NCBI RefSeq assembly: GCF_029223525.1
Contig: NZ_JARHTQ010000023.1
Location: 62,001-126,000, forward strand
Length of the DNA stretch: 64,000 bases
Direction: 5' to 3'
Source of the DNA: Streptantibioticus ferralitis
Lineage (GTDB): Bacteria > Actinomycetota > Actinomycetes > Streptomycetales > Streptomycetaceae
The stretch's first letter is position 1. Every line of letters begins with the position of its first letter. The position numbers and the translations under genes were made by a program. This document shows positions 1 to 64,000 of the stretch, one piece after another. Under the pieces are notes generated by a model. It was not told the origin of the DNA. It worked only from the letters and a program-made list of their open reading frames with translations, and did not search any database.

Positions 1-814
1 CTTCGAGGCCCGTACCCCGAAGGGTCTGGCCCCGATCAGCGAGGCCGAGGGCCGGGTCCGGATCGAGGAGACCGAGAAGACCCGCAAGATCGTCATCACC
101 CCGGACGACGGCAGCGACGAGATCGCCTACGCGGTCTCGAAGCGTGGCCGCCTGCTGGTGGACGAGGGCGACCCCGTCACGGTCGGTCAGAAGCTGATGG
201 CCGGTACCGAGAACCCGCACGACGTGCTGCGGATCCTCGGCCAGCGGGCCGTCCAGATCCACCTGCTGGGCGAGGTCCAGAAGGTCTTCACCTCGCAGGG
301 TGTGTCGATCCACGACAAGCACATCGAGATCATCATCCGGCAGATGCTGCGCCGGGTGACGATCATCGAGTCGGGCGACGCGGAGCTGCTGCCCGGCGAG
401 CTGGTCGAGCGCGGTCGCTTCGAGCAGGAGAACCGCCGTGTGGTCGCCGAGGGTGGTCACCCCGCCTCCGGCCGCCCGCAGCTGATGGGTATCACCAAGG
501 CCTCGCTGGCCACCGAGTCCTGGCTGTCGGCCGCCTCCTTCCAGGAGACGACCCGGGTGCTCACCGACGCGGCGATCCACGCCAAGTCGGACTCCCTGCT
601 GGGCCTCAAGGAGAACGTCATCCTCGGCAAGCTCATCCCGGCCGGTACGGGTCTGTCCCGCTACCGCAACATCCGGGTCGAGCCGACCGAGGAGGCCAAG
701 GCCGCGATGTACTCGGCCGTCGGCTACGACGACATCGACTACTCGCCGTTCGGCACCGGCTCCGGCCAGGCCGTTCCGCTGGAGGACTACGACTACGGGC
801 CGTACAACGCCTGA
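1..814 (+). CDS. rpoC: RNA polymerase beta' subunit, C-terminal part (5' truncated by window)
   Basis: The reading frame is open from base 2 to the TGA at 812-814, giving about 270 residues of the C-terminal end of the beta' subunit. Recognisable beta' sequence includes [21 protein letters not shown], the [12 protein letters not shown] stretch, [20 protein letters not shown] and the [13 protein letters not shown] segment near the C-terminus, all typical of bacterial RpoC. The start lies outside the window. It is followed at once by a strong terminator, so the rpoB-rpoC transcript ends here and the accessory block that follows is a separate unit. Confidence 0.98.
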
Positions 815-841
815 CGTCGCCTCCCGGCGAGCGCACCGTAA

Positions 842-877
842 GGGCGGCTGCCCCCTCTTCGGAGGGGGCAGCCGCCC
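842..877 (+). terminator. Intrinsic terminator of rpoBC
   Basis: A perfect 16-bp GC-rich inverted repeat (842-857 with 862-877) encloses a TTCG tetraloop, 27 bases after the rpoC stop. There is no long T run, which is usual for Streptomyces terminators. Confidence 0.9.
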
Positions 878-943
878 TGCTTGTTGCCGTGGGTGCGAAG
901 TGGCCGGCGCCGGGGTGACCGCGCTGCGGGCGCGGCGGGTTGC

Positions 944-1756
944 TCAGCCCTTGCGGCGCAGCCAGCGCCGACCGCGTTCGGGCCGGATCGGATCTCCGGC
1001 GGCGGTGGCGGTGCCGTTGGGGTGGATGATCAACGGCCAGACGGTGCCGTCGGGGTCGGTCGCGTTGGCGCGAACCGGACGGGCGAGGCCGAGCTTGCCG
1101 ATATGGCCGGCCGCGGCGGCAACGGCTGCCGCGCGGGGGTCGGTCCCTGGCGCCTGTGGGACGGGCGCCTCGTTGATCAAGGCCGTCCCCTCCGCGGTGA
1201 GGGTGATGTTGATCAGGGGCCAGGCGGGCACGTTGTCGGGATCAACATCCTGCGGCGGTATCGGTTCCTCGCCGGATGTGTGGACCGGCTGCACACCGGC
1301 ATGGGCGGTGTGCGGCGGTGCTTGTCCACCGGTCGGGGCCGGTGCGGCAGGGGGCTCTGCGGCGGCGTACGACGTCGGCTCGGGCGCCTGGTCGGCGGGA
1401 ACCGATGGCGATGCCGGCACGGGGGGCTCTGAGCCTGGCGCGGACGCCGACTCCACCGGGTCGGAAGGGATGTCCGGAGCGTCACGTCGACTCAGTGGCC
1501 GCTCCCCTTGGAAGACTCCGCCCTCCGGCGTGATGATCATCGGCCAGCGCTGGCCGTCCGCTTCGCGCAGCACGGCGCTCACGACATGGCCGAGCTGTTG
1601 GGCGCGGGCGGCTGCAGCCTTGCAGACGGCTACCCGGGGGTCGGTGCCGTCGGGTACCTCGACGGGGGTGCCGTCGAGGTACGCCTGATGGTCCGCCGTG
1701 ACGATCAGGGACAGGCGGGGGTGGCGAGGTACGTCCTCGAAGCGGGGTCTAGTCAT
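944..1756 (-). CDS. Unrecognised protein with a duplicated about 80-residue domain and proline/alanine-rich linker
   Basis: Product of 270 residues; I do not recognise a named family. The start at 1756 is chosen because the sequence behind it (MTRPRFEDVP) is the first part with structured composition; the longer frame upstream runs through the preceding lipoprotein gene. Residues about 14-88 and 179-262 are two copies of one module: both have a short beta-rich start, a shared GTDPR motif, an alanine-rich helix and a WP(M/L)II motif. A Pro/Ala/Ser/Glu-rich linker joins them. It lies 20 bases behind the lipoprotein stop, in one minus-strand operon with the lipoprotein and the cell-wall hydrolase. 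No signal peptide or membrane segment is seen. No clear ribosome binding site precedes the start, so translation may depend on the upstream gene. Confidence 0.75.
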   Translation of the reverse strand: MTRPRFEDVPRHPRLSLIVTADHQAYLDGTPVEVPDGTDPRVAVCKAAAARAQQLGHVVSAVLREADGQRWPMIITPEGGVFQGERPLSRRDAPDIPSDPVESASAPGSEPPVPASPSVPADQAPEPTSYAAAEPPAAPAPTGGQAPPHTAHAGVQPVHTSGEEPIPPQDVDPDNVPAWPLINITLTAEGTALINEAPVPQAPGTDPRAAAVAAAAGHIGKLGLARPVRANATDPDGTVWPLIIHPNGTATAAGDPIRPERGRRWLRRKG

Positions 1757-1776
1757 GGTGGCGTCGCGGGCTCGGG

Positions 1777-2379
1777 TCAGGAGGAGACGTTGACCGCGGA
1801 GACAAGCCAAGGGGATTTGGCGCCGACGCGGCTCATGGTTACGAACACGGTCGCAGTCGTCGGACGTCCGGTCCAGCCGTCGCGACCGTGCGGGGTAACG
1901 ATAATGCCCCACTGGCGACGCGCGAGAGTGGCTGAGTCGGCGGGTTGGTCGTCGTGCTCCGCGCGCGCGGTCACGGTGGTGTAGGCGCGGTGGCGGGCCC
2001 ACTCGCTCCATTGCGTGCCGGGAGCGGCAAGGGGCGGGGTGGACTTGAGGGCGGAGAGGTAGTCAGCGGTGAGGAACGGGGCGGAGCGCAACTCGGCTTG
2101 GTACTGCGAGGAGTCGATGGTCGAGTCGACCGTCCACTGCACGGCGATCACGGCCTTGCTCACCGCGTCCGGGTCCTGGCCGTTCACGGTGGACGGCGCT
2201 GGGAGCGGGACCGGGGGGCTCCCCGCCTTACCGGAAGGCAGCGGCTGGGAGCTGGGCAGCGCCGTCGTGGGGCCGGGCGGCGTGGGCGCGGTGGCATGAC
2301 CGCTGCTGCAGCCGACCGCGGCCATCAGCGCCGCCGTCGCAAAGGCCATCGCTGTCAAGCGTCGAAGGGCGGTGGTCAC
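1777..2379 (-). CDS. Putative lipoprotein of the secretion-like cluster
   Basis: Product of 200 residues with a classic lipoprotein signal: positively charged N-terminus (MTTALRRL), hydrophobic stretch, and lipobox AAVGC with the cysteine near residue 24. A Pro/Ser-rich spacer follows, then a compact domain of about 120 residues of unknown family ending in GRPTTATVFVTMSRVG. Its start overlaps the stop of the peptidoglycan hydrolase gene by four bases (ATGA), so the two are translationally coupled. Size, export and partner suggest an outer-surface accessory of the secretion-like apparatus, comparable in place to small T4SS lipoproteins; that is inference. Confidence 0.8.
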   Translation of the reverse strand: MTTALRRLTAMAFATAALMAAVGCSSGHATAPTPPGPTTALPSSQPLPSGKAGSPPVPLPAPSTVNGQDPDAVSKAVIAVQWTVDSTIDSSQYQAELRSAPFLTADYLSALKSTPPLAAPGTQWSEWARHRAYTTVTARAEHDDQPADSATLARRQWGIIVTPHGRDGWTGRPTTATVFVTMSRVGAKSPWLVSAVNVSS

Positions 2380-3362
2380 CCGAACCTCCTGACGGTCTGA
2401 ACCATCCCGTTGTACTCGCTGAGCGGTGCGGTGCGCACGAAAGCTCCGGTGTGGGGCGCCTCTACGATCTGGCCGCCGCCGATGTAGAGCACGACGTGGG
2501 AGTAGTCGCCGGGCTGCTCCGTTTGGATAACGACCGCGTCGCCGGGCTGCATCTGGTCCCTGGGGATCTCGGTTCCCATGGTGGCCATGTCCTCGGAGGA
2601 GTGCGGCAGATCGATCTTTCCGCCTGACGCCTGGTACACGGCGTACAGCACGAGTCCGGAGCAGTCGAAGCCGCCTCCCGTCGGGCCGGAGGGCGCGCCG
2701 CCACCCCAGACGTAGGGGAGGCCGAGGTACTTCTCGGCTGCCGCGATCTCGGCCTGGCCGAATGCCGATCCGCCGCCGACGGGGCCCGAGCTGAGCGGTG
2801 CCTCGTACTTCTTCATCGCGGCTTCGATCGAGGTGACGTACCCCTGGGTCTCCGCGTAGGGCGGAACGCCGTTGTACTGGAGGACGGCACCGGGGCCCGC
2901 GTTGTAGCCGGCGAGGATGTTGGCCACCGCGTCCCCGGGCACGCCGGCGACCTGTTTGGCGATGGCGCAGTCGTAGCGGCCCATCGCCATGATGGCGTCG
3001 GCCGGGTTGAGCGGGGAGACGTTGTGCGTGCCGTCGTCGTCCCGGCCCCAGTTGGGCCAGGTGCCCGGCATGAACTGGGCGATGCCCTCAGCGCCGACGG
3101 GGCTGCGTGCGTTGGGGTTCCAGCCGCTCTCCTGCTCTATCTGAGCGGCTATCAGCGGCGCTGAGACGGCCGGGCATTCGGCTCCGGCGGCTTTGACCCA
3201 CTGCAGGTAGGCCGTTGGCACGCTGCCGGCGGCCAGGCCGAGGCCTCCGGCGGTGGCCGAACTGCCTCCGCCGCCCGCCATCATGAACAGCATCAGCAGG
3301 GAGAAGATGAAGAAAAAGACGCCGCCGGCGGCGATGAATCCGCATCCCTTCACGCCGCCCAC
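2376..3362 (-). CDS. Two-domain peptidoglycan hydrolase: lytic transglycosylase plus NlpC/P60 (VirB1-like)
   Basis: Product of 328 residues. One membrane segment spans residues about 10-29. A transglycosylase SLT-type domain follows, with QIEQESGWN (candidate catalytic Glu78), GIAQFMPGTW and the AGYNAGPGAV motif. The C-terminal NlpC/P60 domain carries FDCSGL (Cys234), SHVVLYIG (His289) and His304 as catalytic residues. Such bifunctional muralytic enzymes open the cell wall locally for type IV secretion or conjugation in Gram-positive bacteria (VirB1/TcpG-type). It is the first gene of a minus-strand operon diverging from the plus-strand secretion-like operon, which supports that role. All catalytic residues appear present, so it is probably active. 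Confidence 0.92.
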   Translation of the reverse strand: MGGVKGCGFIAAGGVFFFIFSLLMLFMMAGGGGSSATAGGLGLAAGSVPTAYLQWVKAAGAECPAVSAPLIAAQIEQESGWNPNARSPVGAEGIAQFMPGTWPNWGRDDDGTHNVSPLNPADAIMAMGRYDCAIAKQVAGVPGDAVANILAGYNAGPGAVLQYNGVPPYAETQGYVTSIEAAMKKYEAPLSSGPVGGGSAFGQAEIAAAEKYLGLPYVWGGGAPSGPTGGGFDCSGLVLYAVYQASGGKIDLPHSSEDMATMGTEIPRDQMQPGDAVVIQTEQPGDYSHVVLYIGGGQIVEAPHTGAFVRTAPLSEYNGMVQTVRRFG

Positions 3363-3631
3363 GGAGCACGCTCCGTTCTGGAGCGGGATATCCCAAACGG
3401 TTCAATCTGGGCGCAACGGTGACAGGTATCCAATTCCCTGTGCAGCCGGGTTGTCTCGCCGATTCTGGCCATCATCCCCCCAATTGACGTCGGATCATCT
3501 CGAGACCGTCCGCCGATGCTGGTCAATGCGTAGACGATAGCCGTAACGGCAAGGTTCAGGCCAAATACTTGGAACCGGTTGTCTGCGCCGTCCCTTACAC
3601 TCACCACTGCATGAACGGGGGAGGAGTCGCA
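3363..3631. promoter_or_regulatory. Divergent intergenic region between the hydrolase and secretion-like operons
   Basis: This 269-base stretch separates two divergently transcribed operons and must hold both promoters. TTGACG at 3484-3489 is a possible plus-strand -35 box, but no convincing -10 lies at the right distance. The small minus-strand frame at 3350-3607 has no family features or ribosome binding site and is not called. Confidence 0.4.
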
Positions 3632-4255
3632 GTGCAGGAAACCAATCCGTGGGTGACCAAACCGCTACATACTGCGCAGCTTATTCAGGGACAGATGCCT
3701 CAGCCCGCCGACAGCCACATGGGGCCAACGCGGCAGCAGCCCGGTGCGGTTGAGTCACCGTCAACCGGTCTGCCCGCGTTTCCGCTGACGGCGCCCCAGC
3801 AGGGCCCGCCGGCTCCGTGGTGGTGGGTCGGCTGCCACGGAGGCGCCGGCGCCAGTATGCTCACGGCGGCTCTCGCGCACACCAACGCCGCTGACGCGCA
3901 CGGTCGGTGGCCGGCGCCGCAACGGCCCGATCTGGCCCGCGCCGTGGTGGTCGCCCGCACTCACTACCACGGCCTGCAAATGGCCCAGCTGGCCGCACGC
4001 CAGTGGGCCTCCGGCGGTACGCCGGAAGGCGTCGAAGTCCTGGGACTGGTGCTCGTCACCGATGCGCCGGGCAAACTGCCGCGTCCGCTACGCGAGTTCG
4101 CGCACCTCGTCTCCGGCGGGTTCCCGCGGGTCTGGGAGATCCCCTGGTTCGAGGAGATCCGCTGCGGGGCTCCCCCCGCACCCCAACACCCGGCCTACCG
4201 CCGGATTGAAAAAGATCTGTCCCGTGTCGTCTCTGGAGGTATCCCCCATGCGTGA
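3632..4255 (+). CDS. DUF6668-like protein, first gene of the secretion-like operon
   Basis: Product of 207 residues from the GTG at 3632. This start is chosen over the ATG at 3611 because GGGGGAGGAG (3617-3626) lies five bases upstream. The core reads WWWVGCHGGAGASMLTAAL, then VVVARTHYHGLQMAQ, EVLGLVLVTDAPGKLP and FPRVWEIPWFEEIR, which I remember as an actinobacterial mobile-element family annotated DUF6668. GCHGGAGAS resembles the P-loop of ParA/MinD-type ATPases but lacks the lysine, so ATP binding is uncertain. The N-terminal 60 residues are Gln/Pro-rich. The stop overlaps the next start by eight bases. Function unknown. Confidence 0.8.
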   Translation: MQETNPWVTKPLHTAQLIQGQMPQPADSHMGPTRQQPGAVESPSTGLPAFPLTAPQQGPPAPWWWVGCHGGAGASMLTAALAHTNAADAHGRWPAPQRPDLARAVVVARTHYHGLQMAQLAARQWASGGTPEGVEVLGLVLVTDAPGKLPRPLREFAHLVSGGFPRVWEIPWFEEIRCGAPPAPQHPAYRRIEKDLSRVVSGGIPHA

Positions 4256-4538
4256 CCTCGTCCTGGCCGCGGCGGTCCGCGGTGACAAGTTCCTGGCCGT
4301 CGTCAACCCCGGCCAGGGGTCCCAGCCGCCCGGCGGCGACAAGCTGACGACGGTGCTCGGATGGGTCGCGTGGATCGTCTGCGGTGTCTGCGTCGCCGGC
4401 GTCCTGATGGTCGCGGGCCGGATGGCCGTGATGCACAACCGCGGTGAGGGCGGCCAGCACATGGTCGGCATCGCCTATGTCCTGGGTGCGTGCGTGCTCG
4501 TCGGAGCAGCCTCGGCACTCGTCGGCGCTCTGGTCTGA
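4248..4538 (+). CDS. Small two-helix membrane protein, VirB2/TrbC pilin-like
   Basis: Product of 96 residues from the ATG at 4248, placed behind GGAGGT at 4235-4240; longer upstream frames lie inside the previous gene. Two hydrophobic segments are clear: about residues 37-58 (LGWVAWIVCGVCVAGVLMVA) and 74-95 (VGIAYVLGACVLVGAASALV), with a short charged loop between them. Size, topology and place ahead of the TrbL-like gene match the VirB2/TrbC pilin-like subunit of type IV secretion systems. Sequence similarity cannot be proven by eye, so the pilin call is inference. Confidence 0.72.
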   Translation: MRDLVLAAAVRGDKFLAVVNPGQGSQPPGGDKLTTVLGWVAWIVCGVCVAGVLMVAGRMAVMHNRGEGGQHMVGIAYVLGACVLVGAASALVGALV

Positions 4539-4564
4539 CCGGGCAGGAAGAGGAGGAGAACTCC

Positions 4565-5341
4565 GTGGGCATCAACGACCTTCCTACCGGAGACGACCAG
4601 CGCAGCCAGTTCCGTCGCCCGGGATTCCTCGCGGCGATCGCCTTCCTGGCCCTTGTGGTGGTTCTGGCCGTCGTCGTTGTCGTCTCGAGCGGCGGCGGCA
4701 AGAGCACCAAGCCGGTCGCCGGTCCTTCGAAGGCCGACGGGCAGCAGACGAGTGGTGGACAGTCGACGGCCACCAGCAGCCCGGGGTCCACGGGTAACGC
4801 GTGCGGTCTGACCGACACCAGCCAGACCGTGCCGTCGGCCACCCCGCCCAACATCAAGTGGGAGCTGTTCGCCGGCGCCGCCGTCCCCTCCGCTCCGGCC
4901 GCGGGGCCGGGCAAGGTCAACGGCTATGTCGCCAGTTGCTATGCCCACACGCCCTTGGGCGCGCTCCTCGCCGTCTCCCAGATCGGCCAGCGGCTGGGGG
5001 TCGCGAACAATGCGCAATCCGCCGAGATACTCAAGCAGCAGGCGGTTCCAGGGCCGGGGCTGGACCATGACCTCGGCGTTCTCTCATCGGGAGCCCAAGT
5101 AAACGACGGCACCCCGGAAGCGCAATTGGCGGGCTTTCAGTTCGCCAGCTACTCCGGCGACACCGCGGTTATCAACCTCGTGGACAAGGCGACCGACGGC
5201 TCGTACAGCACGGCGACCTTCACGGCCCGTTGGCTTGGCGGGGATTGGAAGATCCAGCTCCAGGACAACGGGGCCGACAGTTCAACGGTGGCACAGGTCA
5301 ACGGTCTTTCCGGATACGCGGCGTGGAGCGGTGTCTCGTGA
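4565..5341 (+). CDS. Single-pass membrane protein of the secretion-like operon, unknown family
   Basis: Product of 258 residues from the GTG at 4565, seven bases after AGGAGGA (4551-4557). The short cytoplasmic N-terminus is followed by one strong transmembrane segment at about residues 19-41 (FLAAIAFLALVVVLAVVVVV), a Gly/Ser/Thr-rich linker, and an extracellular domain of about 190 residues with two cysteines (NACGL, ASCYAH) that could form a disulfide. The topology resembles VirB8/TcpC-like or other assembly proteins that put a soluble domain outside the membrane. I do not recognise the domain itself. Confidence 0.75.
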   Translation: MGINDLPTGDDQRSQFRRPGFLAAIAFLALVVVLAVVVVVSSGGGKSTKPVAGPSKADGQQTSGGQSTATSSPGSTGNACGLTDTSQTVPSATPPNIKWELFAGAAVPSAPAAGPGKVNGYVASCYAHTPLGALLAVSQIGQRLGVANNAQSAEILKQQAVPGPGLDHDLGVLSSGAQVNDGTPEAQLAGFQFASYSGDTAVINLVDKATDGSYSTATFTARWLGGDWKIQLQDNGADSSTVAQVNGLSGYAAWSGVS

Positions 5342-5371
5342 CAGGCATATGGATGGGAGGGGGCGTCCGGC

Positions 5372-6637
<1,266 letters not shown>

Positions 6638-8134
6638 GTGGCCGCCGTCGAAGAAAGCGGTCCGCGCACCTACGGGAACTGGCGCAAGCCGACGTCGCCA
6701 GGGCTGGGGAACCTGGGCCTCGCCGGGACCATCGTCCTGCTCGGCGGCCTGGTCCTCACCGTCATCGCGATGATGCTCTCCCTGATCGCGGGCGTGATCA
6801 TGCTCGGTCTGGTCGGCATCATGCTCGCTCCGCTCTTCTTTCGTGACCGCCATGGGAGGACCATGTTGCAGCGCGCCATCGCGCGGATCGGCTTCAGCCG
6901 GGGCCGTTCGGCCGGGCAGCACATCTACCGTTCCGGTCCGCTCGGTCTGACCGCTTTCGGAAGCTTCCGGCTGCCGGGGCTCGCGGCGGCGTCCACCGTG
7001 CACGAGGCCCAGGACTCCTACGGTCGGCCGTTCGGACTGATCGAGGTGCCGTCCACCGGCCACTACTCGGCGGTCTTCGCCTGCGGCGCGGACGGCGCCG
7101 CCCTGGTGGACGCCGACCAGGTGGACACATGGGTCGCCTACTGGGGTTCGTGGCTCGCCTCACTGGCCCACGAGCCGTCGCTTGTGGCGGCCTCGGTCTC
7201 CGTCGAGACCGCCCCCGACCCGGGCACCCGGCTCGCGCGGGAAGTGGAGTCCAACCTCAAGCCCGGTGCTCCGCTCCTGGCGCAGTCGATGCTCCACGAG
7301 GTCGTCCAGACCTACCCGGCGGGATCGGCTCAGGTCAGTGCGCGGGTCTCGGTGACGTACTCGGCGTCGCCCCGTCCCGGTGCCAAGCGCCGGGACCAGG
7401 CCGAGATGGCGCGCGAGGTCGGCACCCGGCTTCCGGGTCTGTCGGCTCACCTTGGGATGACCGGGGCGGGCGAGGCGCGCCCCATGACGGCCCAGCAACT
7501 GGCCGAGATGGTGCGGGTCGCCTACGACCCTTCCGTGCAGGTGCTGATCGAGCAGGCGCAGGACGCCGGCGGCTCAGGTCTCACCTGGGCGGACGCCGGC
7601 CCGGTCGCGGCACAGGAGTCCTGGGGCCACTACATCCACGACTCGGCGGCCTCCATCACCTGGGGGATGTCCGAGGCTCCTCGCGGTGAGGTGTTGTCGA
7701 CGGTGCTCAGCGGCCTGCTCGCGCCGCACCGCGACATCGCCCGCAAGCGCGTCACATTGCTGTACCGGCCGCATGATCCGGCGCAGGCCGCTCAGCTCGT
7801 GGAGCGTGACCGGCGCGACGCCCGCTTCCGGATGGGCGGCAACAAGCCGGCCGCCCGTGACGCGGTGGCAGTCGCCGCGGCCGAGCAGTCCGCTCAGGAG
7901 GAGGCCAAGGGCGCGGGAGTCGTCAGGTTCTCGATGCTGGTGACCGCGACCGTCAACTCGCCCGAGGAACTGGCGAACGCATCGGCGGCGATCGACGTCC
8001 TGGCGCCGCCGGCGCGTGTGCAACTGCGGCGGATGTACGGCTCGCAGGCGTCCGCGTTCGCGGCGGCCCTGCCGATCGGGATCGTGCTCCCGGATCACCT
8101 GCTGGTTCCGCAGGCGATCCGTGAGGCGACGTAG
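6638..8134 (+). CDS. PrgI/VirB4-N-like membrane protein (SCO6880-type)
   Basis: Product of 498 residues starting at the GTG that directly follows the TrbL-like stop; GGGGAGGG about ten bases upstream serves as ribosome binding site. Residues about 26-70 form two adjacent membrane helices as in PrgI-type proteins. The rest resembles the N-terminal, non-ATPase half of VirB4/TrbE proteins (PFGLIEVPSTGHYSAVF, DQVDTWVAYWGSWLASL). I remember the family annotated after S. coelicolor SCO6880. No Walker A motif is present, and the next gene encodes a stand-alone ATPase, so the pair may equal a VirB4 split into two polypeptides. Confidence 0.82.
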   Translation: MAAVEESGPRTYGNWRKPTSPGLGNLGLAGTIVLLGGLVLTVIAMMLSLIAGVIMLGLVGIMLAPLFFRDRHGRTMLQRAIARIGFSRGRSAGQHIYRSGPLGLTAFGSFRLPGLAAASTVHEAQDSYGRPFGLIEVPSTGHYSAVFACGADGAALVDADQVDTWVAYWGSWLASLAHEPSLVAASVSVETAPDPGTRLAREVESNLKPGAPLLAQSMLHEVVQTYPAGSAQVSARVSVTYSASPRPGAKRRDQAEMAREVGTRLPGLSAHLGMTGAGEARPMTAQQLAEMVRVAYDPSVQVLIEQAQDAGGSGLTWADAGPVAAQESWGHYIHDSAASITWGMSEAPRGEVLSTVLSGLLAPHRDIARKRVTLLYRPHDPAQAAQLVERDRRDARFRMGGNKPAARDAVAVAAAEQSAQEEAKGAGVVRFSMLVTATVNSPEELANASAAIDVLAPPARVQLRRMYGSQASAFAAALPIGIVLPDHLLVPQAIREAT

Positions 8135-8149
8135 GAGGGGGGACGACCT

Positions 8150-9628
8150 GTGGCGAAGGAGAAGGCGCCGAGGCCGTTCGTCGGACGGCCGGGGACGCGT
8201 GGCTTTCTCGGCCGCGGTGGCGGCAAGGCCTCCCTGGTCGAGGCGCCGCCGGAGTGGCGCGGGACGACCGTGCAGGTGTGCGGTCTGTGGCCGTTCGCGG
8301 CCGGATCGGGTACCCCCATGTCCGGCGTGCCGGTCGGCCGGGTCCTGGACAACGGGGCGACGCTGTGCATGGACCCCATCTCGTGGTTCTCGCGCGCGGG
8401 GCTGATCAACAACCCCTCGATGCTCGTGCTCGGCAAGCCGGGACTCGGCAAGTCAACCCTGGTACGGCGGTTGGTGCTTGGCCTGACCGGCTACGGCGTC
8501 TATCCGATGGTCCTGGGAGACCTCAAGCCGGACTACGCGGACCTGGTTCGGGCGATGGGCGGACAGATCGTCAAGCTCGGCCGCGGGCTGGGGAGTCTGA
8601 ACGTCCTGGACCCGGGGGAGACCGCGTCCGCCGCGGCGAAGCTGTCCGGCGCGGACAGGGAACGGCTGCTGTCCCAAGGGCGGGGCCGACGACTGAACAT
8701 GATCACGGCACTGGTGACCATCCTGCGCAACCGCCCGGTGGTCGACCAGGAACGCACGATCATCAACACCGCGCTGCGTATCCTCGAGGATCGCCACAAG
8801 GGGGTGCCGATCCTCCCGGACCTGATCCGGGTGATCGACGAGGGGCCGGACGAGCTGCGGGCGGTGACTCTCTCGCGAGGTAGTGAAGACCGCTACCGTG
8901 ACGGGGTCGACGGCCTGCACGCCTCCCTGCTGGGCCTGCTCGACGGGCCGATGGGCGAGGCGTTCGCCCGTCCGACCACGACCCCGATCCAGCTGGACTC
9001 ACCCGGTGGGGTCTGCATCGACATCAGCGGCATCGACGAGGCGGACGCCGAACTCCAGGCCGCGGTGCTGCTGGCTTGCTGGAGCGACGGCTTCGGCGCT
9101 GTCGAGGCGGCGCACGCCCTCGCCGACGCCGGACTGGGGCCGCAGCGCCACTTCTTCGTGGTCCTCGACGAGCTGTGGCGCGTACTGCGCGCGGGCAAGG
9201 GCCTCGTCGACCGGGTGGACGCGCTGACCCGCCTCAACCGCCAACAGGGCCTCGGACAGGCGATGATCACGCACACCATGGCGGACCTGCTGGCACTGCC
9301 GGACGAGGCGGACCGACTCAAGGCCCGTGGTTTCGCCGAGCGTTCCGGCATGGTCGTCTGCGGTGGGCTGCCGGAGGCCGAGATGCCGTCGTTGACGCAG
9401 GTGGTGCGGATGTCCCGACGCGAACAGCGCATGATCGTCGACTGGTCCACTCCGCCGTCCTGGGACTCCCTGCTCGGCCGGGAAGGCGATCCGCCGGGGC
9501 GCGGGAAGTTCCTGGTCAAGGTCGGCGGGCGGCCGGGCATCCCGTTCCACGTCGAGCTGACCAATGCGGAACTGGACGTCAACAACACCAACAAGCGATG
9601 GGTGATGGGAACGGGGACTGGACGATGA
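8150..9628 (+). CDS. VirB4-like secretion ATPase
   Basis: Product of 492 residues from GTG, after AGGAGGGGGGA. Walker A is GKPGLGKST (about residues 95-103) and Walker B is [12 protein letters not shown] (about 335-346). The motif [17 protein letters not shown] after Walker A is typical of VirB4/TraC-type and HerA-FtsK superfamily ATPases, and [14 protein letters not shown] and [13 protein letters not shown] follow as in the C-terminal half of VirB4. It should energise assembly or transport at the cytoplasmic face of the channel. It overlaps the next gene by four bases (ATGA). Confidence 0.88.
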
Positions 9629-11391
9629 GTGTCACCAACAAGAGCCGTGGCCCGTCCGACCTCATGCCGATCGTGGTCGTCGCGGGCCTGGGCACGCTGA
9701 TCGTGGCGGTGCTGGGAACGTGGGGCGCGATGCTCGGCGGCGCCGCCATCGCCAACCAGCCGAAGCCCGCGGGCAATCCGGTCGCGGCGGTCATCAACCT
9801 GGTTGCGGGCAAGCAGCGTTGGCCGGGCACGGCAGCGACCGTCATCGTGGTCGCCGAGCTGGCGGTCGTGGTGCTCCTGGTCGTCCTCGTATGGGCAGCG
9901 GTGCGGCGCACAGGCAACCCCCGTGTCCGGGTCGACGCCGCCGCCCGCCACCTGGCCAACCGCAACGAGCAGGCCATGCTCTCGCGCGAGGGTGTGGCTG
10001 CCACCGCCGCCCGGCTCGGGGCCCCGCAGACGCACCCCGGAGTGCGCGTCGGCCGGGCCCGGGGCACCGGGCAGCCGCTGTACGGCTCGTGGGAGGACGA
10101 GCAGATCGACATCTGGGGACCGCGGACCGGCAAGACGACGTCGCGTGCCATCCCCGCCATCCTGGACGCGCCCGGATCGGTCCTCGTGACCTCGAACAAG
10201 CGGGACATCGTGGACGCCACCCGCCTGATCCGGGAGGGATTCGGCGAGGTGTGGGTCTTCGACCCGCAGAAGGTGGTCGGCGAGGAGCCCACCTGGTGGT
10301 GGAACCCGCTGTCGTACGTCACGGACATCGAGAAGGCCACCCGGCTCGCGTCCATCTTCGTGGCCTACGGCAAGGACGCGGACGCCAAGACGGACGCCTA
10401 CTTCGACCCCGAAGGCGAGTCGCTGCTGTCGTTCCTGCTGCTCGCGGCCGCTGAGGCGAACGAACCCATCACCACGGTCTTCAGCTGGGCCGCGGACCCC
10501 ACCGAGACCAAACCGGTGGAGATCCTGCGGGCGGCCGGACACCATCTGCCCGCGGACGGCGTGCAGGGAGTGATCAACTCGCCGGACAAGCAGCGGGCGG
10601 GCATCTACGGCACCTGCAAGAAGTCCGTGAACTTCCTCGTCAACCCGTCGGTGACGCGATGGGTGACCCCGGATCCCCGCAACTCCCACCGCCTGCGGTT
10701 CGACCCGCACGCCTTCGCGGCGGGCAGGGGCACCCTGTACTCGCTCTCCCGTGAGGGCCAGGGCACGGCCGGGCCGCTGGTGACCGCACTGACCGTCGCC
10801 ACCATCGAGGCGGCCGAGGAACTGGCCACCCGCAGCCCCGGCGGCCGTCTGACCCTGCCGCTGCTGGGTGTCCTGGACGAGGCGGCCAACGTGTGCCGCT
10901 GGAAGGACCTGCCGGACCTGTACAGCCACTACGGTTCCCGCGGCATCGTGCTGATGACGATCCTGCAGTCCTGGGCGCAGGGCGTGGTGGTCTGGGGCGA
11001 GAACGGCATGAAGAAGCTGTGGAGCGCGGCGAACATCCGGGTCTACGGCGGCGGTGTCTCCGAGACCCAGTTCCTCAGCGACCTCAGCCAACTGCTGGGC
11101 GACTTCGAGCCGGAGACCACCAGCGTCAGCACATCGCGTGGCGAGGGCCGTTCCCACTCCACGCAGGTCTCCACCCGGGTGGAGAAGATCCTGGAGGTAT
11201 CCGACCTCGCGGCGCTGCCGCGCGGCCGGGCGGTGCTGTTCGCCTCCGGCACCCGGCCGGTCCTCATCGAGACCGAGCCATGGCAACATGGACCGCACGC
11301 GGCACAGGTACGCGCCTCGCTGGCGAGGTACGCACCACCGGAGCAGGCCGACGCGCACAGGCTGACCGGCGGCCCGGGGGGCGGGGCGTGA
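9625..11391 (+). CDS. TraG/VirD4-like coupling ATPase
   Basis: Product of 588 residues. Two N-terminal membrane segments (about residues 14-40 and 70-95) are followed by a TraG/VirD4 ATPase domain: Walker [13 protein letters not shown] near residue 164, the [15 protein letters not shown] segment, WNPLSYV, and Walker B-like [12 protein letters not shown] near 415 with [17 protein letters not shown] behind it. Coupling proteins bring DNA or protein substrates to a type IV channel. The start at 9625 overlaps the previous stop; the frame remains open upstream but only as an out-of-frame reading of the ATPase gene. Its presence means the cluster can select a substrate, although no relaxase gene is nearby. 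Confidence 0.93.
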
Positions 11392-11765
11392 TGGAACCGA
11401 CGGAGACCGTCGAGACCGTCTATTCGGACCTGGCGACCTGGGTTGAGGAACACCTGTCGAAGCTCATCCAGCGCCGCCTCGGCGGCAGCCTGACCTGGTG
11501 CACCGAGTGGTACCGGCACGCGGAGGCGGTCAGCCGCCTGAACGCCATGTGGCAGGAGTGGGAGGCGGCCGTCGTGGAGGCCACCATGTCGGGCTGGTGG
11601 CTCTACCACTGCGACCCGCACCTGCACGTCCTGATGTCCAAGGACGCGGGACCCTTCATGGCCTGCAAACCGGGCGACCACCGGACACTGGAGCCACTGC
11701 CGGTGGCTGACTCCGACGCACGACTCTGGCTGGGGTCGGCGTTCAGCAACCCGACCGGTGACTGA
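11391..11765 (+). CDS. DUF4913-type protein, last gene of the secretion-like operon
   Basis: Product of 124 residues starting inside the TraG stop (TGATG). The sequence YSDLATWVEEHLSKLIQRRLGG, TWCTEWYRHAEAVSRLNAMWQEWE and WWLYHCDPHLHVLM matches my memory of DUF4913, a small family found beside traG-like genes in actinobacterial mobile elements. Function unknown; the high Trp/His content and helical N-terminus suggest a compact protein-binding domain. Translational coupling to the coupling protein implies joint action. Confidence 0.85.
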   Translation: MEPTETVETVYSDLATWVEEHLSKLIQRRLGGSLTWCTEWYRHAEAVSRLNAMWQEWEAAVVEATMSGWWLYHCDPHLHVLMSKDAGPFMACKPGDHRTLEPLPVADSDARLWLGSAFSNPTGD

Positions 11766-11766
11766 C

Positions 11767-11799
11767 CGGTCGGCGCCGCGGTGAGCGCGGCGCCGACCG
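11767..11799. terminator. Bidirectional terminator between convergent operons
   Basis: A 14-bp perfect inverted repeat with a five-base loop (GTGAG) sits between the stop of the DUF4913 gene and the stop of the minus-strand HAD-like gene. It can end transcription from both sides. Confidence 0.85.
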
Positions 11800-11810
11800 A
11801 CCCGCCGTCC

Positions 11811-13139
11811 TCAGTACTCGACGCCGCCCTCGCGCCCCAACCGCCGCGGCCGGGTGGGGGCAGGACCGTCCTTCTGGGGCGTCGCCCCCCGTCGGCCCGC
11901 GGCCCCCCTCATCTCGGCCTGGGTGGTCTTCAGCGTGTTGACCACATCCTCGGCGAACGCCTGGCGGTCCTCGACGGTCGGCAGGCTGGCCAGGCGTCCC
12001 CATAGCTGCTCCGCCGCCTTGGGGGGAATCCGCGCGTTGACCATGGCCTTGTCCAGTGCCTTGTTGATGCGTGAATCCGCACGCAGCCGTACGAACCCGT
12101 CGAGCAGTCTTCCCAATCGCGGGTCGACTCCGGGGCGCTGGTCGACCCATGCCCGTATCTGCCCCGCGAGCCGGTCCCGTGCCTCGGCCAGGCCCGGTGG
12201 CGTACCGCCCCGCTGAGCCACCGCGGCGGCCGTGTGGTGCGTTGCGAGCAGGCCCGCGGTCTTCACCGCCTCCCGCACGACCGGATCCCGGTACTGCTCG
12301 GGAACCCTGGCCGGGTTGAGACCGGCCAGCGGCTGGCTTTCGTTCCGCAACGGCTGCTGCTGGGGACCGCTTGAGGTGATGGCGGTCGGTGAGTCGTAAG
12401 GCCCGTTCAGGGTGTTCTCGATCACCGAGATTCCGTCGTTGGCCCCGAAGGTCAGCTCCACCTCGTCCGGTATCTGGGAGAGCGGGATTCCCTGCCAGCG
12501 GTCGTCGACTTCCCGGTGGAAGGCGTAACCGCGCTTCGTCCCGGGATGCGGATCATCCGGAGAAGCCCCGAAGAAGGCGTAGCGGCCGTTGAACTCGGTC
12601 TGCGGGTACGCCGCCGCGAGCATTTCCTGCACGGTGCCCTTGAAGCTCGTGTCCACGAGGGTGACGGAGCTGTCCGGCAACCCCACCGGGACCCCGGAGG
12701 CACGCAGGTAGTCCGTGAGGTCAAGGTGGGAGTGGTCGATCTCGTCCGCGTTCACCTTGTCGCGCACTCGGAACGATTCCACTTGCGGGAAGCTCATCCC
12801 CGCGTTGCGCTCCAGATCCTGGAGCGCCGCGTCCACCACCGCACGGGAGAGCACGACCTCATGGCAGTGCCGCTCGGCGAATTCCGGGTCCAGGCCCCGT
12901 ACGGCCGCGGCCAGGCTGTGCCCGTCGCGGCCGAGGAACACTATGCGGCGCCCGGGGTCGTTCGCCACGTCCTGGCGTAGGTCCTTCAGCATGTCCGCGG
13001 CCACGGCGGTGATGAACGGTGACAGGTGCTCGCTGTAGGCGCCGTACGCGTCTTCCACCGCCCGGTGCTGCTCCGGCGTGAGGCCGTAGGCGCGGGAGAT
13101 GTCCGTGACCGTCGAGTAACGGCCCTCAACCACGTCCAC
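11811..13139 (-). CDS. HAD-like (COG5610-type) protein with helical C-terminal extension
   Basis: Product of 442 residues from a GTG start three bases after the nucleoside hydrolase stop. Residues about 65-78 read RRIVFLGRDGHSLA, and about 160-175 read VTLVDTSFKGTVQEML. This pair of motifs resembles predicted HAD-like hydrolases of the COG5610 type (F-x-RDG then D-x-G-x-x-G), found in polysaccharide and mobile-element settings. The usual DxDxT nucleophile motif is absent, so catalysis is uncertain. From about residue 290 on the protein is Gln/Pro-rich and then helical, ending in a basic tail. It is the last gene of the minus-strand enzyme operon that faces the secretion-like genes. Confidence 0.7.
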   Translation of the reverse strand: MDVVEGRYSTVTDISRAYGLTPEQHRAVEDAYGAYSEHLSPFITAVAADMLKDLRQDVANDPGRRIVFLGRDGHSLAAAVRGLDPEFAERHCHEVVLSRAVVDAALQDLERNAGMSFPQVESFRVRDKVNADEIDHSHLDLTDYLRASGVPVGLPDSSVTLVDTSFKGTVQEMLAAAYPQTEFNGRYAFFGASPDDPHPGTKRGYAFHREVDDRWQGIPLSQIPDEVELTFGANDGISVIENTLNGPYDSPTAITSSGPQQQPLRNESQPLAGLNPARVPEQYRDPVVREAVKTAGLLATHHTAAAVAQRGGTPPGLAEARDRLAGQIRAWVDQRPGVDPRLGRLLDGFVRLRADSRINKALDKAMVNARIPPKAAEQLWGRLASLPTVEDRQAFAEDVVNTLKTTQAEMRGAAGRRGATPQKDGPAPTRPRRLGREGGVEY

Positions 13140-13142
13140 CGG

Positions 13143-14198
13143 CTACGCCTCTTGCGCGTGCTCTGTTGACACGGTGGGGTCCAGCGCCTGTGTGAACCAC
13201 CGCATGAACGCTTCATAGTTGGCTTCACGGCTGAGCATCACCGGTACTCCGCCGTTGGTGGGGGAAGTCATCCGCCCGATCTCGTCCAGGACGACCGGCG
13301 TCAGGATCGAGTCCACGAAGGGAAGGCGCAGCGCGGCCGAGAGGGTCAGCGCGTCATGCTGCAGTGTGTCGGGGTAGAAACGCTCGAACCAGCGGTCCAG
13401 ATGAGCCCGCAGGATGGCGGCCCACTGAGGTGCGCCGGGGGCGGCCAGCGCCCGGTACACCGCGCTGTCGGGGCCGACGGCGATCGCGGGGGTGAACGTG
13501 ATGTCGGACGTGACGAACCCAGGCTTGGGCAGCACCCCTTTGGCCACCGCGTCCAGTACCTGGTGTGCTGCGGGAACGTTCAGGCGGATGTTGTGCTCGG
13601 CCCGGTCAGGGTGCCGGTAGTTGAGAGCTCCGCCCATTTGCGTCACCCGCAGGCGTGAGGCCAGCTCGGGTGCTTCCTGGAGCACCGTCGCGAGGTTGCC
13701 GAGCGGCCCCATCCCCACCCAGCGCACTGGTCCCGCAGTGCTGGCGCAGACGTGGCGGACCGCGGCCACCACGTCCACGGACTGGGCTGGCACCGTCTCG
13801 GGCACCAAGCCGTCAACGCACCAGTACTCCGTGTCGCCGACCGACTTGCCCGACACGACCGGGACCTCCGGCCGGCCGATGGCGTCAAGGAGCCAGCGTG
13901 CGAAGCGGGCCCGCTGGCCCGGACCGGCGGCAGGGCCGGTCTCGTCGGCGGTGATCACCAGGGAGAGCAGTGGTACCTTGCGGGCGGCCACTGCGACGGC
14001 CAGTGCGTCGTCGGCGTCCCCGCCGATGTCCGTGTCGATGATCAGCGGTGCGTTGCGCAGGTCCTCGGGCCAGGGAGCTTTGCGCAGTTGCTCACTCGCG
14101 GCCTGGAACTCCGGGAACATCTCCCCGAGTTCCACTCTCCTGCGCCACTCTTCGCGCAGTTCGCTCACTGTACGGTCGTCGTCGTTGCTCTCGCCCAT
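13143..14198 (-). CDS. Nucleoside hydrolase (IUNH-type)
   Basis: Product of 351 residues. The start at 14198 is fixed by AAGGAAG six bases upstream; the longer frame reads through the previous gene in the wrong frame. Residues 55-65 (DTDIGGDADDA) are the calcium-binding aspartate motif of inosine-uridine-preferring nucleoside hydrolases. VRWVGMGPLGNLATVL and RVTQMGGALNYR match the substrate-side loops, and LQHDALTLSAAL carries the late histidine/aspartate pair. The family cleaves the N-glycosidic bond of ribonucleosides. An N-terminal helical segment of about 50 residues is extra. Its place among secretion-like and AbiEii-type genes is unusual for a salvage enzyme and suggests a nucleotide-depleting or effector role; that is inference. 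Confidence 0.88.
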   Translation of the reverse strand: MGESNDDDRTVSELREEWRRRVELGEMFPEFQAASEQLRKAPWPEDLRNAPLIIDTDIGGDADDALAVAVAARKVPLLSLVITADETGPAAGPGQRARFARWLLDAIGRPEVPVVSGKSVGDTEYWCVDGLVPETVPAQSVDVVAAVRHVCASTAGPVRWVGMGPLGNLATVLQEAPELASRLRVTQMGGALNYRHPDRAEHNIRLNVPAAHQVLDAVAKGVLPKPGFVTSDITFTPAIAVGPDSAVYRALAAPGAPQWAAILRAHLDRWFERFYPDTLQHDALTLSAALRLPFVDSILTPVVLDEIGRMTSPTNGGVPVMLSREANYEAFMRWFTQALDPTVSTEHAQEA

Positions 14199-14232
14199 GT
14201 TCTTCCTTTCATTCGGCAGGCTTTGCGATGGC

Positions 14233-15063
14233 TCAGCGTCCAACTCCCACACTGGTGCCGTGCATCCGTGACCGCAGGGCGTCACGGGCGGACGACTGCG
14301 ACCGAGTCGCCGGCCGACGGGCGGCGAGCCGTGCCGATGGCGTGCCGGAGAACCCTTCGGAGGCGACCGCGACGGCTTCCGCGGCCTCCACGTCCTCCAT
14401 GGTGGCCAAGGCCGCTGCGGCGTCGCGGTCCTGGTTCGCGGCGGTCCGCATGTCGTCCGCGTGGTCCGCTTCGGCGTGGACGTCTTCGGCGGGGGCGTGG
14501 GTCTCGGCCAAACCCATCGCCGTCTCATCCGACCCGAGGGCTGCGGCGTCCTCGCCGTGGGCCTTGTCCCGCAGCCGGTCCTCGTCGCGGTCTCCGGGGA
14601 GATTCCGGTCGCGGGCGTCCCGCGTGGCGTCGACGTCCTGGCCGTTGCCCGGCGCCTTGGTGGGGGTGCGGTCGCCGCGCCCGTCGCGGTTGTGGGGTAC
14701 TTCGACGCCGTGCCGCTCCTTGAGCTGCCGACTCATATGCTCCAACGTCGACTGGGCGTACGGATCGCCAGCCCTGGCCCACCCCTGTGTGACCTCCCAG
14801 GTCCGGGCGATCTCCTCTGGACGGGCCTGCTGCCACCATGCCTCGTCCCACGGTTGACGCATCGTGGGCAGCGCCCCGTCACGTTCGGCACTCAGCCGGG
14901 ACATGAACTCGTTCCGCTCGGCGTCGGACCTTGCCTGTGCCTCACGCAGGTGTTCCATGCGGCGCATCGCGGTCATCTCCGCGACCTCCGTGGCCACCTT
15001 GATGGCGCTGTGCAGGGCCGCGCTCATCGCCTCGTGGACTTCGTTCGTCGAGTCCTCACTCAC
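14233..15063 (-). CDS. Unrecognised charged helical protein of the mobile-type operon
   Basis: Product of 276 residues from the GTG at 15063, seven bases after GGAGGGGG; the longer ATG frame from 15135 includes this binding site as codons and is rejected. The N-terminal half is helical and charged (ALHSAIKVATEVAEMTAMRRMEHLREAQARSDAERNEF), with a short conserved-looking PWDEAWWQQARPEEIARTWE segment. The C-terminal half is Asp/Arg/Ala-rich and probably disordered. No enzyme motif, membrane segment or DNA-binding motif is evident. It lies 34 bases before the nucleoside hydrolase gene in the same operon. Confidence 0.72.
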   Translation of the reverse strand: MSEDSTNEVHEAMSAALHSAIKVATEVAEMTAMRRMEHLREAQARSDAERNEFMSRLSAERDGALPTMRQPWDEAWWQQARPEEIARTWEVTQGWARAGDPYAQSTLEHMSRQLKERHGVEVPHNRDGRGDRTPTKAPGNGQDVDATRDARDRNLPGDRDEDRLRDKAHGEDAAALGSDETAMGLAETHAPAEDVHAEADHADDMRTAANQDRDAAAALATMEDVEAAEAVAVASEGFSGTPSARLAARRPATRSQSSARDALRSRMHGTSVGVGR

Positions 15064-15206
15064 CGCGGGTCCCCCTCCTCGTCTTCGGCTGATCCTAGCG
15101 GCCGGAATCTTGCGTTCCAGGGGTGCGCAGGGCACGGCCGCACTGGAATGTGAGCGACTCGACCAGGGGCGTTTCCCGCCAACTGGTCGTCAATCAGGGC
15201 GATTTC

Positions 15207-16823
15207 TCAACGCTGAATGCCCTGTGCCTGCGGAACGCCGCGCGGCCCAAGCGCCCTGGCGGCGTCCGGCCCGGCCGCCTGGGGCCGGGCCCGGCGTGCG
15301 GCCTGAAGGCTCTCGCGTACCCCGTCCTCGGCCGCTCGCTGTCCGGGGGAGAGCTGTTGGCGGCGTTGCATCTCGGCGTGGGCCAACTGCCCCTGCTGCC
15401 AAGACTGCGGCAGTCCGGCCTGCCCGGCCGCCTGGTACGCGCGGGCGAGGCGTGCGTGGCGTTGGGCGAGGGCGTCGTCGGGCAGAAGCTGCAGCGGCAG
15501 GGTGCCGTTCGCCCCGACCGGGGGCGCGGTGGCCAGCGTCCGCAGCAGGGGCTGGGCGGCCTCGTGAGCGATGCGGGGTGCGCTGTGCGGATCCGGGTAG
15601 GCCCTGGCGGCCACGAGGTCCGCCTGCTCGGTGAGGCGCCGCATCGCATCCCGAGCGGACTCGTCGCCGCGGCCGGTCACGGCGTGGTTGATCACGGCAT
15701 CCCGGTATTGGGACAGCCACTGCGCGTCGGCTGACACGCTGTTCGAGCGGTCCGGGGCGACGGACGCGTCGGGCGATGCCGTCTGCGGGCCGGGCGTGAC
15801 CGCCGCCTGGACGACGTGCGCTGCCTGTCCATGACGTGGCTGGGCGCTCGCCGACTGCGCGCGGCGGCTGATCTCCGTGTCGATCCCTTGTATCTGGGCC
15901 AGGTTGGCGTCCACGAACTGTCGGGCCTGGGCCAGTGCCTGCTCGTCGGGCGCATGCCGGACCATGGCCTCGGCCTGTCGCAGGGTCTGCGTGGTCTGTT
16001 CGCGCCAGGTGGTCAGCTGCTGGTCGGACAGCGCGGCCATCTGCCGGGCCGCGTCGTCGGAGAGGGACTGGTCGTGTGGGCGTGGCTGCTGGCTCGCGCT
16101 GATGGACTGGTCGGGCTGCTGCTGCGCGCGGGCTGACACGGGGGTGAGCCGGTCCGCCAGGGCGTTCACGGACTCGCGTACCCGAGAGGACTGCTCGGCC
16201 GCCAGCCCGTAGGCGGCGAAGGCTTCGTCAGGCAACTGCTGGATCTGCCCGAGTCGGCCGCGCAGTTCCTCGGCGAACTGCTCGGGCGCCATGCGCCGGA
16301 CCTTCGTGCCGTAGCCGTTCACATACTGCGCGAGGTAACCGTCGCTGCGGTCCCCCATCCGGGCCTGCAGGGCGGCGAGGTCGATGAAGTCCTTGGCCGC
16401 GACCCGGTTGTCGAGAGCCTGCAGCTTGCTGTACAGCAGCTCCGGCACCGCCCTGACAGGCATCCCGTCAAGCTGCGTGGCGGGCATGTAGCGCGGTGCG
16501 CGGACCATGTCGATGACAACCGAGCCCTGCTCCGGGTGGCTGACGCGCAACTTCGCGTTCTGCGGGCCGACGCCGTCGGGATGCTCGCTCCAGGCGACGA
16601 GCTGCTCGGTCTGGTAGCCGGCTGCCTCCAGAGCGGCTCTGACGCCCCCGCGCACCGCCTCGCCGTCCACCAACTTGTTGGTGAACAGGTCGATGTCGTC
16701 GGGTTCGCGGGAGTCCTCGACCTGGTGAAGCCGTAGCGCGAGGCTTCCGGCCACGGCGTAGCCGTGCTCGGCGCAGGCGGCCAGAGCAGTGCGGGCGATG
16801 GCCGCCTTGTGTGCTGTCTCCAC
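15207..16823 (-). CDS. AbiEii/MenT-type nucleotidyltransferase with long Gln/Ala-rich C-terminal region
   Basis: Product of 538 residues from GTG, three bases after the stop of the preceding gene. Residues 25-45 carry the nucleotidyltransferase signature: AGSLALRLH followed by PDDIDLF (Asp43, Asp45), with a third acidic residue in VVIDMV (Asp105). KLQALDNRVAAKDFIDLAAL (about 133-152) is the usual C-terminal helix motif of the AbiEii/AbiGii toxin family. The remaining 380 residues are Gln-, Ala- and Arg-rich and largely helical, far longer than stand-alone AbiEii toxins of about 300 residues. AbiEii-type enzymes transfer nucleotides and block growth. The gene just upstream could be a partner but is not a recognisable AbiEi antitoxin. 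Confidence 0.85.
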   Translation of the reverse strand: METAHKAAIARTALAACAEHGYAVAGSLALRLHQVEDSREPDDIDLFTNKLVDGEAVRGGVRAALEAAGYQTEQLVAWSEHPDGVGPQNAKLRVSHPEQGSVVIDMVRAPRYMPATQLDGMPVRAVPELLYSKLQALDNRVAAKDFIDLAALQARMGDRSDGYLAQYVNGYGTKVRRMAPEQFAEELRGRLGQIQQLPDEAFAAYGLAAEQSSRVRESVNALADRLTPVSARAQQQPDQSISASQQPRPHDQSLSDDAARQMAALSDQQLTTWREQTTQTLRQAEAMVRHAPDEQALAQARQFVDANLAQIQGIDTEISRRAQSASAQPRHGQAAHVVQAAVTPGPQTASPDASVAPDRSNSVSADAQWLSQYRDAVINHAVTGRGDESARDAMRRLTEQADLVAARAYPDPHSAPRIAHEAAQPLLRTLATAPPVGANGTLPLQLLPDDALAQRHARLARAYQAAGQAGLPQSWQQGQLAHAEMQRRQQLSPGQRAAEDGVRESLQAARRARPQAAGPDAARALGPRGVPQAQGIQR

Positions 16824-16826
16824 GGT

Positions 16827-17282
16827 CTACCCGTCGGCAGGCGCGGTGCGCAGTTCGGGGAAGCGTTGCTCCCAGACCTTCAGGATCTGCGGCGGGCCGA
16901 GACGGGACGGCCACAGGCGGCGCAGCCAGGCGCGGTTGAGCAACCGTTCCTGCTCAACGCTGGTTCCCTCCAGCAGCAGCTTTCGGTACAACACGGTGCG
17001 CTGCCACGAGGTGGGTTCGTCGATGCGCACCGGCAACTCCGCGTCCGCGAGATGGGCGGGGACGTCGAGCGGGCCGTCGTCGGGGCCATGCAGCGTTGCC
17101 AGGTCCTCGACGACGTCGAAGCCGTTGAACAGCAACCACTCGCCGGCGTCCGGTGCGGTACGGGCTGCCGCGATGTCGGCGGGGAGAACGCCTTGGCGGG
17201 CCGCGGTCTCGATGGCCCCGCGCTGGTGTTCGTGGTCGTCGGCGACGGCGTCGAAGTCCGGGAGGTCGTCGGTGTCTGGCAT
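16827..17282 (-). CDS. Unrecognised acidic protein, first gene of the nucleotidyltransferase operon
   Basis: Product of 151 residues. The start at 17282 is chosen because the sequence behind it (MPDTDDLPDFDAV) is acidic and structured, whereas the longer frame begins in basic, random-looking sequence; the upstream binding site (GGAAACGCGAG) is weak. Helices and a WQRTVLYRKLLLEGTSVEQE segment followed by LNRAWLRRLW are visible. No HTH or known antitoxin motif is seen. It is separated from the nucleotidyltransferase gene by only three bases, so the products are likely co-translated. An antitoxin role is possible but unproven. Confidence 0.72.
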   Translation of the reverse strand: MPDTDDLPDFDAVADDHEHQRGAIETAARQGVLPADIAAARTAPDAGEWLLFNGFDVVEDLATLHGPDDGPLDVPAHLADAELPVRIDEPTSWQRTVLYRKLLLEGTSVEQERLLNRAWLRRLWPSRLGPPQILKVWEQRFPELRTAPADG

Positions 17283-17640
17283 TGCTCGCGTTTCCGTCTG
17301 GGCCGCGTCGGTGTCGCGGCGAGGGCGCGTTGATCGCCTGTGGCGGCGAGTTCGCGTCTCTGGCGCTTGTGCCCTGGCATAAGCAGTGTGCCAGCAGCGC
17401 AGGTCGGTTCCACAGCTGGCTACCGATGGCGGGCGGTCACGTCCCGGGCCCGACCGTGCGTGGACCGCGCCGATTCGGGCCGGGCGACCGCCGAGTTCGA
17501 CGCGGTCGCCGCCCCTGGGCGGTACGACCGCGACGAACATCCGGGTCGCCCCATACCAGGGGACGATCCGCGGGTGCGGCCCGGCAGTGAAGCTGCTCGA
17601 AGATCGAATCGCCAACTCATCCGCAGCCTCGGGGGACTTG
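17283..17640. promoter_or_regulatory. Divergent intergenic region, 358 bases
   Basis: It separates the minus-strand operon from the plus-strand gene at 17641 and should hold both promoters. Several open frames cross it, but none has a family signature. The sequence immediately before 17641 has the ribosome binding site GGGGGA. I could not assign a promoter with both boxes at a good spacing. Confidence 0.4.
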
Positions 17641-18219
17641 ATGCCAAGCCATGTCGAACCACTGGACCTGACGGTCGTCGCCGCGCCCGGTGGCCTCGCC
17701 TTCCGGTCGGCGCACGGTACGCACGGCAGAGCCGCCCTCGAACTGCTCAGTGGCGGTGAGGTGTTGGCCGTCTATGTCGACACCGCGTTCAGCGGGATCC
17801 TGGTCGGCGCGCTGCGCGGTCGCCATCAGGGGGAGCCGTGGGCGTTGGCCTGGGGGCGGCGTTCGCCGGACGGGGAGCTGCCCGCGGTGGTCTTCGAAGG
17901 CGGCGGTCCGCTGCGCCGTCGCAGCCTGCCGGTGCCGGTGACGGCGGTGGGGGAGCGCTTCTGGGTGGCGTGCGCACAGGCCGACGCGGTGGCGCGTAGC
18001 GCCTCTCTTGAGGGTGGTGGTGGGCGACGGGTGGGTGGCGCAGTGGCGCGTAGCGCCTCTGTTGAGGGTGGTGGTGGGCGACGGGTGGGTGGCGCAGTGG
18101 CGCGTAGCGCCTCTGTTGAGGGTGGTGGTGGGCGACGGGTGGGGGAGTTCCGTACCGTGACGGCTGCTTCTCCGGGGCGGGTGGAGAGTTGGCGGTTGGC
18201 GCACCGCGGGGACCACTGA
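17641..18219 (+). CDS. Unrecognised protein with a tandem 18-residue repeat
   Basis: Product of 192 residues; the start at 17641 follows GGGGGA by four bases and begins the structured part (HVEPLDLTVVAAPGGLAF). The first 115 residues look like a beta-rich soluble domain with ELLSGGEVLAVYVD and LVGALRGRHQGEPWALAWG. Residues 117-170 hold three copies of an 18-residue unit (VARSASVEGGGGRRVGGA), encoded by a 54-bp tandem DNA repeat. The last copy is incomplete and the frame then ends within 25 residues. I do not recognise a family. A terminator-like hairpin follows eight bases after the stop. Confidence 0.7.
   Translation: MPSHVEPLDLTVVAAPGGLAFRSAHGTHGRAALELLSGGEVLAVYVDTAFSGILVGALRGRHQGEPWALAWGRRSPDGELPAVVFEGGGPLRRRSLPVPVTAVGERFWVACAQADAVARSASLEGGGGRRVGGAVARSASVEGGGGRRVGGAVARSASVEGGGGRRVGEFRTVTAASPGRVESWRLAHRGDH
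17989..18143 (+). repeat. 54-bp tandem repeat, 2.9 copies
   Basis: Copies start at 17989, 18043 and 18097. Copies 1 and 2 differ by one base (CTT against GTT); copy 3 is identical to copy 2 for 47 bases before diverging. As 54 is a multiple of three, the array stays in frame within the gene at 17641-18219. Confidence 0.95.
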
Positions 18220-18226
18220 TTCGCCC

Positions 18227-18248
18227 GGGGGGCTGGGGCCGGCCCCCC
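18227..18248 (+). terminator. GC hairpin after the repeat-bearing gene
   Basis: GGGGGGCTGG (18227-18236) pairs with CCGGCCCCCC (18239-18248) with one mismatch and a two-base loop. It lies eight bases after the stop codon at 18219. Confidence 0.6.
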
Positions 18249-18378
18249 AGAAGGACCCCCAACCCCGCGGGAGGCGATTCGGGGGAACTCCACGCGCCTC
18301 CGCAGCGTCAAGCAGTATGGGGAGCACGATCCCTAGTGGGGGAGAATGGTCCCTAACAGTGGGGGAGGTCGCGGGCGG

Positions 18379-18897
18379 ATGGCGCACTACGGAGGGCTGC
18401 AGCCCTGGGGCAACGGCCCGGTTTCGGGCATGCGCGCCTCGCACGCCGACCGGGAGCGTGCGGTGGACGTGCTCAAGGCGGCGTTCGCCGAAGGGCGGCT
18501 CGGCCAGCCCGAGTACGAGCAGCGTGTGGGGGCGGCCTACAACGCGCGTACGTACGGCGAGTTGAGTGGGCTGGTCGCCGATCTGCCGCAGGGGCCGGTG
18601 CCGATGACGATGCCCGCAGCCGGGCTGCAGGGGGTGCCCGCGGTTCCGCCGACCTTCCTTCCGGTGCCGCCGCGGCCGACGAACGGTCTTGCGGCGGCCT
18701 CGCTGGTCTGCGGTATCGCCGGGACGATCCTGGGCGTGCCGGCGATTCCGGCGATCGTGCTGGGGCACCGGGCGCGGGTGCAGATCCGGGCCACCCGGGA
18801 GGGCGGCGAAGGGATGGCGACCACCGGTCTGGTGCTGGGCTGGCTCGTGGTCTCGTTCTGGGCGCTGATCATCCTGCTGGGTATGGGGCTGGCCTGA
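18379..18897 (+). CDS. DUF1707 and DUF4190 membrane protein
   Basis: Product of 172 residues. The start at 18379 lies eleven bases after GGGAGGT; an ATG at 18346 is possible but its GGGGGAG lies too close. Residues about 17-72 (MRASHADRERAVDVLKAAF ... YGELSGLVADLP) are a DUF1707 domain. After a Pro-rich linker come two membrane segments (LAAASLVCGIAGTILGVPAI and TTGLVLGWLVVSFWALIILL) flanking a short loop with LGHRARVQI, the DUF4190 pattern. Such proteins are common in Streptomyces; function is unknown and they are presumed to sit in the cytoplasmic membrane. I recall a gene of this type just ahead of rpsL in other streptomycetes, so it probably marks the right border of the accessory block. 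Confidence 0.9.
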   Translation: MAHYGGLQPWGNGPVSGMRASHADRERAVDVLKAAFAEGRLGQPEYEQRVGAAYNARTYGELSGLVADLPQGPVPMTMPAAGLQGVPAVPPTFLPVPPRPTNGLAAASLVCGIAGTILGVPAIPAIVLGHRARVQIRATREGGEGMATTGLVLGWLVVSFWALIILLGMGLA

Positions 18898-19016
18898 GCG
18901 TAGGGATACGGCGGCGGCCGAGGCCGGTTCCGCCGTCTTCCCTGATCGGGGATATGGCCACTACCGTGGCATCAGCGTCCACGCGGCCCGGCGTGTCCTT
19001 CGCGTGTGCATTTGTT

Positions 19017-19045
19017 TTGACCGGAGCCCATGCGCTAGGTACGCT
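19017..19045 (+). promoter_or_regulatory. Housekeeping promoter of the rpsL-rpsG-fusA operon
   Basis: TTGACC (19017-19022) and TACGCT (19040-19045) are separated by 17 bases, an excellent match to the principal sigma factor consensus of Streptomyces. Transcription should begin near 19052. Confidence 0.75.
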
Positions 19046-19169
19046 CTGACCTTGTGCCTGGGGTGTCCCCGGGTTCTTGTGCGTGCTCTCAGTCCGCACG
19101 GAATTCCGAGACTGCGACATCCAAAAGATGTGAGCCTGCGCCCGCCTAGCGGGCATGTGCAGAGCCTCC

Positions 19170-19193
19170 GACACACCCGACCGCGTGGGTCGG
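19170..19193 (+). promoter_or_regulatory. Leader hairpin motif shared with rpsJ
   Basis: GACAC, one variable base, then CCCGACC-GCGTG-GGTCGG. The arms CCGACC and GGTCGG can pair around a five-base loop. The same motif occurs at 41716-41740 upstream of rpsJ, with one base different. Confidence 0.6.
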
Positions 19194-19280
19194 TAAAAGT
19201 GCCGGTGGCCAGCGCTGATGGCCCAGCAGAACGCCTCAGGTTAGCGTTAACGAGACTGGCACACAGAAACCGGAGAAACG

Positions 19281-19652
19281 GTGCCTACGATCCAGCAGCT
19301 GGTCCGCAAGGGCCGGCAGGACAAGGTCGACAAGAACAAGACGCCCGCGCTGCAGGGTTCGCCGCAGCGCCGTGGCGTCTGCACGCGTGTCTACACGACC
19401 ACCCCGAAGAAGCCGAACTCGGCCCTGCGTAAGGTCGCGCGTGTGCGTCTGACCAGCGGGATCGAGGTCACCGCCTACATTCCGGGTGAGGGCCACAACC
19501 TGCAGGAGCACTCCATCGTGCTCGTGCGCGGCGGTCGTGTGAAGGACCTGCCGGGCGTTCGCTACAAGATCATCCGCGGCTCCCTCGACACCCAGGGTGT
19601 CAAGAACCGCAAGCAGGCCCGCAGCCGCTACGGCGCCAAGAAGGAGAAGTAA
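19281..19652 (+). CDS. rpsL: 30S ribosomal protein S12
   Basis: Product of 123 residues from GTG, behind GGAG at 19272-19275. S12 sits at the decoding centre of the 30S subunit. The sequence carries [17 protein letters not shown] and [14 protein letters not shown]. Lys43 and Lys88, the positions where streptomycin-resistance changes arise, are both the sensitive (wild-type) residue. First gene of the str operon, three bases before rpsG. Confidence 0.99.
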
Positions 19653-19655
19653 GAC

Positions 19656-20126
19656 ATGCCTCGTAAGGGCCCTGCCCCGAAGCGGCCGGTCATCATCGAC
19701 CCGGTCTACGGTTCTCCTCTTGTCACGTCGCTGGTGAACAAGGTTCTGCTGAACGGCAAGCGCTCCACCGCCGAGCGGATCGTCTACGGCGCCCTTGAGG
19801 GCCTGCGCGAGAAGACCGGCAACGACCCGGTCATCACGCTCAAGCGCGCTCTGGAGAACGTCAAGCCGACCCTCGAGGTCCGCAGCCGCCGTGTCGGTGG
19901 CGCGACCTACCAGGTGCCGGTCGAGGTCCGCCCCGCGCGTTCCTCCACGCTGGCGCTGCGCTGGCTGGTCGGCTACTCCCGCGCCCGCCGCGAGAAGACC
20001 ATGACCGAGCGCCTCATGAACGAGCTGCTCGACGCCTCGAACGGTCTTGGCGCCTCCGTCAAGCGCCGCGAGGACACCCACAAGATGGCCGAGTCCAACA
20101 AGGCCTTCGCGCACTACCGCTGGTAG
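19656..20126 (+). CDS. rpsG: 30S ribosomal protein S7
   Basis: Product of 156 residues, the usual length. [46 protein letters not shown] and NKAFAHYRW are typical S7 sequence. S7 nucleates assembly of the 30S head and contacts E-site tRNA; in enteric bacteria it also represses its own operon. It lies three bases after rpsL and 38 bases before fusA. Confidence 0.99.
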
Positions 20127-20164
20127 TCGCTACCCCATCGAGAACCGAGAGAAGACTGAGCCAG

Positions 20165-22267
<2,103 letters not shown>

Positions 22268-22488
22268 CCGACGTTCTCGCAACGTCGCACAAGCCTTAGG
22301 CTTGACGGCAGGCAGTACGGGGCATTCCGCCACGAACCGTGAGGAACGTGGCGGGTGCCCCGGCAGCCGGCACTTAATCCGCGGGTTGGCATACGTAAGC
22401 AGGCCCTTCGGGGTCCTCACCAACCCGGCAAAGATCACCTGGCGCCGATGAAGTAAGGCGTACAGAACCACTCCACAGGAGGACCCCA
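22268..22488 (+). promoter_or_regulatory. fusA-tuf intergenic region
   Basis: The 221-base gap is long for an operon. In Streptomyces a separate tuf promoter in this interval is established knowledge, so one is expected. TTGACG at 22302-22307 is a possible -35 but has no good -10 at 16-18 bases. A small hairpin, AAGCC-TTA-GGCTT, lies just upstream. The ribosome binding site GGAGG precedes tuf. Confidence 0.5.
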
Positions 22489-23682
<1,194 letters not shown>

Positions 23683-23712
23683 CCCAGCGCGCCTAGGCGC
23701 ATCTAGCGGGAA

Positions 23713-23742
23713 GGGCCCGTACGACTCCGGTCGTACGGGCCC
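23713..23742 (+). terminator. Intrinsic terminator after tuf
   Basis: A 13-bp perfect inverted repeat (GGGCCCGTACGAC with its complement) around a TCCG loop, followed by TTTC. It also lies downstream of the convergent drmB gene and may serve both. Confidence 0.93.
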
Positions 23743-23775
23743 TTTCGCCTTTGGTCGGCGGCGCGAAAGCCGCCG

Positions 23776-25632
23776 CTACGGGAGGAACGCGCCGAGGTCG
23801 CCCGGCAGCGTCTCGACAAGTAGGGCTCGGTCGAGATAGTGGTTGCCGCGTTCGCAGGACGTCTCAGCGGCGAAGAGGCAGGCGTGGCAGGCCGCCCCGT
23901 GCAGGTGGCCGTGGACACGTGGGTCATGCTCCGCGCACATCGGGTCGGAGCTGCACAGCCGGGCTTCCTCGAGGGCTTGGCCGATGACGGGATCGAGCCG
24001 GTTATGGTGGCCTAGCGAGACCAAGCCACCCAGGGTGCCTTCGCTGTCCGGCGCCGCCGTGTAGAGCAGGACCCCGGCCATGGGGCGTTTCCCGGAACGG
24101 GCGTAGACGCGTTCGGCGATGCCGGACGCCCCGTACCCGCACTCGAGTGCGAACTGGCGGATCAGTGCGTGGGCAAATGTGTGGAGCAGCACATAGCGGA
24201 TGCCGGGCCACCGCGGTTCGATCCCTCGGGCCAGGCACCATGTGTGGTGGGCCGCTCTCAGGGTCCGTTCCCGAGCGGCGACATCGGTCCGCTTCTCCCA
24301 CTCTGCCAGCCGGTCTTCACGGAAGGCGAGGAAAACTCCTTCACCGCGCAACTCCGCGCAGGGCACCCAGGTTGGCTGCTCCTTGCTCAGCGGTGCGGCC
24401 GGTTCGATGAGCTCGTCCTCCGGGGAGAGCCACTCGGGTGGATCTATGCGGGTGAATCCGGTGAGGGCGGAGACCTCCCGCAGCCGGTGGACCAGCACGA
24501 CCCGCTCCAGCCATGCCGAGGCGGAGGCTGGGACCGGTTCAGGCTCAGTGGTGAAGTCGGGCAGCGAGTACCGGTTGAGTGCGGTGAACGCCTGCCACTC
24601 CGGCGTGGCGAGGTCGAACTCCTCGTCGTCGCTCGCTTGCTGTGCGGGAGCTGCGGTTTTTGCGGTTGCCTCGGCCCTGACCGCGTTCCAGACCTGTTCG
24701 ACGCCGTACTGCTCCAGCTCCGGCCAGCATGCCAGGGTGGGCAGCAGCATCTTGGCGGCCTCGGGAGGAACAGCGGCAAGCAGCTCCAGTGAATGCCAGT
24801 GCTCGCGTACGGCCTGGGCGAGGGGTTCCTCGGCACGTGGCAGGCTGAACACTCTCAGTTGCGAGGCGAACCAGCTGTTGGTCGCTCCGAGCGCGATGGT
24901 ACGGACCTTCTCGTCGCATGTCTCGAAGGTGCCCAGGTGGGGGTGGTGACCCCGGCAGGCGGGAAGTTCCTGCTCGCCGCGGGTGCCCATCGCCTCGGCC
25001 ATGGAGCGGGCCTTCACGTCATTGCAACTGCATGTGACGAACAGGTTGGCGGCTTCACCGGTGGTGCCGCGCTCCACGAGGCTGAGGGTGCACTCGGCCG
25101 GGGCGTCGGCGCCGCGGTGGACGAAGTACTGCCAGGGGAAGTCGTCCATGTGTCCCGCCGGGCACGCGACAAGGAAGCGGGCGGGGACCGCGGTGGGACG
25201 GCGGCGGCCTGTGCTGTAGCAGTTGTGGGCGTAACGGGTGTTTTCCGGGCGGAGGATGTGCTCCTCCAGCTCGAAAAGGCCGGAGGAAGCGGGGGAGAGG
25301 ATGCCGCATTGCTCGCGGGAGCAGCGCAACCAGCGGGGGAAGAGCGCCACTGGGACGCCGACCCTGGTCCAGTCCCCGAACGGATCCGAGGTCTCCTGGA
25401 GATACGGCGGAGTGCGCAGGGTGGTGACCTGGGGGCCCAACCGCCTGCGCACCGCGGCGAGCAGCCGGTCCTCGGTCAGCGGCGCGGCCTGTTGCAGCTC
25501 CCAGTGATCGAGGCCCAGCACCATGGTGGAGAGGTTGGGAAGATCGGTGACCGCTCCGACGCCGTAGGTGTGGAGGAGTTGGCTGGGACGGAGTTCGCCT
25601 ACGCGAAGGGGACCGTTGGCGGGTGCGGTCAT
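23776..25632 (-). CDS. drmB: DISARM core protein DrmB (DUF1998)
   Basis: Product of 618 residues. The N-terminus has the family pattern VGELRPSQLLHTYGVGAVTDLP. Cysteines at 104 and 109, in FLVACPAGHMDDFPW, and in FVTCSCNDV could bind zinc. The C-terminal DUF1998 part contains HTFAHALIRQFA, GVLLYTAAPDSEGTLGGLV, CSSDPMC (about 560), and ACHACLFAAETSCERGN (about 580-592). In DISARM phage defence DrmB forms a complex with the helicase DrmA that recognises incoming DNA. Its start overlaps the drmA stop by four bases. The usual next gene, drmC, is absent: tuf faces it from 94 bases away. Confidence 0.92.
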   Translation of the reverse strand: MTAPANGPLRVGELRPSQLLHTYGVGAVTDLPNLSTMVLGLDHWELQQAAPLTEDRLLAAVRRRLGPQVTTLRTPPYLQETSDPFGDWTRVGVPVALFPRWLRCSREQCGILSPASSGLFELEEHILRPENTRYAHNCYSTGRRRPTAVPARFLVACPAGHMDDFPWQYFVHRGADAPAECTLSLVERGTTGEAANLFVTCSCNDVKARSMAEAMGTRGEQELPACRGHHPHLGTFETCDEKVRTIALGATNSWFASQLRVFSLPRAEEPLAQAVREHWHSLELLAAVPPEAAKMLLPTLACWPELEQYGVEQVWNAVRAEATAKTAAPAQQASDDEEFDLATPEWQAFTALNRYSLPDFTTEPEPVPASASAWLERVVLVHRLREVSALTGFTRIDPPEWLSPEDELIEPAAPLSKEQPTWVPCAELRGEGVFLAFREDRLAEWEKRTDVAARERTLRAAHHTWCLARGIEPRWPGIRYVLLHTFAHALIRQFALECGYGASGIAERVYARSGKRPMAGVLLYTAAPDSEGTLGGLVSLGHHNRLDPVIGQALEEARLCSSDPMCAEHDPRVHGHLHGAACHACLFAAETSCERGNHYLDRALLVETLPGDLGAFLP

Positions 25633-28600
25633 GGCTTCTCCTGCGGATCATCAGTGGCCGCTGAAGGGCACGGGCGAGGCGTGAACGGCGGTTCTCCGGT
25701 GGCGTCTTGGGCGATGTCGCCCACGAACATCAGGTTCACCGGTGGCTCGACCTCGCGAAGTGAGGTGGGACAGGTCATCGGCTGCCAGTGAGAGCCGTCG
25801 GGCTCCTTCAGCAGTCCGGTGACGTCGCCTTGGCGCCGCGTGCTGCGGTAGCCGAGCACCGCGCCGGGAGCCTTGCGGCGGCGCTCCCATTCCTTCAGGC
25901 GCAGCCCGAGCCGCCTGCCGAGCTCGGCGCCTACCCGATCGTCCTCGGTGACGGCCTCGGCGCGCCGCTGGAGGTAGCGCACCACGTGGTCGGCGAGTTC
26001 GCCGTGGGTGTCGAAGAACTGGGCGCCGCGGTTGGCGTTGTACTCCTGCTTCAGATCGCGGACGAGTGCGACGAGAACGCCGGTGAGCCCTCGGTCAACG
26101 GCACGGTCGGCGAAAGGAGTTACCGAGAGGGCTTCCACGTGCTGGTAGACGGTCGCGTGGAAGGATTCGAAGGTCTCATAGTGCGAAAGATCACGCGGAC
26201 GCGCCCAGTTGAGCACGTTGAAGACCAATCCTGGGGCCCGGCGGCCCACTCGGCTGGTGGCCTGGATGTACTCGGCGGTGGACTTCGGCTGGTTGTTGAC
26301 GATCATCACGCCGAGCCGGGAGACGTCCACGCCGACGGCGATCATGTTGGTGGCCAGCAGGACGTCGAGCGGTCGGGGGGATCCCTTCTTCGGTCCGGTG
26401 AAGGACAGTTCGAGTTTTTCCAGGATGTCCGGAATGGCGTCCGAGGACATCCGGGAGGTGAGTTCCGCGGGTTCGCCGAGGAAGCGGACGGCCAGGCCCC
26501 GCCCATCGGCCCTGGTGAGACGGGTGGAGATGTCGTCCTCGACGAGTCGCCGCATGCCGCCCAGATCGCGGAGGCTGTTGAAGTAGCCGACCAGCGTCAT
26601 GTACGGGTCGGTGAGCTCGCCGTGCCCGTATCGGTCGTGGAGAAGCCTGGCGGCGGCGAGTTGGGCGACGTAGACGCGGATCGCCACCGACTTGGTGCGT
26701 ACGCCCTGGGCGCAGATGCCCACATAGCGGCGGCCCGGTGTGGCATCGGTGGACCTGCGGCGGGCGAAGAAGTTGTCCTCGGCGGTCAGACCGGGCGGTG
26801 GGAAGACGGCGGTCTTCCGCGCGAACAGGTCGTTGATCTGCCGTTCCGCGCGGCGGACGGTGGCCGTCGAGGCGATGACCTTCGGCCGCGCCGCACGCCC
26901 CGGCTCGATCTCCCAGGTGGCGAGCTTGTCGACGGCGGCCTCGTAGAGCCCGGTCAGTGAGCCGAGCGGACCGGAGATCAGATGGAGCTCGTCCTGGATG
27001 ATCAGGTCCGGGGGCCGGACCCGCGGTGCGTCGACGGTACGGGCCGGTGAGTGGTCGCCGTGGGCCGGGTGGCTGGCGCGTTCCCATTCGCTGTCTACGG
27101 CGTCGGCGGTGACATAGCCGTGTCGGGAGCACCGCCGGGCGACCTGGCCGAAGAGGGTCTGGGTCTCGCCCTTCCAGGGGAGTTGGGCGAACTTGTCGAC
27201 CGTCGCGATCAACAGGGTGGGCACCAGCCGGTAGATCTCCTCGTCGACCACGAGCACCGGCAGTCCCCGCTCGTCCGCAGGGAGATCGAAGGCGGCTGCC
27301 CCGAAGGGGCAGGAGAAGACATCGGGGCAGATGATGAAGGTGCGGCGCAGGGTCATGTCGACCGCGATGTCGCGTCCGGCGTCCAGCTTGGTGCCGCACC
27401 ATGGGCAACTGGTCAGCTGATGGGGCGAGCCGGTACCACTGCGGCGCCGGCGGCCCTTGTCCTGTCGGCGGTCCTTGAGCCAGCCGTTCGCCTGGTCCGT
27501 CGAGTTGGGGGTGACAGCGCCTCCCACCCACAGGCCGATCCGGAACGGGGTCCTTCCCCAGGTGTCCGGGTCGCAGCGGCGGATGGTCTCGCAGGCGCAG
27601 ATGAGCGCCGCGGCCCGTTGGAACTGCTGGATGGTCAGCAGCCGCAGGGTGTAGCGCATCAGAGCGGTCACCCCGTCCTCGGAGTTGAGCCCGCCCAGGG
27701 TTGGCCCGCACCGCCGGATCGCCATGGCGAACGCGGCGAGGCCCAGATAGGCCTCGGTCTTGCCACCACCGGTGGGGAACCAGAGCAGGTCCGCCAGTGC
27801 TTCGTCGGCGGAGCGTTCAGGGTGTCCCGGATCGGCGAGCGCGGGGAGGTTGAGCAGGAGGAACGCCAGCTGGAACGGGCGCCAGCTGCGGTTCTCCGGG
27901 ATGTCCACGGTGTCGACCGCGCTCTGGAGCGCGAGCTCCGGATCGTGTCTGCGGTCGGCGGCGGCCAGGGTGTGCACCCGCTGCCGCCACATGGCCTGGT
28001 TGGCGAACCGGAACGCCTTGAACGCCGCCTCCTCGGCGAGCAGTCCGATTCCCGCCTCGATGCGGTCGGCGGCCTCGGCTGCGCGCTGGAGATTGGTGCG
28101 CGCCTCCTCCTCGTACCCCGCCAGGCGCGCATCCGGGTCGTCGATGGTTCGCCCGGTCCGTTCGATCCAGGCGCGGTAGCCGTCGACCAGTGGCATCAGA
28201 GCGGTGCGCAGCTCCTCCTGCTCGCATTCGGCGAGGCGCTTCATGTCGAGAACGAGGCCGCGCAGTTCGACGAGGTCCGCGTCCGGTTCGCTGAGCGGAT
28301 CGGGTACGTCGGTGTGCGGGATCTCGTACGAGGGTGCGGCCTTGGTGGTGATCTCCACTGCCCGCAGCGGGTCCTCGGGGCTGGGCTCGGCGCGCACGCC
28401 CGTGCCGTGCCCGACCGCGAACTCGGGGTGGAAGCGGTAGGTCATCGCCAGGGACTTCCGCTCGGCGCGGTCGGCCGGGTCACCGCCGGTCTGGAGCTGG
28501 GGTCGCCGGGGCAGGAAAGGGGCCGTGTCCGGCAGACCGCTTACTGCCAGCTCGACCTGGAAGAGCCAACTGCGCGCGTCTCGGCTTGACTTGGCCTCCT

Positions 28601-29246
28601 GGCCGTTGACGAGGAAGAGCGAGACCAGCCAGTCGCCTTGATGGCGCCGGGCCCGGCCACGCACCACCACGCCGGGGAACTCCTCGGCGAGGACCGCCCG
28701 CGGCTCGATGACCCCGTCTTCCAGCAGCTTGACGGTCACCCACCCGGAGAATGCGGTCCGATGCCAGACCTGGCCGCCGGTGTGCTCCGGGTCCTTGGAG
28801 TGCCCCAGCTCGTACCGCGCCCAGGAGCACCGCACCCGTAACTCGTCCATCGCGCCGTCAATCCGGGCGGTCAGCCCGAGCGAGGAGGGCTGAAGACTGG
28901 GAACGTTGGGCGCGTCCGGGTCGGGATCGCCCTCCTCGGCGTCCGGAACCGCGGCGACCACCGCCTCGTCGAGCGTCCCCGGCTCGACGTGTAGTCCGGC
29001 GAGTTTGATGCGACCGTCGTAGGCGACGCCGCCCGGGGCGAGGCGGCCGATGATGTAGTGGTCGGTCGGATTGCCGACCAGCTCTTCCTCGGCGCCGCCG
29101 ATCGGCCCGAGCAGGTCCGTGACGACGAGGTCCGCGAGTTCGTCTCGGAGCTGCTGGGGGGTGGGTGTATAGAGCACCGGCTGGGTGTGCGGGCGCTGGG
29201 CGTCGTCCGGCGGTGCGGGGGTGCTTTCTTGGCTCTCCTGCGTCAC
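25629..29246 (-). CDS. drmA: DISARM core helicase DrmA
   Basis: Product of about 1205 residues from the GTG at 29246, behind AAGGTGAG; an ATG at 29333 gives a longer frame but overlaps the divergent promoter region. Superfamily 2 helicase motifs appear in order: Walker A DLLWFPTGGGKTEAYLGL (near 490), DEXH DLIIQDELHLI (near 750), VIASTATVRRAERQI, and motif VI QATSRVGRRAPG (near 997) preceded by LLATNMIAVGVDVSRLG. DrmA is a DNA-stimulated translocase that, with DrmB, blocks phage DNA. An upstream WCGT cysteine pair (CPWCGTKLDAGRD) may bind zinc. It is the first gene of a two-gene minus-strand operon. Confidence 0.92.
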   Translation of the reverse strand: MTQESQESTPAPPDDAQRPHTQPVLYTPTPQQLRDELADLVVTDLLGPIGGAEEELVGNPTDHYIIGRLAPGGVAYDGRIKLAGLHVEPGTLDEAVVAAVPDAEEGDPDPDAPNVPSLQPSSLGLTARIDGAMDELRVRCSWARYELGHSKDPEHTGGQVWHRTAFSGWVTVKLLEDGVIEPRAVLAEEFPGVVVRGRARRHQGDWLVSLFLVNGQEAKSSRDARSWLFQVELAVSGLPDTAPFLPRRPQLQTGGDPADRAERKSLAMTYRFHPEFAVGHGTGVRAEPSPEDPLRAVEITTKAAPSYEIPHTDVPDPLSEPDADLVELRGLVLDMKRLAECEQEELRTALMPLVDGYRAWIERTGRTIDDPDARLAGYEEEARTNLQRAAEAADRIEAGIGLLAEEAAFKAFRFANQAMWRQRVHTLAAADRRHDPELALQSAVDTVDIPENRSWRPFQLAFLLLNLPALADPGHPERSADEALADLLWFPTGGGKTEAYLGLAAFAMAIRRCGPTLGGLNSEDGVTALMRYTLRLLTIQQFQRAAALICACETIRRCDPDTWGRTPFRIGLWVGGAVTPNSTDQANGWLKDRRQDKGRRRRSGTGSPHQLTSCPWCGTKLDAGRDIAVDMTLRRTFIICPDVFSCPFGAAAFDLPADERGLPVLVVDEEIYRLVPTLLIATVDKFAQLPWKGETQTLFGQVARRCSRHGYVTADAVDSEWERASHPAHGDHSPARTVDAPRVRPPDLIIQDELHLISGPLGSLTGLYEAAVDKLATWEIEPGRAARPKVIASTATVRRAERQINDLFARKTAVFPPPGLTAEDNFFARRRSTDATPGRRYVGICAQGVRTKSVAIRVYVAQLAAARLLHDRYGHGELTDPYMTLVGYFNSLRDLGGMRRLVEDDISTRLTRADGRGLAVRFLGEPAELTSRMSSDAIPDILEKLELSFTGPKKGSPRPLDVLLATNMIAVGVDVSRLGVMIVNNQPKSTAEYIQATSRVGRRAPGLVFNVLNWARPRDLSHYETFESFHATVYQHVEALSVTPFADRAVDRGLTGVLVALVRDLKQEYNANRGAQFFDTHGELADHVVRYLQRRAEAVTEDDRVGAELGRRLGLRLKEWERRRKAPGAVLGYRSTRRQGDVTGLLKEPDGSHWQPMTCPTSLREVEPPVNLMFVGDIAQDATGEPPFTPRPCPSAATDDPQEKP

Positions 29247-29389
29247 GTCGCTCACCTTAGAGGCGGCGACTGACAACGGACGAGGCATCAGCGGACGAGG
29301 TGCAGCGGCACTGCGGTTCGGGGTTCCCGGCACGACAGCCGACCGTTACGCTGTGCCACGCACCGAGCGCGAGCCCATGCGGGGGGACC
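29247..29389. promoter_or_regulatory. Divergent drmA / DUF4365 promoter region
   Basis: Only 143 bases separate the two divergent starts, so both promoters must lie here or inside the genes. On the minus strand TAAGGT lies seven bases before the upper drmA GTG at 29255 region, so a near-leaderless drmA message is possible; no good -35 partner was found. Confidence 0.4.
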
Positions 29390-29971
29390 ATGACAGAGGG
29401 GCTGACCGAGGGGATCCCACGTCAAGGTCCTTCCCGATTAGAGACGTTGACCATGGGGGGCGCCGGCCACAAAGGCGACTTCGGCGAGCAGTTCGTACAG
29501 GCCTTGGCCATCACCGCGAACCTTGATGTATCCCCCAAACCGTGGCGCGACCGACGGGGGATCGACTGGGAGTTGACGTACCCAGGGCGACTGGGCGCCC
29601 GGCGGCACCCCCGGATCGTCGCCCAGGTGAAGTGCTGGACGCCGAACGAGCCGCAGAACGAAGACAGTTGGCGTTACCCCCTCAGAGTGCACAACTTCAA
29701 CCTGCTTTCCGGCCGCGACTGGTACGAGCCGCGCTTCCTCTTTCTGGTCGTCGTCCCCAAGGACGAGGCGGAGTGGGTCGATGTCACCCCGGAGAGACTG
29801 CTGCTGCGCCAGGCCGCGTACTGGGCTTGCTTCCATGACGACCCGCCGCTGACCCACCTCAAAGCGGACACCCAGCGCAAGGTCCCCGTGCCCAAGGCGA
29901 ACCTGCTGACCGTCCCGGCCCTGCACCGCCTGTTCGGCCAGGAGTTCCGCCACAAACTGGGGATGTCATGA
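29390..29971 (+). CDS. DUF4365-like putative PD-(D/E)XK nuclease
   Basis: Product of 193 residues from the ATG at 29390 (weak GGGGGGA site); the ATG at 29453 (MGGAGHKGDFGEQF) is a credible alternative. The core GDFGEQF (Glu33), RRGIDWEL (Asp59) and AQVKCW (Gln79-Val-Lys81) is the pattern of a PD-(D/E)XK nuclease fold as in DUF4365. VHNFNLLSGRDWYEPRFLFLVVVP supplies the next strand and helix. I infer a DNA endonuclease. It is divergent from drmA and coupled to the next gene by an ATGA overlap, inside a DISARM locus that has no drmC, so it is the leading candidate for the missing nuclease activity. Confidence 0.8.
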   Translation: MTEGLTEGIPRQGPSRLETLTMGGAGHKGDFGEQFVQALAITANLDVSPKPWRDRRGIDWELTYPGRLGARRHPRIVAQVKCWTPNEPQNEDSWRYPLRVHNFNLLSGRDWYEPRFLFLVVVPKDEAEWVDVTPERLLLRQAAYWACFHDDPPLTHLKADTQRKVPVPKANLLTVPALHRLFGQEFRHKLGMS

Positions 29972-31143
29972 CCCTCATCTCCGAAGCCGAGTTCGACCAG
30001 GCCGCCGAACTCCACCCGCGCCACCTCCAGCGCTATCTGCGCTCCCGGGGCTGGACCTTCGTCGACGACTACGGGCGAGGTCAGCTGTGGGAGCTTGCTG
30101 CCGCTAGTGTGCGGGGCGAGCCGTACGAGGTGATGGTCCCGTTGGACCGTCGGCCTCGCGACTACCCCGACCGCGTCTGCGATCTGCTGGAAGCCCTGGC
30201 CGCCGTAGAGTCCCGCCGACCTGGCGAGGTACTGCGTGAGATGGCCCTGCCGCCCGCCGACTGGCAGTATCTGCGGCTCCTCCCACCCGGACCGTCCGGC
30301 ACTGCGCCCCTCGTCGACCTGGTGCCCGCCCTCACCGGCCTGAAGGACCTGATGACAGCCGCCGCAGCGGCGGCCTGTGCGCCCGAGCCACAGCCCGTCC
30401 AACCCGCACAGAAGCCACAGCGGGTAAAGGACTTCGTCGCGTCGGTTCGGCTTGACCAGACACGGGTGGGCAGCTACGTCCTCGCCGCCCACACCCCCCT
30501 GCCCGAGCCGTCGACGCAAGGGGTCCTTCCCTTCGACGACTCCGCCGAGGGCGCCGCCCGGGAACCCTTCGAGCGGCTGGTCTCCCGCCGCCTGTACGCG
30601 GCCACCTGGTGCGCCTACCAGGCCGCGGAGCGCACGATCCGTGAAGACACCCTGGACGACTTCGCCCAGTACGCCGCCGTGGGCCTCTCCGCCAATCTGT
30701 GCGAGGCACTGGTTCGGATCGCTGGCGACGAAGCACGCGGCTACGAGCTGAGCTTCGCCTGGGCCGCCGAACTGCCGGTAGGGCACGAGACCCCGTCGGT
30801 AGCCGTCACCCGCCCGCTGCTGCGTGCCTTGGAGGCGGGCGCCCAGGATCTGCGGGCGCGCTTGAGCCAGCGGGGCGTCGCCGTCCGCGGCAACGTGGTG
30901 CGCCTCGACCGCACCCCCACCGCCGGCCCCGGCGAGGTCACCGTCCTGGGCAGCGCCGAGGGAGAGGAGGACCGCCGCCCCCGCCGCTACCGCGTGGTGC
31001 TGCAACAGCGCGATTACGCGCAGGCGGCCAGCGCCCATCAGCGGGGACTTGAGGTCACGGTCCGTGGCGACCTGGTCGTTCGCGGCGGACACGCCCGGCT
31101 GGACCCGGTCACGGGGTTCGAGACGCGGCAGGCAGCGGACTGA
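29968..31143 (+). CDS. Unknown partner protein of the DUF4365-like gene
   Basis: Product of 391 residues; I do not recognise the family. The start ATG overlaps the previous stop (ATGA). Residues 1-110 look like a mixed alpha/beta domain (YLRSRGWTFVDDYGRGQLWEL, EVMVPLDRRPRDYPDRVCDLLEALA). A Pro/Ala/Gln-rich linker lies near 140-150 and residues 190-290 are helical (FERLVSRRLYAATWCAYQAAE). The C-terminal 100 residues are beta-rich (VRLDRTPTAGPGEVTVLG, RRYRVVLQQRDYAQAASAH, LEVTVRGDLVVRGGHARL). No HxK phospholipase-D motif, Walker motif or membrane segment is visible. Tight coupling suggests it regulates, guides or neutralises the nuclease-like protein. Confidence 0.78.
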   Translation: MTLISEAEFDQAAELHPRHLQRYLRSRGWTFVDDYGRGQLWELAAASVRGEPYEVMVPLDRRPRDYPDRVCDLLEALAAVESRRPGEVLREMALPPADWQYLRLLPPGPSGTAPLVDLVPALTGLKDLMTAAAAAACAPEPQPVQPAQKPQRVKDFVASVRLDQTRVGSYVLAAHTPLPEPSTQGVLPFDDSAEGAAREPFERLVSRRLYAATWCAYQAAERTIREDTLDDFAQYAAVGLSANLCEALVRIAGDEARGYELSFAWAAELPVGHETPSVAVTRPLLRALEAGAQDLRARLSQRGVAVRGNVVRLDRTPTAGPGEVTVLGSAEGEEDRRPRRYRVVLQQRDYAQAASAHQRGLEVTVRGDLVVRGGHARLDPVTGFETRQAAD

Positions 31144-31156
31144 TCCCGCCACATGC

Positions 31157-32083
31157 CTATGGCTGTTCGGTGGGCTTGAGCTGGTCCTCGGCGAACAGGT
31201 TTTCGGCGTTGGTGGTGGTGATCGCGCGGTCGAACCAGCGGTTGAGGGTGTCGAGGTCGGTGCAGCTGGTGATCAGCAGCCGCGCGCTGGCGGAAACGGA
31301 GATACCACGTCGTTCCAGCAGATGGAGGATCGACTCGGTGAGGGCTTTTGCCTTGCCCGCGGCTTCACCTTCGGCTTTCCCTTCGGCTTTCCCTTCAAGG
31401 TAGTACTCTTCGACGATCGTGCCTTGGCCGGGGAAGTAGTTGCGCATCAGTTGCCTCCACGTGTGTCGCGCCAGGGTGTCGCCCAGGCCGATGTCCAGCA
31501 TCTGGATGAAGTACGTGCGGTCGTCCTGGTCGAGGGAGCCCATAGCGTGCGCCAGCGCTTCCAGTATGGGGTCCTCGTCACCGTTCGGACCGTGTAGCAG
31601 GGCGCAGAAGGCGGCCAGCGTCGGGTTCTGGGCAGCCTCGTCCCAATCGACGATCACCGGGACATTGCCGGGACCGATGACCAGCGGATGTGTGCTGAGC
31701 GCGGTCCAGTCGTTCACGCCGCATCTGAAAGGTCCTGCGGCCCACTCCGCGGTGGCCTGGTCCCGGCACACGACCAGGAGCAGAGCGGGCCTTCTGTACT
31801 TGGCTTGCAGATGGGCCAGGTAGTACGTCCAGCTCGCTGCCTTGGCCGGATCGCGCCGCCCCTGTGCCTCGATGGCGAGCACAAAGTCGTCTTCGGGCGA
31901 CTGGATCCGGAGCACGGTGTCCACGCGTCGCTCCAGCGGCCGGATTTCTGTGACGTCGGGCGTCACCACCTCAACGGCTGCCTTCTCGGCCACCGGCACG
32001 TTCAGGATACGGAAGACCGAAGCCAGCAGTTCCGGCCTGTCTTGGAAGACCCGGTGAGTGACTTCATGTGGTGAAGTGACCAT
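31157..32083 (-). CDS. Rpn/COG5464-like putative nuclease
   Basis: Product of 308 residues from the ATG at 32083; upstream extension lacks structure. RRVDTVLRI (Asp55) and FVLAIEAQGRRD (Glu72, Gln74) fit the D...ExQ active site of recombination-promoting nuclease-like and related PD-(D/E)XK proteins, followed by WTYYLAHLQAKYRRPALLLVV. Near residue 230 is a Gly-Lys-Ala-Glu repeat (LEGKAEGKAEGEAAGKAKA) typical of the family, then a helical tail. Many copies occur in Streptomyces chromosomes and they often travel with mobile DNA. It faces the unknown partner gene with 13 bases between them. No clear ribosome binding site was seen. Confidence 0.72.
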   Translation of the reverse strand: MVTSPHEVTHRVFQDRPELLASVFRILNVPVAEKAAVEVVTPDVTEIRPLERRVDTVLRIQSPEDDFVLAIEAQGRRDPAKAASWTYYLAHLQAKYRRPALLLVVCRDQATAEWAAGPFRCGVNDWTALSTHPLVIGPGNVPVIVDWDEAAQNPTLAAFCALLHGPNGDEDPILEALAHAMGSLDQDDRTYFIQMLDIGLGDTLARHTWRQLMRNYFPGQGTIVEEYYLEGKAEGKAEGEAAGKAKALTESILHLLERRGISVSASARLLITSCTDLDTLNRWFDRAITTTNAENLFAEDQLKPTEQP

Positions 32084-32190
32084 GTGACGGACGCTATGGA
32101 ACGAGTGTGGCGCTTGGACTGATTTCCGTGGAGCGTTCACTCGTTCTAGGTGGCGGTTGAAGCCTGAAGTTGACCTGCATGCCTGGGTGT

Positions 32191-32622
32191 TCAGAACGTG
32201 AGGGGGAGTTCGGCCCAGATCGTTTTGCAGGGGGCTGGGCCTGGGATGACGCCCCAACGGGTGGCAAAGGCGGCGACGAGGAGAAGGCCGCGGCCGGACT
32301 CCTCCTCCGGACCGGGGCTGTGGTGCGGTGCGGGGAGGCGTTCGGGGCGGGCGTCGATCACCTCGATACGCAGGGTTTCCGCGGTGGCGGTGAGCGTCAG
32401 ACGAAAGTCGCGGCCCGGTACGCGGGCGTGCAGCGCGGCGTTGGCGGCGAGTTCGGCGACCACCAGAGCGGCACCCTCCAACGGCAGGCCCCAGCAGCGG
32501 AGTTGCTCGGTGGCGACGAGGCGCGCGAGGCGGGCGCCTTTGCGGGTGGCGGAGAGCTGAACGCTGAACGTGCGGGCGGGGGGTGCTTCGGCGGCCCCAG
32601 GGTGGGTGATTTCTCGGTTCAC
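32191..32622 (-). CDS. ATP-binding regulator (HATPase_c, RsbW/AbaA-like)
   Basis: Product of 143 residues from GTG. The GHKL-type ATPase fold is indicated by the N box VVAELAANAALHA (Asn61), Asp90 in RIEVID, and the lid EEESGRGLLLVAAFATRWGV (110-124). There is no histidine kinase domain. Stand-alone proteins of this class occur in Streptomyces next to XRE and DUF397 genes (WhiJ-like clusters) and are thought to act as anti-sigma or antagonist switches. The XRE gene lies divergently 159 bases away. Confidence 0.85.
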   Translation of the reverse strand: MNREITHPGAAEAPPARTFSVQLSATRKGARLARLVATEQLRCWGLPLEGAALVVAELAANAALHARVPGRDFRLTLTATAETLRIEVIDARPERLPAPHHSPGPEEESGRGLLLVAAFATRWGVIPGPAPCKTIWAELPLTF

Positions 32623-32781
32623 GTCACTCAGCGTGGCCGGGCGTGTCTACGCTGACCAGTGACAGCGCTTGTACGGAAGGTGATCTGTGCGGCGGCTGTT
32701 CCGGCCTGTCCGGCTGGTACGCCGTGCCCTTCCGGACGCGGGTGGCGTTGCACACGGACACGTCGGGAGGTGGGTGTCGCC

Positions 32782-33681
32782 ATGGGGACGAACGGCGGCG
32801 GCGCGGGCGCTGGCACAGGGAGCGGTGGCTACACGACGGACGGTGCGGACGGGCCGGGGTGGGACCCGGGAGAGGAGGACGACTCCGGCCCCATGGTGAA
32901 GGCCCTCGGCCGCCAGCTCAAGATGTGGCGGGAGTCGGCGGGGCTACGGCAGGCCGAGTTCGGGGCGCAGATCGGGTACGGTGCGGACATGGTCGCGGCG
33001 GTGGAGGGCGGGCGGCGCATCCCCAAGCCGGAGTACCTGGAGGCGGCGGACCGGGTGCTGGGGGCGGGCGGCCGGATCGAGGCGATGCAGCGGGACCTGG
33101 AGGAGGCGCGGTACCCGAAGAAGGTTCGGGATCTGAAGAAGTTGGAGGCGGAGGCGGTCGAGCTGTGTGTCTACAGCAACCACACGATCCATGCGCTGCT
33201 ACAAACCGAGGAGTACACGCGTGCACTGTTCGGTATGCGGCGCCCGCTGCACCCCGAGGAAGTCATCGAACGGAACGTCGCGGGCCGGATGGCGAGGCAG
33301 GAGATCCTCGACAGGTCGAAGCATGTGCCGGTCTTCAGCTTCGTGCAAGAAGAGGTGACGCTGAGCCGCCCGCTCGGGGGCAGAATGGTGAAGCGGCAGC
33401 AGCTCGAACGGCTGTTGGAAGTAGGCCAGTTCCGGAACGTTGAGATTCAGGTGATGCCTACGGACCGGGAGGATCATGCGGGACTGGCTGGCGGGTTCCG
33501 CTTGTTCAAGCTCCATGGAGGCAAGACCTTTGGGTACAGCGAGGGACAGCACATCACCCGCCTGATCACCGAGCACAGAGAGGTGCAGTCCCTGGAGATG
33601 CAGTATGGGATCATCCGGGCGCAGGCTCTCACGCCTCAGGAGTCGCTGGCCTTCATCGAGAAACTGCTGGGAGAGACATGA
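32782..33681 (+). CDS. XRE-family regulator with DUF5753 (WhiJ/Scr1-like)
   Basis: Product of 299 residues; the start at 32782 follows GGGAGG and skips an upstream frame with no structure. A Gly/Asp-rich N-terminal tail of about 35 residues precedes the helix-turn-helix (LGRQLKMWRESAGLRQAEFGAQIGYGADMVAAVEGGRRIP, about 42-81). The DUF5753 part follows, with LCVYSNHTIHALLQTEEYTRALF, RMARQEILDR and VQVMPTDREDHAGLAGGFRLF-like sequence. It probably binds its own promoter and works with the small DUF397 protein encoded next, to which it is coupled by ATGA. Confidence 0.92.
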   Translation: MGTNGGGAGAGTGSGGYTTDGADGPGWDPGEEDDSGPMVKALGRQLKMWRESAGLRQAEFGAQIGYGADMVAAVEGGRRIPKPEYLEAADRVLGAGGRIEAMQRDLEEARYPKKVRDLKKLEAEAVELCVYSNHTIHALLQTEEYTRALFGMRRPLHPEEVIERNVAGRMARQEILDRSKHVPVFSFVQEEVTLSRPLGGRMVKRQQLERLLEVGQFRNVEIQVMPTDREDHAGLAGGFRLFKLHGGKTFGYSEGQHITRLITEHREVQSLEMQYGIIRAQALTPQESLAFIEKLLGET

Positions 33682-33884
33682 CCCGCATACCCTCTGCCGG
33701 AGACGGCTCCGCGCGGTGGTTCAAGAGCAGCTACAGCACTAACGAGCACGGGTCCGATTGTGTCGAGGTCGCACTCGTGCCAGGCGCCATCCATGTTCGG
33801 GACTCGAAGGACCCCCACGGGCCGCAGCTCATGTTCACACCGGAGGCTTGGGCTCGCTTCGTGGCCTTCGCGTCCGAGCGCTGA
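33678..33884 (+). CDS. DUF397 protein, partner of the XRE regulator
   Basis: Product of 68 residues with the DUF397 signature: WFKSSYSTNEHGSDCVEVAL, then HVRDSKDPHGPQLMFTPEAWARFV. DUF397 proteins pair with XRE/DUF5753 regulators throughout Streptomyces and modulate them, in some cases as toxin-antitoxin-like pairs. The start overlaps the regulator stop by four bases. A hairpin follows the stop. Confidence 0.95.
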   Translation: MTRIPSAGDGSARWFKSSYSTNEHGSDCVEVALVPGAIHVRDSKDPHGPQLMFTPEAWARFVAFASER

Positions 33885-33896
33885 CCTCTAACCATC

Positions 33897-33933
33897 CGCG
33901 CCCCGCACCCGGTTGGCTCGGGGGCGGGGCGCG
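33897..33933. terminator. Hairpin between the convergent DUF397 and drmMI genes
   Basis: CGCGCCCCGC (33897-33906) pairs perfectly with GCGGGGCGCG (33924-33933) around a 17-base loop. It can serve both convergent genes. Confidence 0.75.
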
Positions 33934-33939
33934 ATGCCG

Positions 33940-36900
33940 TTAGAAGAGGGCACCTGGCGGGCTGAACAGCCCGTCTTGGAAGGCCCCTTGCTCCTCCCTG
34001 GGCTTCGGTACCTTCGGCTTTGCCTTCGTGGCGGTCCTCTTCTTGGCCTTTGAGGAATGCAGCCCGGCTTCCTGTTCCTGCTTGTAGCGAGCGTGGTTCA
34101 ACTCCAGCAGCCGATCTAGGACTTCGGTCTGGGCGGTGGGGTCGATGGTGAACCGCTTGCCCTGCCGGGTCTCCTGGAAGCCGTGCTTCAGGGTGAGGTC
34201 GCTCCACTCGTACGCCTCGGCGACGGCCTCGTCCACCTCGATGTGCGCCTCGCGGAGGGCTTGGATGTCGGCGGCTTGCTCGGACTCGTTGTGCACGAGG
34301 TTGTAGAGCTTGGTCAGACCGATGTTTCGGGCGGCCATCAGCTCCCGCTGGGCGCTCTCCAGATCGGAACCCGCGGCGGCGAGGCGGCTGGTTTCCTCGG
34401 GGAGCGCGAAGGTGTCGAACACATCTGAGGGCGAGTAGCGTAGGTCCCCCTTCAGGCTAGACCCCCATTGAACAGCCCAAAGGTAGTGAAAAGAACTGGT
34501 CAAGAAGGCCAAGCGTGCCAGTGAATCAGTTGCAAATATCACTGTTGCTTCGCTGATGACCTGATCCGCCCTGCAGCGGACGTGCATGGCAGTACTGCTG
34601 ACGCGAGCAATCACGATCACCTGCTCAAGGTCGGCGATTGCCTCGTACAACTGCGGCGCCCTCTCCGCGTATTGCCACCAACGTTGCCGTCTGGCTGCGC
34701 GCTTGTTGAGCGCCCGCACCGGTTTGACCTCCCGCTCCACGATCGCGAACACGTCCTCATACGTGGCCGCCTTCTCCTCCGACCAGTCGTGGAAGTTGAT
34801 GACCCACCGGCTCGCCGAGCAGTCCGGGCGGGAATTCAGGTCCTCACCGTTGAGATACGGGAACAGCACGTCCTTGTTGCGCGGGTCCTTCGCGATCAGG
34901 GCCCGCGCCTCCTCCGGCTGGACGATGAAGCCCTTCCCCAGTACATACGACCCGATGTAGGACTGTCCCGCATTGGCCGCCAACCGAAACGGCTTCCCCG
35001 TAACCCGTGACTGCGGGTCCAGCCCCGGCGTTATGCCGCGCACCTCGTCCCCGTCCAGCACCGGTGTCTCCGCCTTGCCCGGACGGCCCCCGAGCCACAG
35101 CAGTGAGACCTCCAACGCGGCTGAGCCCGGCCACGGTTGGGACTTGATCGCGCGGTAGACCTTCCACCCGGCTGCCGTCGCCCGGTCGAGGCCGACCTCC
35201 CGGGTATCCCCTTGCGCGATGGTGTTGGTTGCGATGATGCCCGTCCGCCGCCCCGGCGCCAGCATGAGGTTCCGTAGCAGGAAGTACGCGCACAGGTCGG
35301 CGCTGCCGCGCGTTCCGCCTCCTATCCGGTTGACCAGGTACTCGCGGTAGTCCGTCCCCAGGTTCCCCGTGAGCTTCTGGCCCCCGCTGAACGGCGGATT
35401 CCCCACGACCGCGTCGAACCCCGCCGCACCGCCCACGCCCATGATCTCCGGGAACTCCAGCGGCCAGTGCAGTGGCCTTATGGCTTCCGTCCGCGAAGGG
35501 CCCCGTAACCAGCCGTCCACGATCTCCCGGGCCCCAACGTCAGCGGTAGAGCCTTCGCCTTCCTCCATGGCGGTGGCGACCAGCCCGGCGACCGCCGCCA
35601 ACCGGTTCTCGTACGCCGCGGTCTTCGCGTCCTCCTTCGCCGTGCGGAAGGAGGCGCGCCTGCCGCCCACGTTCCGCTCGCCGGTCAGGTCCTCCGCCTC
35701 CGCGTCGGAGATGCCCTCGGCCGCGAGCGCCGCGCCCACGACCGCGTCGGCCGCCAGGCGGAGCCGTTCGGTCAGGGACTCGGCCTCGCGTAGCTTCGCC
35801 GCCTTGGCGCGGACCTCGCGGATGTCGTTGACCGGGGTGGCCTCGATCTGCCGCCGCAGGTCGGCCGCCTGCGACAGCAGCGATTCGGTCGCCTCCAGTG
35901 CCCGTGACACCTCGTCGCTCAACTGCCGTGCGCCGGAGTCGAAGTGGAACGCCCGGATCTGCTCGACGTCCAGGACTCCGACCAGCGAGTCACCGCAGCG
36001 CAGGGCGTGGTCAAGGAAGGAGAACGGCCGCCCCTTCGCCAGCGTCACCAACCACAGGGAGAGTTTGGCCAGCTCCACGGCCATCGGATCCCGGTCCACC
36101 CCGTACAGGCAGCGGTCGGCGACCAGCCGCCGGGCCACCCGCAGCAGCTCGTCCCGGTCGTCCTCGGCCACGTCGCGCCGGATGGTGTCCGGCAGGCCGT
36201 CGCGTACCCATGCCTCGACGACCCGGTCGGCGAGGTAGCGGCAGGCGGAGACGAGGAAGGCGCCGGATCCCATCGCGGGGTCCAGGACGCGCAGGCGCAG
36301 CAGCTCATCCGCTGACTTCGCCTTCCACACGCCTTGTTCGGCGCCTTCTTGCGGACCGGGGGAGTAGCAGAGCGGCGCGAGGGTGTGCTCGACGACCTCC
36401 TCCGCCAGTTCCTTCGGCGTGTAGTGGGTACCGGTGTTGCGGCGGTCGCCGGAGCGGACCATGACCACGGAACCGGCCGGGAAGACCATCGGCTGGCCGC
36501 GCAGGTCGTCGCGGACCAGACCGGCGAACGGGGCGACGCGGGCGGCCAGGGCCTCGTCGTTGTCGCAGGCGGCGTCGAGATCGGCGGTGACCGCGCCCGC
36601 GCCGGAGGCTTCCAGGGCGCGGCGGATCTGGAGCGGGGTGGCGCCGGTGGCCTCTTTCAACTCCCTTTCCAGCGTGCCTGCGTGGCTCCACTCCTCCAGG
36701 TGGGGAAGTTCCAGTACGGCCTCGTACTTGCCCACCAGCCCCAGGTACGGCTCCCCGGCCCGGACGCAGCTGTACTCCAGCAGGCCTTCGTAGACGTGGC
36801 CGATCTGTTCGACGTCGAGGCCCTTGTACGAGAGTGCCTCGCGGCCCTTGCCCTTGCGGCGCAGGGTCAGCAGTGCGTCCAGGATCTCGTAGACGACCCG

Positions 36901-38085
36901 GTCGGTGACCTTCGCCTCGGCGAGCCAGGGGAAGCGGGTCGGGTCGAAGAGTGAGCCGCCGTAGGCCGGGATCCACAGCTCGTCGTGGAGGCAGCCGCCG
37001 TGGATCGCGGCGAAGAGGGCGAGCAGACGCGGCCATGCAGCGGCTCGGCGGTCGCCCAACTCGCCGCCGTGCAAGGCACGTTCGGCCTCCAGAGCGGCGT
37101 GGAGCGGGCCGACGGCGTAGGAGTCGGCGTAGAGGGGGTCGTCGGCGGGTAGGAGTCGCTGCTCTTCCGCGTAGAGGAGGAAGACCAGGCGCATCATCAC
37201 GGTCAGCGCGCTCTCGTAGAGGCGCTTGCCCTCGACGTCGGCCAGCAGTGTGCGGCCCGCCTCGCGGTCGAGGCGGGAGAGTTCGGCGACCAGCAGGGCG
37301 ACCGCCTCGCGGACCTGCCTGCCGAGGGTGTCGGTGACCTCGGACTGCTGCTCGACGGTGCGGGCGAAGAGCGCGGCGAGCGAGGTGGTGTGGGCGCCCT
37401 GCGCGTCGCGGGGCGGGAGCGCGGCCCGGCGGGCGTGGAGGAGGGTGGCGAACGACCGTAACAGCAGGGGTTCTTCGAGCCACAGGTCCGCGTCGAAGAC
37501 GGCGAGGGTGGTGGCCTCCTTGGGGCGGGCGTGCACCAGGGCCCATTCGCGGCCGTTGCTGAGCAGGGCGAGCGGGACGCCGCGCCAGCGCGCGAGGTCC
37601 GCCGCCCGGTCGACCAGCGAGGCGGTCTCGCCCTTGGCGCGGGTCAGCGACTCGTCCCACTTGGCCCGGAAGTACAGGACGCGTGTCACCGGCCCGTCCT
37701 GGCTGGGGCCGATGAGTACGGCGTCCGGGGTGTCGGCCGCGCCGCGCAGCGAGACGGGGAGGGCGGCGCCCTCTCGCAGACCCGGGGTCCAGCCCAGCAG
37801 TTCGCCGAGGACCAGCCGCTCCCAGCTGTGGGCGAGGAGGGCCGGGTCCTCCTGGACCTCCGCCCAGGCCTGTCGGACGCGGGACCTGGTCTGGTCGGGC
37901 ACGGTGTCGAGGCCCTGCGGGAAGACCTCGGTGAGCAGCGGCAGCGCGACGAACGGGCCGTCGGGGCGGAGCAGCCGCAGCCACTCCTCGTGCTGTTCGG
38001 CGGGGGTGGGGATGTGGCCCTTGCCGGGTAGACGACGGGACAGGGCGCCGGGGCCGGGGCGGCGGTCGGGCGACGGGCGGGCCAT
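33940..38085 (-). CDS. drmMI: DISARM adenine methyltransferase DrmMI
   Basis: Product of 1381 residues, within the size range of class 1 DISARM methylases. The N-terminal 550 residues form a long alpha/beta region (target recognition or accessory). The SAM-binding motif I is VLDPAMGSGAFLV near residue 603, and motif IV is NPPF near 895 (FDAVVGNPPFSGGQ), the N6-adenine or N4-cytosine type. GRRTGIIATNTIAQGDTREVGLD, then QVIVIARVSSTAMHV and SSFHYLWAVQWGSSLKGDLRY in the C-terminal part recall target-recognition regions of type II/BREX-like methylases. It should mark host DNA as self. Its start codon shares a base with the drmD stop (TGATG). Confidence 0.93.
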   Translation of the reverse strand: MARPSPDRRPGPGALSRRLPGKGHIPTPAEQHEEWLRLLRPDGPFVALPLLTEVFPQGLDTVPDQTRSRVRQAWAEVQEDPALLAHSWERLVLGELLGWTPGLREGAALPVSLRGAADTPDAVLIGPSQDGPVTRVLYFRAKWDESLTRAKGETASLVDRAADLARWRGVPLALLSNGREWALVHARPKEATTLAVFDADLWLEEPLLLRSFATLLHARRAALPPRDAQGAHTTSLAALFARTVEQQSEVTDTLGRQVREAVALLVAELSRLDREAGRTLLADVEGKRLYESALTVMMRLVFLLYAEEQRLLPADDPLYADSYAVGPLHAALEAERALHGGELGDRRAAAWPRLLALFAAIHGGCLHDELWIPAYGGSLFDPTRFPWLAEAKVTDRVVYEILDALLTLRRKGKGREALSYKGLDVEQIGHVYEGLLEYSCVRAGEPYLGLVGKYEAVLELPHLEEWSHAGTLERELKEATGATPLQIRRALEASGAGAVTADLDAACDNDEALAARVAPFAGLVRDDLRGQPMVFPAGSVVMVRSGDRRNTGTHYTPKELAEEVVEHTLAPLCYSPGPQEGAEQGVWKAKSADELLRLRVLDPAMGSGAFLVSACRYLADRVVEAWVRDGLPDTIRRDVAEDDRDELLRVARRLVADRCLYGVDRDPMAVELAKLSLWLVTLAKGRPFSFLDHALRCGDSLVGVLDVEQIRAFHFDSGARQLSDEVSRALEATESLLSQAADLRRQIEATPVNDIREVRAKAAKLREAESLTERLRLAADAVVGAALAAEGISDAEAEDLTGERNVGGRRASFRTAKEDAKTAAYENRLAAVAGLVATAMEEGEGSTADVGAREIVDGWLRGPSRTEAIRPLHWPLEFPEIMGVGGAAGFDAVVGNPPFSGGQKLTGNLGTDYREYLVNRIGGGTRGSADLCAYFLLRNLMLAPGRRTGIIATNTIAQGDTREVGLDRATAAGWKVYRAIKSQPWPGSAALEVSLLWLGGRPGKAETPVLDGDEVRGITPGLDPQSRVTGKPFRLAANAGQSYIGSYVLGKGFIVQPEEARALIAKDPRNKDVLFPYLNGEDLNSRPDCSASRWVINFHDWSEEKAATYEDVFAIVEREVKPVRALNKRAARRQRWWQYAERAPQLYEAIADLEQVIVIARVSSTAMHVRCRADQVISEATVIFATDSLARLAFLTSSFHYLWAVQWGSSLKGDLRYSPSDVFDTFALPEETSRLAAAGSDLESAQRELMAARNIGLTKLYNLVHNESEQAADIQALREAHIEVDEAVAEAYEWSDLTLKHGFQETRQGKRFTIDPTAQTEVLDRLLELNHARYKQEQEAGLHSSKAKKRTATKAKPKVPKPREEQGAFQDGLFSPPGALF

Positions 38086-41000
38086 CAGGGGTGGTCTCCT
38101 CGGGCGAGAGCGGACGGGACGAGGAAGGTGACGGCGACCGGGAACCAGCGCGGGGTGGGGTCGGCCCAGCGGCGGCGCAACGCTGCGGTTTCCGACTCGA
38201 CGAGGGCGGGGACGGCACGCACCCGTTCGTGAAGCGCCTCGCGGTCGGCGCGCAGCTGGCGGCGCTCGTCGTCAATCTCGAAGAGCGAGGCCTGCTCCCA
38301 GTAGCCGTGGTCGTCGAGGCGGGCGCGGATGGAGCGCTCCAGCTCGGCGAGGACGTTCGTCACGCCCTCGACCTCCTCTTCGCACCGTTTGGCGAGCAGG
38401 GTCTGGAGGCTGCGGAACCGGGTGTTGGCACGGGTGCGCAGCGCACGCGAGAGACGGTCCTCCAACTCCGGCCAGCGTTCGGCGAGTCGGTGCCGTATCT
38501 CCTCGGCGGGCGGCTCGTCGGTGGCGGCGGCCAGCCAGGCGTCCACCTCGTCCTGACGGGCGGTCGACAAGGTTCCGGCGGTGATGGCGCCGCCTGCGGT
38601 GATGATCTCCTCGTGGAGCCGGGCCCCGCCCCTGCCGGAGATCACCACCCGACCGTGGGCGACCACGGCGGGAGTACGGAGCAGGTCGCCGGGGACCACC
38701 CGGGCGGTGACCCGGCTCAGCCGCGCCTCCCTGCCGCCGGACCACAGCTCGGCGCGGAGCAGCCGCAGGCACATCTGGACCAGTCGGTGGCCGAGGTGGA
38801 GCAGGACGACGTCGGTACGGCCGCGCGCCGCCAACTCGTCGAACACCACGGGGCGTTCGTCTCCGGTGAGCGGATGGCGTAACCCCTCGTTGCGGGCGTG
38901 GGCCCAGGCACCGGGGAGCTCGGGGAGGCGGAAGCAGCGGGCGGCGCCGTTCGACCCCGGGTCGGGGACCGGTAGCAGATCCTTGCGGTGGGCCAGCTGT
39001 AGCGCGGCGCGGACGACCTGTTCGACGGTCTCGGGGGTGAGGTGGAGGGCGTCGCGGCTGCCCGCCAGTTCGGCGACGAGTTTCTCCAGTTCGCGGGCGA
39101 GGTCGCGGTCGACCTTCAGGACCGCCTTGCCGGAGCGCTTGCGTATCTCCGTGTCGGCGGTGGTCCAGTCGGAGCGGCGGCCCAGCATCTTCTGCTCGAC
39201 CTGCGCGGCGATCACCTCGCCTGCACTGCCCAGGTCCTCGCGGATCTGCTCGGTCTTGCGGGCGGCAACGGCGAGGAAGTGGAGTTCGTCCTCAAGGGTG
39301 CCGTCGGCGTGGTCGGAGTCGGTACCGGAAGCGTCGAAGCCCTGCCAGCCTTCGGGCACGAAGTGGTAGACGTCCACCTGGTCGGCGCGCTGTCCGTGAC
39401 GGTCGACACGGCCGTTGCGCTGCTCCAGCCGGTTGGGGTTCCACGGGATCTCCCAGTGGAGGAGGCGGTGGCAGTGGGCCTGCAGGTTGATGCCCTCGCT
39501 GGCGGCGTCAGTGGCGAGCAGGATACGGACGGGGGAGAGGGCAGGATCCTCCTGGAAGACCGTCTTGACGTGCTCGCGTTCATCCTGCCGCTGGCCGCCG
39601 TAGAGTTCCGCGATCCGCTCCCTCGGGTACCCCGCGGCGATGAGCCGTTCCAGCAGCCAGCGCTGGGTGTCGCGGTACTCGGTGAAGACGATGACCCGGT
39701 CCGGATTCCACTCGCCCTTCGGACCTTCCGGGCAGGCGATCCCGTCGAGCCATTCGCGGAAGGCGGTGAACTTCGCGTCCGGGCGATGGGACGCCTTGCG
39801 GGCCCAGACGGACAGCTCCCTGAGCCGAGTGTGTTCTTCGGCGTCGAGCGGGCGCGACGCCTCTCGTACGGCGGTGAGGGCGCGCTCGGCAGCCTCTGCG
39901 TGCTCGTCGTCGCTCTCGGCGGTCTCCTCGACCTGGTCGATCAGCGGGCGGAGCACCTTCTCGCTGGCAGCGGGTTGCCGGGTGGCGGGCTGCTGCCGGG
40001 TCATCGTCTCCAGGTGGACATCGACGGTTTCGGCAAAGGCCTTCGGCGAGGACAGGAACCGCTTCTTCAACAGCGTGGTCACGAACTCGCCGGCAGCGCG
40101 CTCGGCGCGGCTGGCGGCGCCGTCGCGACGGGAGCGGGCATAGGCGGTCAGACTCTCGTAGGCCGCCCGCGCCTCATCGGTGTACCGCACCTCAAGCGCG
40201 TGCGGGACGCGCTTGGGGAAGCGCGGCTTGCCGTCCCAGCCAGGGGGCAGCTCGGACTTCAGGCGGCGCACCATCACCCGTCGCAGCTGCTCGTCCGAGG
40301 GCTTCACACCGCGGGCGAAGCGGTGGTCGTCGAGGAGCTCCAGCAGCGCGGTGAAGGATTCCAGGAAGCCGTTGTGGGGAGTGGCGGAGAGGAAGAGGCG
40401 GTGCTCGCAGTGCGGAGCGAGGGCCCGGATCGCCTTGGTGCGCTGCGAGTCGACGGCGTACCTGCCGGTGCCCGAGGGGGCGCAGGTGTGGACTTCGTCC
40501 ACGACCAGTAGGTCGAAGGCCCGGGGGTACTCCGGTACGTGGGGAAGTACCTCGCGGAGCATCCGCAGTGGGCGCTCCCGTTTCAGCCAGTCCACCGAGA
40601 CGATCAGCCGTGGAAAGTGCGTCCAGGGATTGGCGTACAGGCCCCTGGAGCGTCGCAGTTCGCGCAGGAGCGCGCTGTCGACGATACGGAAGTCCAGGCC
40701 GAACTTGTCCCGCATCTCGTCGCGCCACTGGAGGGTGAGTCCGGCGGGGCAGACGATCAGCATGCTGCGGGCCCGGTGGCGGAGCATGAGTTCCTGCATG
40801 ACCAGGCCCGCCTCGACCGTCTTGCCGAGGCCGACGTCGTCGGCGATGAGCAGGTTGGTGCGGGGCATGGACAACGCGCGGACCACCGGGTCGAGCTGGT
40901 ATTCCTGGATCTCCACGCCGGAACGGAAGGGGGCCTGGAGGGCGGTCCGGTCGGCCGAGGCGATGGCACCCCAGCGGACCGCGTCGAGGAAGGCGTCGAG

Positions 41001-41321
41001 CCGGTCCGGAGCATCGAACCCGGCGGCGGGGGTGGGCAGCGCGTACTGGTCGTGGACGAAAGGCGACTGTTCGAGCTCCCACACCACACGCAGTTCCTCA
41101 TCGCGTGCGTCGTCTTCGACGGAGACCAAGGTCACCAGATGAGACGGTACGCCCTGCGCGGCGCGTGCAGGATCTTCTGCGGCGACGGAGGAGCGGGTCA
41201 CCTCCGTGACCACCCACTGGCGGTTCCTTACTGTGACGAGTTGCCCGGGGGTGGGGCTCGTAGACTCGGCTTCGGCCTGTCCGGTGTCCTCTGCTAAGTG
41301 GATGGTCACGCTCGCCCCCAT
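38085..41321 (-). CDS. drmD: DISARM class 1 SNF2-like helicase DrmD
   Basis: Product of 1078 residues. Helicase motifs: [18 protein letters not shown] (near 160), [23 protein letters not shown] (near 274), [39 protein letters not shown], and [15 protein letters not shown] (near 635). This is the SNF2 arrangement of DrmD, which defines class 1 DISARM together with DrmMI. The ATG at 41321 lacks a clear binding site; GTG at 41309, preceded by GGGGGCGAGC, is an alternative. Probably the first gene of the drmD-drmMI operon, read away from the rpsJ promoter region. Confidence 0.93.
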
Positions 41322-41808
41322 GTTCGGTCACACGCTGCCGCAGCTTGGTGCCGCAGTGTCACGCTGTCCGCGTAGCTTACGGCGCTGGGCGCCCGCGGAT
41401 CGGGGCTTGACCGAGAAAAGAATTTCTTATGCCAACCCCAGGTGGGAGCGTCAACCCGCCCCGCCCCGATTGGCCATAGCGCCTAGCGGTATGGCACACT
41501 TGCCAGGTTGCTCGGTTGAGTGCCGATGCTGCGCGCCTCCCGTCGGGAGGACTGGAAGCGAGTCCCGCAGTACTCGTCGCCCCTTGTCAGGGGCGGAAGT
41601 ACGGGAATCTTCCGGGAAGCGTCAGCGCGGGGCTCGCCAGGCGCCCGGTGGATGTCTTTCCCCCAACTCCCTCGAATCGGGGATCCCCCATGGGGATTTC
41701 TATGAGAGGGAGTGCGACACGCCCGACCGCGTGGGTCGGGGAAGTCGCAGGGAAAGCGCCAGACATCGGGTCCCAGAGCGTTACGAGAGACAGGACTACG
41801 GAGTAGCC
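41322..41808. promoter_or_regulatory. drmD / rpsJ divergent region and long S10 leader
   Basis: A 487-base gap. TTGACC at 41407-41412 is a possible -35 for rpsJ, with TATGCC at 41428-41433 at a short 15-base spacing, so I do not call a promoter. Downstream come perfect hairpins at 41536-41550 (CCTCCC-GTC-GGGAGG) and 41579-41594 (GCCCC-TTGTCA-GGGGC), and the motif shared with rpsL at 41716-41740. The number of stable hairpins suggests a structured, possibly autoregulated leader. The minus-strand drmD promoter must lie toward 41322-41420 but was not found. Confidence 0.6.
41716..41740 (+). promoter_or_regulatory. Leader hairpin motif shared with rpsL
   Basis: GACAC, one variable base, then CCCGACC-GCGTG-GGTCGGG. 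The seven-base arms (41722-41728 and 41734-41740) pair perfectly. It lies about 70 bases before the rpsJ start and matches the motif at 19170-19193. Confidence 0.6.
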
Positions 41809-42117
41809 ATGGCGGGACAGAAGATCCGCATCCGGCTCAAGGCCTACGACCACGAGGTCATCGACTCCTCGGCGAAGAAGATCGTCGAGACGGTGACCCG
41901 TACTGGTGCGCAGGTCGCAGGCCCGGTGCCGCTGCCCACTGAGAAGAACGTGTACTGCGTCATCAAGTCGCCGCACAAGTACAAGGACTCGCGCGAGCAC
42001 TTCGAGATGCGTACGCACAAGCGCCTCATCGACATCCTCGACCCCACGCCGAAGACGGTTGACTCGCTGATGCGTCTCGACCTGCCGGCCGGCGTCGACA
42101 TCGAGATCAAGCTCTGA
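41809..42117 (+). CDS. rpsJ: 30S ribosomal protein S10
   Basis: Product of 102 residues, standard length. [54 protein letters not shown] and VDIEIKL are canonical. S10 (NusE) sits in the 30S head and also acts in transcription antitermination with NusB. First gene of the S10 operon; ATG start after GGAG in TACGGAGTAGCC. Confidence 0.99.
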
Positions 42118-42130
42118 GGTGACGCGCGAG

Positions 42131-42775
42131 ATGGCTAAGCAGATTAAGGGCGTCCTGGGCGAGAAGCTCGGCATGACCCAGGTCTGGGACGAGAACAACC
42201 GTGTCGTCCCGGTGACCGTGGTCAAGGCCGGGCCCTGTGTCGTTACCCAGGTCCGCACCGCTGACACCGACGGCTACGAGGCCGTGCAGATCGCCTTCGG
42301 CGAGATCGACCCGCGCAAGGTGAACAAGCCCCTCAAGGGCCACTTCGCCAAGGCCGAGGTGACCCCGCGCCGCCACCTGGTGGAGCTGCGTACCGCTGAC
42401 GCCAGCGAGTACGCGCTCGGCCAGGAGATCACCGCCGAGGTGTTCGAGGCCGGCGTCAAGGTCGACGTCACCGGCAAGAGCAAGGGCAAGGGCTTCGCCG
42501 GTGTCATGAAGCGCCACAACTTCCGTGGCCTCGGCGCCGGGCACGGCACCCAGCGCAAGCACCGCTCGCCCGGTTCCATCGGTGGCTGCGCCACCCCGGG
42601 CCGTGTGTTCAAGGGTCTGCGCATGGCAGGCCGTATGGGCAACGAGCGGGTCACCACCCAGAACCTGACCGTCCACGCCGTTGACGCGGAGAAGGGCCTG
42701 CTGCTCATCAAGGGCGCGGTTCCTGGTCCGAACGGCGGCCTCGTCCTGGTCCGTACCGCGGCCAAGGGGGCCTGA
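42131..42775 (+). CDS. rplC: 50S ribosomal protein L3
   Basis: Product of 214 residues from the ATG at 42131 ([15 protein letters not shown]), chosen over the GTG at 42119 because it matches family N-termini. [23 protein letters not shown] is the L3 signature and contains the central loop near the peptidyl transferase centre. Thirteen bases after rpsJ. Confidence 0.98.
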
Positions 42776-42783
42776 GGTAACCG

Positions 42784-43434
42784 ATGAGCACCATTGACAT
42801 CCTTTCGCCGGCAGGCGACAAGGCCGGGACCGTCGAGCTCCCCGCGGAGATCTTCGACGCCAAGGTCAGCATTCCGCTGATCCACCAGGTCGTTGTCGCG
42901 CAGCTGGCCGCTGCCCGTCAGGGCACGCACAAGACCAAGACCCGCGGCGAGGTCCGCGGCGGTGGCAAGAAGCCGTACCGCCAGAAGGGCACCGGCCGCG
43001 CCCGTCAGGGTTCGACCCGCGCTCCGCAGTTCGCCGGCGGTGGCGTCGTGCACGGCCCCGTGCCGCGCGACTACTCGCAGCGGACCCCGAAGAAGATGGT
43101 CAAGGCCGCCCTGCGTGGCGCCCTGACCGACCGCGCGCGTCACAACCGCATCCACGTCGTGTCCGGCGTCGTCGAGGGCTCCGCCCCGTCGACCAAGTCG
43201 GCCAAGACGCTGCTGGGCAAGATCAGCGACCGTAAGAATGTCCTGCTGGTCGTCGAGCGCGCTGACGAGGCCGCCTGGCTGTCCGCCCGCAACCTGCCCC
43301 AGGTCCACATCCTGGAGGCCGGCCAGCTGAACACGTACGACGTGCTCGTCTCGGACGACGTGGTCTTCACGAAGGACGCCTTCGACCGCTTCATCGGTAA
43401 CGGCGCCGCTGAGACTGAAGGGAGCGCCGCCTGA
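42784..43434 (+). CDS. rplD: 50S ribosomal protein L4
   Basis: Product of 216 residues. [29 protein letters not shown] is the extended loop that reaches the exit tunnel. In enteric bacteria L4 represses the S10 operon through its leader; whether it binds the structured leader at 41536-41594 here is unknown. Its stop overlaps the rplW start by one base. Confidence 0.98.
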
Positions 43435-43775
43435 TGAGCGAGAGCACCGCCGTCCAGGCAAACGCGGCCACCAGCAAGACCTTCACGGACCTCCGTGACG
43501 TGCTGCTCAAGCCGGTGGTTTCGGAGAAGAGCTACGCGCTGCTCGACGAGAACAAGTACACGTTCATCGTCGCGCCCGGCGCCAACAAGACCCAGATCAA
43601 GCAGGCCGTCGAGTCGGTCTTCTCGGTCAAGGTCACCGGGGTCAACACGATCAACCGGCAGGGTAAGCGCAAGCGCACCAAGACCGGTTTCGGCAAGCGC
43701 AAGGACACCAAGCGCGCCATCGTGACCCTCGCTGAGGGCGACCGTATCGACATCTTCGGCGGCCCGGTCTCCTAA
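43434..43775 (+). CDS. rplW: 50S ribosomal protein L23
   Basis: Product of 113 residues. [31 protein letters not shown] and [30 protein letters not shown] are typical L23 (L23 docks trigger factor and the signal recognition particle at the tunnel exit). Coupled to rplD by TGATG. Confidence 0.98.
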
Positions 43776-43825
43776 CGGAGTCTGAGTCGTCCAGAAGTCC
43801 GGAATTTTCCGAGGACTGAGAGACA

Positions 43826-44662
43826 ATGGGTATCCGCAAGTACAAGCCGACGACCCCGGGCCGTCGTGGCTCCAGCGTCGCCGACTTCGTCGAGATCACG
43901 CGGTCCACGCCGGAGAAGTCGCTGGTCCGCCCGCTGCACAGCAAGGGCGGCCGTAACAACGCCGGTCGTGTGACCGTCCGCCACCAGGGCGGTGGCCACA
44001 AGCGCGCCTTCCGTGTGATCGACTTCCGTCGTCACGACAAGGACGGCGTGCCGGCCAAGGTCGCGCACATCGAGTACGACCCCAACCGCACCGCGCGCAT
44101 CGCACTGCTGCACTACGCGGACGGCGAGAAGCGCTACATCCTCGCCCCGGCCAAGCTGGCCCAGGGCGACCGGGTTGAGGCCGGCCCCAACGCCGACATC
44201 AAGCCGGGCAACAACCTCCCGCTGCGCAACATCCCGGTGGGTACGACGATCCACGCGATCGAGCTGCGTCCCGGCGGCGGCGCGAAGATCTCCCGCTCCG
44301 CGGGCGCTTCGGTCCAGCTGCTGGCGAAGGAGGGCTCCATGGCCACCCTTCGTATGCCGTCCGGCGAGGTTCGCATGGTCGACGTCCGCTGCCGCGCCAC
44401 CGTCGGCGAGGTCGGCAACGCCGAGCAGTCGAACATCAACTGGGGCAAGGCCGGCCGCATGCGCTGGAAGGGCGTCCGCCCGACCGTTCGTGGTGTCGCG
44501 ATGAACCCGGTCGACCACCCGCACGGTGGTGGTGAGGGCAAGACCTCCGGTGGTCGCCACCCGGTCAGCCCCTGGGGCCAGAAGGAAGGACGTACTCGCC
44601 GGCCGAAGAAGGCCAGCGACAAGCTCATCGTCCGCCGCCGCAAGACGAACAAGAAGCGCTAG
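43826..44662 (+). CDS. rplB: 50S ribosomal protein L2
   Basis: Product of 278 residues. [46 protein letters not shown] and the basic C-terminus are canonical; the His in [10 protein letters not shown] is the conserved residue near the peptidyl transferase centre. It starts 50 bases after rplW with ribosome binding site GAGG. Confidence 0.99.
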
Positions 44663-44674
44663 GAGCGGGTTTAG

Positions 44675-44956
44675 ATGCCGCGCAGTCTCAAGAAGGGGCC
44701 CTTCGTCGACGACCACCTGATCAAGAAGGTGGACGTACAGAACGAGGCAGGCACCAAGAACGTCATCAAGACCTGGTCCCGCCGCTCGATGATCATCCCG
44801 GCGATGCTGGGCCACACGATCGCGGTGCACGACGGCCGTAAGCACGTCCCGGTGTTCGTCACCGAGTCGATGGTCGGCCACAAGCTCGGCGAGTTTGCGC
44901 CGACCCGCACCTTCCGCGGCCACGAGAAGGACGACCGCAAGTCGCGTCGTCGCTGA
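44675..44956 (+). CDS. rpsS: 30S ribosomal protein S19
   Basis: Product of 93 residues. [44 protein letters not shown] and [12 protein letters not shown] define S19, which contacts the 50S and the tRNA region in the 30S head. Confidence 0.99.
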
Positions 44957-44999
44957 TCGGCGGAGTGCGAAGACTATGACTGACACCGAAGGGACAACC

Positions 45000-45347
45000 A
45001 TGGAAGCCAGGGCCCAGGCGCGGTACATCCGCGTCACGCCCATGAAGGCCCGCCGCGTGGTGGACCTCATCCGTGGCATGGACGCCACGGAGGCTCAGGC
45101 GGTCCTGCGATTCGCTCCGCAGGCCGCGAGCGTGCCGGTGGGCAAGGTGCTGGACAGCGCCATTGCCAACGCCGCGCACAACTACGACCACACGGACGCC
45201 AACTCGCTGTACATCAGCGAGGCGTTCGTGGACGAGGGCCCGACCCTGAAGCGGTTCCGGCCGCGCGCCCAGGGCCGTGCCTACCGGATCCGTAAGCGGA
45301 CCAGCCACATCACCGTGGTCGTCTCCAGCAAGGAAGGGACCCGGTAA
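45000..45347 (+). CDS. rplV: 50S ribosomal protein L22
   Basis: Product of 115 residues from the ATG at 45000 ([26 protein letters not shown]), preceded by GAAGGGA; the ATG at 44976 would add eight residues. [29 protein letters not shown] is the tunnel-loop motif where macrolide-resistance changes occur in other bacteria. Its stop TAA overlaps the rpsC start by one base. Confidence 0.96.
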
Positions 45348-46183
45348 TGGGCCAGAAGGTTAACCCGCACGGGTTCCGGCTCGGCATCACCACGGACTTC
45401 AAGTCCCGGTGGTACGCCGACAAGCTGTACAAGGACTACGTCAAGGAAGACGTCGCCATCCGCCGGATGATGACGCAGGGCATGGAGCGTGCCGGTATCT
45501 CCAAGGTGGAGATCGAGCGCACCCGTGACCGCGTCCGCGTCGACATCCACACCGCCCGGCCGGGCATCGTCATCGGCCGTCGCGGCGCGGAGGCCGACCG
45601 TATCCGCGGCGACCTGGAGAAGCTCACCGGCAAGCAGGTGCAGCTGAACATCCTTGAGGTCAAGAACCCGGAGACCGACGCTCAGCTGGTGGCCCAGGCC
45701 GTCGCCGAGCAGCTCGCCTCCCGTGTCTCCTTCCGTCGCGCCATGCGTAAGAGCATGCAGGGCACGATGAAGGCCGGCGCCAAGGGCATCAAGATCCAGT
45801 GTGGTGGCCGTCTCGGCGGCGCCGAGATGTCCCGCTCCGAGTTCTACCGCGAGGGCCGGGTTCCGCTGCACACCCTGCGCGCCAACGTGGACTACGGCTT
45901 CTTCGAGGCCAAGACCACCTTCGGCCGCATCGGTGTGAAGGTGTGGATCTACAAGGGCGACGTGAAGAACATCGCCGAGGTCCGCGCCGAAGGCGCCGCC
46001 GCCCGTGCGGGCAACCGCCCGTCGCGTGGTCCCGGTGGCGGCAGTGACCGTCCGCAGCGCCGCGGTGGCGAGCGCGGCGGCCGTGGCCGTCGGCCGCAGC
46101 AGGGCGGAGAGGCCCAGGCCCCCAAGGCCGAGGCTCCCGCCGCTGAGGCTCCGGCAGCGGAGACCACCGGAACGGAGGCCTGA
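45347..46183 (+). CDS. rpsC: 30S ribosomal protein S3
   Basis: Product of 278 residues. [24 protein letters not shown], the KH-type [18 protein letters not shown] and [13 protein letters not shown] identify S3. After about residue 215 comes an Arg/Gly- then Ala/Pro/Glu-rich tail of about 60 residues, as in other Streptomyces S3 proteins. Confidence 0.99.
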
Positions 46184-46188
46184 CCCCC

Positions 46189-46608
46189 ATGCTGATCCCC
46201 CGTAGGGTCAAGCACCGCAAGCAGCACCACCCCAAGCGCTCCGGCATGGCCAAGGGCGGCACCGAGCTGGCGTTCGGTGAGTACGGCATCCAGGCCGTGA
46301 CCCCGGCCTACGTGACGAACCGGCAGATCGAGTCCGCTCGTATCGCCATCACCCGTCACATCCGCCGTGGCGGCAAGGTGTGGATCAACATCTACCCGGA
46401 CCGTCCGCTGACCAAGAAGCCGGCCGAAACCCGCATGGGTTCCGGTAAGGGCTCGCCCGAGTGGTGGGTCGCGAACGTCAAGCCCGGTCGGGTGATGTTC
46501 GAGCTGTCTTTCCCGAACGAGAAGGTTGCCAAGGAGGCGCTGACCCGCGCCGCCCACAAGCTTCCGATGAAGTGCCGGATCGTCCGGCGCGAGGCAGGTG
46601 AGTCGTGA
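46189..46608 (+). CDS. rplP: 50S ribosomal protein L16
   Basis: Product of 139 residues. [69 protein letters not shown] are canonical L16. It overlaps rpmC by one base at TGATG. Confidence 0.99.
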
Positions 46609-46832
46609 TGGCGGCCGGTACCAAGGCGACCGAGCTGCGCGAGCTGAACAACGAGGAACTCGTTGCCAAGCTTCGTGAGGCCAAGGAGGAGCTGTTCAAC
46701 CTCCGCTTCCAGGCGGCCACCGGACAGCTTGAGAACAACTCCCGGCTCAAGGTTGTCCGCAAGGACATCGCCCGGATCTACACCCTCATGCGTGAGCGTG
46801 AGCTCGGCATCGAGACGGTGGAGAGCGCCTGA
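46608..46832 (+). CDS. rpmC: 50S ribosomal protein L29
   Basis: Product of 74 residues from the ATG at 46608, sharing a base with the rplP stop; the GTG three bases earlier is less likely. [49 protein letters not shown] is typical. Overlaps rpsQ by one base. Confidence 0.98.
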
Positions 46833-47113
46833 TGAGCGAGAAGAATGTGACTGAGACGAACGAGCGCGGATTCCGCAAGACCCGTGAGGGTCTGGTCGTC
46901 AGCGACAAGATGGACAAGACCGTCGTCGTCGCCGTCGAGGACCGCGTCAAGCACGCGCTGTACGGCAAGGTCATCCGCCGTACCAACAAGCTCAAGGCGC
47001 ACGACGAGCAGAACGCCGCGGGTGTCGGCGACCGCGTCCTCCTGATGGAGACCCGGCCGCTGTCCGCGACCAAGCGCTGGCGCGTCGTCGAGATCCTCGA
47101 GAAGGCCAAGTAA
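46832..47113 (+). CDS. rpsQ: 30S ribosomal protein S17
   Basis: Product of 93 residues. [56 protein letters not shown] is the S17 OB-fold region, followed by [18 protein letters not shown] perfect hairpin separates it from rplN. Confidence 0.99.
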
Positions 47114-47153
47114 TTCCCGAAGGCATTCGCCTTCTGGACAGTTCCGCCAGGCT

Positions 47154-47182
47154 CGGCAGGGGCTTCGTTGAAGCCCCTGCCG
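47154..47182 (+). other. Strong hairpin inside the rpsQ-rplN gap
   Basis: CGGCAGGGGCTTC (47154-47166) pairs perfectly with GAAGCCCCTGCCG (47170-47182) around a three-base loop. There is no T run and the operon continues downstream, so partial termination, attenuation or mRNA stabilisation are all possible. Confidence 0.8.
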
Positions 47183-47210
47183 GGAACCGGCAGACGATCA
47201 GGAGATAGAC

Positions 47211-47579
47211 GTGATCCAGCAGGAGTCGCGACTGCGTGTCGCCGACAACACTGGTGCCAAGGAGATCCTTTGCATCCGTGTTCTCGGTGGCTCGGGTCGC
47301 CGCTACGCGGGAATCGGTGACGTCATCGTCGCCACCGTCAAGGACGCGATCCCCGGTGGCAACGTGAAGAAGGGCGAGGTCGTCAAGGCGGTCATCGTCC
47401 GGACCGTCAAGGAGCGGCGCCGTCCGGACGGCTCGTACATCCGCTTCGACGAGAACGCCGCCGTCATCCTCAAGAACGACGGCGACCCCCGCGGTACCCG
47501 CATCTTCGGCCCGGTGGGCCGCGAGCTGCGCGAGAAGAAGTTCATGAAGATCGTTTCTCTCGCGCCGGAGGTGCTGTAA
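47211..47579 (+). CDS. rplN: 50S ribosomal protein L14
   Basis: Product of 122 residues from GTG behind [51 protein letters not shown] is canonical L14, which binds 23S rRNA at the 30S interface. It lies three bases before rplX. Confidence 0.99.
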
Positions 47580-47582
47580 CCG

Positions 47583-47906
47583 ATGAAGATCAAGAAGGGC
47601 GACCTGGTCCAGGTCATCACCGGTAAGGACAAGGGCAAGCAGGGCAAGGTCATCCAGGCCTTCCCGCGCGAGGACCGTGTCCTGGTCGAGGGTGTCAACC
47701 GGGTCAAGAAGCACACCAAGGTCGGCCAGACCGCGCGTGGGTCGAAGACCGGCGGCATCGTGACCGTCGAGGCCCCCATCCACGTCAGCAACGTGCAGCT
47801 GGTCGTGGAGAAGGACGGCAAGAAGGTCGTCACCCGCGTCGGCTACCGCTTTGACGAGGACGGCAACAAGATCCGCGTTGCCAAGCGGACCGGTGAGGAC
47901 ATCTGA
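47583..47906 (+). CDS. rplX: 50S ribosomal protein L24
   Basis: Product of 107 residues. [46 protein letters not shown] is the KOW-containing start of L24. Overlaps rplE at TGATG. Confidence 0.99.
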
Positions 47907-48463
47907 TGACTACCACCACCTCTCCGCGCCTCAAGCAGCGCTACCGCGAGGAGATCTCGGGCAAGCTGCGTGACGAGTTCAAGTACGAGAACGTCATGCA
48001 GGTCCCGGGTCTGACCAAGATCGTGGTCAACATGGGTGTGGGCGACGCCGCCCGCGACTCCAAGCTGATCGAGGGCGCCATCCGCGACCTCGCCACGATC
48101 ACCGGCCAGAAGCCGGCCGTGACCAAGGCCCGCAAGTCCATCGCGCAGTTCAAGCTGCGTGAGGGCCAGCCGATCGGTGCCCACGTCACCCTCCGCGGTG
48201 ACCGCATGTGGGAGTTCCTGGACCGCCTGCTGTCGCTCGCGCTGCCGCGCATCCGCGACTTCCGCGGTCTGTCGCCGAAGCAGTTCGACGGCCGGGGCAA
48301 CTACACCTTCGGTCTCACGGAGCAGGTCATGTTCCACGAGATCGACCAGGACAAGATCGACCGCGTCCGGGGTATGGACATCACCGTGGTGACCACGGCG
48401 ACCAACGACGACGAGGGCCGCGCCCTCCTTCGTCACCTCGGCTTCCCGTTCAAGGAGGCGTGA
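47906..48463 (+). CDS. rplE: 50S ribosomal protein L5
   Basis: Product of 185 residues. [59 protein letters not shown] and [27 protein letters not shown] identify L5, the 5S rRNA binding protein. The next gene starts three bases later. Confidence 0.99.
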
Positions 48464-48466
48464 GCC

Positions 48467-48652
48467 GTGGCGAAGAAGGCTCTCATTGCCAAGGCCGCCC
48501 GCAAGCCCAAGTTCGCGGTGCGTGCGTACACGCGCTGCCAGCGCTGCGGCCGTCCGCACTCCGTGTACCGCAAGTTCGGCCTGTGCCGCGTGTGCCTTCG
48601 TGAGATGGCTCACCGCGGCGAGCTGCCGGGCGTGACCAAGAGCTCCTGGTAA
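48467..48652 (+). CDS. rpsN: 30S ribosomal protein S14, zinc-binding type Z
   Basis: Product of 61 residues from GTG. Cys24-x2-Cys27 and Cys40-x2-Cys43 form the zinc ribbon, so this is the short C+ form of S14 (sometimes called rpsZ), not the longer zinc-free paralog controlled by Zur in Streptomyces. It is followed by a 233-base gap before rpsH. Confidence 0.98.
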
Positions 48653-48885
48653 CAACCCACTTGGGTTGTGCCGGGCTCTCGGTAAGCAAGTGGGTGTCGG
48701 GAGCCCAATCCCAACTGCCGTAAGGTAGAGGGGTTGGGCGCCCGCCGCCCAGGACCGCGCGCGGGCCTTGCCCGCTAGAAGTCGCTTACTACGCCGTAGG
48801 TCCCCGTGCCGCACCCGTCCCCAGTCCGCTGGGGGAGAGGGATGGCGCATATAGGAAACCCCGGCGAGAGAGGCCACAGGCCATC
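48653..48885 (+). promoter_or_regulatory. rpsN-rpsH gap, 233 bases
   Basis: The gap is long for this operon. It contains the small hairpin CCCCAG-TCCG-CTGGGG near 48825-48840. A promoter for the distal genes is plausible, but I could not assign boxes. No coding frame was recognised. Confidence 0.4.
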
Positions 48886-49284
48886 ATGACCATGACCGAC
48901 CCCATCGCAGACATGCTCACGCGTCTGCGGAACGCGAACTCGGCCTACCACGACGACGTCGTGATGCCGTTCAGCAAGATCAAGTCGCACATCGCGGAGA
49001 TCCTCCAGCAGGAGGGTTACATCGCAGGTTGGAAGGTGGAGGACGCCGAGGTCGGCAAGAACCTCCACATCGACCTGAAGTTCGGCCCCAACCGCGAGCG
49101 CTCGATCGCCGGCATCAAGCGGATCAGCAAGCCGGGTCTGCGGGTCTACGCAAAGTCCACCAACCTGCCGAAGGTGCTCGGCGGCCTGGGCGTGGCGATC
49201 ATCTCCACGTCGCAGGGTCTGCTCACCGGCCAGCAGGCCGCCAAGAAGGGCGTAGGCGGGGAAGTCCTCGCCTACGTCTGGTAA
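48886..49284 (+). CDS. rpsH: 30S ribosomal protein S8
   Basis: Product of 132 residues. [44 protein letters not shown] and the C-terminal [22 protein letters not shown] are canonical. S8 binds 16S rRNA early in assembly and in enteric bacteria regulates the spc operon. Confidence 0.99.
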
Positions 49285-49306
49285 CTCGGGAAACGGAGGT
49301 TTAGCC

Positions 49307-49846
49307 ATGTCGCGTATTGGACGGCTGCCCATCCAGGTTCCCGCCGGCGTGGACGTCACCATCGATGGCCGTACGGTCCAGGTGAAGGGTCCCAAGGGAT
49401 CCCTCTCCCACACCGTTGCCGCGCCCATCGAGATCGCCAAGGGCGACGACAACTCCCTGGTTGTCTCCCGCCCGAATGATGAGCGTGAGTCGAAGGCCCT
49501 GCACGGCCTGTCCCGCACGCTGGTGGCGAACATGATCACCGGCGTGACCCAGGGCTACAGCAAGGCGCTGGAGATCAGCGGTGTTGGTTACCGCGTCCAG
49601 GCGAAGGGCTCCAACCTGGAGTTCTCTCTGGGCTACAGCCACCCGATCCTCGTCGAGGCCCCGGAGGGGATCACCTTCAAGGTGGACTCCCCGACCAAGT
49701 TCAGCGTCGAGGGCATCGACAAGCAGAAGGTCGGCGAGGTCGCCGCGAACATCCGCAAGCTGCGCAAGCCCGACCCGTACAAGGCCAAGGGCGTGAAGTA
49801 CGCGGGCGAGGTCATCCGCCGCAAGGTCGGAAAGGCTGGTAAGTAA
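49307..49846 (+). CDS. rplF: 50S ribosomal protein L6
   Basis: Product of 179 residues. [21 protein letters not shown] and [31 protein letters not shown] with the C-terminal [25 protein letters not shown] identify L6. Ribosome binding site GGAGG precedes it. Three bases before rplR. Confidence 0.99.
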
Positions 49847-49849
49847 GCC

Positions 49850-50233
49850 ATGGCATACGGTGTGAAGATCGCCAAGGGCGACGCCTACAAGGGCACCGCT
49901 CGCAAGCGCCGCGCCATCCGTGGTCGTAAGCGCATCAGCGGTACGCCGGAGACTCCGCGTCTGGTCGTGACCCGGTCCAACCGGGGCATCTCGGCGCAGG
50001 TCATCGACGACGTCGCGGGCCACACGCTCGCGTCCGCGTCGACCCTCGACACCTCGATCCGGGGCACCGAGGGCGACAAGTCGGCCCACGCCAAGAAGGT
50101 CGGCGCGCTGGTCGCCGAGCGGGCGAAGGCCGCGGGCGTCGAGAGCGTCGTGTTCGACCGCGCGGGTAACCGGTACGCCGGGCGCATCGCCGCCCTGGCG
50201 GACGCCGCCCGCGAGGCCGGGCTCAAGTTCTGA
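49850..50233 (+). CDS. rplR: 50S ribosomal protein L18
   Basis: Product of 127 residues. [48 protein letters not shown] and the C-terminal [28 protein letters not shown] are canonical. L18 binds 5S rRNA. Confidence 0.99.
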
Positions 50234-50276
50234 GCCGGTTCCGTAGCAGCGGAAGTCAACGAGAGAGGTAATTCCA

Positions 50277-50882
50277 ATGGCTGGACCCCAGCGCCGCGGT
50301 GGCGGCGCCGGTGGCGGCGAGCGGCGGGACCGGAAGGACCGGCGCGACGGCGGCGCCGCGGCTGAGAAGACCGCGTACGTCGAGCGCGTCGTCGCGATCA
50401 ACCGCGTCGCCAAGGTAGTCAAGGGTGGTCGTCGTTTCAGCTTCACCGCGCTGGTCGTGGTGGGCGATGGCGATGGCCAGGTGGGTGTTGGTTACGGCAA
50501 GGCCAAGGAGGTGCCGGCCGCCATCGCCAAGGGTGTTGAGGAGGCCAAGAAGCACTTCTTCCGGGTCCCCCGTATCCAGGGCACCATCCCGCACCCGATC
50601 CAGGGCGAGAAGGCCGCTGGTGTCGTGCTGCTCAAGCCGGCGTCCCCCGGTACCGGTGTTATCGCCGGTGGCCCGGTGCGTGCCGTGCTGGAGTGCGCGG
50701 GCATCCACGACGTGCTGAGCAAGTCGCTCGGCTCGTCCAACCCGATCAACATCGTGCACGCCACGGTGGAGGCTCTCCAGGGGCTGCAGCGTCCCGAGGA
50801 GATCGCCGCCCGTCGTGGTCTGCCGCTTGAGGACGTGGCTCCGGCCGCTCTGCTGCGGGCGCGTGCAGGGGCGGGTGCGTAA
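50277..50882 (+). CDS. rpsE: 30S ribosomal protein S5
   Basis: Product of 201 residues. After a Gly/Arg-rich N-terminus comes [54 protein letters not shown] and a conserved C-terminal [35 protein letters not shown]5 lies near the mRNA entry and influences fidelity. Confidence 0.99.
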
Positions 50883-50884
50883 TC

Positions 50885-51067
50885 GTGGCCCGTCTGAAGA
50901 TCACGCAGACCAAGTCCTACATCGGTAGCAAGCAGAACCACCGTGACACCCTGCGTTCGCTCGGGCTCAAGCGCCTGCACGACGTGGTCGTCAAGGAGGA
51001 CCGCCCGGAGATCCGCGGCATGGCGCACACCGTGCGTCACCTCGTCACGGTCGAGGAGGTTGACTGA
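50885..51067 (+). CDS. rpmD: 50S ribosomal protein L30
   Basis: Product of 60 residues from GTG, two bases after rps[61 protein letters not shown] is L30 throughout. The rplO start follows by one base. Confidence 0.98.
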
Positions 51068-51068
51068 C

Positions 51069-51524
51069 ATGGCGGAGGCTAAGCCGCTGAAGGTCCACAA
51101 CCTCCGTCCGGCTCCGGGCGCCAAGACCGCCAAGACCCGTGTGGGTCGTGGTGAGGCGTCCAAGGGCAAGACGGCCGGTCGTGGCACCAAGGGCACCAAG
51201 GCCCGTTACCAGGTTCCGGAGCGCTTCGAGGGTGGGCAGATGCCCCTCCACATGCGGCTCCCGAAGCTCAAGGGCTTCAAGAACCCCGCCCACAAGCAGT
51301 TCCAGGTGGTGAACCTGGACAAGCTGGCCGAGCTCTACCCGCAGGGTGGCGAGGTCACGGTGGCCGACCTGGTCGCCAAGGGCGCTGTTCGCAAGAACGA
51401 GCTCGTCAAGGTGCTCGGTCAGGGCGACCTCTCCGTGGCGCTGCAGGTGACGGTCGACGCCGTCTCCGGCCCCGCCAAGGAGAAGATCGCCGCCGCTGGC
51501 GGCACCGTCACCGAGCTCGTCTGA
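51069..51524 (+). CDS. rplO: 50S ribosomal protein L15
   Basis: Product of 151 residues from the ATG at 51069. [40 protein letters not shown] and [20 protein letters not shown] are L15. A terminator-like hairpin follows before secY. Confidence 0.99.
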
Positions 51525-51559
51525 GCCTGAGCTTGTCTGAAGCTTGGTGATTCAACCAG

Positions 51560-51593
51560 CCGGGGATGCCCAAAGAAGTTGGGGCATCCCCGG
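51560..51593 (+). terminator. Hairpin between rplO and secY
   Basis: CCGGGGATGCCC (51560-51571) pairs perfectly with GGGCATCCCCGG (51582-51593) around a ten-base loop. It could terminate the spc-type transcript and imply a separate promoter for secY-adk-map in the following 130 bases. Confidence 0.75.
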
Positions 51594-51729
51594 TTGGTCA
51601 TTCCTTGGGTGGCTTCGTCGCCGGTAAGGTGGCGAGGTAACCCGTCGGTACCTTTCGGTGCCCACGTCAGTACCCAGTCGACCTCACGACCGTCACCTTC
51701 CGCGTTGCGCGGGAGGCGCAGGAGGCACC

Positions 51730-53049
51730 GTGCTCACCGCGTTCGCCCGGGCGTTCAGGACGCCCGACCTGCGCAAGAAGCTGCTGTTCACGTTGGGCGT
51801 CCTGGTGCTGTTCCGGCTCGGTGCGCACATTCCGGTGCCCGGGGTGGACTACCAGAACGTCAACCAGTGCATCAAGGAGGCCGGCGGCAACGGCGGCCTC
51901 TTCGGCATGATCAACATGTTCAGCGGCGGAGCGCTCCTGCAGCTGACCATCTTCGCGCTGGGGATCATGCCGTACATCACGGCGAGCATCATCCTCCAAC
52001 TGCTGACCGTGGTCATTCCGCGCCTGGAAGCCCTCAAGAAGGAGGGTCAGGCCGGTACCGCGAAGATCACGCAGTACACCCGTTACCTGACGCTGGCGCT
52101 GGCCATCCTCCAGGGCACCGGCCTGGTGGCCACCGCGCAGAGCGGCACCCTGTTCCGTACCTGCCAGGTCGGCAACCAGATCGTGCCCGACCAGTCGATC
52201 TTCCGGACCGCCGTCATGGTCATCACGATGACCGCGGGCACCGTCATGATCATGTGGCTGGGTGAGCTCATCACCGACCGCGGCATCGGCAACGGCATGT
52301 CGATCCTGATGTTCACCTCGATCGCGGCCGGGTTCCCCAGCGCGCTGTGGGGGATCAAGAAGTCCGGCAAGATCGTCGGCGGTTGGGGCGAGTTCGCCAT
52401 CGTCATCGCGGTCGGCCTGGCGATGGTCTGCCTGGTGGTCTTCGTCGAGCAGGCCCAGCGCCGGATCCCGGTCCAGTACGCGAAACGCATGATCGGCCGC
52501 CGGTCCTACGGCGGTACGTCGACGTACATCCCGGTCAAGGTCAACCAGGCCGGTGTGATCCCGGTCATCTTCGCGTCGTCGCTGCTCTACATTCCGGCGC
52601 TGGTCGTCCAGTTCAGCGGTAACTCCACGTCCGGGTGGGCACAGTGGATCAGTACCAATTTGACCAAGGGTGACCACCCGATCTACCTGACCCTGTACTT
52701 CCTGCTGATTGTCTTCTTCGCTTTCTTCTACGTGGCCATTTCCTTCAACCCCGAAGAAGTTGCCGACAACATGAAGAAGTATGGTGGCTTCATCCCGGGT
52801 ATCCGGGCCGGACGACCCACGGCGGAGTACTTGAGCTATGTGCTCAACCGGATCACCTGGCCGGGCTCGCTCTACCTGGGTCTGATCGCCCTCGTGCCCA
52901 CGGTGGCGATCGCGTTCTTCCAGGGAAGCGCCAACAACTTCCCCTTCGGAGGCACCAGCATCCTCATCATCGTGGGCGTCGGCCTGGAGACCGTGAAGCA
53001 GATCGAGAGCCAGCTCCAGCAGCGCAACTACGAAGGGTTCCTCCGCTGA
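51730..53049 (+). CDS. secY: Preprotein translocase subunit SecY
   Basis: Product of 439 residues. The GTG at 51730 lies just behind AGGAGG; the earlier GTG at 51658 adds an unstructured leader. Ten membrane segments are expected, and [38 protein letters not shown] and [23 protein letters not shown] are typical SecY. It forms the protein-conducting channel with SecE and SecG. Overlaps adk by one base. Confidence 0.98.
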
Positions 53050-53708
53050 TGAGAATCGTCCTCGTCGGGCCGCCTGGCGCTGGTAAGGGCACGCAAGCCC
53101 AGTACCTCGCCAAGAACCTGTCGATCCCGCATATCTCCACCGGCGACCTCTTCCGCGCCAACATCAGCCAGGGCACGCCGCTCGGCAAGCAGGCGCAGGA
53201 GTACATGAAGGCCGGTCAGCTGGTTCCGGACGAGGTCACCATCGCGATGGCGGAGGACCGTATGTCGCAGCCGGACGCCCAGCACGGGTTCCTGCTGGAC
53301 GGTTTCCCGCGCAACCTCGGCCAGGCCGAGGCGCTGGACAAGTTCCTCAAGGAGCGCGGTCTCGCGCTGGACGCGGTGCTGGACCTGGAGGTCCCCGAGG
53401 ACGAGGTGGTCAAGCGGATCGCCGGTCGCCGGATCTGCCGCAAGGACAACAGCCACGTCTTCCACGTCACGTACAGCCCGCCCAAGCAGGAGGGCGTGTG
53501 CGACATCTGCGGCGGCGAGCTGTACCAGCGCGAAGACGACCACGAGGACACCGTCCGTAAGCGCCTTGAGGTCTACCACACCGAGACCGAGCCGATCATC
53601 GACTACTACAAGGGGCAGGACCTCGTGGTGACGATCTCGGCGCTCGGCAAGGTGGACGAGGTCACCCGGCGCGCCATGGAGGCGCTGGGCCGGTCCGAGG
53701 CCGCCTAG
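53049..53708 (+). CDS. adk: Adenylate kinase
   Basis: Product of 219 residues. P-loop [11 protein letters not shown] (about 7-17), NMP-binding [13 protein letters not shown] and [12 protein letters not shown] are present. The lid (about 127-165) holds CRKDN and VCDICGG cysteines, so it is a long-lid enzyme with a probable structural zinc. It equilibrates AMP, ADP and ATP. Coupled to secY by TGATG. Confidence 0.99.
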
Positions 53709-53833
53709 GCCCGGACGGGCCGGACAGGCCCGGTTTCCCCGACGTACGACGGTCGGCCGCGGCGCCCCAGAGGCACCGCGGCCGTACTGTTGCTGTATTC
53801 CCAGGACCCCCTGAAGACGGAAGGCGCAAGCCG

Positions 53834-54670
53834 ATGGTTGAGATCAAGACCCCGGAGCAGATCGCGAAGATGCGCGCCGCGGGACTGGTCGTGGCGGCGA
53901 TGCACAAGGCCTGCGCCGAGGCGGCGGTGCCGGGTGCCAGCACCAAGGACCTGGACGAGATCGCGGCCAAGGTGCTCTCCGACCACGGTGCCAAGCCGAA
54001 CTTCCTGGGATACGGCGGCTTCCCCGGCAACATCTGTACCTCGGTGAACGACGTCGTGGTGCACGGCATCCCGAACCGGGAAACGGTCCTGCGGTCCGGC
54101 GACATCATCTCCATCGACGCCGGTGCGATCGTGGACGGCTGGCACGGTGACGCCGCGGTCACCGTCTTCGTCGGCGACGGACACGCTCCCGAGCTGCACG
54201 AGCTGAGCCGGGTGACCGAGGAGTCGATGTGGGCGGGGATCGCCGCGTTCCGCAACGGCGACCGGCTGATCGACGTCTCCAAGGCCATCGAGTCCTACAT
54301 CCGCCGCCAGCCGCGTCCGGCTACCGGCAAGTACGGGATCATCGAGGACTACGGCGGCCACGGCATCGGCTCGCAGATGCACATGGACCCGCACCTGCTG
54401 AACTACGTCTCCCGCCGGCGCGGCCGCGGTCCGAAGCTGGTGCCCGGCATGTGCCTGGCCATCGAGCCGATGGTGAGCCTGGGCAGCTCGACCACCCATG
54501 TCCTGGAGGACGAGTGGACGGTCAAGACCGACGACGGTACGTGGGCCTGCCACTGGGAGCACTCGGTCGCGCTGACCGAGCAGGGCCCGCTGGTGCTGAC
54601 CGCGGTGGACGGCGGCAAGGCGAAGCTGGCCGAGTACGGGATCACCGCGGCGCCGGATCCGCTGGCGTAA
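53834..54670 (+). CDS. map: Methionine aminopeptidase type I
   Basis: Product of 278 residues. Metal-binding residues lie in SIDAGAIVDGWHGDAAVTVF, GGHGIGSQMH, and EPMVSLGSS with CHWEHSVAL. It removes the initiator methionine of nascent proteins. The 3' end is oddly echoed downstream: bases 54610-54670 recur at 54764-54824. Confidence 0.98.
   Translation: MVEIKTPEQIAKMRAAGLVVAAMHKACAEAAVPGASTKDLDEIAAKVLSDHGAKPNFLGYGGFPGNICTSVNDVVVHGIPNRETVLRSGDIISIDAGAIVDGWHGDAAVTVFVGDGHAPELHELSRVTEESMWAGIAAFRNGDRLIDVSKAIESYIRRQPRPATGKYGIIEDYGGHGIGSQMHMDPHLLNYVSRRRGRGPKLVPGMCLAIEPMVSLGSSTTHVLEDEWTVKTDDGTWACHWEHSVALTEQGPLVLTAVDGGKAKLAEYGITAAPDPLA
54610..54670 (+). repeat. Direct repeat, copy 1 (3' end of map)
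   Basis: The last 61 bases of map including its stop codon. Copy 2 lies 154 bases downstream with one mismatch. Confidence 0.97.
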
Positions 54671-54763
54671 TGCGGGGCGACGGACGGATTCCGGGGCAGC
54701 CGCTCGAAGCCTGTGAGGCGCCCCGGGCGCTGAGCCCGCGAGGGCGGCGTCAGGAGGATTCTG

Positions 54764-54824
54764 CGGCGGCAAGGCGAAGCCGGCCGAGTACGGGATCACC
54801 GCGGCGCCGGATCCGCTGGCGTAA
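54764..54824 (+). repeat. Direct repeat, copy 2 (duplicate of map 3' end)
   Basis: It matches 54610-54670 at 60 of 61 positions (T changed to C at position 54781) and ends at the duplicated TAA. It is intergenic. Confidence 0.97.
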
Positions 54825-54868
54825 CGATCTTCTGCCGTGGGCAGAGGGATGCCACAGGGCACCCTCGA

Positions 54869-54898
54869 TTCGTGATTCCGCGAGGGCTGACGTAGACT
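54869..54898 (+). promoter_or_regulatory. Candidate infA promoter
   Basis: TTCGTG (54869-54874) and TAGACT (54893-54898) are separated by 18 bases. The -10 is a good match and the -35 a moderate one; the start of infA lies about 80 bases downstream. Confidence 0.45.
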
Positions 54899-54979
54899 GA
54901 TGCGTCGGCTCACGTATACGCGCATGCCTGCGTACGTATATGCGGGTCGATCAAGGTAGCCGATCTCGAAAGGCGAAGC

Positions 54980-55201
54980 GTGCCCAAGAAGCAAGGGGCC
55001 ATCGAAATCGAGGGCACCGTGATCGAGTCTCTGCCGAACGCAATGTTCAAGGTGGAGCTCCAGAACGGGCACAAGGTCCTCGCGCACATCAGCGGCAAGA
55101 TGCGCATGCACTACATCCGCATCCTGCCGGACGACCGGGTCGTGGTGGAGCTGTCTCCGTACGACCTGACGCGCGGTCGGATCGTCTACCGCTACAAGTA
55201 G
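54980..55201 (+). CDS. infA: Translation initiation factor IF-1
   Basis: Product of 73 residues from GTG behind [33 protein letters not shown] and [38 protein letters not shown] form the S1-like OB fold of IF-1, which binds the 30S A site during initiation. Confidence 0.99.
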
Positions 55202-55261
55202 ATCTCAGCCCGTGCCCCGCTCCCGTGGGGTGCTGGCACGACCCGGAGAACCTCACATCCC

Positions 55262-55375
55262 ATGAAGGTCAAGCCGAGCGTCAAGAAGATCTGCGACAAG
55301 TGCAAGGTGATCCGCCGTCACGGCCGGGTCATGGTCATCTGCGACAACCTGCGCCACAAGCAGCGCCAGGGCTGA
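55262..55375 (+). CDS. rpmJ: 50S ribosomal protein L36, zinc-binding form
   Basis: Product of 37 residues, short enough to be easily missed. [21 protein letters not shown] and [12 protein letters not shown] carry Cys11, Cys14, Cys27 and His32, the zinc ribbon of the C+ form. It starts 60 bases after infA behind a weak GGAGAA site. Confidence 0.97.
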
Positions 55376-55565
55376 CGTACGACTGATCTGCACTCGCAGT
55401 TCTTCGCGCGACGTATACACGTACATACGCAGTCACCCGACCCCTCGCGCGAGCGCGGGGACGATACCCCCGGTGGAGGCCGGGGACCCGGCTCGTAAGT
55501 CTTAACCACGAGTCTTACGGGAACGGTGCTGCGGAAGACCTCCAACATCAACAGGAGCCAGATTC

Positions 55566-55946
55566 ATGGCACGCCTCGCAGGCGTTGACCTCCCGCGCGA
55601 GAAGCGCATCGAGGTCGCTCTGACCTACGTCTTCGGCATCGGTCGTACCCGTGCCCAGGAGACCCTGAAGAACACCGGCGTGAACCCGGACACCCGCGTC
55701 CGCGACCTTGCCGAGGACGACCTCGTCAAGATCAACCAGTGGGTGGACGCCAACTACCGGACCGAGGGTGACCTCCGCCGGGAGATCCAGGCGGACATTC
55801 GCCGCAAGGTCGAGATCGGCTGCTACCAGGGTCTGCGGCACCGCCGTGGCCTGCCGGTGCACGGTCAGCGCACCCACACCAACGCCCGCACCCGCAAGGG
55901 CCCGCGTCGCGCCATCGCCGGCAAGAAGAAGCCGGGCAAGAAGTAG
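55566..55946 (+). CDS. rpsM: 30S ribosomal protein S13
   Basis: Product of 126 residues. [64 protein letters not shown] are canonical; S13 binds the tRNA region and S19 in the 30S head. It follows a 190-base gap after rpmJ and is preceded by CAACAGGAG. Confidence 0.99.
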
Positions 55947-56013
55947 TCCGAGAGCAGGACGCTGCAAGCGGTCCGTGCTGTAGGACCGACCACCTCCACG
56001 GGAGTAATTACCT

Positions 56014-56418
56014 ATGCCTCCGAAGGGCCGTCAGGCCGGCGCCAAGAAGGTGCGCCGCAAGGAGAAGAAGAACGTCGCCCACGGGCACGCTCACATCAAG
56101 AGCACGTTCAACAACACCATCGTCTCGATCACCGACCCCACGGGCAACGTGATCTCCTGGGCCTCGGCCGGCCACGTCGGCTTCAAGGGCTCGCGCAAGT
56201 CGACCCCGTTCGCCGCGCAGATGGCCGCCGAGTCGGCTGCCCGTCGCGCGCAGGAGCACGGCATGCGCAAGGTCGACGTGTTCGTCAAGGGTCCGGGTTC
56301 CGGCCGTGAGACCGCGATCCGCTCGCTGCAGGCCACCGGCCTGGAGGTGGGCTCGATCCAGGACGTCACCCCGACCCCGCACAACGGCTGCCGCCCGCCG
56401 AAGCGCCGCCGCGTCTGA
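56014..56418 (+). CDS. rpsK: 30S ribosomal protein S11
   Basis: Product of 134 residues. [39 protein letters not shown] and [41 protein letters not shown] are canonical S11, located at the 30S platform. Preceded by ACGGGAG. Confidence 0.99.
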
Positions 56419-56444
56419 CCAGCTGAAGTAGGAGAACTAAGACA

Positions 56445-57071
56445 ATGGCGCGTTACACCGGGGCCGACTGCAAGCGTTGCCGTCGGGAGAAGCAGAAGCT
56501 CTTCCTCAAGGGGAGCAAGTGCGAGAGCGCGAAGTGCCCGATCGAGATCCGTCCTTACCCCCCGGGTGAGCACGGTCGCGGGCGCACCAAGGACAGCGAG
56601 TACCTGCTGCAGAAGCGCGAGAAGCAGAAGTGCGCGCGCATCTACGGTGTCCTTGAGAAGCAGTTCCGTGGGTACTACGAGGAGGCGAACAGGAAGACCG
56701 GCAAGACCGGTGAGAACCTGCTCCGCATCCTGGAGTCCCGTCTGGACAACGTGGTCTACCGGGCCGGCTTCGCCAAGTCCCGCGACCACGCCCGTCAGCT
56801 GGTCCGTCACGGCCACATCACGCTGAACGGCCGCAAGACGGACATCCCGTCGGCTCGGGTCTCCCCGAACGACATCATCGAGGTCCGCGAGTCGTCCCGT
56901 CCCCTGACCCCCTTCCAGGTGGCTCAGGGCGAGGCCGGCGAGAAGACCGTTCCGGCGTGGCTTGAGGCCAACCCGTCGCGGCTGCGGATCCTGGTCCACT
57001 CGCTGCCCGAGCGCCAGGTGATCGACACCCAGGTGCAGGAACAGCTGATCGTCGAGCTCTACTCGAAGTAA
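56445..57071 (+). CDS. rpsD: 30S ribosomal protein S4
   Basis: Product of 208 residues. MARYTGADCKRCRREKQKLFLKG, a zinc-type cysteine cluster near the N-terminus, LLRILESRLDNVVYRAGFAKSRDHARQLVRHGHI (S4 RNA-binding domain) are typical. S4 starts 30S assembly. The 3' end, bases 57021-57070, is repeated 136 bases downstream. Confidence 0.98.
   Translation: MARYTGADCKRCRREKQKLFLKGSKCESAKCPIEIRPYPPGEHGRGRTKDSEYLLQKREKQKCARIYGVLEKQFRGYYEEANRKTGKTGENLLRILESRLDNVVYRAGFAKSRDHARQLVRHGHITLNGRKTDIPSARVSPNDIIEVRESSRPLTPFQVAQGEAGEKTVPAWLEANPSRLRILVHSLPERQVIDTQVQEQLIVELYSK
57021..57070 (+). repeat. Direct repeat, copy 1 (3' end of rpsD)
   Basis: Fifty bases at the end of rpsD, just before the stop. A perfect copy lies at 57157-57206. 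Confidence 0.98.
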
Positions 57072-57156
57072 GGGCTCTCTGTTCCGGCCGCCTGGCCTCT
57101 GGCCCGCACCTTGTGCGGCTTGGGGTCCGGGGATCACTCCCCGGGGGGAATGCAGC

Positions 57157-57206
57157 ATCGACACCCAGGTGCAGGAACAGCTGATCGTCGAGCTCTACTC
57201 GAAGTA
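57157..57206 (+). repeat. Direct repeat, copy 2 (duplicate of rpsD 3' end)
   Basis: A perfect 50-base copy of 57021-57070, followed by TAG rather than TAA codons, with no start codon in frame. It is not a gene. Confidence 0.98.
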
Positions 57207-57220
57207 GTAGCTGCGATCGA

Positions 57221-57259
57221 TACGGGCGGTACGGGGCCTTGCGCGCCGTACCGCCCGTA
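57221..57259 (+). terminator. Hairpin before rpoA
   Basis: TACGGGCGGTACGG (57221-57234) pairs perfectly with CCGTACCGCCCGTA (57246-57259) around an 11-base loop, followed by CCCTT. It fits a terminator or attenuator between rpsD and rpoA. Confidence 0.75.
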
Positions 57260-57314
57260 CCCTTGAAGGAATCGGCATCAAATAGCGGGTGCCGAAGACT
57301 GGAGGCAACACCTC

Positions 57315-58334
57315 ATGCTGATCGCTCAGCGCCCCTCTCTGACCGAAGAGGTCGTAGACGAGTACCGCTCCCGGTTCGTGATCGAGCCGCTGGAGCCGGG
57401 CTTCGGCTACACCCTCGGTAACTCCCTGCGTCGTACGCTCCTCTCCTCGATCCCCGGTGCGGCTGTCACCAGCATCCGGGTCGACGGCGTTCTGCACGAG
57501 TTCACCACCGTGCCGGGCGTCAAGGAGGACGTCACCGACCTGATCCTCAACATCAAGCAGCTGGTCGTCTCCTCGGAGCACGACGAGCCGGTCGTGATGT
57601 ACCTGCGCAAGCAGGGCCCGGGCCTGGTCACCGCCGCCGACATCGCGCCGCCGGCCGGTGTCGAGGTGCACAACCCGGACCTGGTCCTCGCCACCTTGAA
57701 CAGCAAGGGCAAGCTGGAGATGGAGCTGACCGTCGAGCGCGGTCGCGGCTACGTCTCCGCCGTCCAGAACAAGCAGCAGGGCCAGGAGATCGGCCGGATC
57801 CCGGTCGACTCGATCTACAGCCCGGTGCTCAAGGTCACCTACAAGGTGGAGGCGACCCGTGTTGAGCAGCGCACCGACTTCGACAAGCTGATCGTCGACG
57901 TCGAGACCAAGCAGGCCATGCGTCCGCGTGACGCCATGGCGTCGGCCGGTAAGACCCTGGTCGAGCTGTTCGGTCTGGCTCGCGAGCTGAACGTCGACGC
58001 CGAGGGCATCGACATGGGTCCGTCCCCGACGGACGCCGCGCTCGCCGCCGACCTGGCGCTGCCGATCGAGGAGCTGGAGCTCACCGTCCGCTCCTACAAC
58101 TGCCTCAAGCGTGAGGGCATCCACTCCGTGGGTGAGCTCGTGGCGCGCTCCGAGGCGGACCTGCTCGACATCCGCAACTTCGGTGCGAAGTCGATCGACG
58201 AGGTCAAGGCGAAGCTGGCCGGTATGGGCCTGGCGCTCAAGGACAGCCCGCCCGGATTCGACCCGACCGCCGCCGCCGACGCCTTCGGCGCGGACGACGA
58301 CGACACCGGGTTCGTCGAGACCGAGCAGTACTGA
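57315..58334 (+). CDS. rpoA: RNA polymerase alpha subunit
   Basis: Product of 339 residues, typical length. [40 protein letters not shown] is the N-terminal assembly domain; the C-terminal domain (about 255-315, [35 protein letters not shown]) binds UP elements and regulators. Only alpha assembles as the dimer that recruits beta and beta'. Start after GGAGGC in CTGGAGGCAACACC. Confidence 0.99.
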
Positions 58335-58531
58335 TTGCCTCCGGCGTGGGGGGGCCGGTTTCCGGGTGCGCCCGGAGCACACCGGCCCCGCCCGCCGGAG
58401 TGAGGCTTTGTCCTCAATCGCCGGACGGGCTCCTTTGAGCCCGCCCGGCACAATCTGCCGTAGGGCGGCCGCCCTACGGGCCCTGACACCGGTACCTGAC
58501 ACGGCCGGTGCAGCCAGAAGGAGAAAACCCC
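58335..58531 (+). repeat. rpoA-rplQ gap with a Streptomyces-type palindromic repeat
   Basis: A 197-base gap. GCCGGACGGGCT (58420-58431) pairs with AGCCCGCCCGGC (58438-58449) with one mismatch around CCTTTG, preceded by TCCTCAATC. The same core reappears as a perfect palindrome after rplQ. It also contains a G-run and C-run near 58352-58374. Confidence 0.8.
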
Positions 58532-59020
58532 ATGCCGAAGCCCACCAAGGGTGCCCGTCTGGGCGGCAGCGCCGCGCACGAGAAGCTTCTGCTGGCGAAC
58601 CTCGCCAAGTCGCTCTTCGAGCACGGCCGCATCACCACCACCGAGGCCAAGGCGCGCCGTCTGCGTCCGGTCGCGGAGCGCCTGATCACCAAGGCGAAGA
58701 AGGGCGACATCCACAACCGTCGCCTGGTGCTGCAGCAGATCACCGACAAGAGCGTCGTGCACACGCTCTTCACGGAGATCGCTCCGCGGTACGAGAACCG
58801 CCCGGGTGGCTACACCCGTATCACCAAGATCGGTAACCGCCGTGGCGACAACGCCCCCATGGCGGTCATCGAGCTGGTGGAGGCCCTGACCGTGGCCCAG
58901 CAGGCCACCGGTGAGGCCGAGGCGGCCACCAAGCGTGCCGTCAAGGAGGCCGAGGCCAAGGCCGAGGCGACCGAGGCCGTCGAGGACGCCGCTCCGGCGG
59001 AGGAGTCCAAGGAGGCCTGA
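58532..59020 (+). CDS. rplQ: 50S ribosomal protein L17
   Basis: Product of 162 residues from the ATG at 58532 behind [54 protein letters not shown] is L17. The C-terminal 40 residues are Ala/Glu/Lys-rich, an extension common in actinobacteria. Last gene of the alpha operon. Confidence 0.99.
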
Positions 59021-59040
59021 CGCGCCCCGCGCGTACTCCT

Positions 59041-59078
59041 CAATCGCCGGACGGGCTTTCCAGCCCGTCCGGCGATTG
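59041..59078 (+). terminator. Terminator after rplQ, palindromic repeat type
   Basis: A perfect 17-bp inverted repeat (CAATCGCCGGACGGGCT with its complement) around TTCC. It has the core of the repeat downstream of rpoA and is probably both a terminator and a member of a dispersed Streptomyces repeat family. Confidence 0.92.
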
Positions 59079-59100
59079 GCGTATTTGAGAGGATCACCGC

Positions 59101-59943
59101 GTGAGCGATGACGTGACGCCCGGATTCGTACGGGTACGACTGGACCTGGCGTACGACGGTGCGGAGTTCTCCGGCTGGGCGCGGCAGCGATCCCGCCGGA
59201 CCGTGCAGGGCGAGTTGGAGTCGGCCATCACCACGGTGCTGCGGCTGCCGGAGCCGGTGGAGCTGACGGTCGCCGGGCGCACCGACGCCGGGGTGCACGC
59301 GCGCGGGCAGGTCGCGCATGTGGACCTGCCGCGGGAGGTGTGGGACGCCGAGGGCGGCAAACTGCTGCGGCGGCTGGCCGGACGGCTGCCCTGGGACGTA
59401 CGGGTGTGGCGGGTCAGCGAGGCGCCCGCCGGGTTCAACGCGCGGTTCTCGGCGATCTGGCGGCGGTACGCCTACCGAGTGGGCGACCACCCCGGCGGGG
59501 TGGACCCGCTGCTGCGCGGGCACGTGCTGTGGCACGACCGGCCGCTGGACGTGAACCTGATGAACGAGGCGGCGACGCTGCTGCTCGGCGAGCATGACTT
59601 CGCCGCGTACTGCAAGAAGCGCGAGGGCGCGACGACCATCCGCAGGTTGCTGGAGCTGCACTGGGAGCGCACCGCCGACGGGCTGGCGGTGGCGACGGTG
59701 CGGGCGGACGCCTTCTGCCACAACATGGTGCGGGCGCTGGTCGGCGCGATGATCCTGGTCGGCGACGGGCACCGGGCGGTGGGGTTCCCCGGTGAGGTGC
59801 TGGCGGGCAAGGTGCGGCACTCGGCGGTCAACGTGGTGCGCCCGCACGGCCTGACGCTGGAGGAAGTCGGCTACCCGGCCGACGAGTTGCTGGCCGAGCG
59901 TGCGGTCGAGGCGCGCAACAAGCGGACGCTGCCCGGCTGTTAG
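59101..59943 (+). CDS. truA: tRNA pseudouridine(38-40) synthase TruA
   Basis: Product of 280 residues from [20 protein letters not shown] and [16 protein letters not shown] (catalytic Asp62) are the TruA signatures; [20 protein letters not shown] and [17 protein letters not shown] are in the C-terminal part. It modifies the anticodon arm of tRNAs. Its stop overlaps the stop of the minus-strand neighbour by four bases. Confidence 0.98.
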
Positions 59944-60869
59944 CCGTTTTGGCCGCTCGTCGCCGCCTGGTCGCGGCCGCGCTGCACGATCTCGTTGAAG
60001 GCGAACGTCGAGACGTCGTTGCCCGCCTGCAGCGCCGCGGTGTCGGCGGAGGTCAGGGCGCCGCCGCCGGCCAGACCCGCGGTGGTGAAGTAGGCGTAGC
60101 GACCGATCGAGTTGGAGCTCATCCGGCAGGCCACGCCATGGCAGAAGGCCGCCACGCCGCCGCCGGAGAGCGGCTGGACATAGCCGCGGGCCTGGTTGTT
60201 GGCGGCGTCCGCCGCCGCCTTGGTGTCGAAGACGGCGACTCCGACGGTGACCGCCACCCCGCCCCGGGTATAGGTGGCGCGCAGCATCCTGCGGCAGCCG
60301 TTGTCCGCCAGCACGGTGCCGAGGCCGCCCGCGGCGACGTCGGAGCAGGTGCTGGTCGTGTCGGTGGTGGCCTTGTCGTAGGTGCGGCCCTGGATGGTCA
60401 CCCGGGCGCCGGGGAAGAGGTTGTCCGGTGTGATCGGCGCGGTGTCCTTCTTGGCGCTGGAGATGATGGCCAGCGGGTTCGGCGGGGGCGGCGGGGTGAC
60501 GGCCGGGAAACTGGTGGTGGGCGTCGGCTGGGCGCTGCCGGTGGCCTGCCCGGTGGGGCCGGGTTGCGGCTGGTTGTGGTGGCCGGTGGCGATGACGGCG
60601 GTGGCGACGATGCCGGCGATCGCGGCCGCGCCGAGCACGCCGCCGCCTATGAACAGCAGCTTGCGGCGGCGGCGGTTGCCGGCCTGCGTACGGTCCGCGA
60701 GCGCCGACCAGTCGGGTTCCTGCGGCCGCTGCGGCTGCTGCGGCGGGTAGCCGTAGGCAGGGCCGAAGGACTGCTGGTCGCCGGGTGCCGGGTGCCCGTA
60801 CCCGCCCGGACCGGGGTATCCGTACCCCTCAGGACCGGGGTTGTGCGGCTGCGAAGGCCCTTCCGTCAT
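59940..60869 (-). CDS. Membrane-anchored secreted protein with Pro/Gly/Tyr-rich cytoplasmic tail
   Basis: Product of 309 residues from the ATG at 60869 ([10 protein letters not shown]). Residues about 1-60 are Pro/Gly/Tyr/Gln-rich, then a basic cluster and one membrane segment at about 73-95 ([24 protein letters not shown]), a Pro/Thr linker, and an extracellular domain of about 170 residues with several cysteines ([30 protein letters not shown]) that may form disulfides. This layout is common in Streptomyces envelope proteins of unknown function. It overlaps truA tail to tail. Confidence 0.85.
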
Positions 60870-60958
60870 GGCGCGCATCCTATTAGCTGCGATAAGCCCG
60901 TTGGGACCCTGGGGAAAACCGCTTTGGGCGGGCCGTGTCCGCGGGTGAGAATCCCGGC

Positions 60959-62611
60959 ATGGGCCACGTGGACGCCGCACACCTCGAGTACTACCTGCCG
61001 GACGGCCGGGTGCTGCTCGGTGATGTCTCCTTCCGGGTCGGTGAGGGGGCCGTGGTCGCGCTCGTGGGGGCCAACGGCGCGGGCAAGACCACGCTGTTGC
61101 GGCTGATCGCGGGGGAACTCGCCCCGCACGGCGGCACGGTGACGGTCAGCGGGGGACTGGGTGTGATGCCGCAGTTCGTCGGTTCGGTACGGGACGACCG
61201 TACGGTGCGCGATCTGCTGGTCTCCGTCGCTGCGCCGCGGATCAGGGACGCCGCGGCGGCGGTGGACTCGGCCGAGTTGGAGATCATGGCGCAGGACGAC
61301 GAGCCCGCGCAGCTGGCGTATGCGCAGGCGCTCAGCGACTGGGCGGAGGCGGGCGGCTACGAGGCCGAGACCGTCTGGGACATGTGCACCACGGAGGCGC
61401 TCGGCGTCCCGTACGAGCGGGCGCAGTGGCGCGAGGTGCGCACGCTGTCCGGAGGCGAGCAGAAGCGCCTGGTGCTGGAGGCGCTGCTGCGCGGCGGCGA
61501 CGAGGTGCTGCTGCTGGACGAGCCGGACAACTACCTGGACGTGCCGGGGAAGCGCTGGCTTGAGGAGCAGCTGGCGCAGACGCGTAAGACGGTGTTGTTC
61601 GTCAGCCATGACCGGGAGTTGCTGGCCCGGTCGGCGCAGAAGATCATCAGCGTCGAGCCGGGTCCGGCGGGCAGCGATGTGTGGGTGCACGGCAGCGGTT
61701 TCGCCACGTACCACCAGGCGCGCAGGGAACGCTTCGCGCGCTTCGAGGAGTTGCGCAGGCGCTGGGACGAGGAGCATGGCAGGTTGCGGCAGCTGGTGCT
61801 CAGGCTGCGCCAACAGGCCGCGAACAGCCCGGACATGGCCTCGCGGTACCACGCCGCGCAGACCCGGCTGAAGAAGTTCGAGGACGCCGGACCGCCGCAG
61901 GAGCCGCCGCGCGAGCAGCACATCTCCATGCGGCTGCAGGGCGGCCGCACCGGGGTACGGGCGGTGACCGCCAACGGGCTCGAACTGACCGGCCTGATGA
62001 AGCCCTTCGACCTGGAGGTCTTCTACGGGGAGCGGGTGGCCGTGCTCGGCTCCAACGGCTCGGGCAAGTCGCACTTCCTGCGGCTGCTGGCGGGGGAGGG
62101 CGTCGCGCACACCGGCACGTGGAAGCTGGGTGCCCGGGTCGTCCCCGGTCACTTCGCGCAGACCCTCCCCCATGGCCTTAAGGGCATGGGAGGTTCCCCC
62201 CGACACCCCGAACTGCTGGGCCGCACCCTCGTCGACATCCTGTGGACCGAACACGCCCGTGACCGGGGCAGGGCGATGAGCGCGCTGCGCCGCTACGAAC
62301 TGGAGCGGCAGGGCGACCAGCGCTTCGAAAACCTGTCGGGTGGACAACAGGCCCGTTTCCAGATCCTGCTGCTGGAGTTGGCGGGCAGCACCGCGCTGCT
62401 GCTGGACGAGCCGACGGACAATCTGGACCTGGAGAGCGCGGACGCGCTCCAGGCGGGCCTGGAGCAGTACGCGGGCACGGTGCTGGCGGTCACCCATGAC
62501 CGCTGGTTCGCCCGTTCCTTCGACCGCTTCCTGGTCTTCGGAGCGGACGGCGTGGTGCGTGAGACGCCCCACCCGGTATGGGACGAACGCCGGGTGGACC
62601 GCGACCGTTAG
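60959..62611 (+). CDS. ABC-F family ATPase
   Basis: Product of 550 residues from the ATG at 60959; the GTG at 60935 is an alternative. Two ABC domains are joined by a linker: Walker A GANGAGKTT and GSNGSGKS, signatures LSGGEQ and LSGGQQ, Walker B LLLLDEPDNYLD and LLLDEPTDNLD. There are no membrane segments, so it is an ABC-F protein acting on ribosomes (translation quality control or antibiotic resistance). Bases 62162-62202 insert LPHGLKGMGGSPR-type residues near 404 (see findings). Substrate or antibiotic cannot be told by eye. Confidence 0.93.
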   Translation: MGHVDAAHLEYYLPDGRVLLGDVSFRVGEGAVVALVGANGAGKTTLLRLIAGELAPHGGTVTVSGGLGVMPQFVGSVRDDRTVRDLLVSVAAPRIRDAAAAVDSAELEIMAQDDEPAQLAYAQALSDWAEAGGYEAETVWDMCTTEALGVPYERAQWREVRTLSGGEQKRLVLEALLRGGDEVLLLDEPDNYLDVPGKRWLEEQLAQTRKTVLFVSHDRELLARSAQKIISVEPGPAGSDVWVHGSGFATYHQARRERFARFEELRRRWDEEHGRLRQLVLRLRQQAANSPDMASRYHAAQTRLKKFEDAGPPQEPPREQHISMRLQGGRTGVRAVTANGLELTGLMKPFDLEVFYGERVAVLGSNGSGKSHFLRLLAGEGVAHTGTWKLGARVVPGHFAQTLPHGLKGMGGSPRHPELLGRTLVDILWTEHARDRGRAMSALRRYELERQGDQRFENLSGGQQARFQILLLELAGSTALLLDEPTDNLDLESADALQAGLEQYAGTVLAVTHDRWFARSFDRFLVFGADGVVRETPHPVWDERRVDRDR

Positions 62612-62689
62612 CGGCCGGGGACGCGGCCCCGGGACATCGGACCGTGTCGAACGGCACCGCCAAGGGCGGTGCCGCTTAGCATCCGACGT

Positions 62690-63916
62690 GTGAATTCGGG
62701 CAAATCGGAAGAACCGGGCGTGACGGCCTGGCTGGTGCAGCGCCCCTCCTGGCCGATGCAGGCAGCCACCGCCATCCTGCTCCTGGTCGTGATCTTCGAA
62801 GCCTACCGACGCAGCGGTACCGACGGCATGGACAACGCCTTCGTCGTCAGGGCCGCCCACCGCTTCCTCGACGGCGGCTCGCCCTATTCCGACCGCCGCT
62901 TCCTCTACCTGCCCAGCAGTGTGCTCGCCGCCGTGCCCGAGGCGCTGCTACCGACCGTCCTGCTGCGCCTCCTGGTCCCGGCCGTCACCACCGCGCTGGT
63001 GCTCACCGGCTGGTGGTGCGCGCTGCGGATCTTCGAGGTGCCGGGCCGCAGCCGCCTCGGCATCCTGGTCAGCGCCGGGCTCGCGTTCTTCGCGCCGTTC
63101 CGCAGCCTGGTGCTGTTGGGGAACTGGACGGCCGCCTGCGCCGCGGCCCTGCCGTGCGCGCTGCTGCTGATCACCCGCTCGCGCTGGACCGCGGCCGGTG
63201 CGGTGGTCGGGGTGGCGATCGCGCTCAAGCCGATGCTCATCCCGTTCGCGTTGATCTTCCTGTTCGCCCGGCGCCCGCGGGCGCTCGCCGCGGCGGCCGT
63301 CATCCCGGCGGTGGGCTCGGTCGCGGCGGCGATCACCATGCCGAACCCCACCTTCTTCTTCTCCCGGACGCTGCCGTTCCTGCTGCACGGCCAGGACCAG
63401 TTCGCGCGCCCCTTCGACGCCTCGCTGATCGCCGTGCTGCCGCGGCTGGGGGTGCCGCCGGGCGTGGCGCTGGTGGTCGCCGCCGCGGCGGCCGGGGGCG
63501 GGGTGTGGTGCGCCTGGCGGCGCTGGTCGGGCGCGGGGATCGGCGGCACCAGCCGGGCGGAGCGGCTGCGGCTGGTGGAGACCGGTGCGATGCTGATGCT
63601 CAGCGCCTTCCTGGTCTCGCGGCCGTCGTTCGAGCACTACGCGCTGGTCGTACTGCCGACGCTGCTGGCGTCCGCGGTGGTGCAGGACTCGGTGGTGCGC
63701 ACCCCCTGGTTCTGGCTGGCGCTGGTGCCCCAGGTGCCGGTGATCCAGTGGCCGCTGCTGGTGCCGGTGACCCGGCGGGCCTTCAAGGACGCGGCGATGC
63801 TGTGCGGCCTCGCGGTGGTGCTGGCGTGGCGGTGCCTGCGCGGGCGGCGGGTGCTGGTGCCCGAGCAGGGCGGAGCCGCGGAAGCCCGGGCGGCGGGCTC
63901 ACGGGCCGCGTTTTGA
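62690..63916 (+). CDS. GT87-like membrane glycosyltransferase
   Basis: Product of 408 residues from the GTG at 62690. TAGCAT at 62677-62682 lies seven bases before the start, so the transcript may be leaderless; a longer frame from 62669 would include this -10 and is rejected. About nine hydrophobic segments occur (LLLVVIFEAYRRSG, LLRLLVPAVTTALVLTGW, LVLLGNWTAACAAAL, VVGVAIALKPMLIPFALIFLFARR). The pattern and the KPMLIPFALIFLF and SFEHYALVVLPTLLA segments resemble GT87 (DUF2029) glycosyltransferases of actinobacteria, which transfer mannose or similar sugars at the membrane. Function is inferred. Confidence 0.82.
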   Translation: MNSGKSEEPGVTAWLVQRPSWPMQAATAILLLVVIFEAYRRSGTDGMDNAFVVRAAHRFLDGGSPYSDRRFLYLPSSVLAAVPEALLPTVLLRLLVPAVTTALVLTGWWCALRIFEVPGRSRLGILVSAGLAFFAPFRSLVLLGNWTAACAAALPCALLLITRSRWTAAGAVVGVAIALKPMLIPFALIFLFARRPRALAAAAVIPAVGSVAAAITMPNPTFFFSRTLPFLLHGQDQFARPFDASLIAVLPRLGVPPGVALVVAAAAAGGGVWCAWRRWSGAGIGGTSRAERLRLVETGAMLMLSAFLVSRPSFEHYALVVLPTLLASAVVQDSVVRTPWFWLALVPQVPVIQWPLLVPVTRRAFKDAAMLCGLAVVLAWRCLRGRRVLVPEQGGAAEARAAGSRAAF

Positions 63917-64000
63917 CCCGTACGGGCGGCGGCGGGTATCCTGCCAGTTCGTTATGCGTATTGGCTTGCTCGTTCTCACGTGAGAGGCCGTTACGCCGGT
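63917..64000 (+). promoter_or_regulatory. Upstream region of the next operon (window ends)
   Basis: The last 84 bases contain TATCCT near 63944 as a possible -10 and no coding frame. In Streptomyces rplM-rpsI lies near this point, so a ribosomal leader is likely; the gene itself is outside the window. Confidence 0.35.

What the first reader, a model, noticed from the sequence alone, without database searches (positions are those of the whole stretch)
23776..41321. Class 1 DISARM locus without drmC, between tuf and rpsJ
drmD (38085-41321), drmMI (33940-38085), drmA (25629-29246) and drmB (23776-25632) are recognisable from motifs. DISARM class 1 is established as drmD, drmMI plus the core drmA, drmB, drmC. 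No phospholipase-D (HxK) gene is visible anywhere in the window, and the usual drmC position after drmB is occupied by the tuf terminator. The system is also split: drmD-drmMI and drmA-drmB are separate coupled operons with about 4.7 kb between them.
Basis: partly seen in the sequence, partly recalled or inferred. Interest (0 to 1): 0.8.

Follow-up and report, generated by a model that had tools for sequence, protein, structure and literature searches.

The report
DISARM phage defence missing drmC
This bacterium carries an intact-looking DISARM anti-phage system that has lost its usual nuclease gene, but the same locus holds a second candidate defence pair with a nuclease of another type; most of this is a variation on a known system.

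Summary
DrmD, DrmMI, DrmA and DrmB score as DISARM proteins and fill the tuf-rpsJ interval. No drmC is in the window or, over the model's cut-off, in the 99% complete genome. It is not a conserved drmC-less type: all 40 fetched relatives (of 42) with a window-grade DrmA have drmC behind drmB, and the window is nested among drmC carriers, so this lineage lost it. Absence of drmC is not new in principle: Bravo et al. 2022 call it dispensable and often missing. The 4.7 kb 'split' is a standing feature of this clade. Three separate drmC absences (window, L145, L168) sit in loci with PDC-M02, too few to test. tuf-rpsJ is a variable site. Best reading: a probably working class 1 DISARM that lost a dispensable nuclease at its tuf edge. 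That PDC-M02 stands in for DrmC is an untested hypothesis.

The parts
38085..41321 (-). drmD, SNF2-like helicase (1078 aa)
   Evidence: PADLOC E 0; NF038317 1324 bits, cut-off 610; GLGKT and DEVH motifs
33940..38085 (-). drmMI, adenine methyltransferase of MmeI/type IIG kind (1381 aa)
   Evidence: PADLOC DrmMI 1610 bits; Pfam Eco57I, MmeI_Mtase, MmeI_TRD over cut-off; NPPF motif
25629..29246 (-). drmA, YprA-type helicase (1205 aa from ATG; GTG at 29333 possible)
   Evidence: NF038325 1322 bits, cut-off 950; PADLOC E 1.7e-303; GGGKT and DELH motifs
23776..25632 (-). drmB, full length (618 aa)
   Evidence: NF038324 profile 1-604 of 604, 693 bits; aligns over residues 1-618 with several sisters
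23683..23775 (.). tuf-drmB junction, where sisters have drmC; holds a hairpin (about 23713-23742, read by eye) and has no room for drmC
   Evidence: sequence; no drmC match; tuf-drmC distance 2.4-2.7 kb in L149 and L142. The terminator scan did not list this hairpin
29390..29971 (+). PDC-M02A: DUF4365 nuclease-fold protein (193 aa), divergent from drmA
   Evidence: Pfam DUF4365; PADLOC PDC-M02A E 2.4e-60; D59, Q79, K81 conserved; SPARDA nuclease fold
29968..31143 (+). PDC-M02B partner protein (391 aa), start overlaps the PDC-M02A stop
   Evidence: PADLOC PDC-M02B E 1.4e-116; AlphaFold2 pLDDT 91.8; OB fold at 301-391
31157..32257 (-). uncharacterised protein (TTG start at 32257; start unsure)
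   Evidence: no Pfam match; 44% identity in L061, also L118, L141, L144, L145, L147
32191..32622 (-). small HATPase_c_2 protein (regulator type)
   Evidence: Pfam; matches in all six DrmA-found sisters
32782..33681 (+). HTH_31/DUF5753 regulator
   Evidence: Pfam; matches in all six DrmA-found sisters
33678..33884 (+). DUF397-like small protein (label recalled; its own Pfam scan failed on coordinates, and was not repeated)
   Evidence: tblastn matches in all six DrmA-found sisters
22489..23682 (+). tuf, left border of the insert (name recalled from sequence)
   Evidence: best match 86-97% identical in each of 23 genomes
41809..42117 (+). rpsJ, right border of the insert (name recalled from sequence)
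   Evidence: one match in each of 21 genomes searched, own included

Best explanation
A class 1 DISARM system of a Streptomycetaceae clade, housed in the variable tuf-rpsJ interval, that lost drmC at its tuf edge and probably still works. Shown here: gene content, loss on this lineage, intact reading frames. Inferred from published DISARM work: DrmMI methylates adenine in host DNA; DrmA-DrmB, kept inactive by a trigger loop, load on unmodified DNA with single-stranded 5' ends, translocate and block phage replication, with DrmD assisting; degradation by DrmC is an optional last step. Embedded in the locus is a second unit, PDC-M02: a DUF4365 nuclease coupled to a partner with an OB fold, divergent from drmA and so perhaps expressed with it (inferred).
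For: Family models. drmC absent from window and, over cut-off, genome. Window nested among drmC carriers on the DrmA tree. drmB complete. Pairwise dN/dS of the window's DrmB 0.11, 0.12 and 0.15 against three sisters; branch estimates for the window (DrmB dN 0.061, dS 0.514; DrmA 0.078, 0.420) close to those of two sisters with drmC. Helicase and methylase motifs present. The two same-genus genomes held have a near-empty site, gaps 702 and 527 bases against 18,129 here. [quoted passage not shown]
Against: No expression or phage data. The date of the drmC loss is unknown, so the selection estimate may cover mostly time before it, and dS is high (0.7-1.1). Five related loci are decaying (L107, L118, L151, L157, L206), so the window's could be at an early stage. 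Reads at the tuf-drmB junction could not be checked.
Confidence: 0.72

Rival explanations
1. PDC-M02 has taken over DrmC's role: DrmAB exposes foreign single-stranded DNA, the OB-fold partner binds it and switches on the DUF4365 nuclease, so drmC became redundant and was lost.
For: DUF4365 model: all 14 PDB matches with E<=0.001 are SPARDA chains; D..QxK residues present, Q and K being the presumed active-site residues in TmuRE (PMC10810196, passages). Partner has an SSB/PriB-like OB fold. The pair is in 5 of 6 window-type sisters found through DrmA and beside other DrmA-DrmB or DrmD-DrmMI loci (L105, L106, L109, L110; L165, L168). The three drmC absences on the tree (window, L145, L168) all have the pair.
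Against: Most sisters keep both drmC and the pair. Only three absences; the independent-pairs test cannot reach significance, and L145 and L168 were found through the pair itself. In 79 loci of the partner, DISARM-type genes are in a minority. Twenty DrmA-DrmB loci of another kind (L220-L239) show neither drmC nor the pair. DNA binding by the partner is untested, and OB folds do many things.
Confidence: 0.13
2. The locus is in the first stage of decay: drmC has gone, the rest will follow, and DISARM no longer protects.
For: Remnants of the same locus between tuf and rpsJ in G256 and G258 and beside tuf in S. anulatus; L151 broken into pieces.
Against: drmD, drmMI, drmA, drmB and both PDC-M02 genes are open and full length; motifs present; no sign of relaxed selection on the window branch.
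Confidence: 0.13
3. (Compatible with the best explanation.) PDC-M02 and DISARM are two independent defence systems sharing an island; DISARM either needs no nuclease or borrows a host PLD nuclease, as Bravo et al. propose.
For: The genome holds other PLD proteins (9 PLDc_2 matches; best DrmC-model score 50 bits). PDC-M02 occurs without DISARM genes in the stretch in many phyla.
Against: The pair's constant place, divergent from drmA, in the clade.
Confidence: 0.45

Closest known systems
Class 1 DISARM (drmD, drmMI, drmA, drmB, drmC; Serratia DrmAB studied by Bravo et al. 2022)
   Same: drmD, drmMI, drmA and drmB present
   Different: drmC absent from locus and, over cut-off, genome; drmD-drmMI and drmA-drmB separated by 4.7 kb holding regulators and PDC-M02
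Window-type DISARM of Streptomyces (L058, L059, L061, L141-L152)
   Same: Same order where the stretch covers it, same kind of spacer genes, DrmA 67-79% identical in the unbroken ones
   Different: They keep drmC, except L145; L151 is broken; L059 lacks PDC-M02
PDC-M02 (PADLOC candidate two-gene system)
   Same: Both proteins match their models over nearly full length
   Different: Here embedded in a DISARM locus; in most loci seen it stands without DISARM genes, in some beside type I restriction-modification
SPARDA nuclease-APAZ protein
   Same: Nuclease fold and QxK residues of DUF4365
   Different: 193 aa with no further Pfam domain; the neighbour matches PDC-M02B, not an Argonaute

Membership tests
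Class 1 DISARM | DrmA and DrmB core pair | tested here: met
   NCBIfam over cut-off, PADLOC hits
Class 1 DISARM | drmD and adenine methylase drmMI (class 1 markers; definition recalled from Ofir et al. 2018) | tested here: met
   PADLOC E 0 for both
Class 1 DISARM | drmC (PLD protein) as third core gene | tested here: not met
   None in window nor over cut-off in the genome. Published work treats drmC as dispensable and often missing (passages), so this is filed as a drmC-less variant, not as a complete class 1 locus
Class 1 DISARM | anti-phage activity with methylation-based self-recognition | not testable with these tools
   needs experiment
PDC-M02 | adjacent PDC-M02A and PDC-M02B genes | tested here: met
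   E 2.4e-60 and 1.4e-116; genes overlap
PDC-M02 | proven anti-phage activity | not testable with these tools
   one search for the name found 0 papers; remains a candidate
DUF4365 / PD-(D/E)XK nucleases | conserved D and QxK residues and fold | tested here: met
   D59 and Q79 invariant in 32 aligned rows, K81 in at least 90%; Foldseek SPARDA, then EcoRV matches
SPARDA | APAZ fused to the nuclease, with a short Argonaute | tested here: not met
   DUF4365 protein is 193 aa with no other Pfam domain over cut-off; its operon partner matches PDC-M02B

The most novel reading that the evidence does not exclude
DISARM in this clade works with an exchangeable effector: the embedded PDC-M02 nuclease and its OB-fold partner act on DNA opened by DrmAB, so that DrmC becomes redundant and has been lost at least three times.
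Probability: 0.15. Interest if true: 0.7.

Novelty: new variant of a known kind. Interest (0 to 1): 0.42.

Why it matters
Which nuclease, if any, finishes DISARM's job is left open in print (Bravo et al. 2022, passages). Natural loci without drmC, with another nuclease pair kept next to drmA, offer a ready comparison: the same system with and without drmC, and with and without PDC-M02.

Tried and rejected
drmC elsewhere in the genome: rejected, no match over cut-off (six weaker matches). drmC remnant at the junction: rejected, 93 bases only. A conserved drmC-less class 1 type: rejected by 40 of 40 relatives; G111 and G155 of the 42 in that score group were not fetched. DrmMI with an active N-terminal nuclease as in type IIG enzymes: the expected E/D-x-K was not seen there (RAK) and the stretch is poorly conserved; not pursued. 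tuf-rpsJ as a defence-rich island: 67 open frames from the interval in eight genomes gave 27 PADLOC models at 1e-20, the 25 shown matched by one frame each, so the site is variable but not clearly defence-specific. Rfam: nothing over gathering score at 22000-42500. Promoter between drmA and PDC-M02A: the sigma-70 pattern scan found one site in 23000-42500, not there, 0.8 expected; Streptomyces promoters may not fit it. Link between drmC loss and PDC-M02: three pairs, not testable. PDC-M02B residues 1-300: barely tested, since the OB domain fills the list; not searched alone. Paper search for tuf, rpsJ, Streptomyces and insertion: 2 papers, neither on this by title and abstract start; DISARM with Streptomyces, defense systems and phage: 36 papers, 20 seen as a listing, none opened.

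Errors of mine: two of eight frames (29677-31152 and 42277-43461, minus strand) were wrong frames, so the pair was first scanned against PADLOC only; one of 14 DUF4365 rows (L062) was off frame when the profile was built; the rpsJ query, used again, was off frame and was corrected; gene calls in scripts are by GC bias, not by a gene finder.

Full report
Observation. The four genes are at the stated coordinates and open. PADLOC and NCBIfam identify DrmD, DrmA and DrmB; DrmMI rests on PADLOC and on Pfam's MmeI-type methylase domains. drmA-drmB and drmD-drmMI overlap, and 4.7 kb separates the two pairs. The locus fills the interval between tuf and rpsJ, 18,129 bases by tblastn ends.

drmC. A profile of nine relatives' DrmC proteins finds nothing in six frames of the window at E<=1. 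PLDc_2 has nine matches in the genome, none in the window. The curated DrmC model has six matches in this 99.17% complete genome, none over its cut-off of 133 bits; the best is 50 bits, in a frame with two PLD matches. drmB is full length, and 93 bases lie between its stop and that of tuf.

A type or a loss? Of 394 genomes of the family, 151 match the DrmA model at E<=0.001 and 82 exceed its cut-off. By my count of the listing, 43 of these (own included) form the window's score group. I fetched 40 of the 42 relatives (L055-L094); all 40 encode drmC behind drmB, among them the six window-type sisters L055, L058, L059, L061, L062, L063. On a DrmA tree of 50 rows the window groups with L142, L061 and L141, which have drmC; the fewest changes of drmC presence are three (window, L145, L168). 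This was a quick tree, and its report warns that the places of L168 and L064 are unsure. L145 (Streptomyces sp. ODS25) has another gene directly behind drmB. L168 (Herbihabitans rhizosphaerae) has the PDC-M02 pair there, convergent; its drmD, if present, lies beyond the stretch. Of ten genomes searched with the DrmC model, six have a match over cut-off and four do not: those of L145 and L168, and G087 and G314. So the window lost drmC. The lower score group over cut-off holds 41 places; the 20 fetched (L220-L239) all show drmA-drmB and no match to drmC, drmD or drmMI in 16-19 kb. They are a different arrangement (last paragraph).

The spacer. From drmMI to drmA the window has a DUF397-type small protein, a DUF5753 regulator, an HATPase_c_2 protein, an uncharacterised gene, and the pair DUF4365 - 391 aa protein, divergent from drmA. 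The first three recur in all six sisters found through DrmA and the pair in five (not L059). Both pair proteins match PADLOC's candidate system PDC-M02 (A, E 2.4e-60; B, E 1.4e-116). One scan of genome contigs with the partner protein gave 143 relatives, of which the best 80 (79 loci) were kept, from several phyla by record title. DUF4365 was detected in 70 of the 79. Window-type DISARM genes are in 12 (L141-L152), DrmD-DrmMI in L154, L159 and L165, and DrmB-DrmA-DrmMI in L168; weaker DrmD- or DrmMI-like matches are in L163, L169, L172, L173, L175, L185, L190 and L216. The tree holds each locus once.

Site. In the two same-genus genomes held, tuf and rpsJ are 702 and 527 bases apart. Of the 20 relatives fetched, 16 show both genes, 362 to 17,243 bases apart; in four (L122, L125, L126, L134) tuf was not in the stretch. 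Comparing positions by hand, window-type DISARM lies between tuf and rpsJ also in G383, G143, G403 (L142), G410 (L149) and G409 (L148), and next to tuf in G405 (L144); for G409 and G405 I matched contigs by number, an inference. Others, such as L058, lie elsewhere. Remnants lie there in G256 and G258 and beside tuf in S. anulatus, L157.

Is it alive? Reading frames are intact and motifs present. Three-way estimates give the window branch dN 0.061, dS 0.514 for DrmB and 0.078, 0.420 for DrmA; L142 has 0.061, 0.470 and 0.062, 0.402, L061 0.061, 0.559 and 0.080, 0.372. This does not show that selection continued after the loss.

Literature. Bravo et al. [quoted passage not shown] The YprA preprint (PMC12458937, passages): DISARM typically includes DrmC, and the related BRIGADE systems have a PLD or a PD-(D/E)XK nuclease. 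The latter makes a PD-(D/E)XK stand-in plausible by analogy. A search for PDC-M02 gave no paper; DUF4365 with defense gave four, all on Argonaute systems by title. I saw no report of PDC-M02 inside DISARM in these searches; the library lacks most subscription journals.

Verdict. A new variant of a known kind. The missing drmC alone is a modest point; the embedded nuclease pair makes it testable whether DISARM's nuclease is exchangeable.

Aside. L220-L239 show a recurrent operon: a ~1600 aa protein (cluster in 20 of 20 loci; in L220 helicase domains and weak TmtA and Sacsin matches), a ~635 aa protein (17 of 20; UvrD helicase in L220), drmA and drmB. It looks like a separate DrmAB-based system.

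Noticed in passing
L220-L239 (20 loci, for example L220:4540-16404): Recurrent operon of a ~1600 aa helicase protein (weak TmtA and Sacsin matches), a UvrD helicase, drmA and drmB, with no drmC, drmD or drmMI match in the stretch; possibly a separate DrmAB-based defence system in Streptomycetaceae.
   Followed up: partly
L042:7428-18913 (own genome, G000:C18): Second drmA-drmB pair in the window's own genome, flanked by two genes with UvrD-helicase-type matches and, on the other strand, a 1205 aa protein with sigma-70 regions and an MzaA match; no drmC match.
   Followed up: partly
L154, L159, L165: PDC-M02 pair directly upstream of drmD-drmMI on the same strand; next to it a UvrD-like helicase and a 1000 aa protein matching Orf5, HEC-06 and SspE models (scanned in L154 only).
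   Followed up: partly
L169, L172, L173, L175: PDC-M02 pair followed by a DrmD-like helicase and a distant DrmMI-like gene, with no drmA or drmB match in the stretch.
   Followed up: partly
L107, L118, L157, L206, L151: Decaying copies of the window-type locus, three of them by tuf; the site seems to see repeated gain and loss.
   Followed up: partly
Leptospira phage LE1 protein Q6NE06 (viral structure library): Full-length structural relative of PDC-M02B in a phage (E 1.3e-23, TM 0.63); whether a DUF4365 gene lies beside it was not looked at.
   Followed up: no
window 31157-32257: Uncharacterised gene with relatives in L061, L118, L141, L144, L145 and L147; no Pfam match.
   Followed up: no
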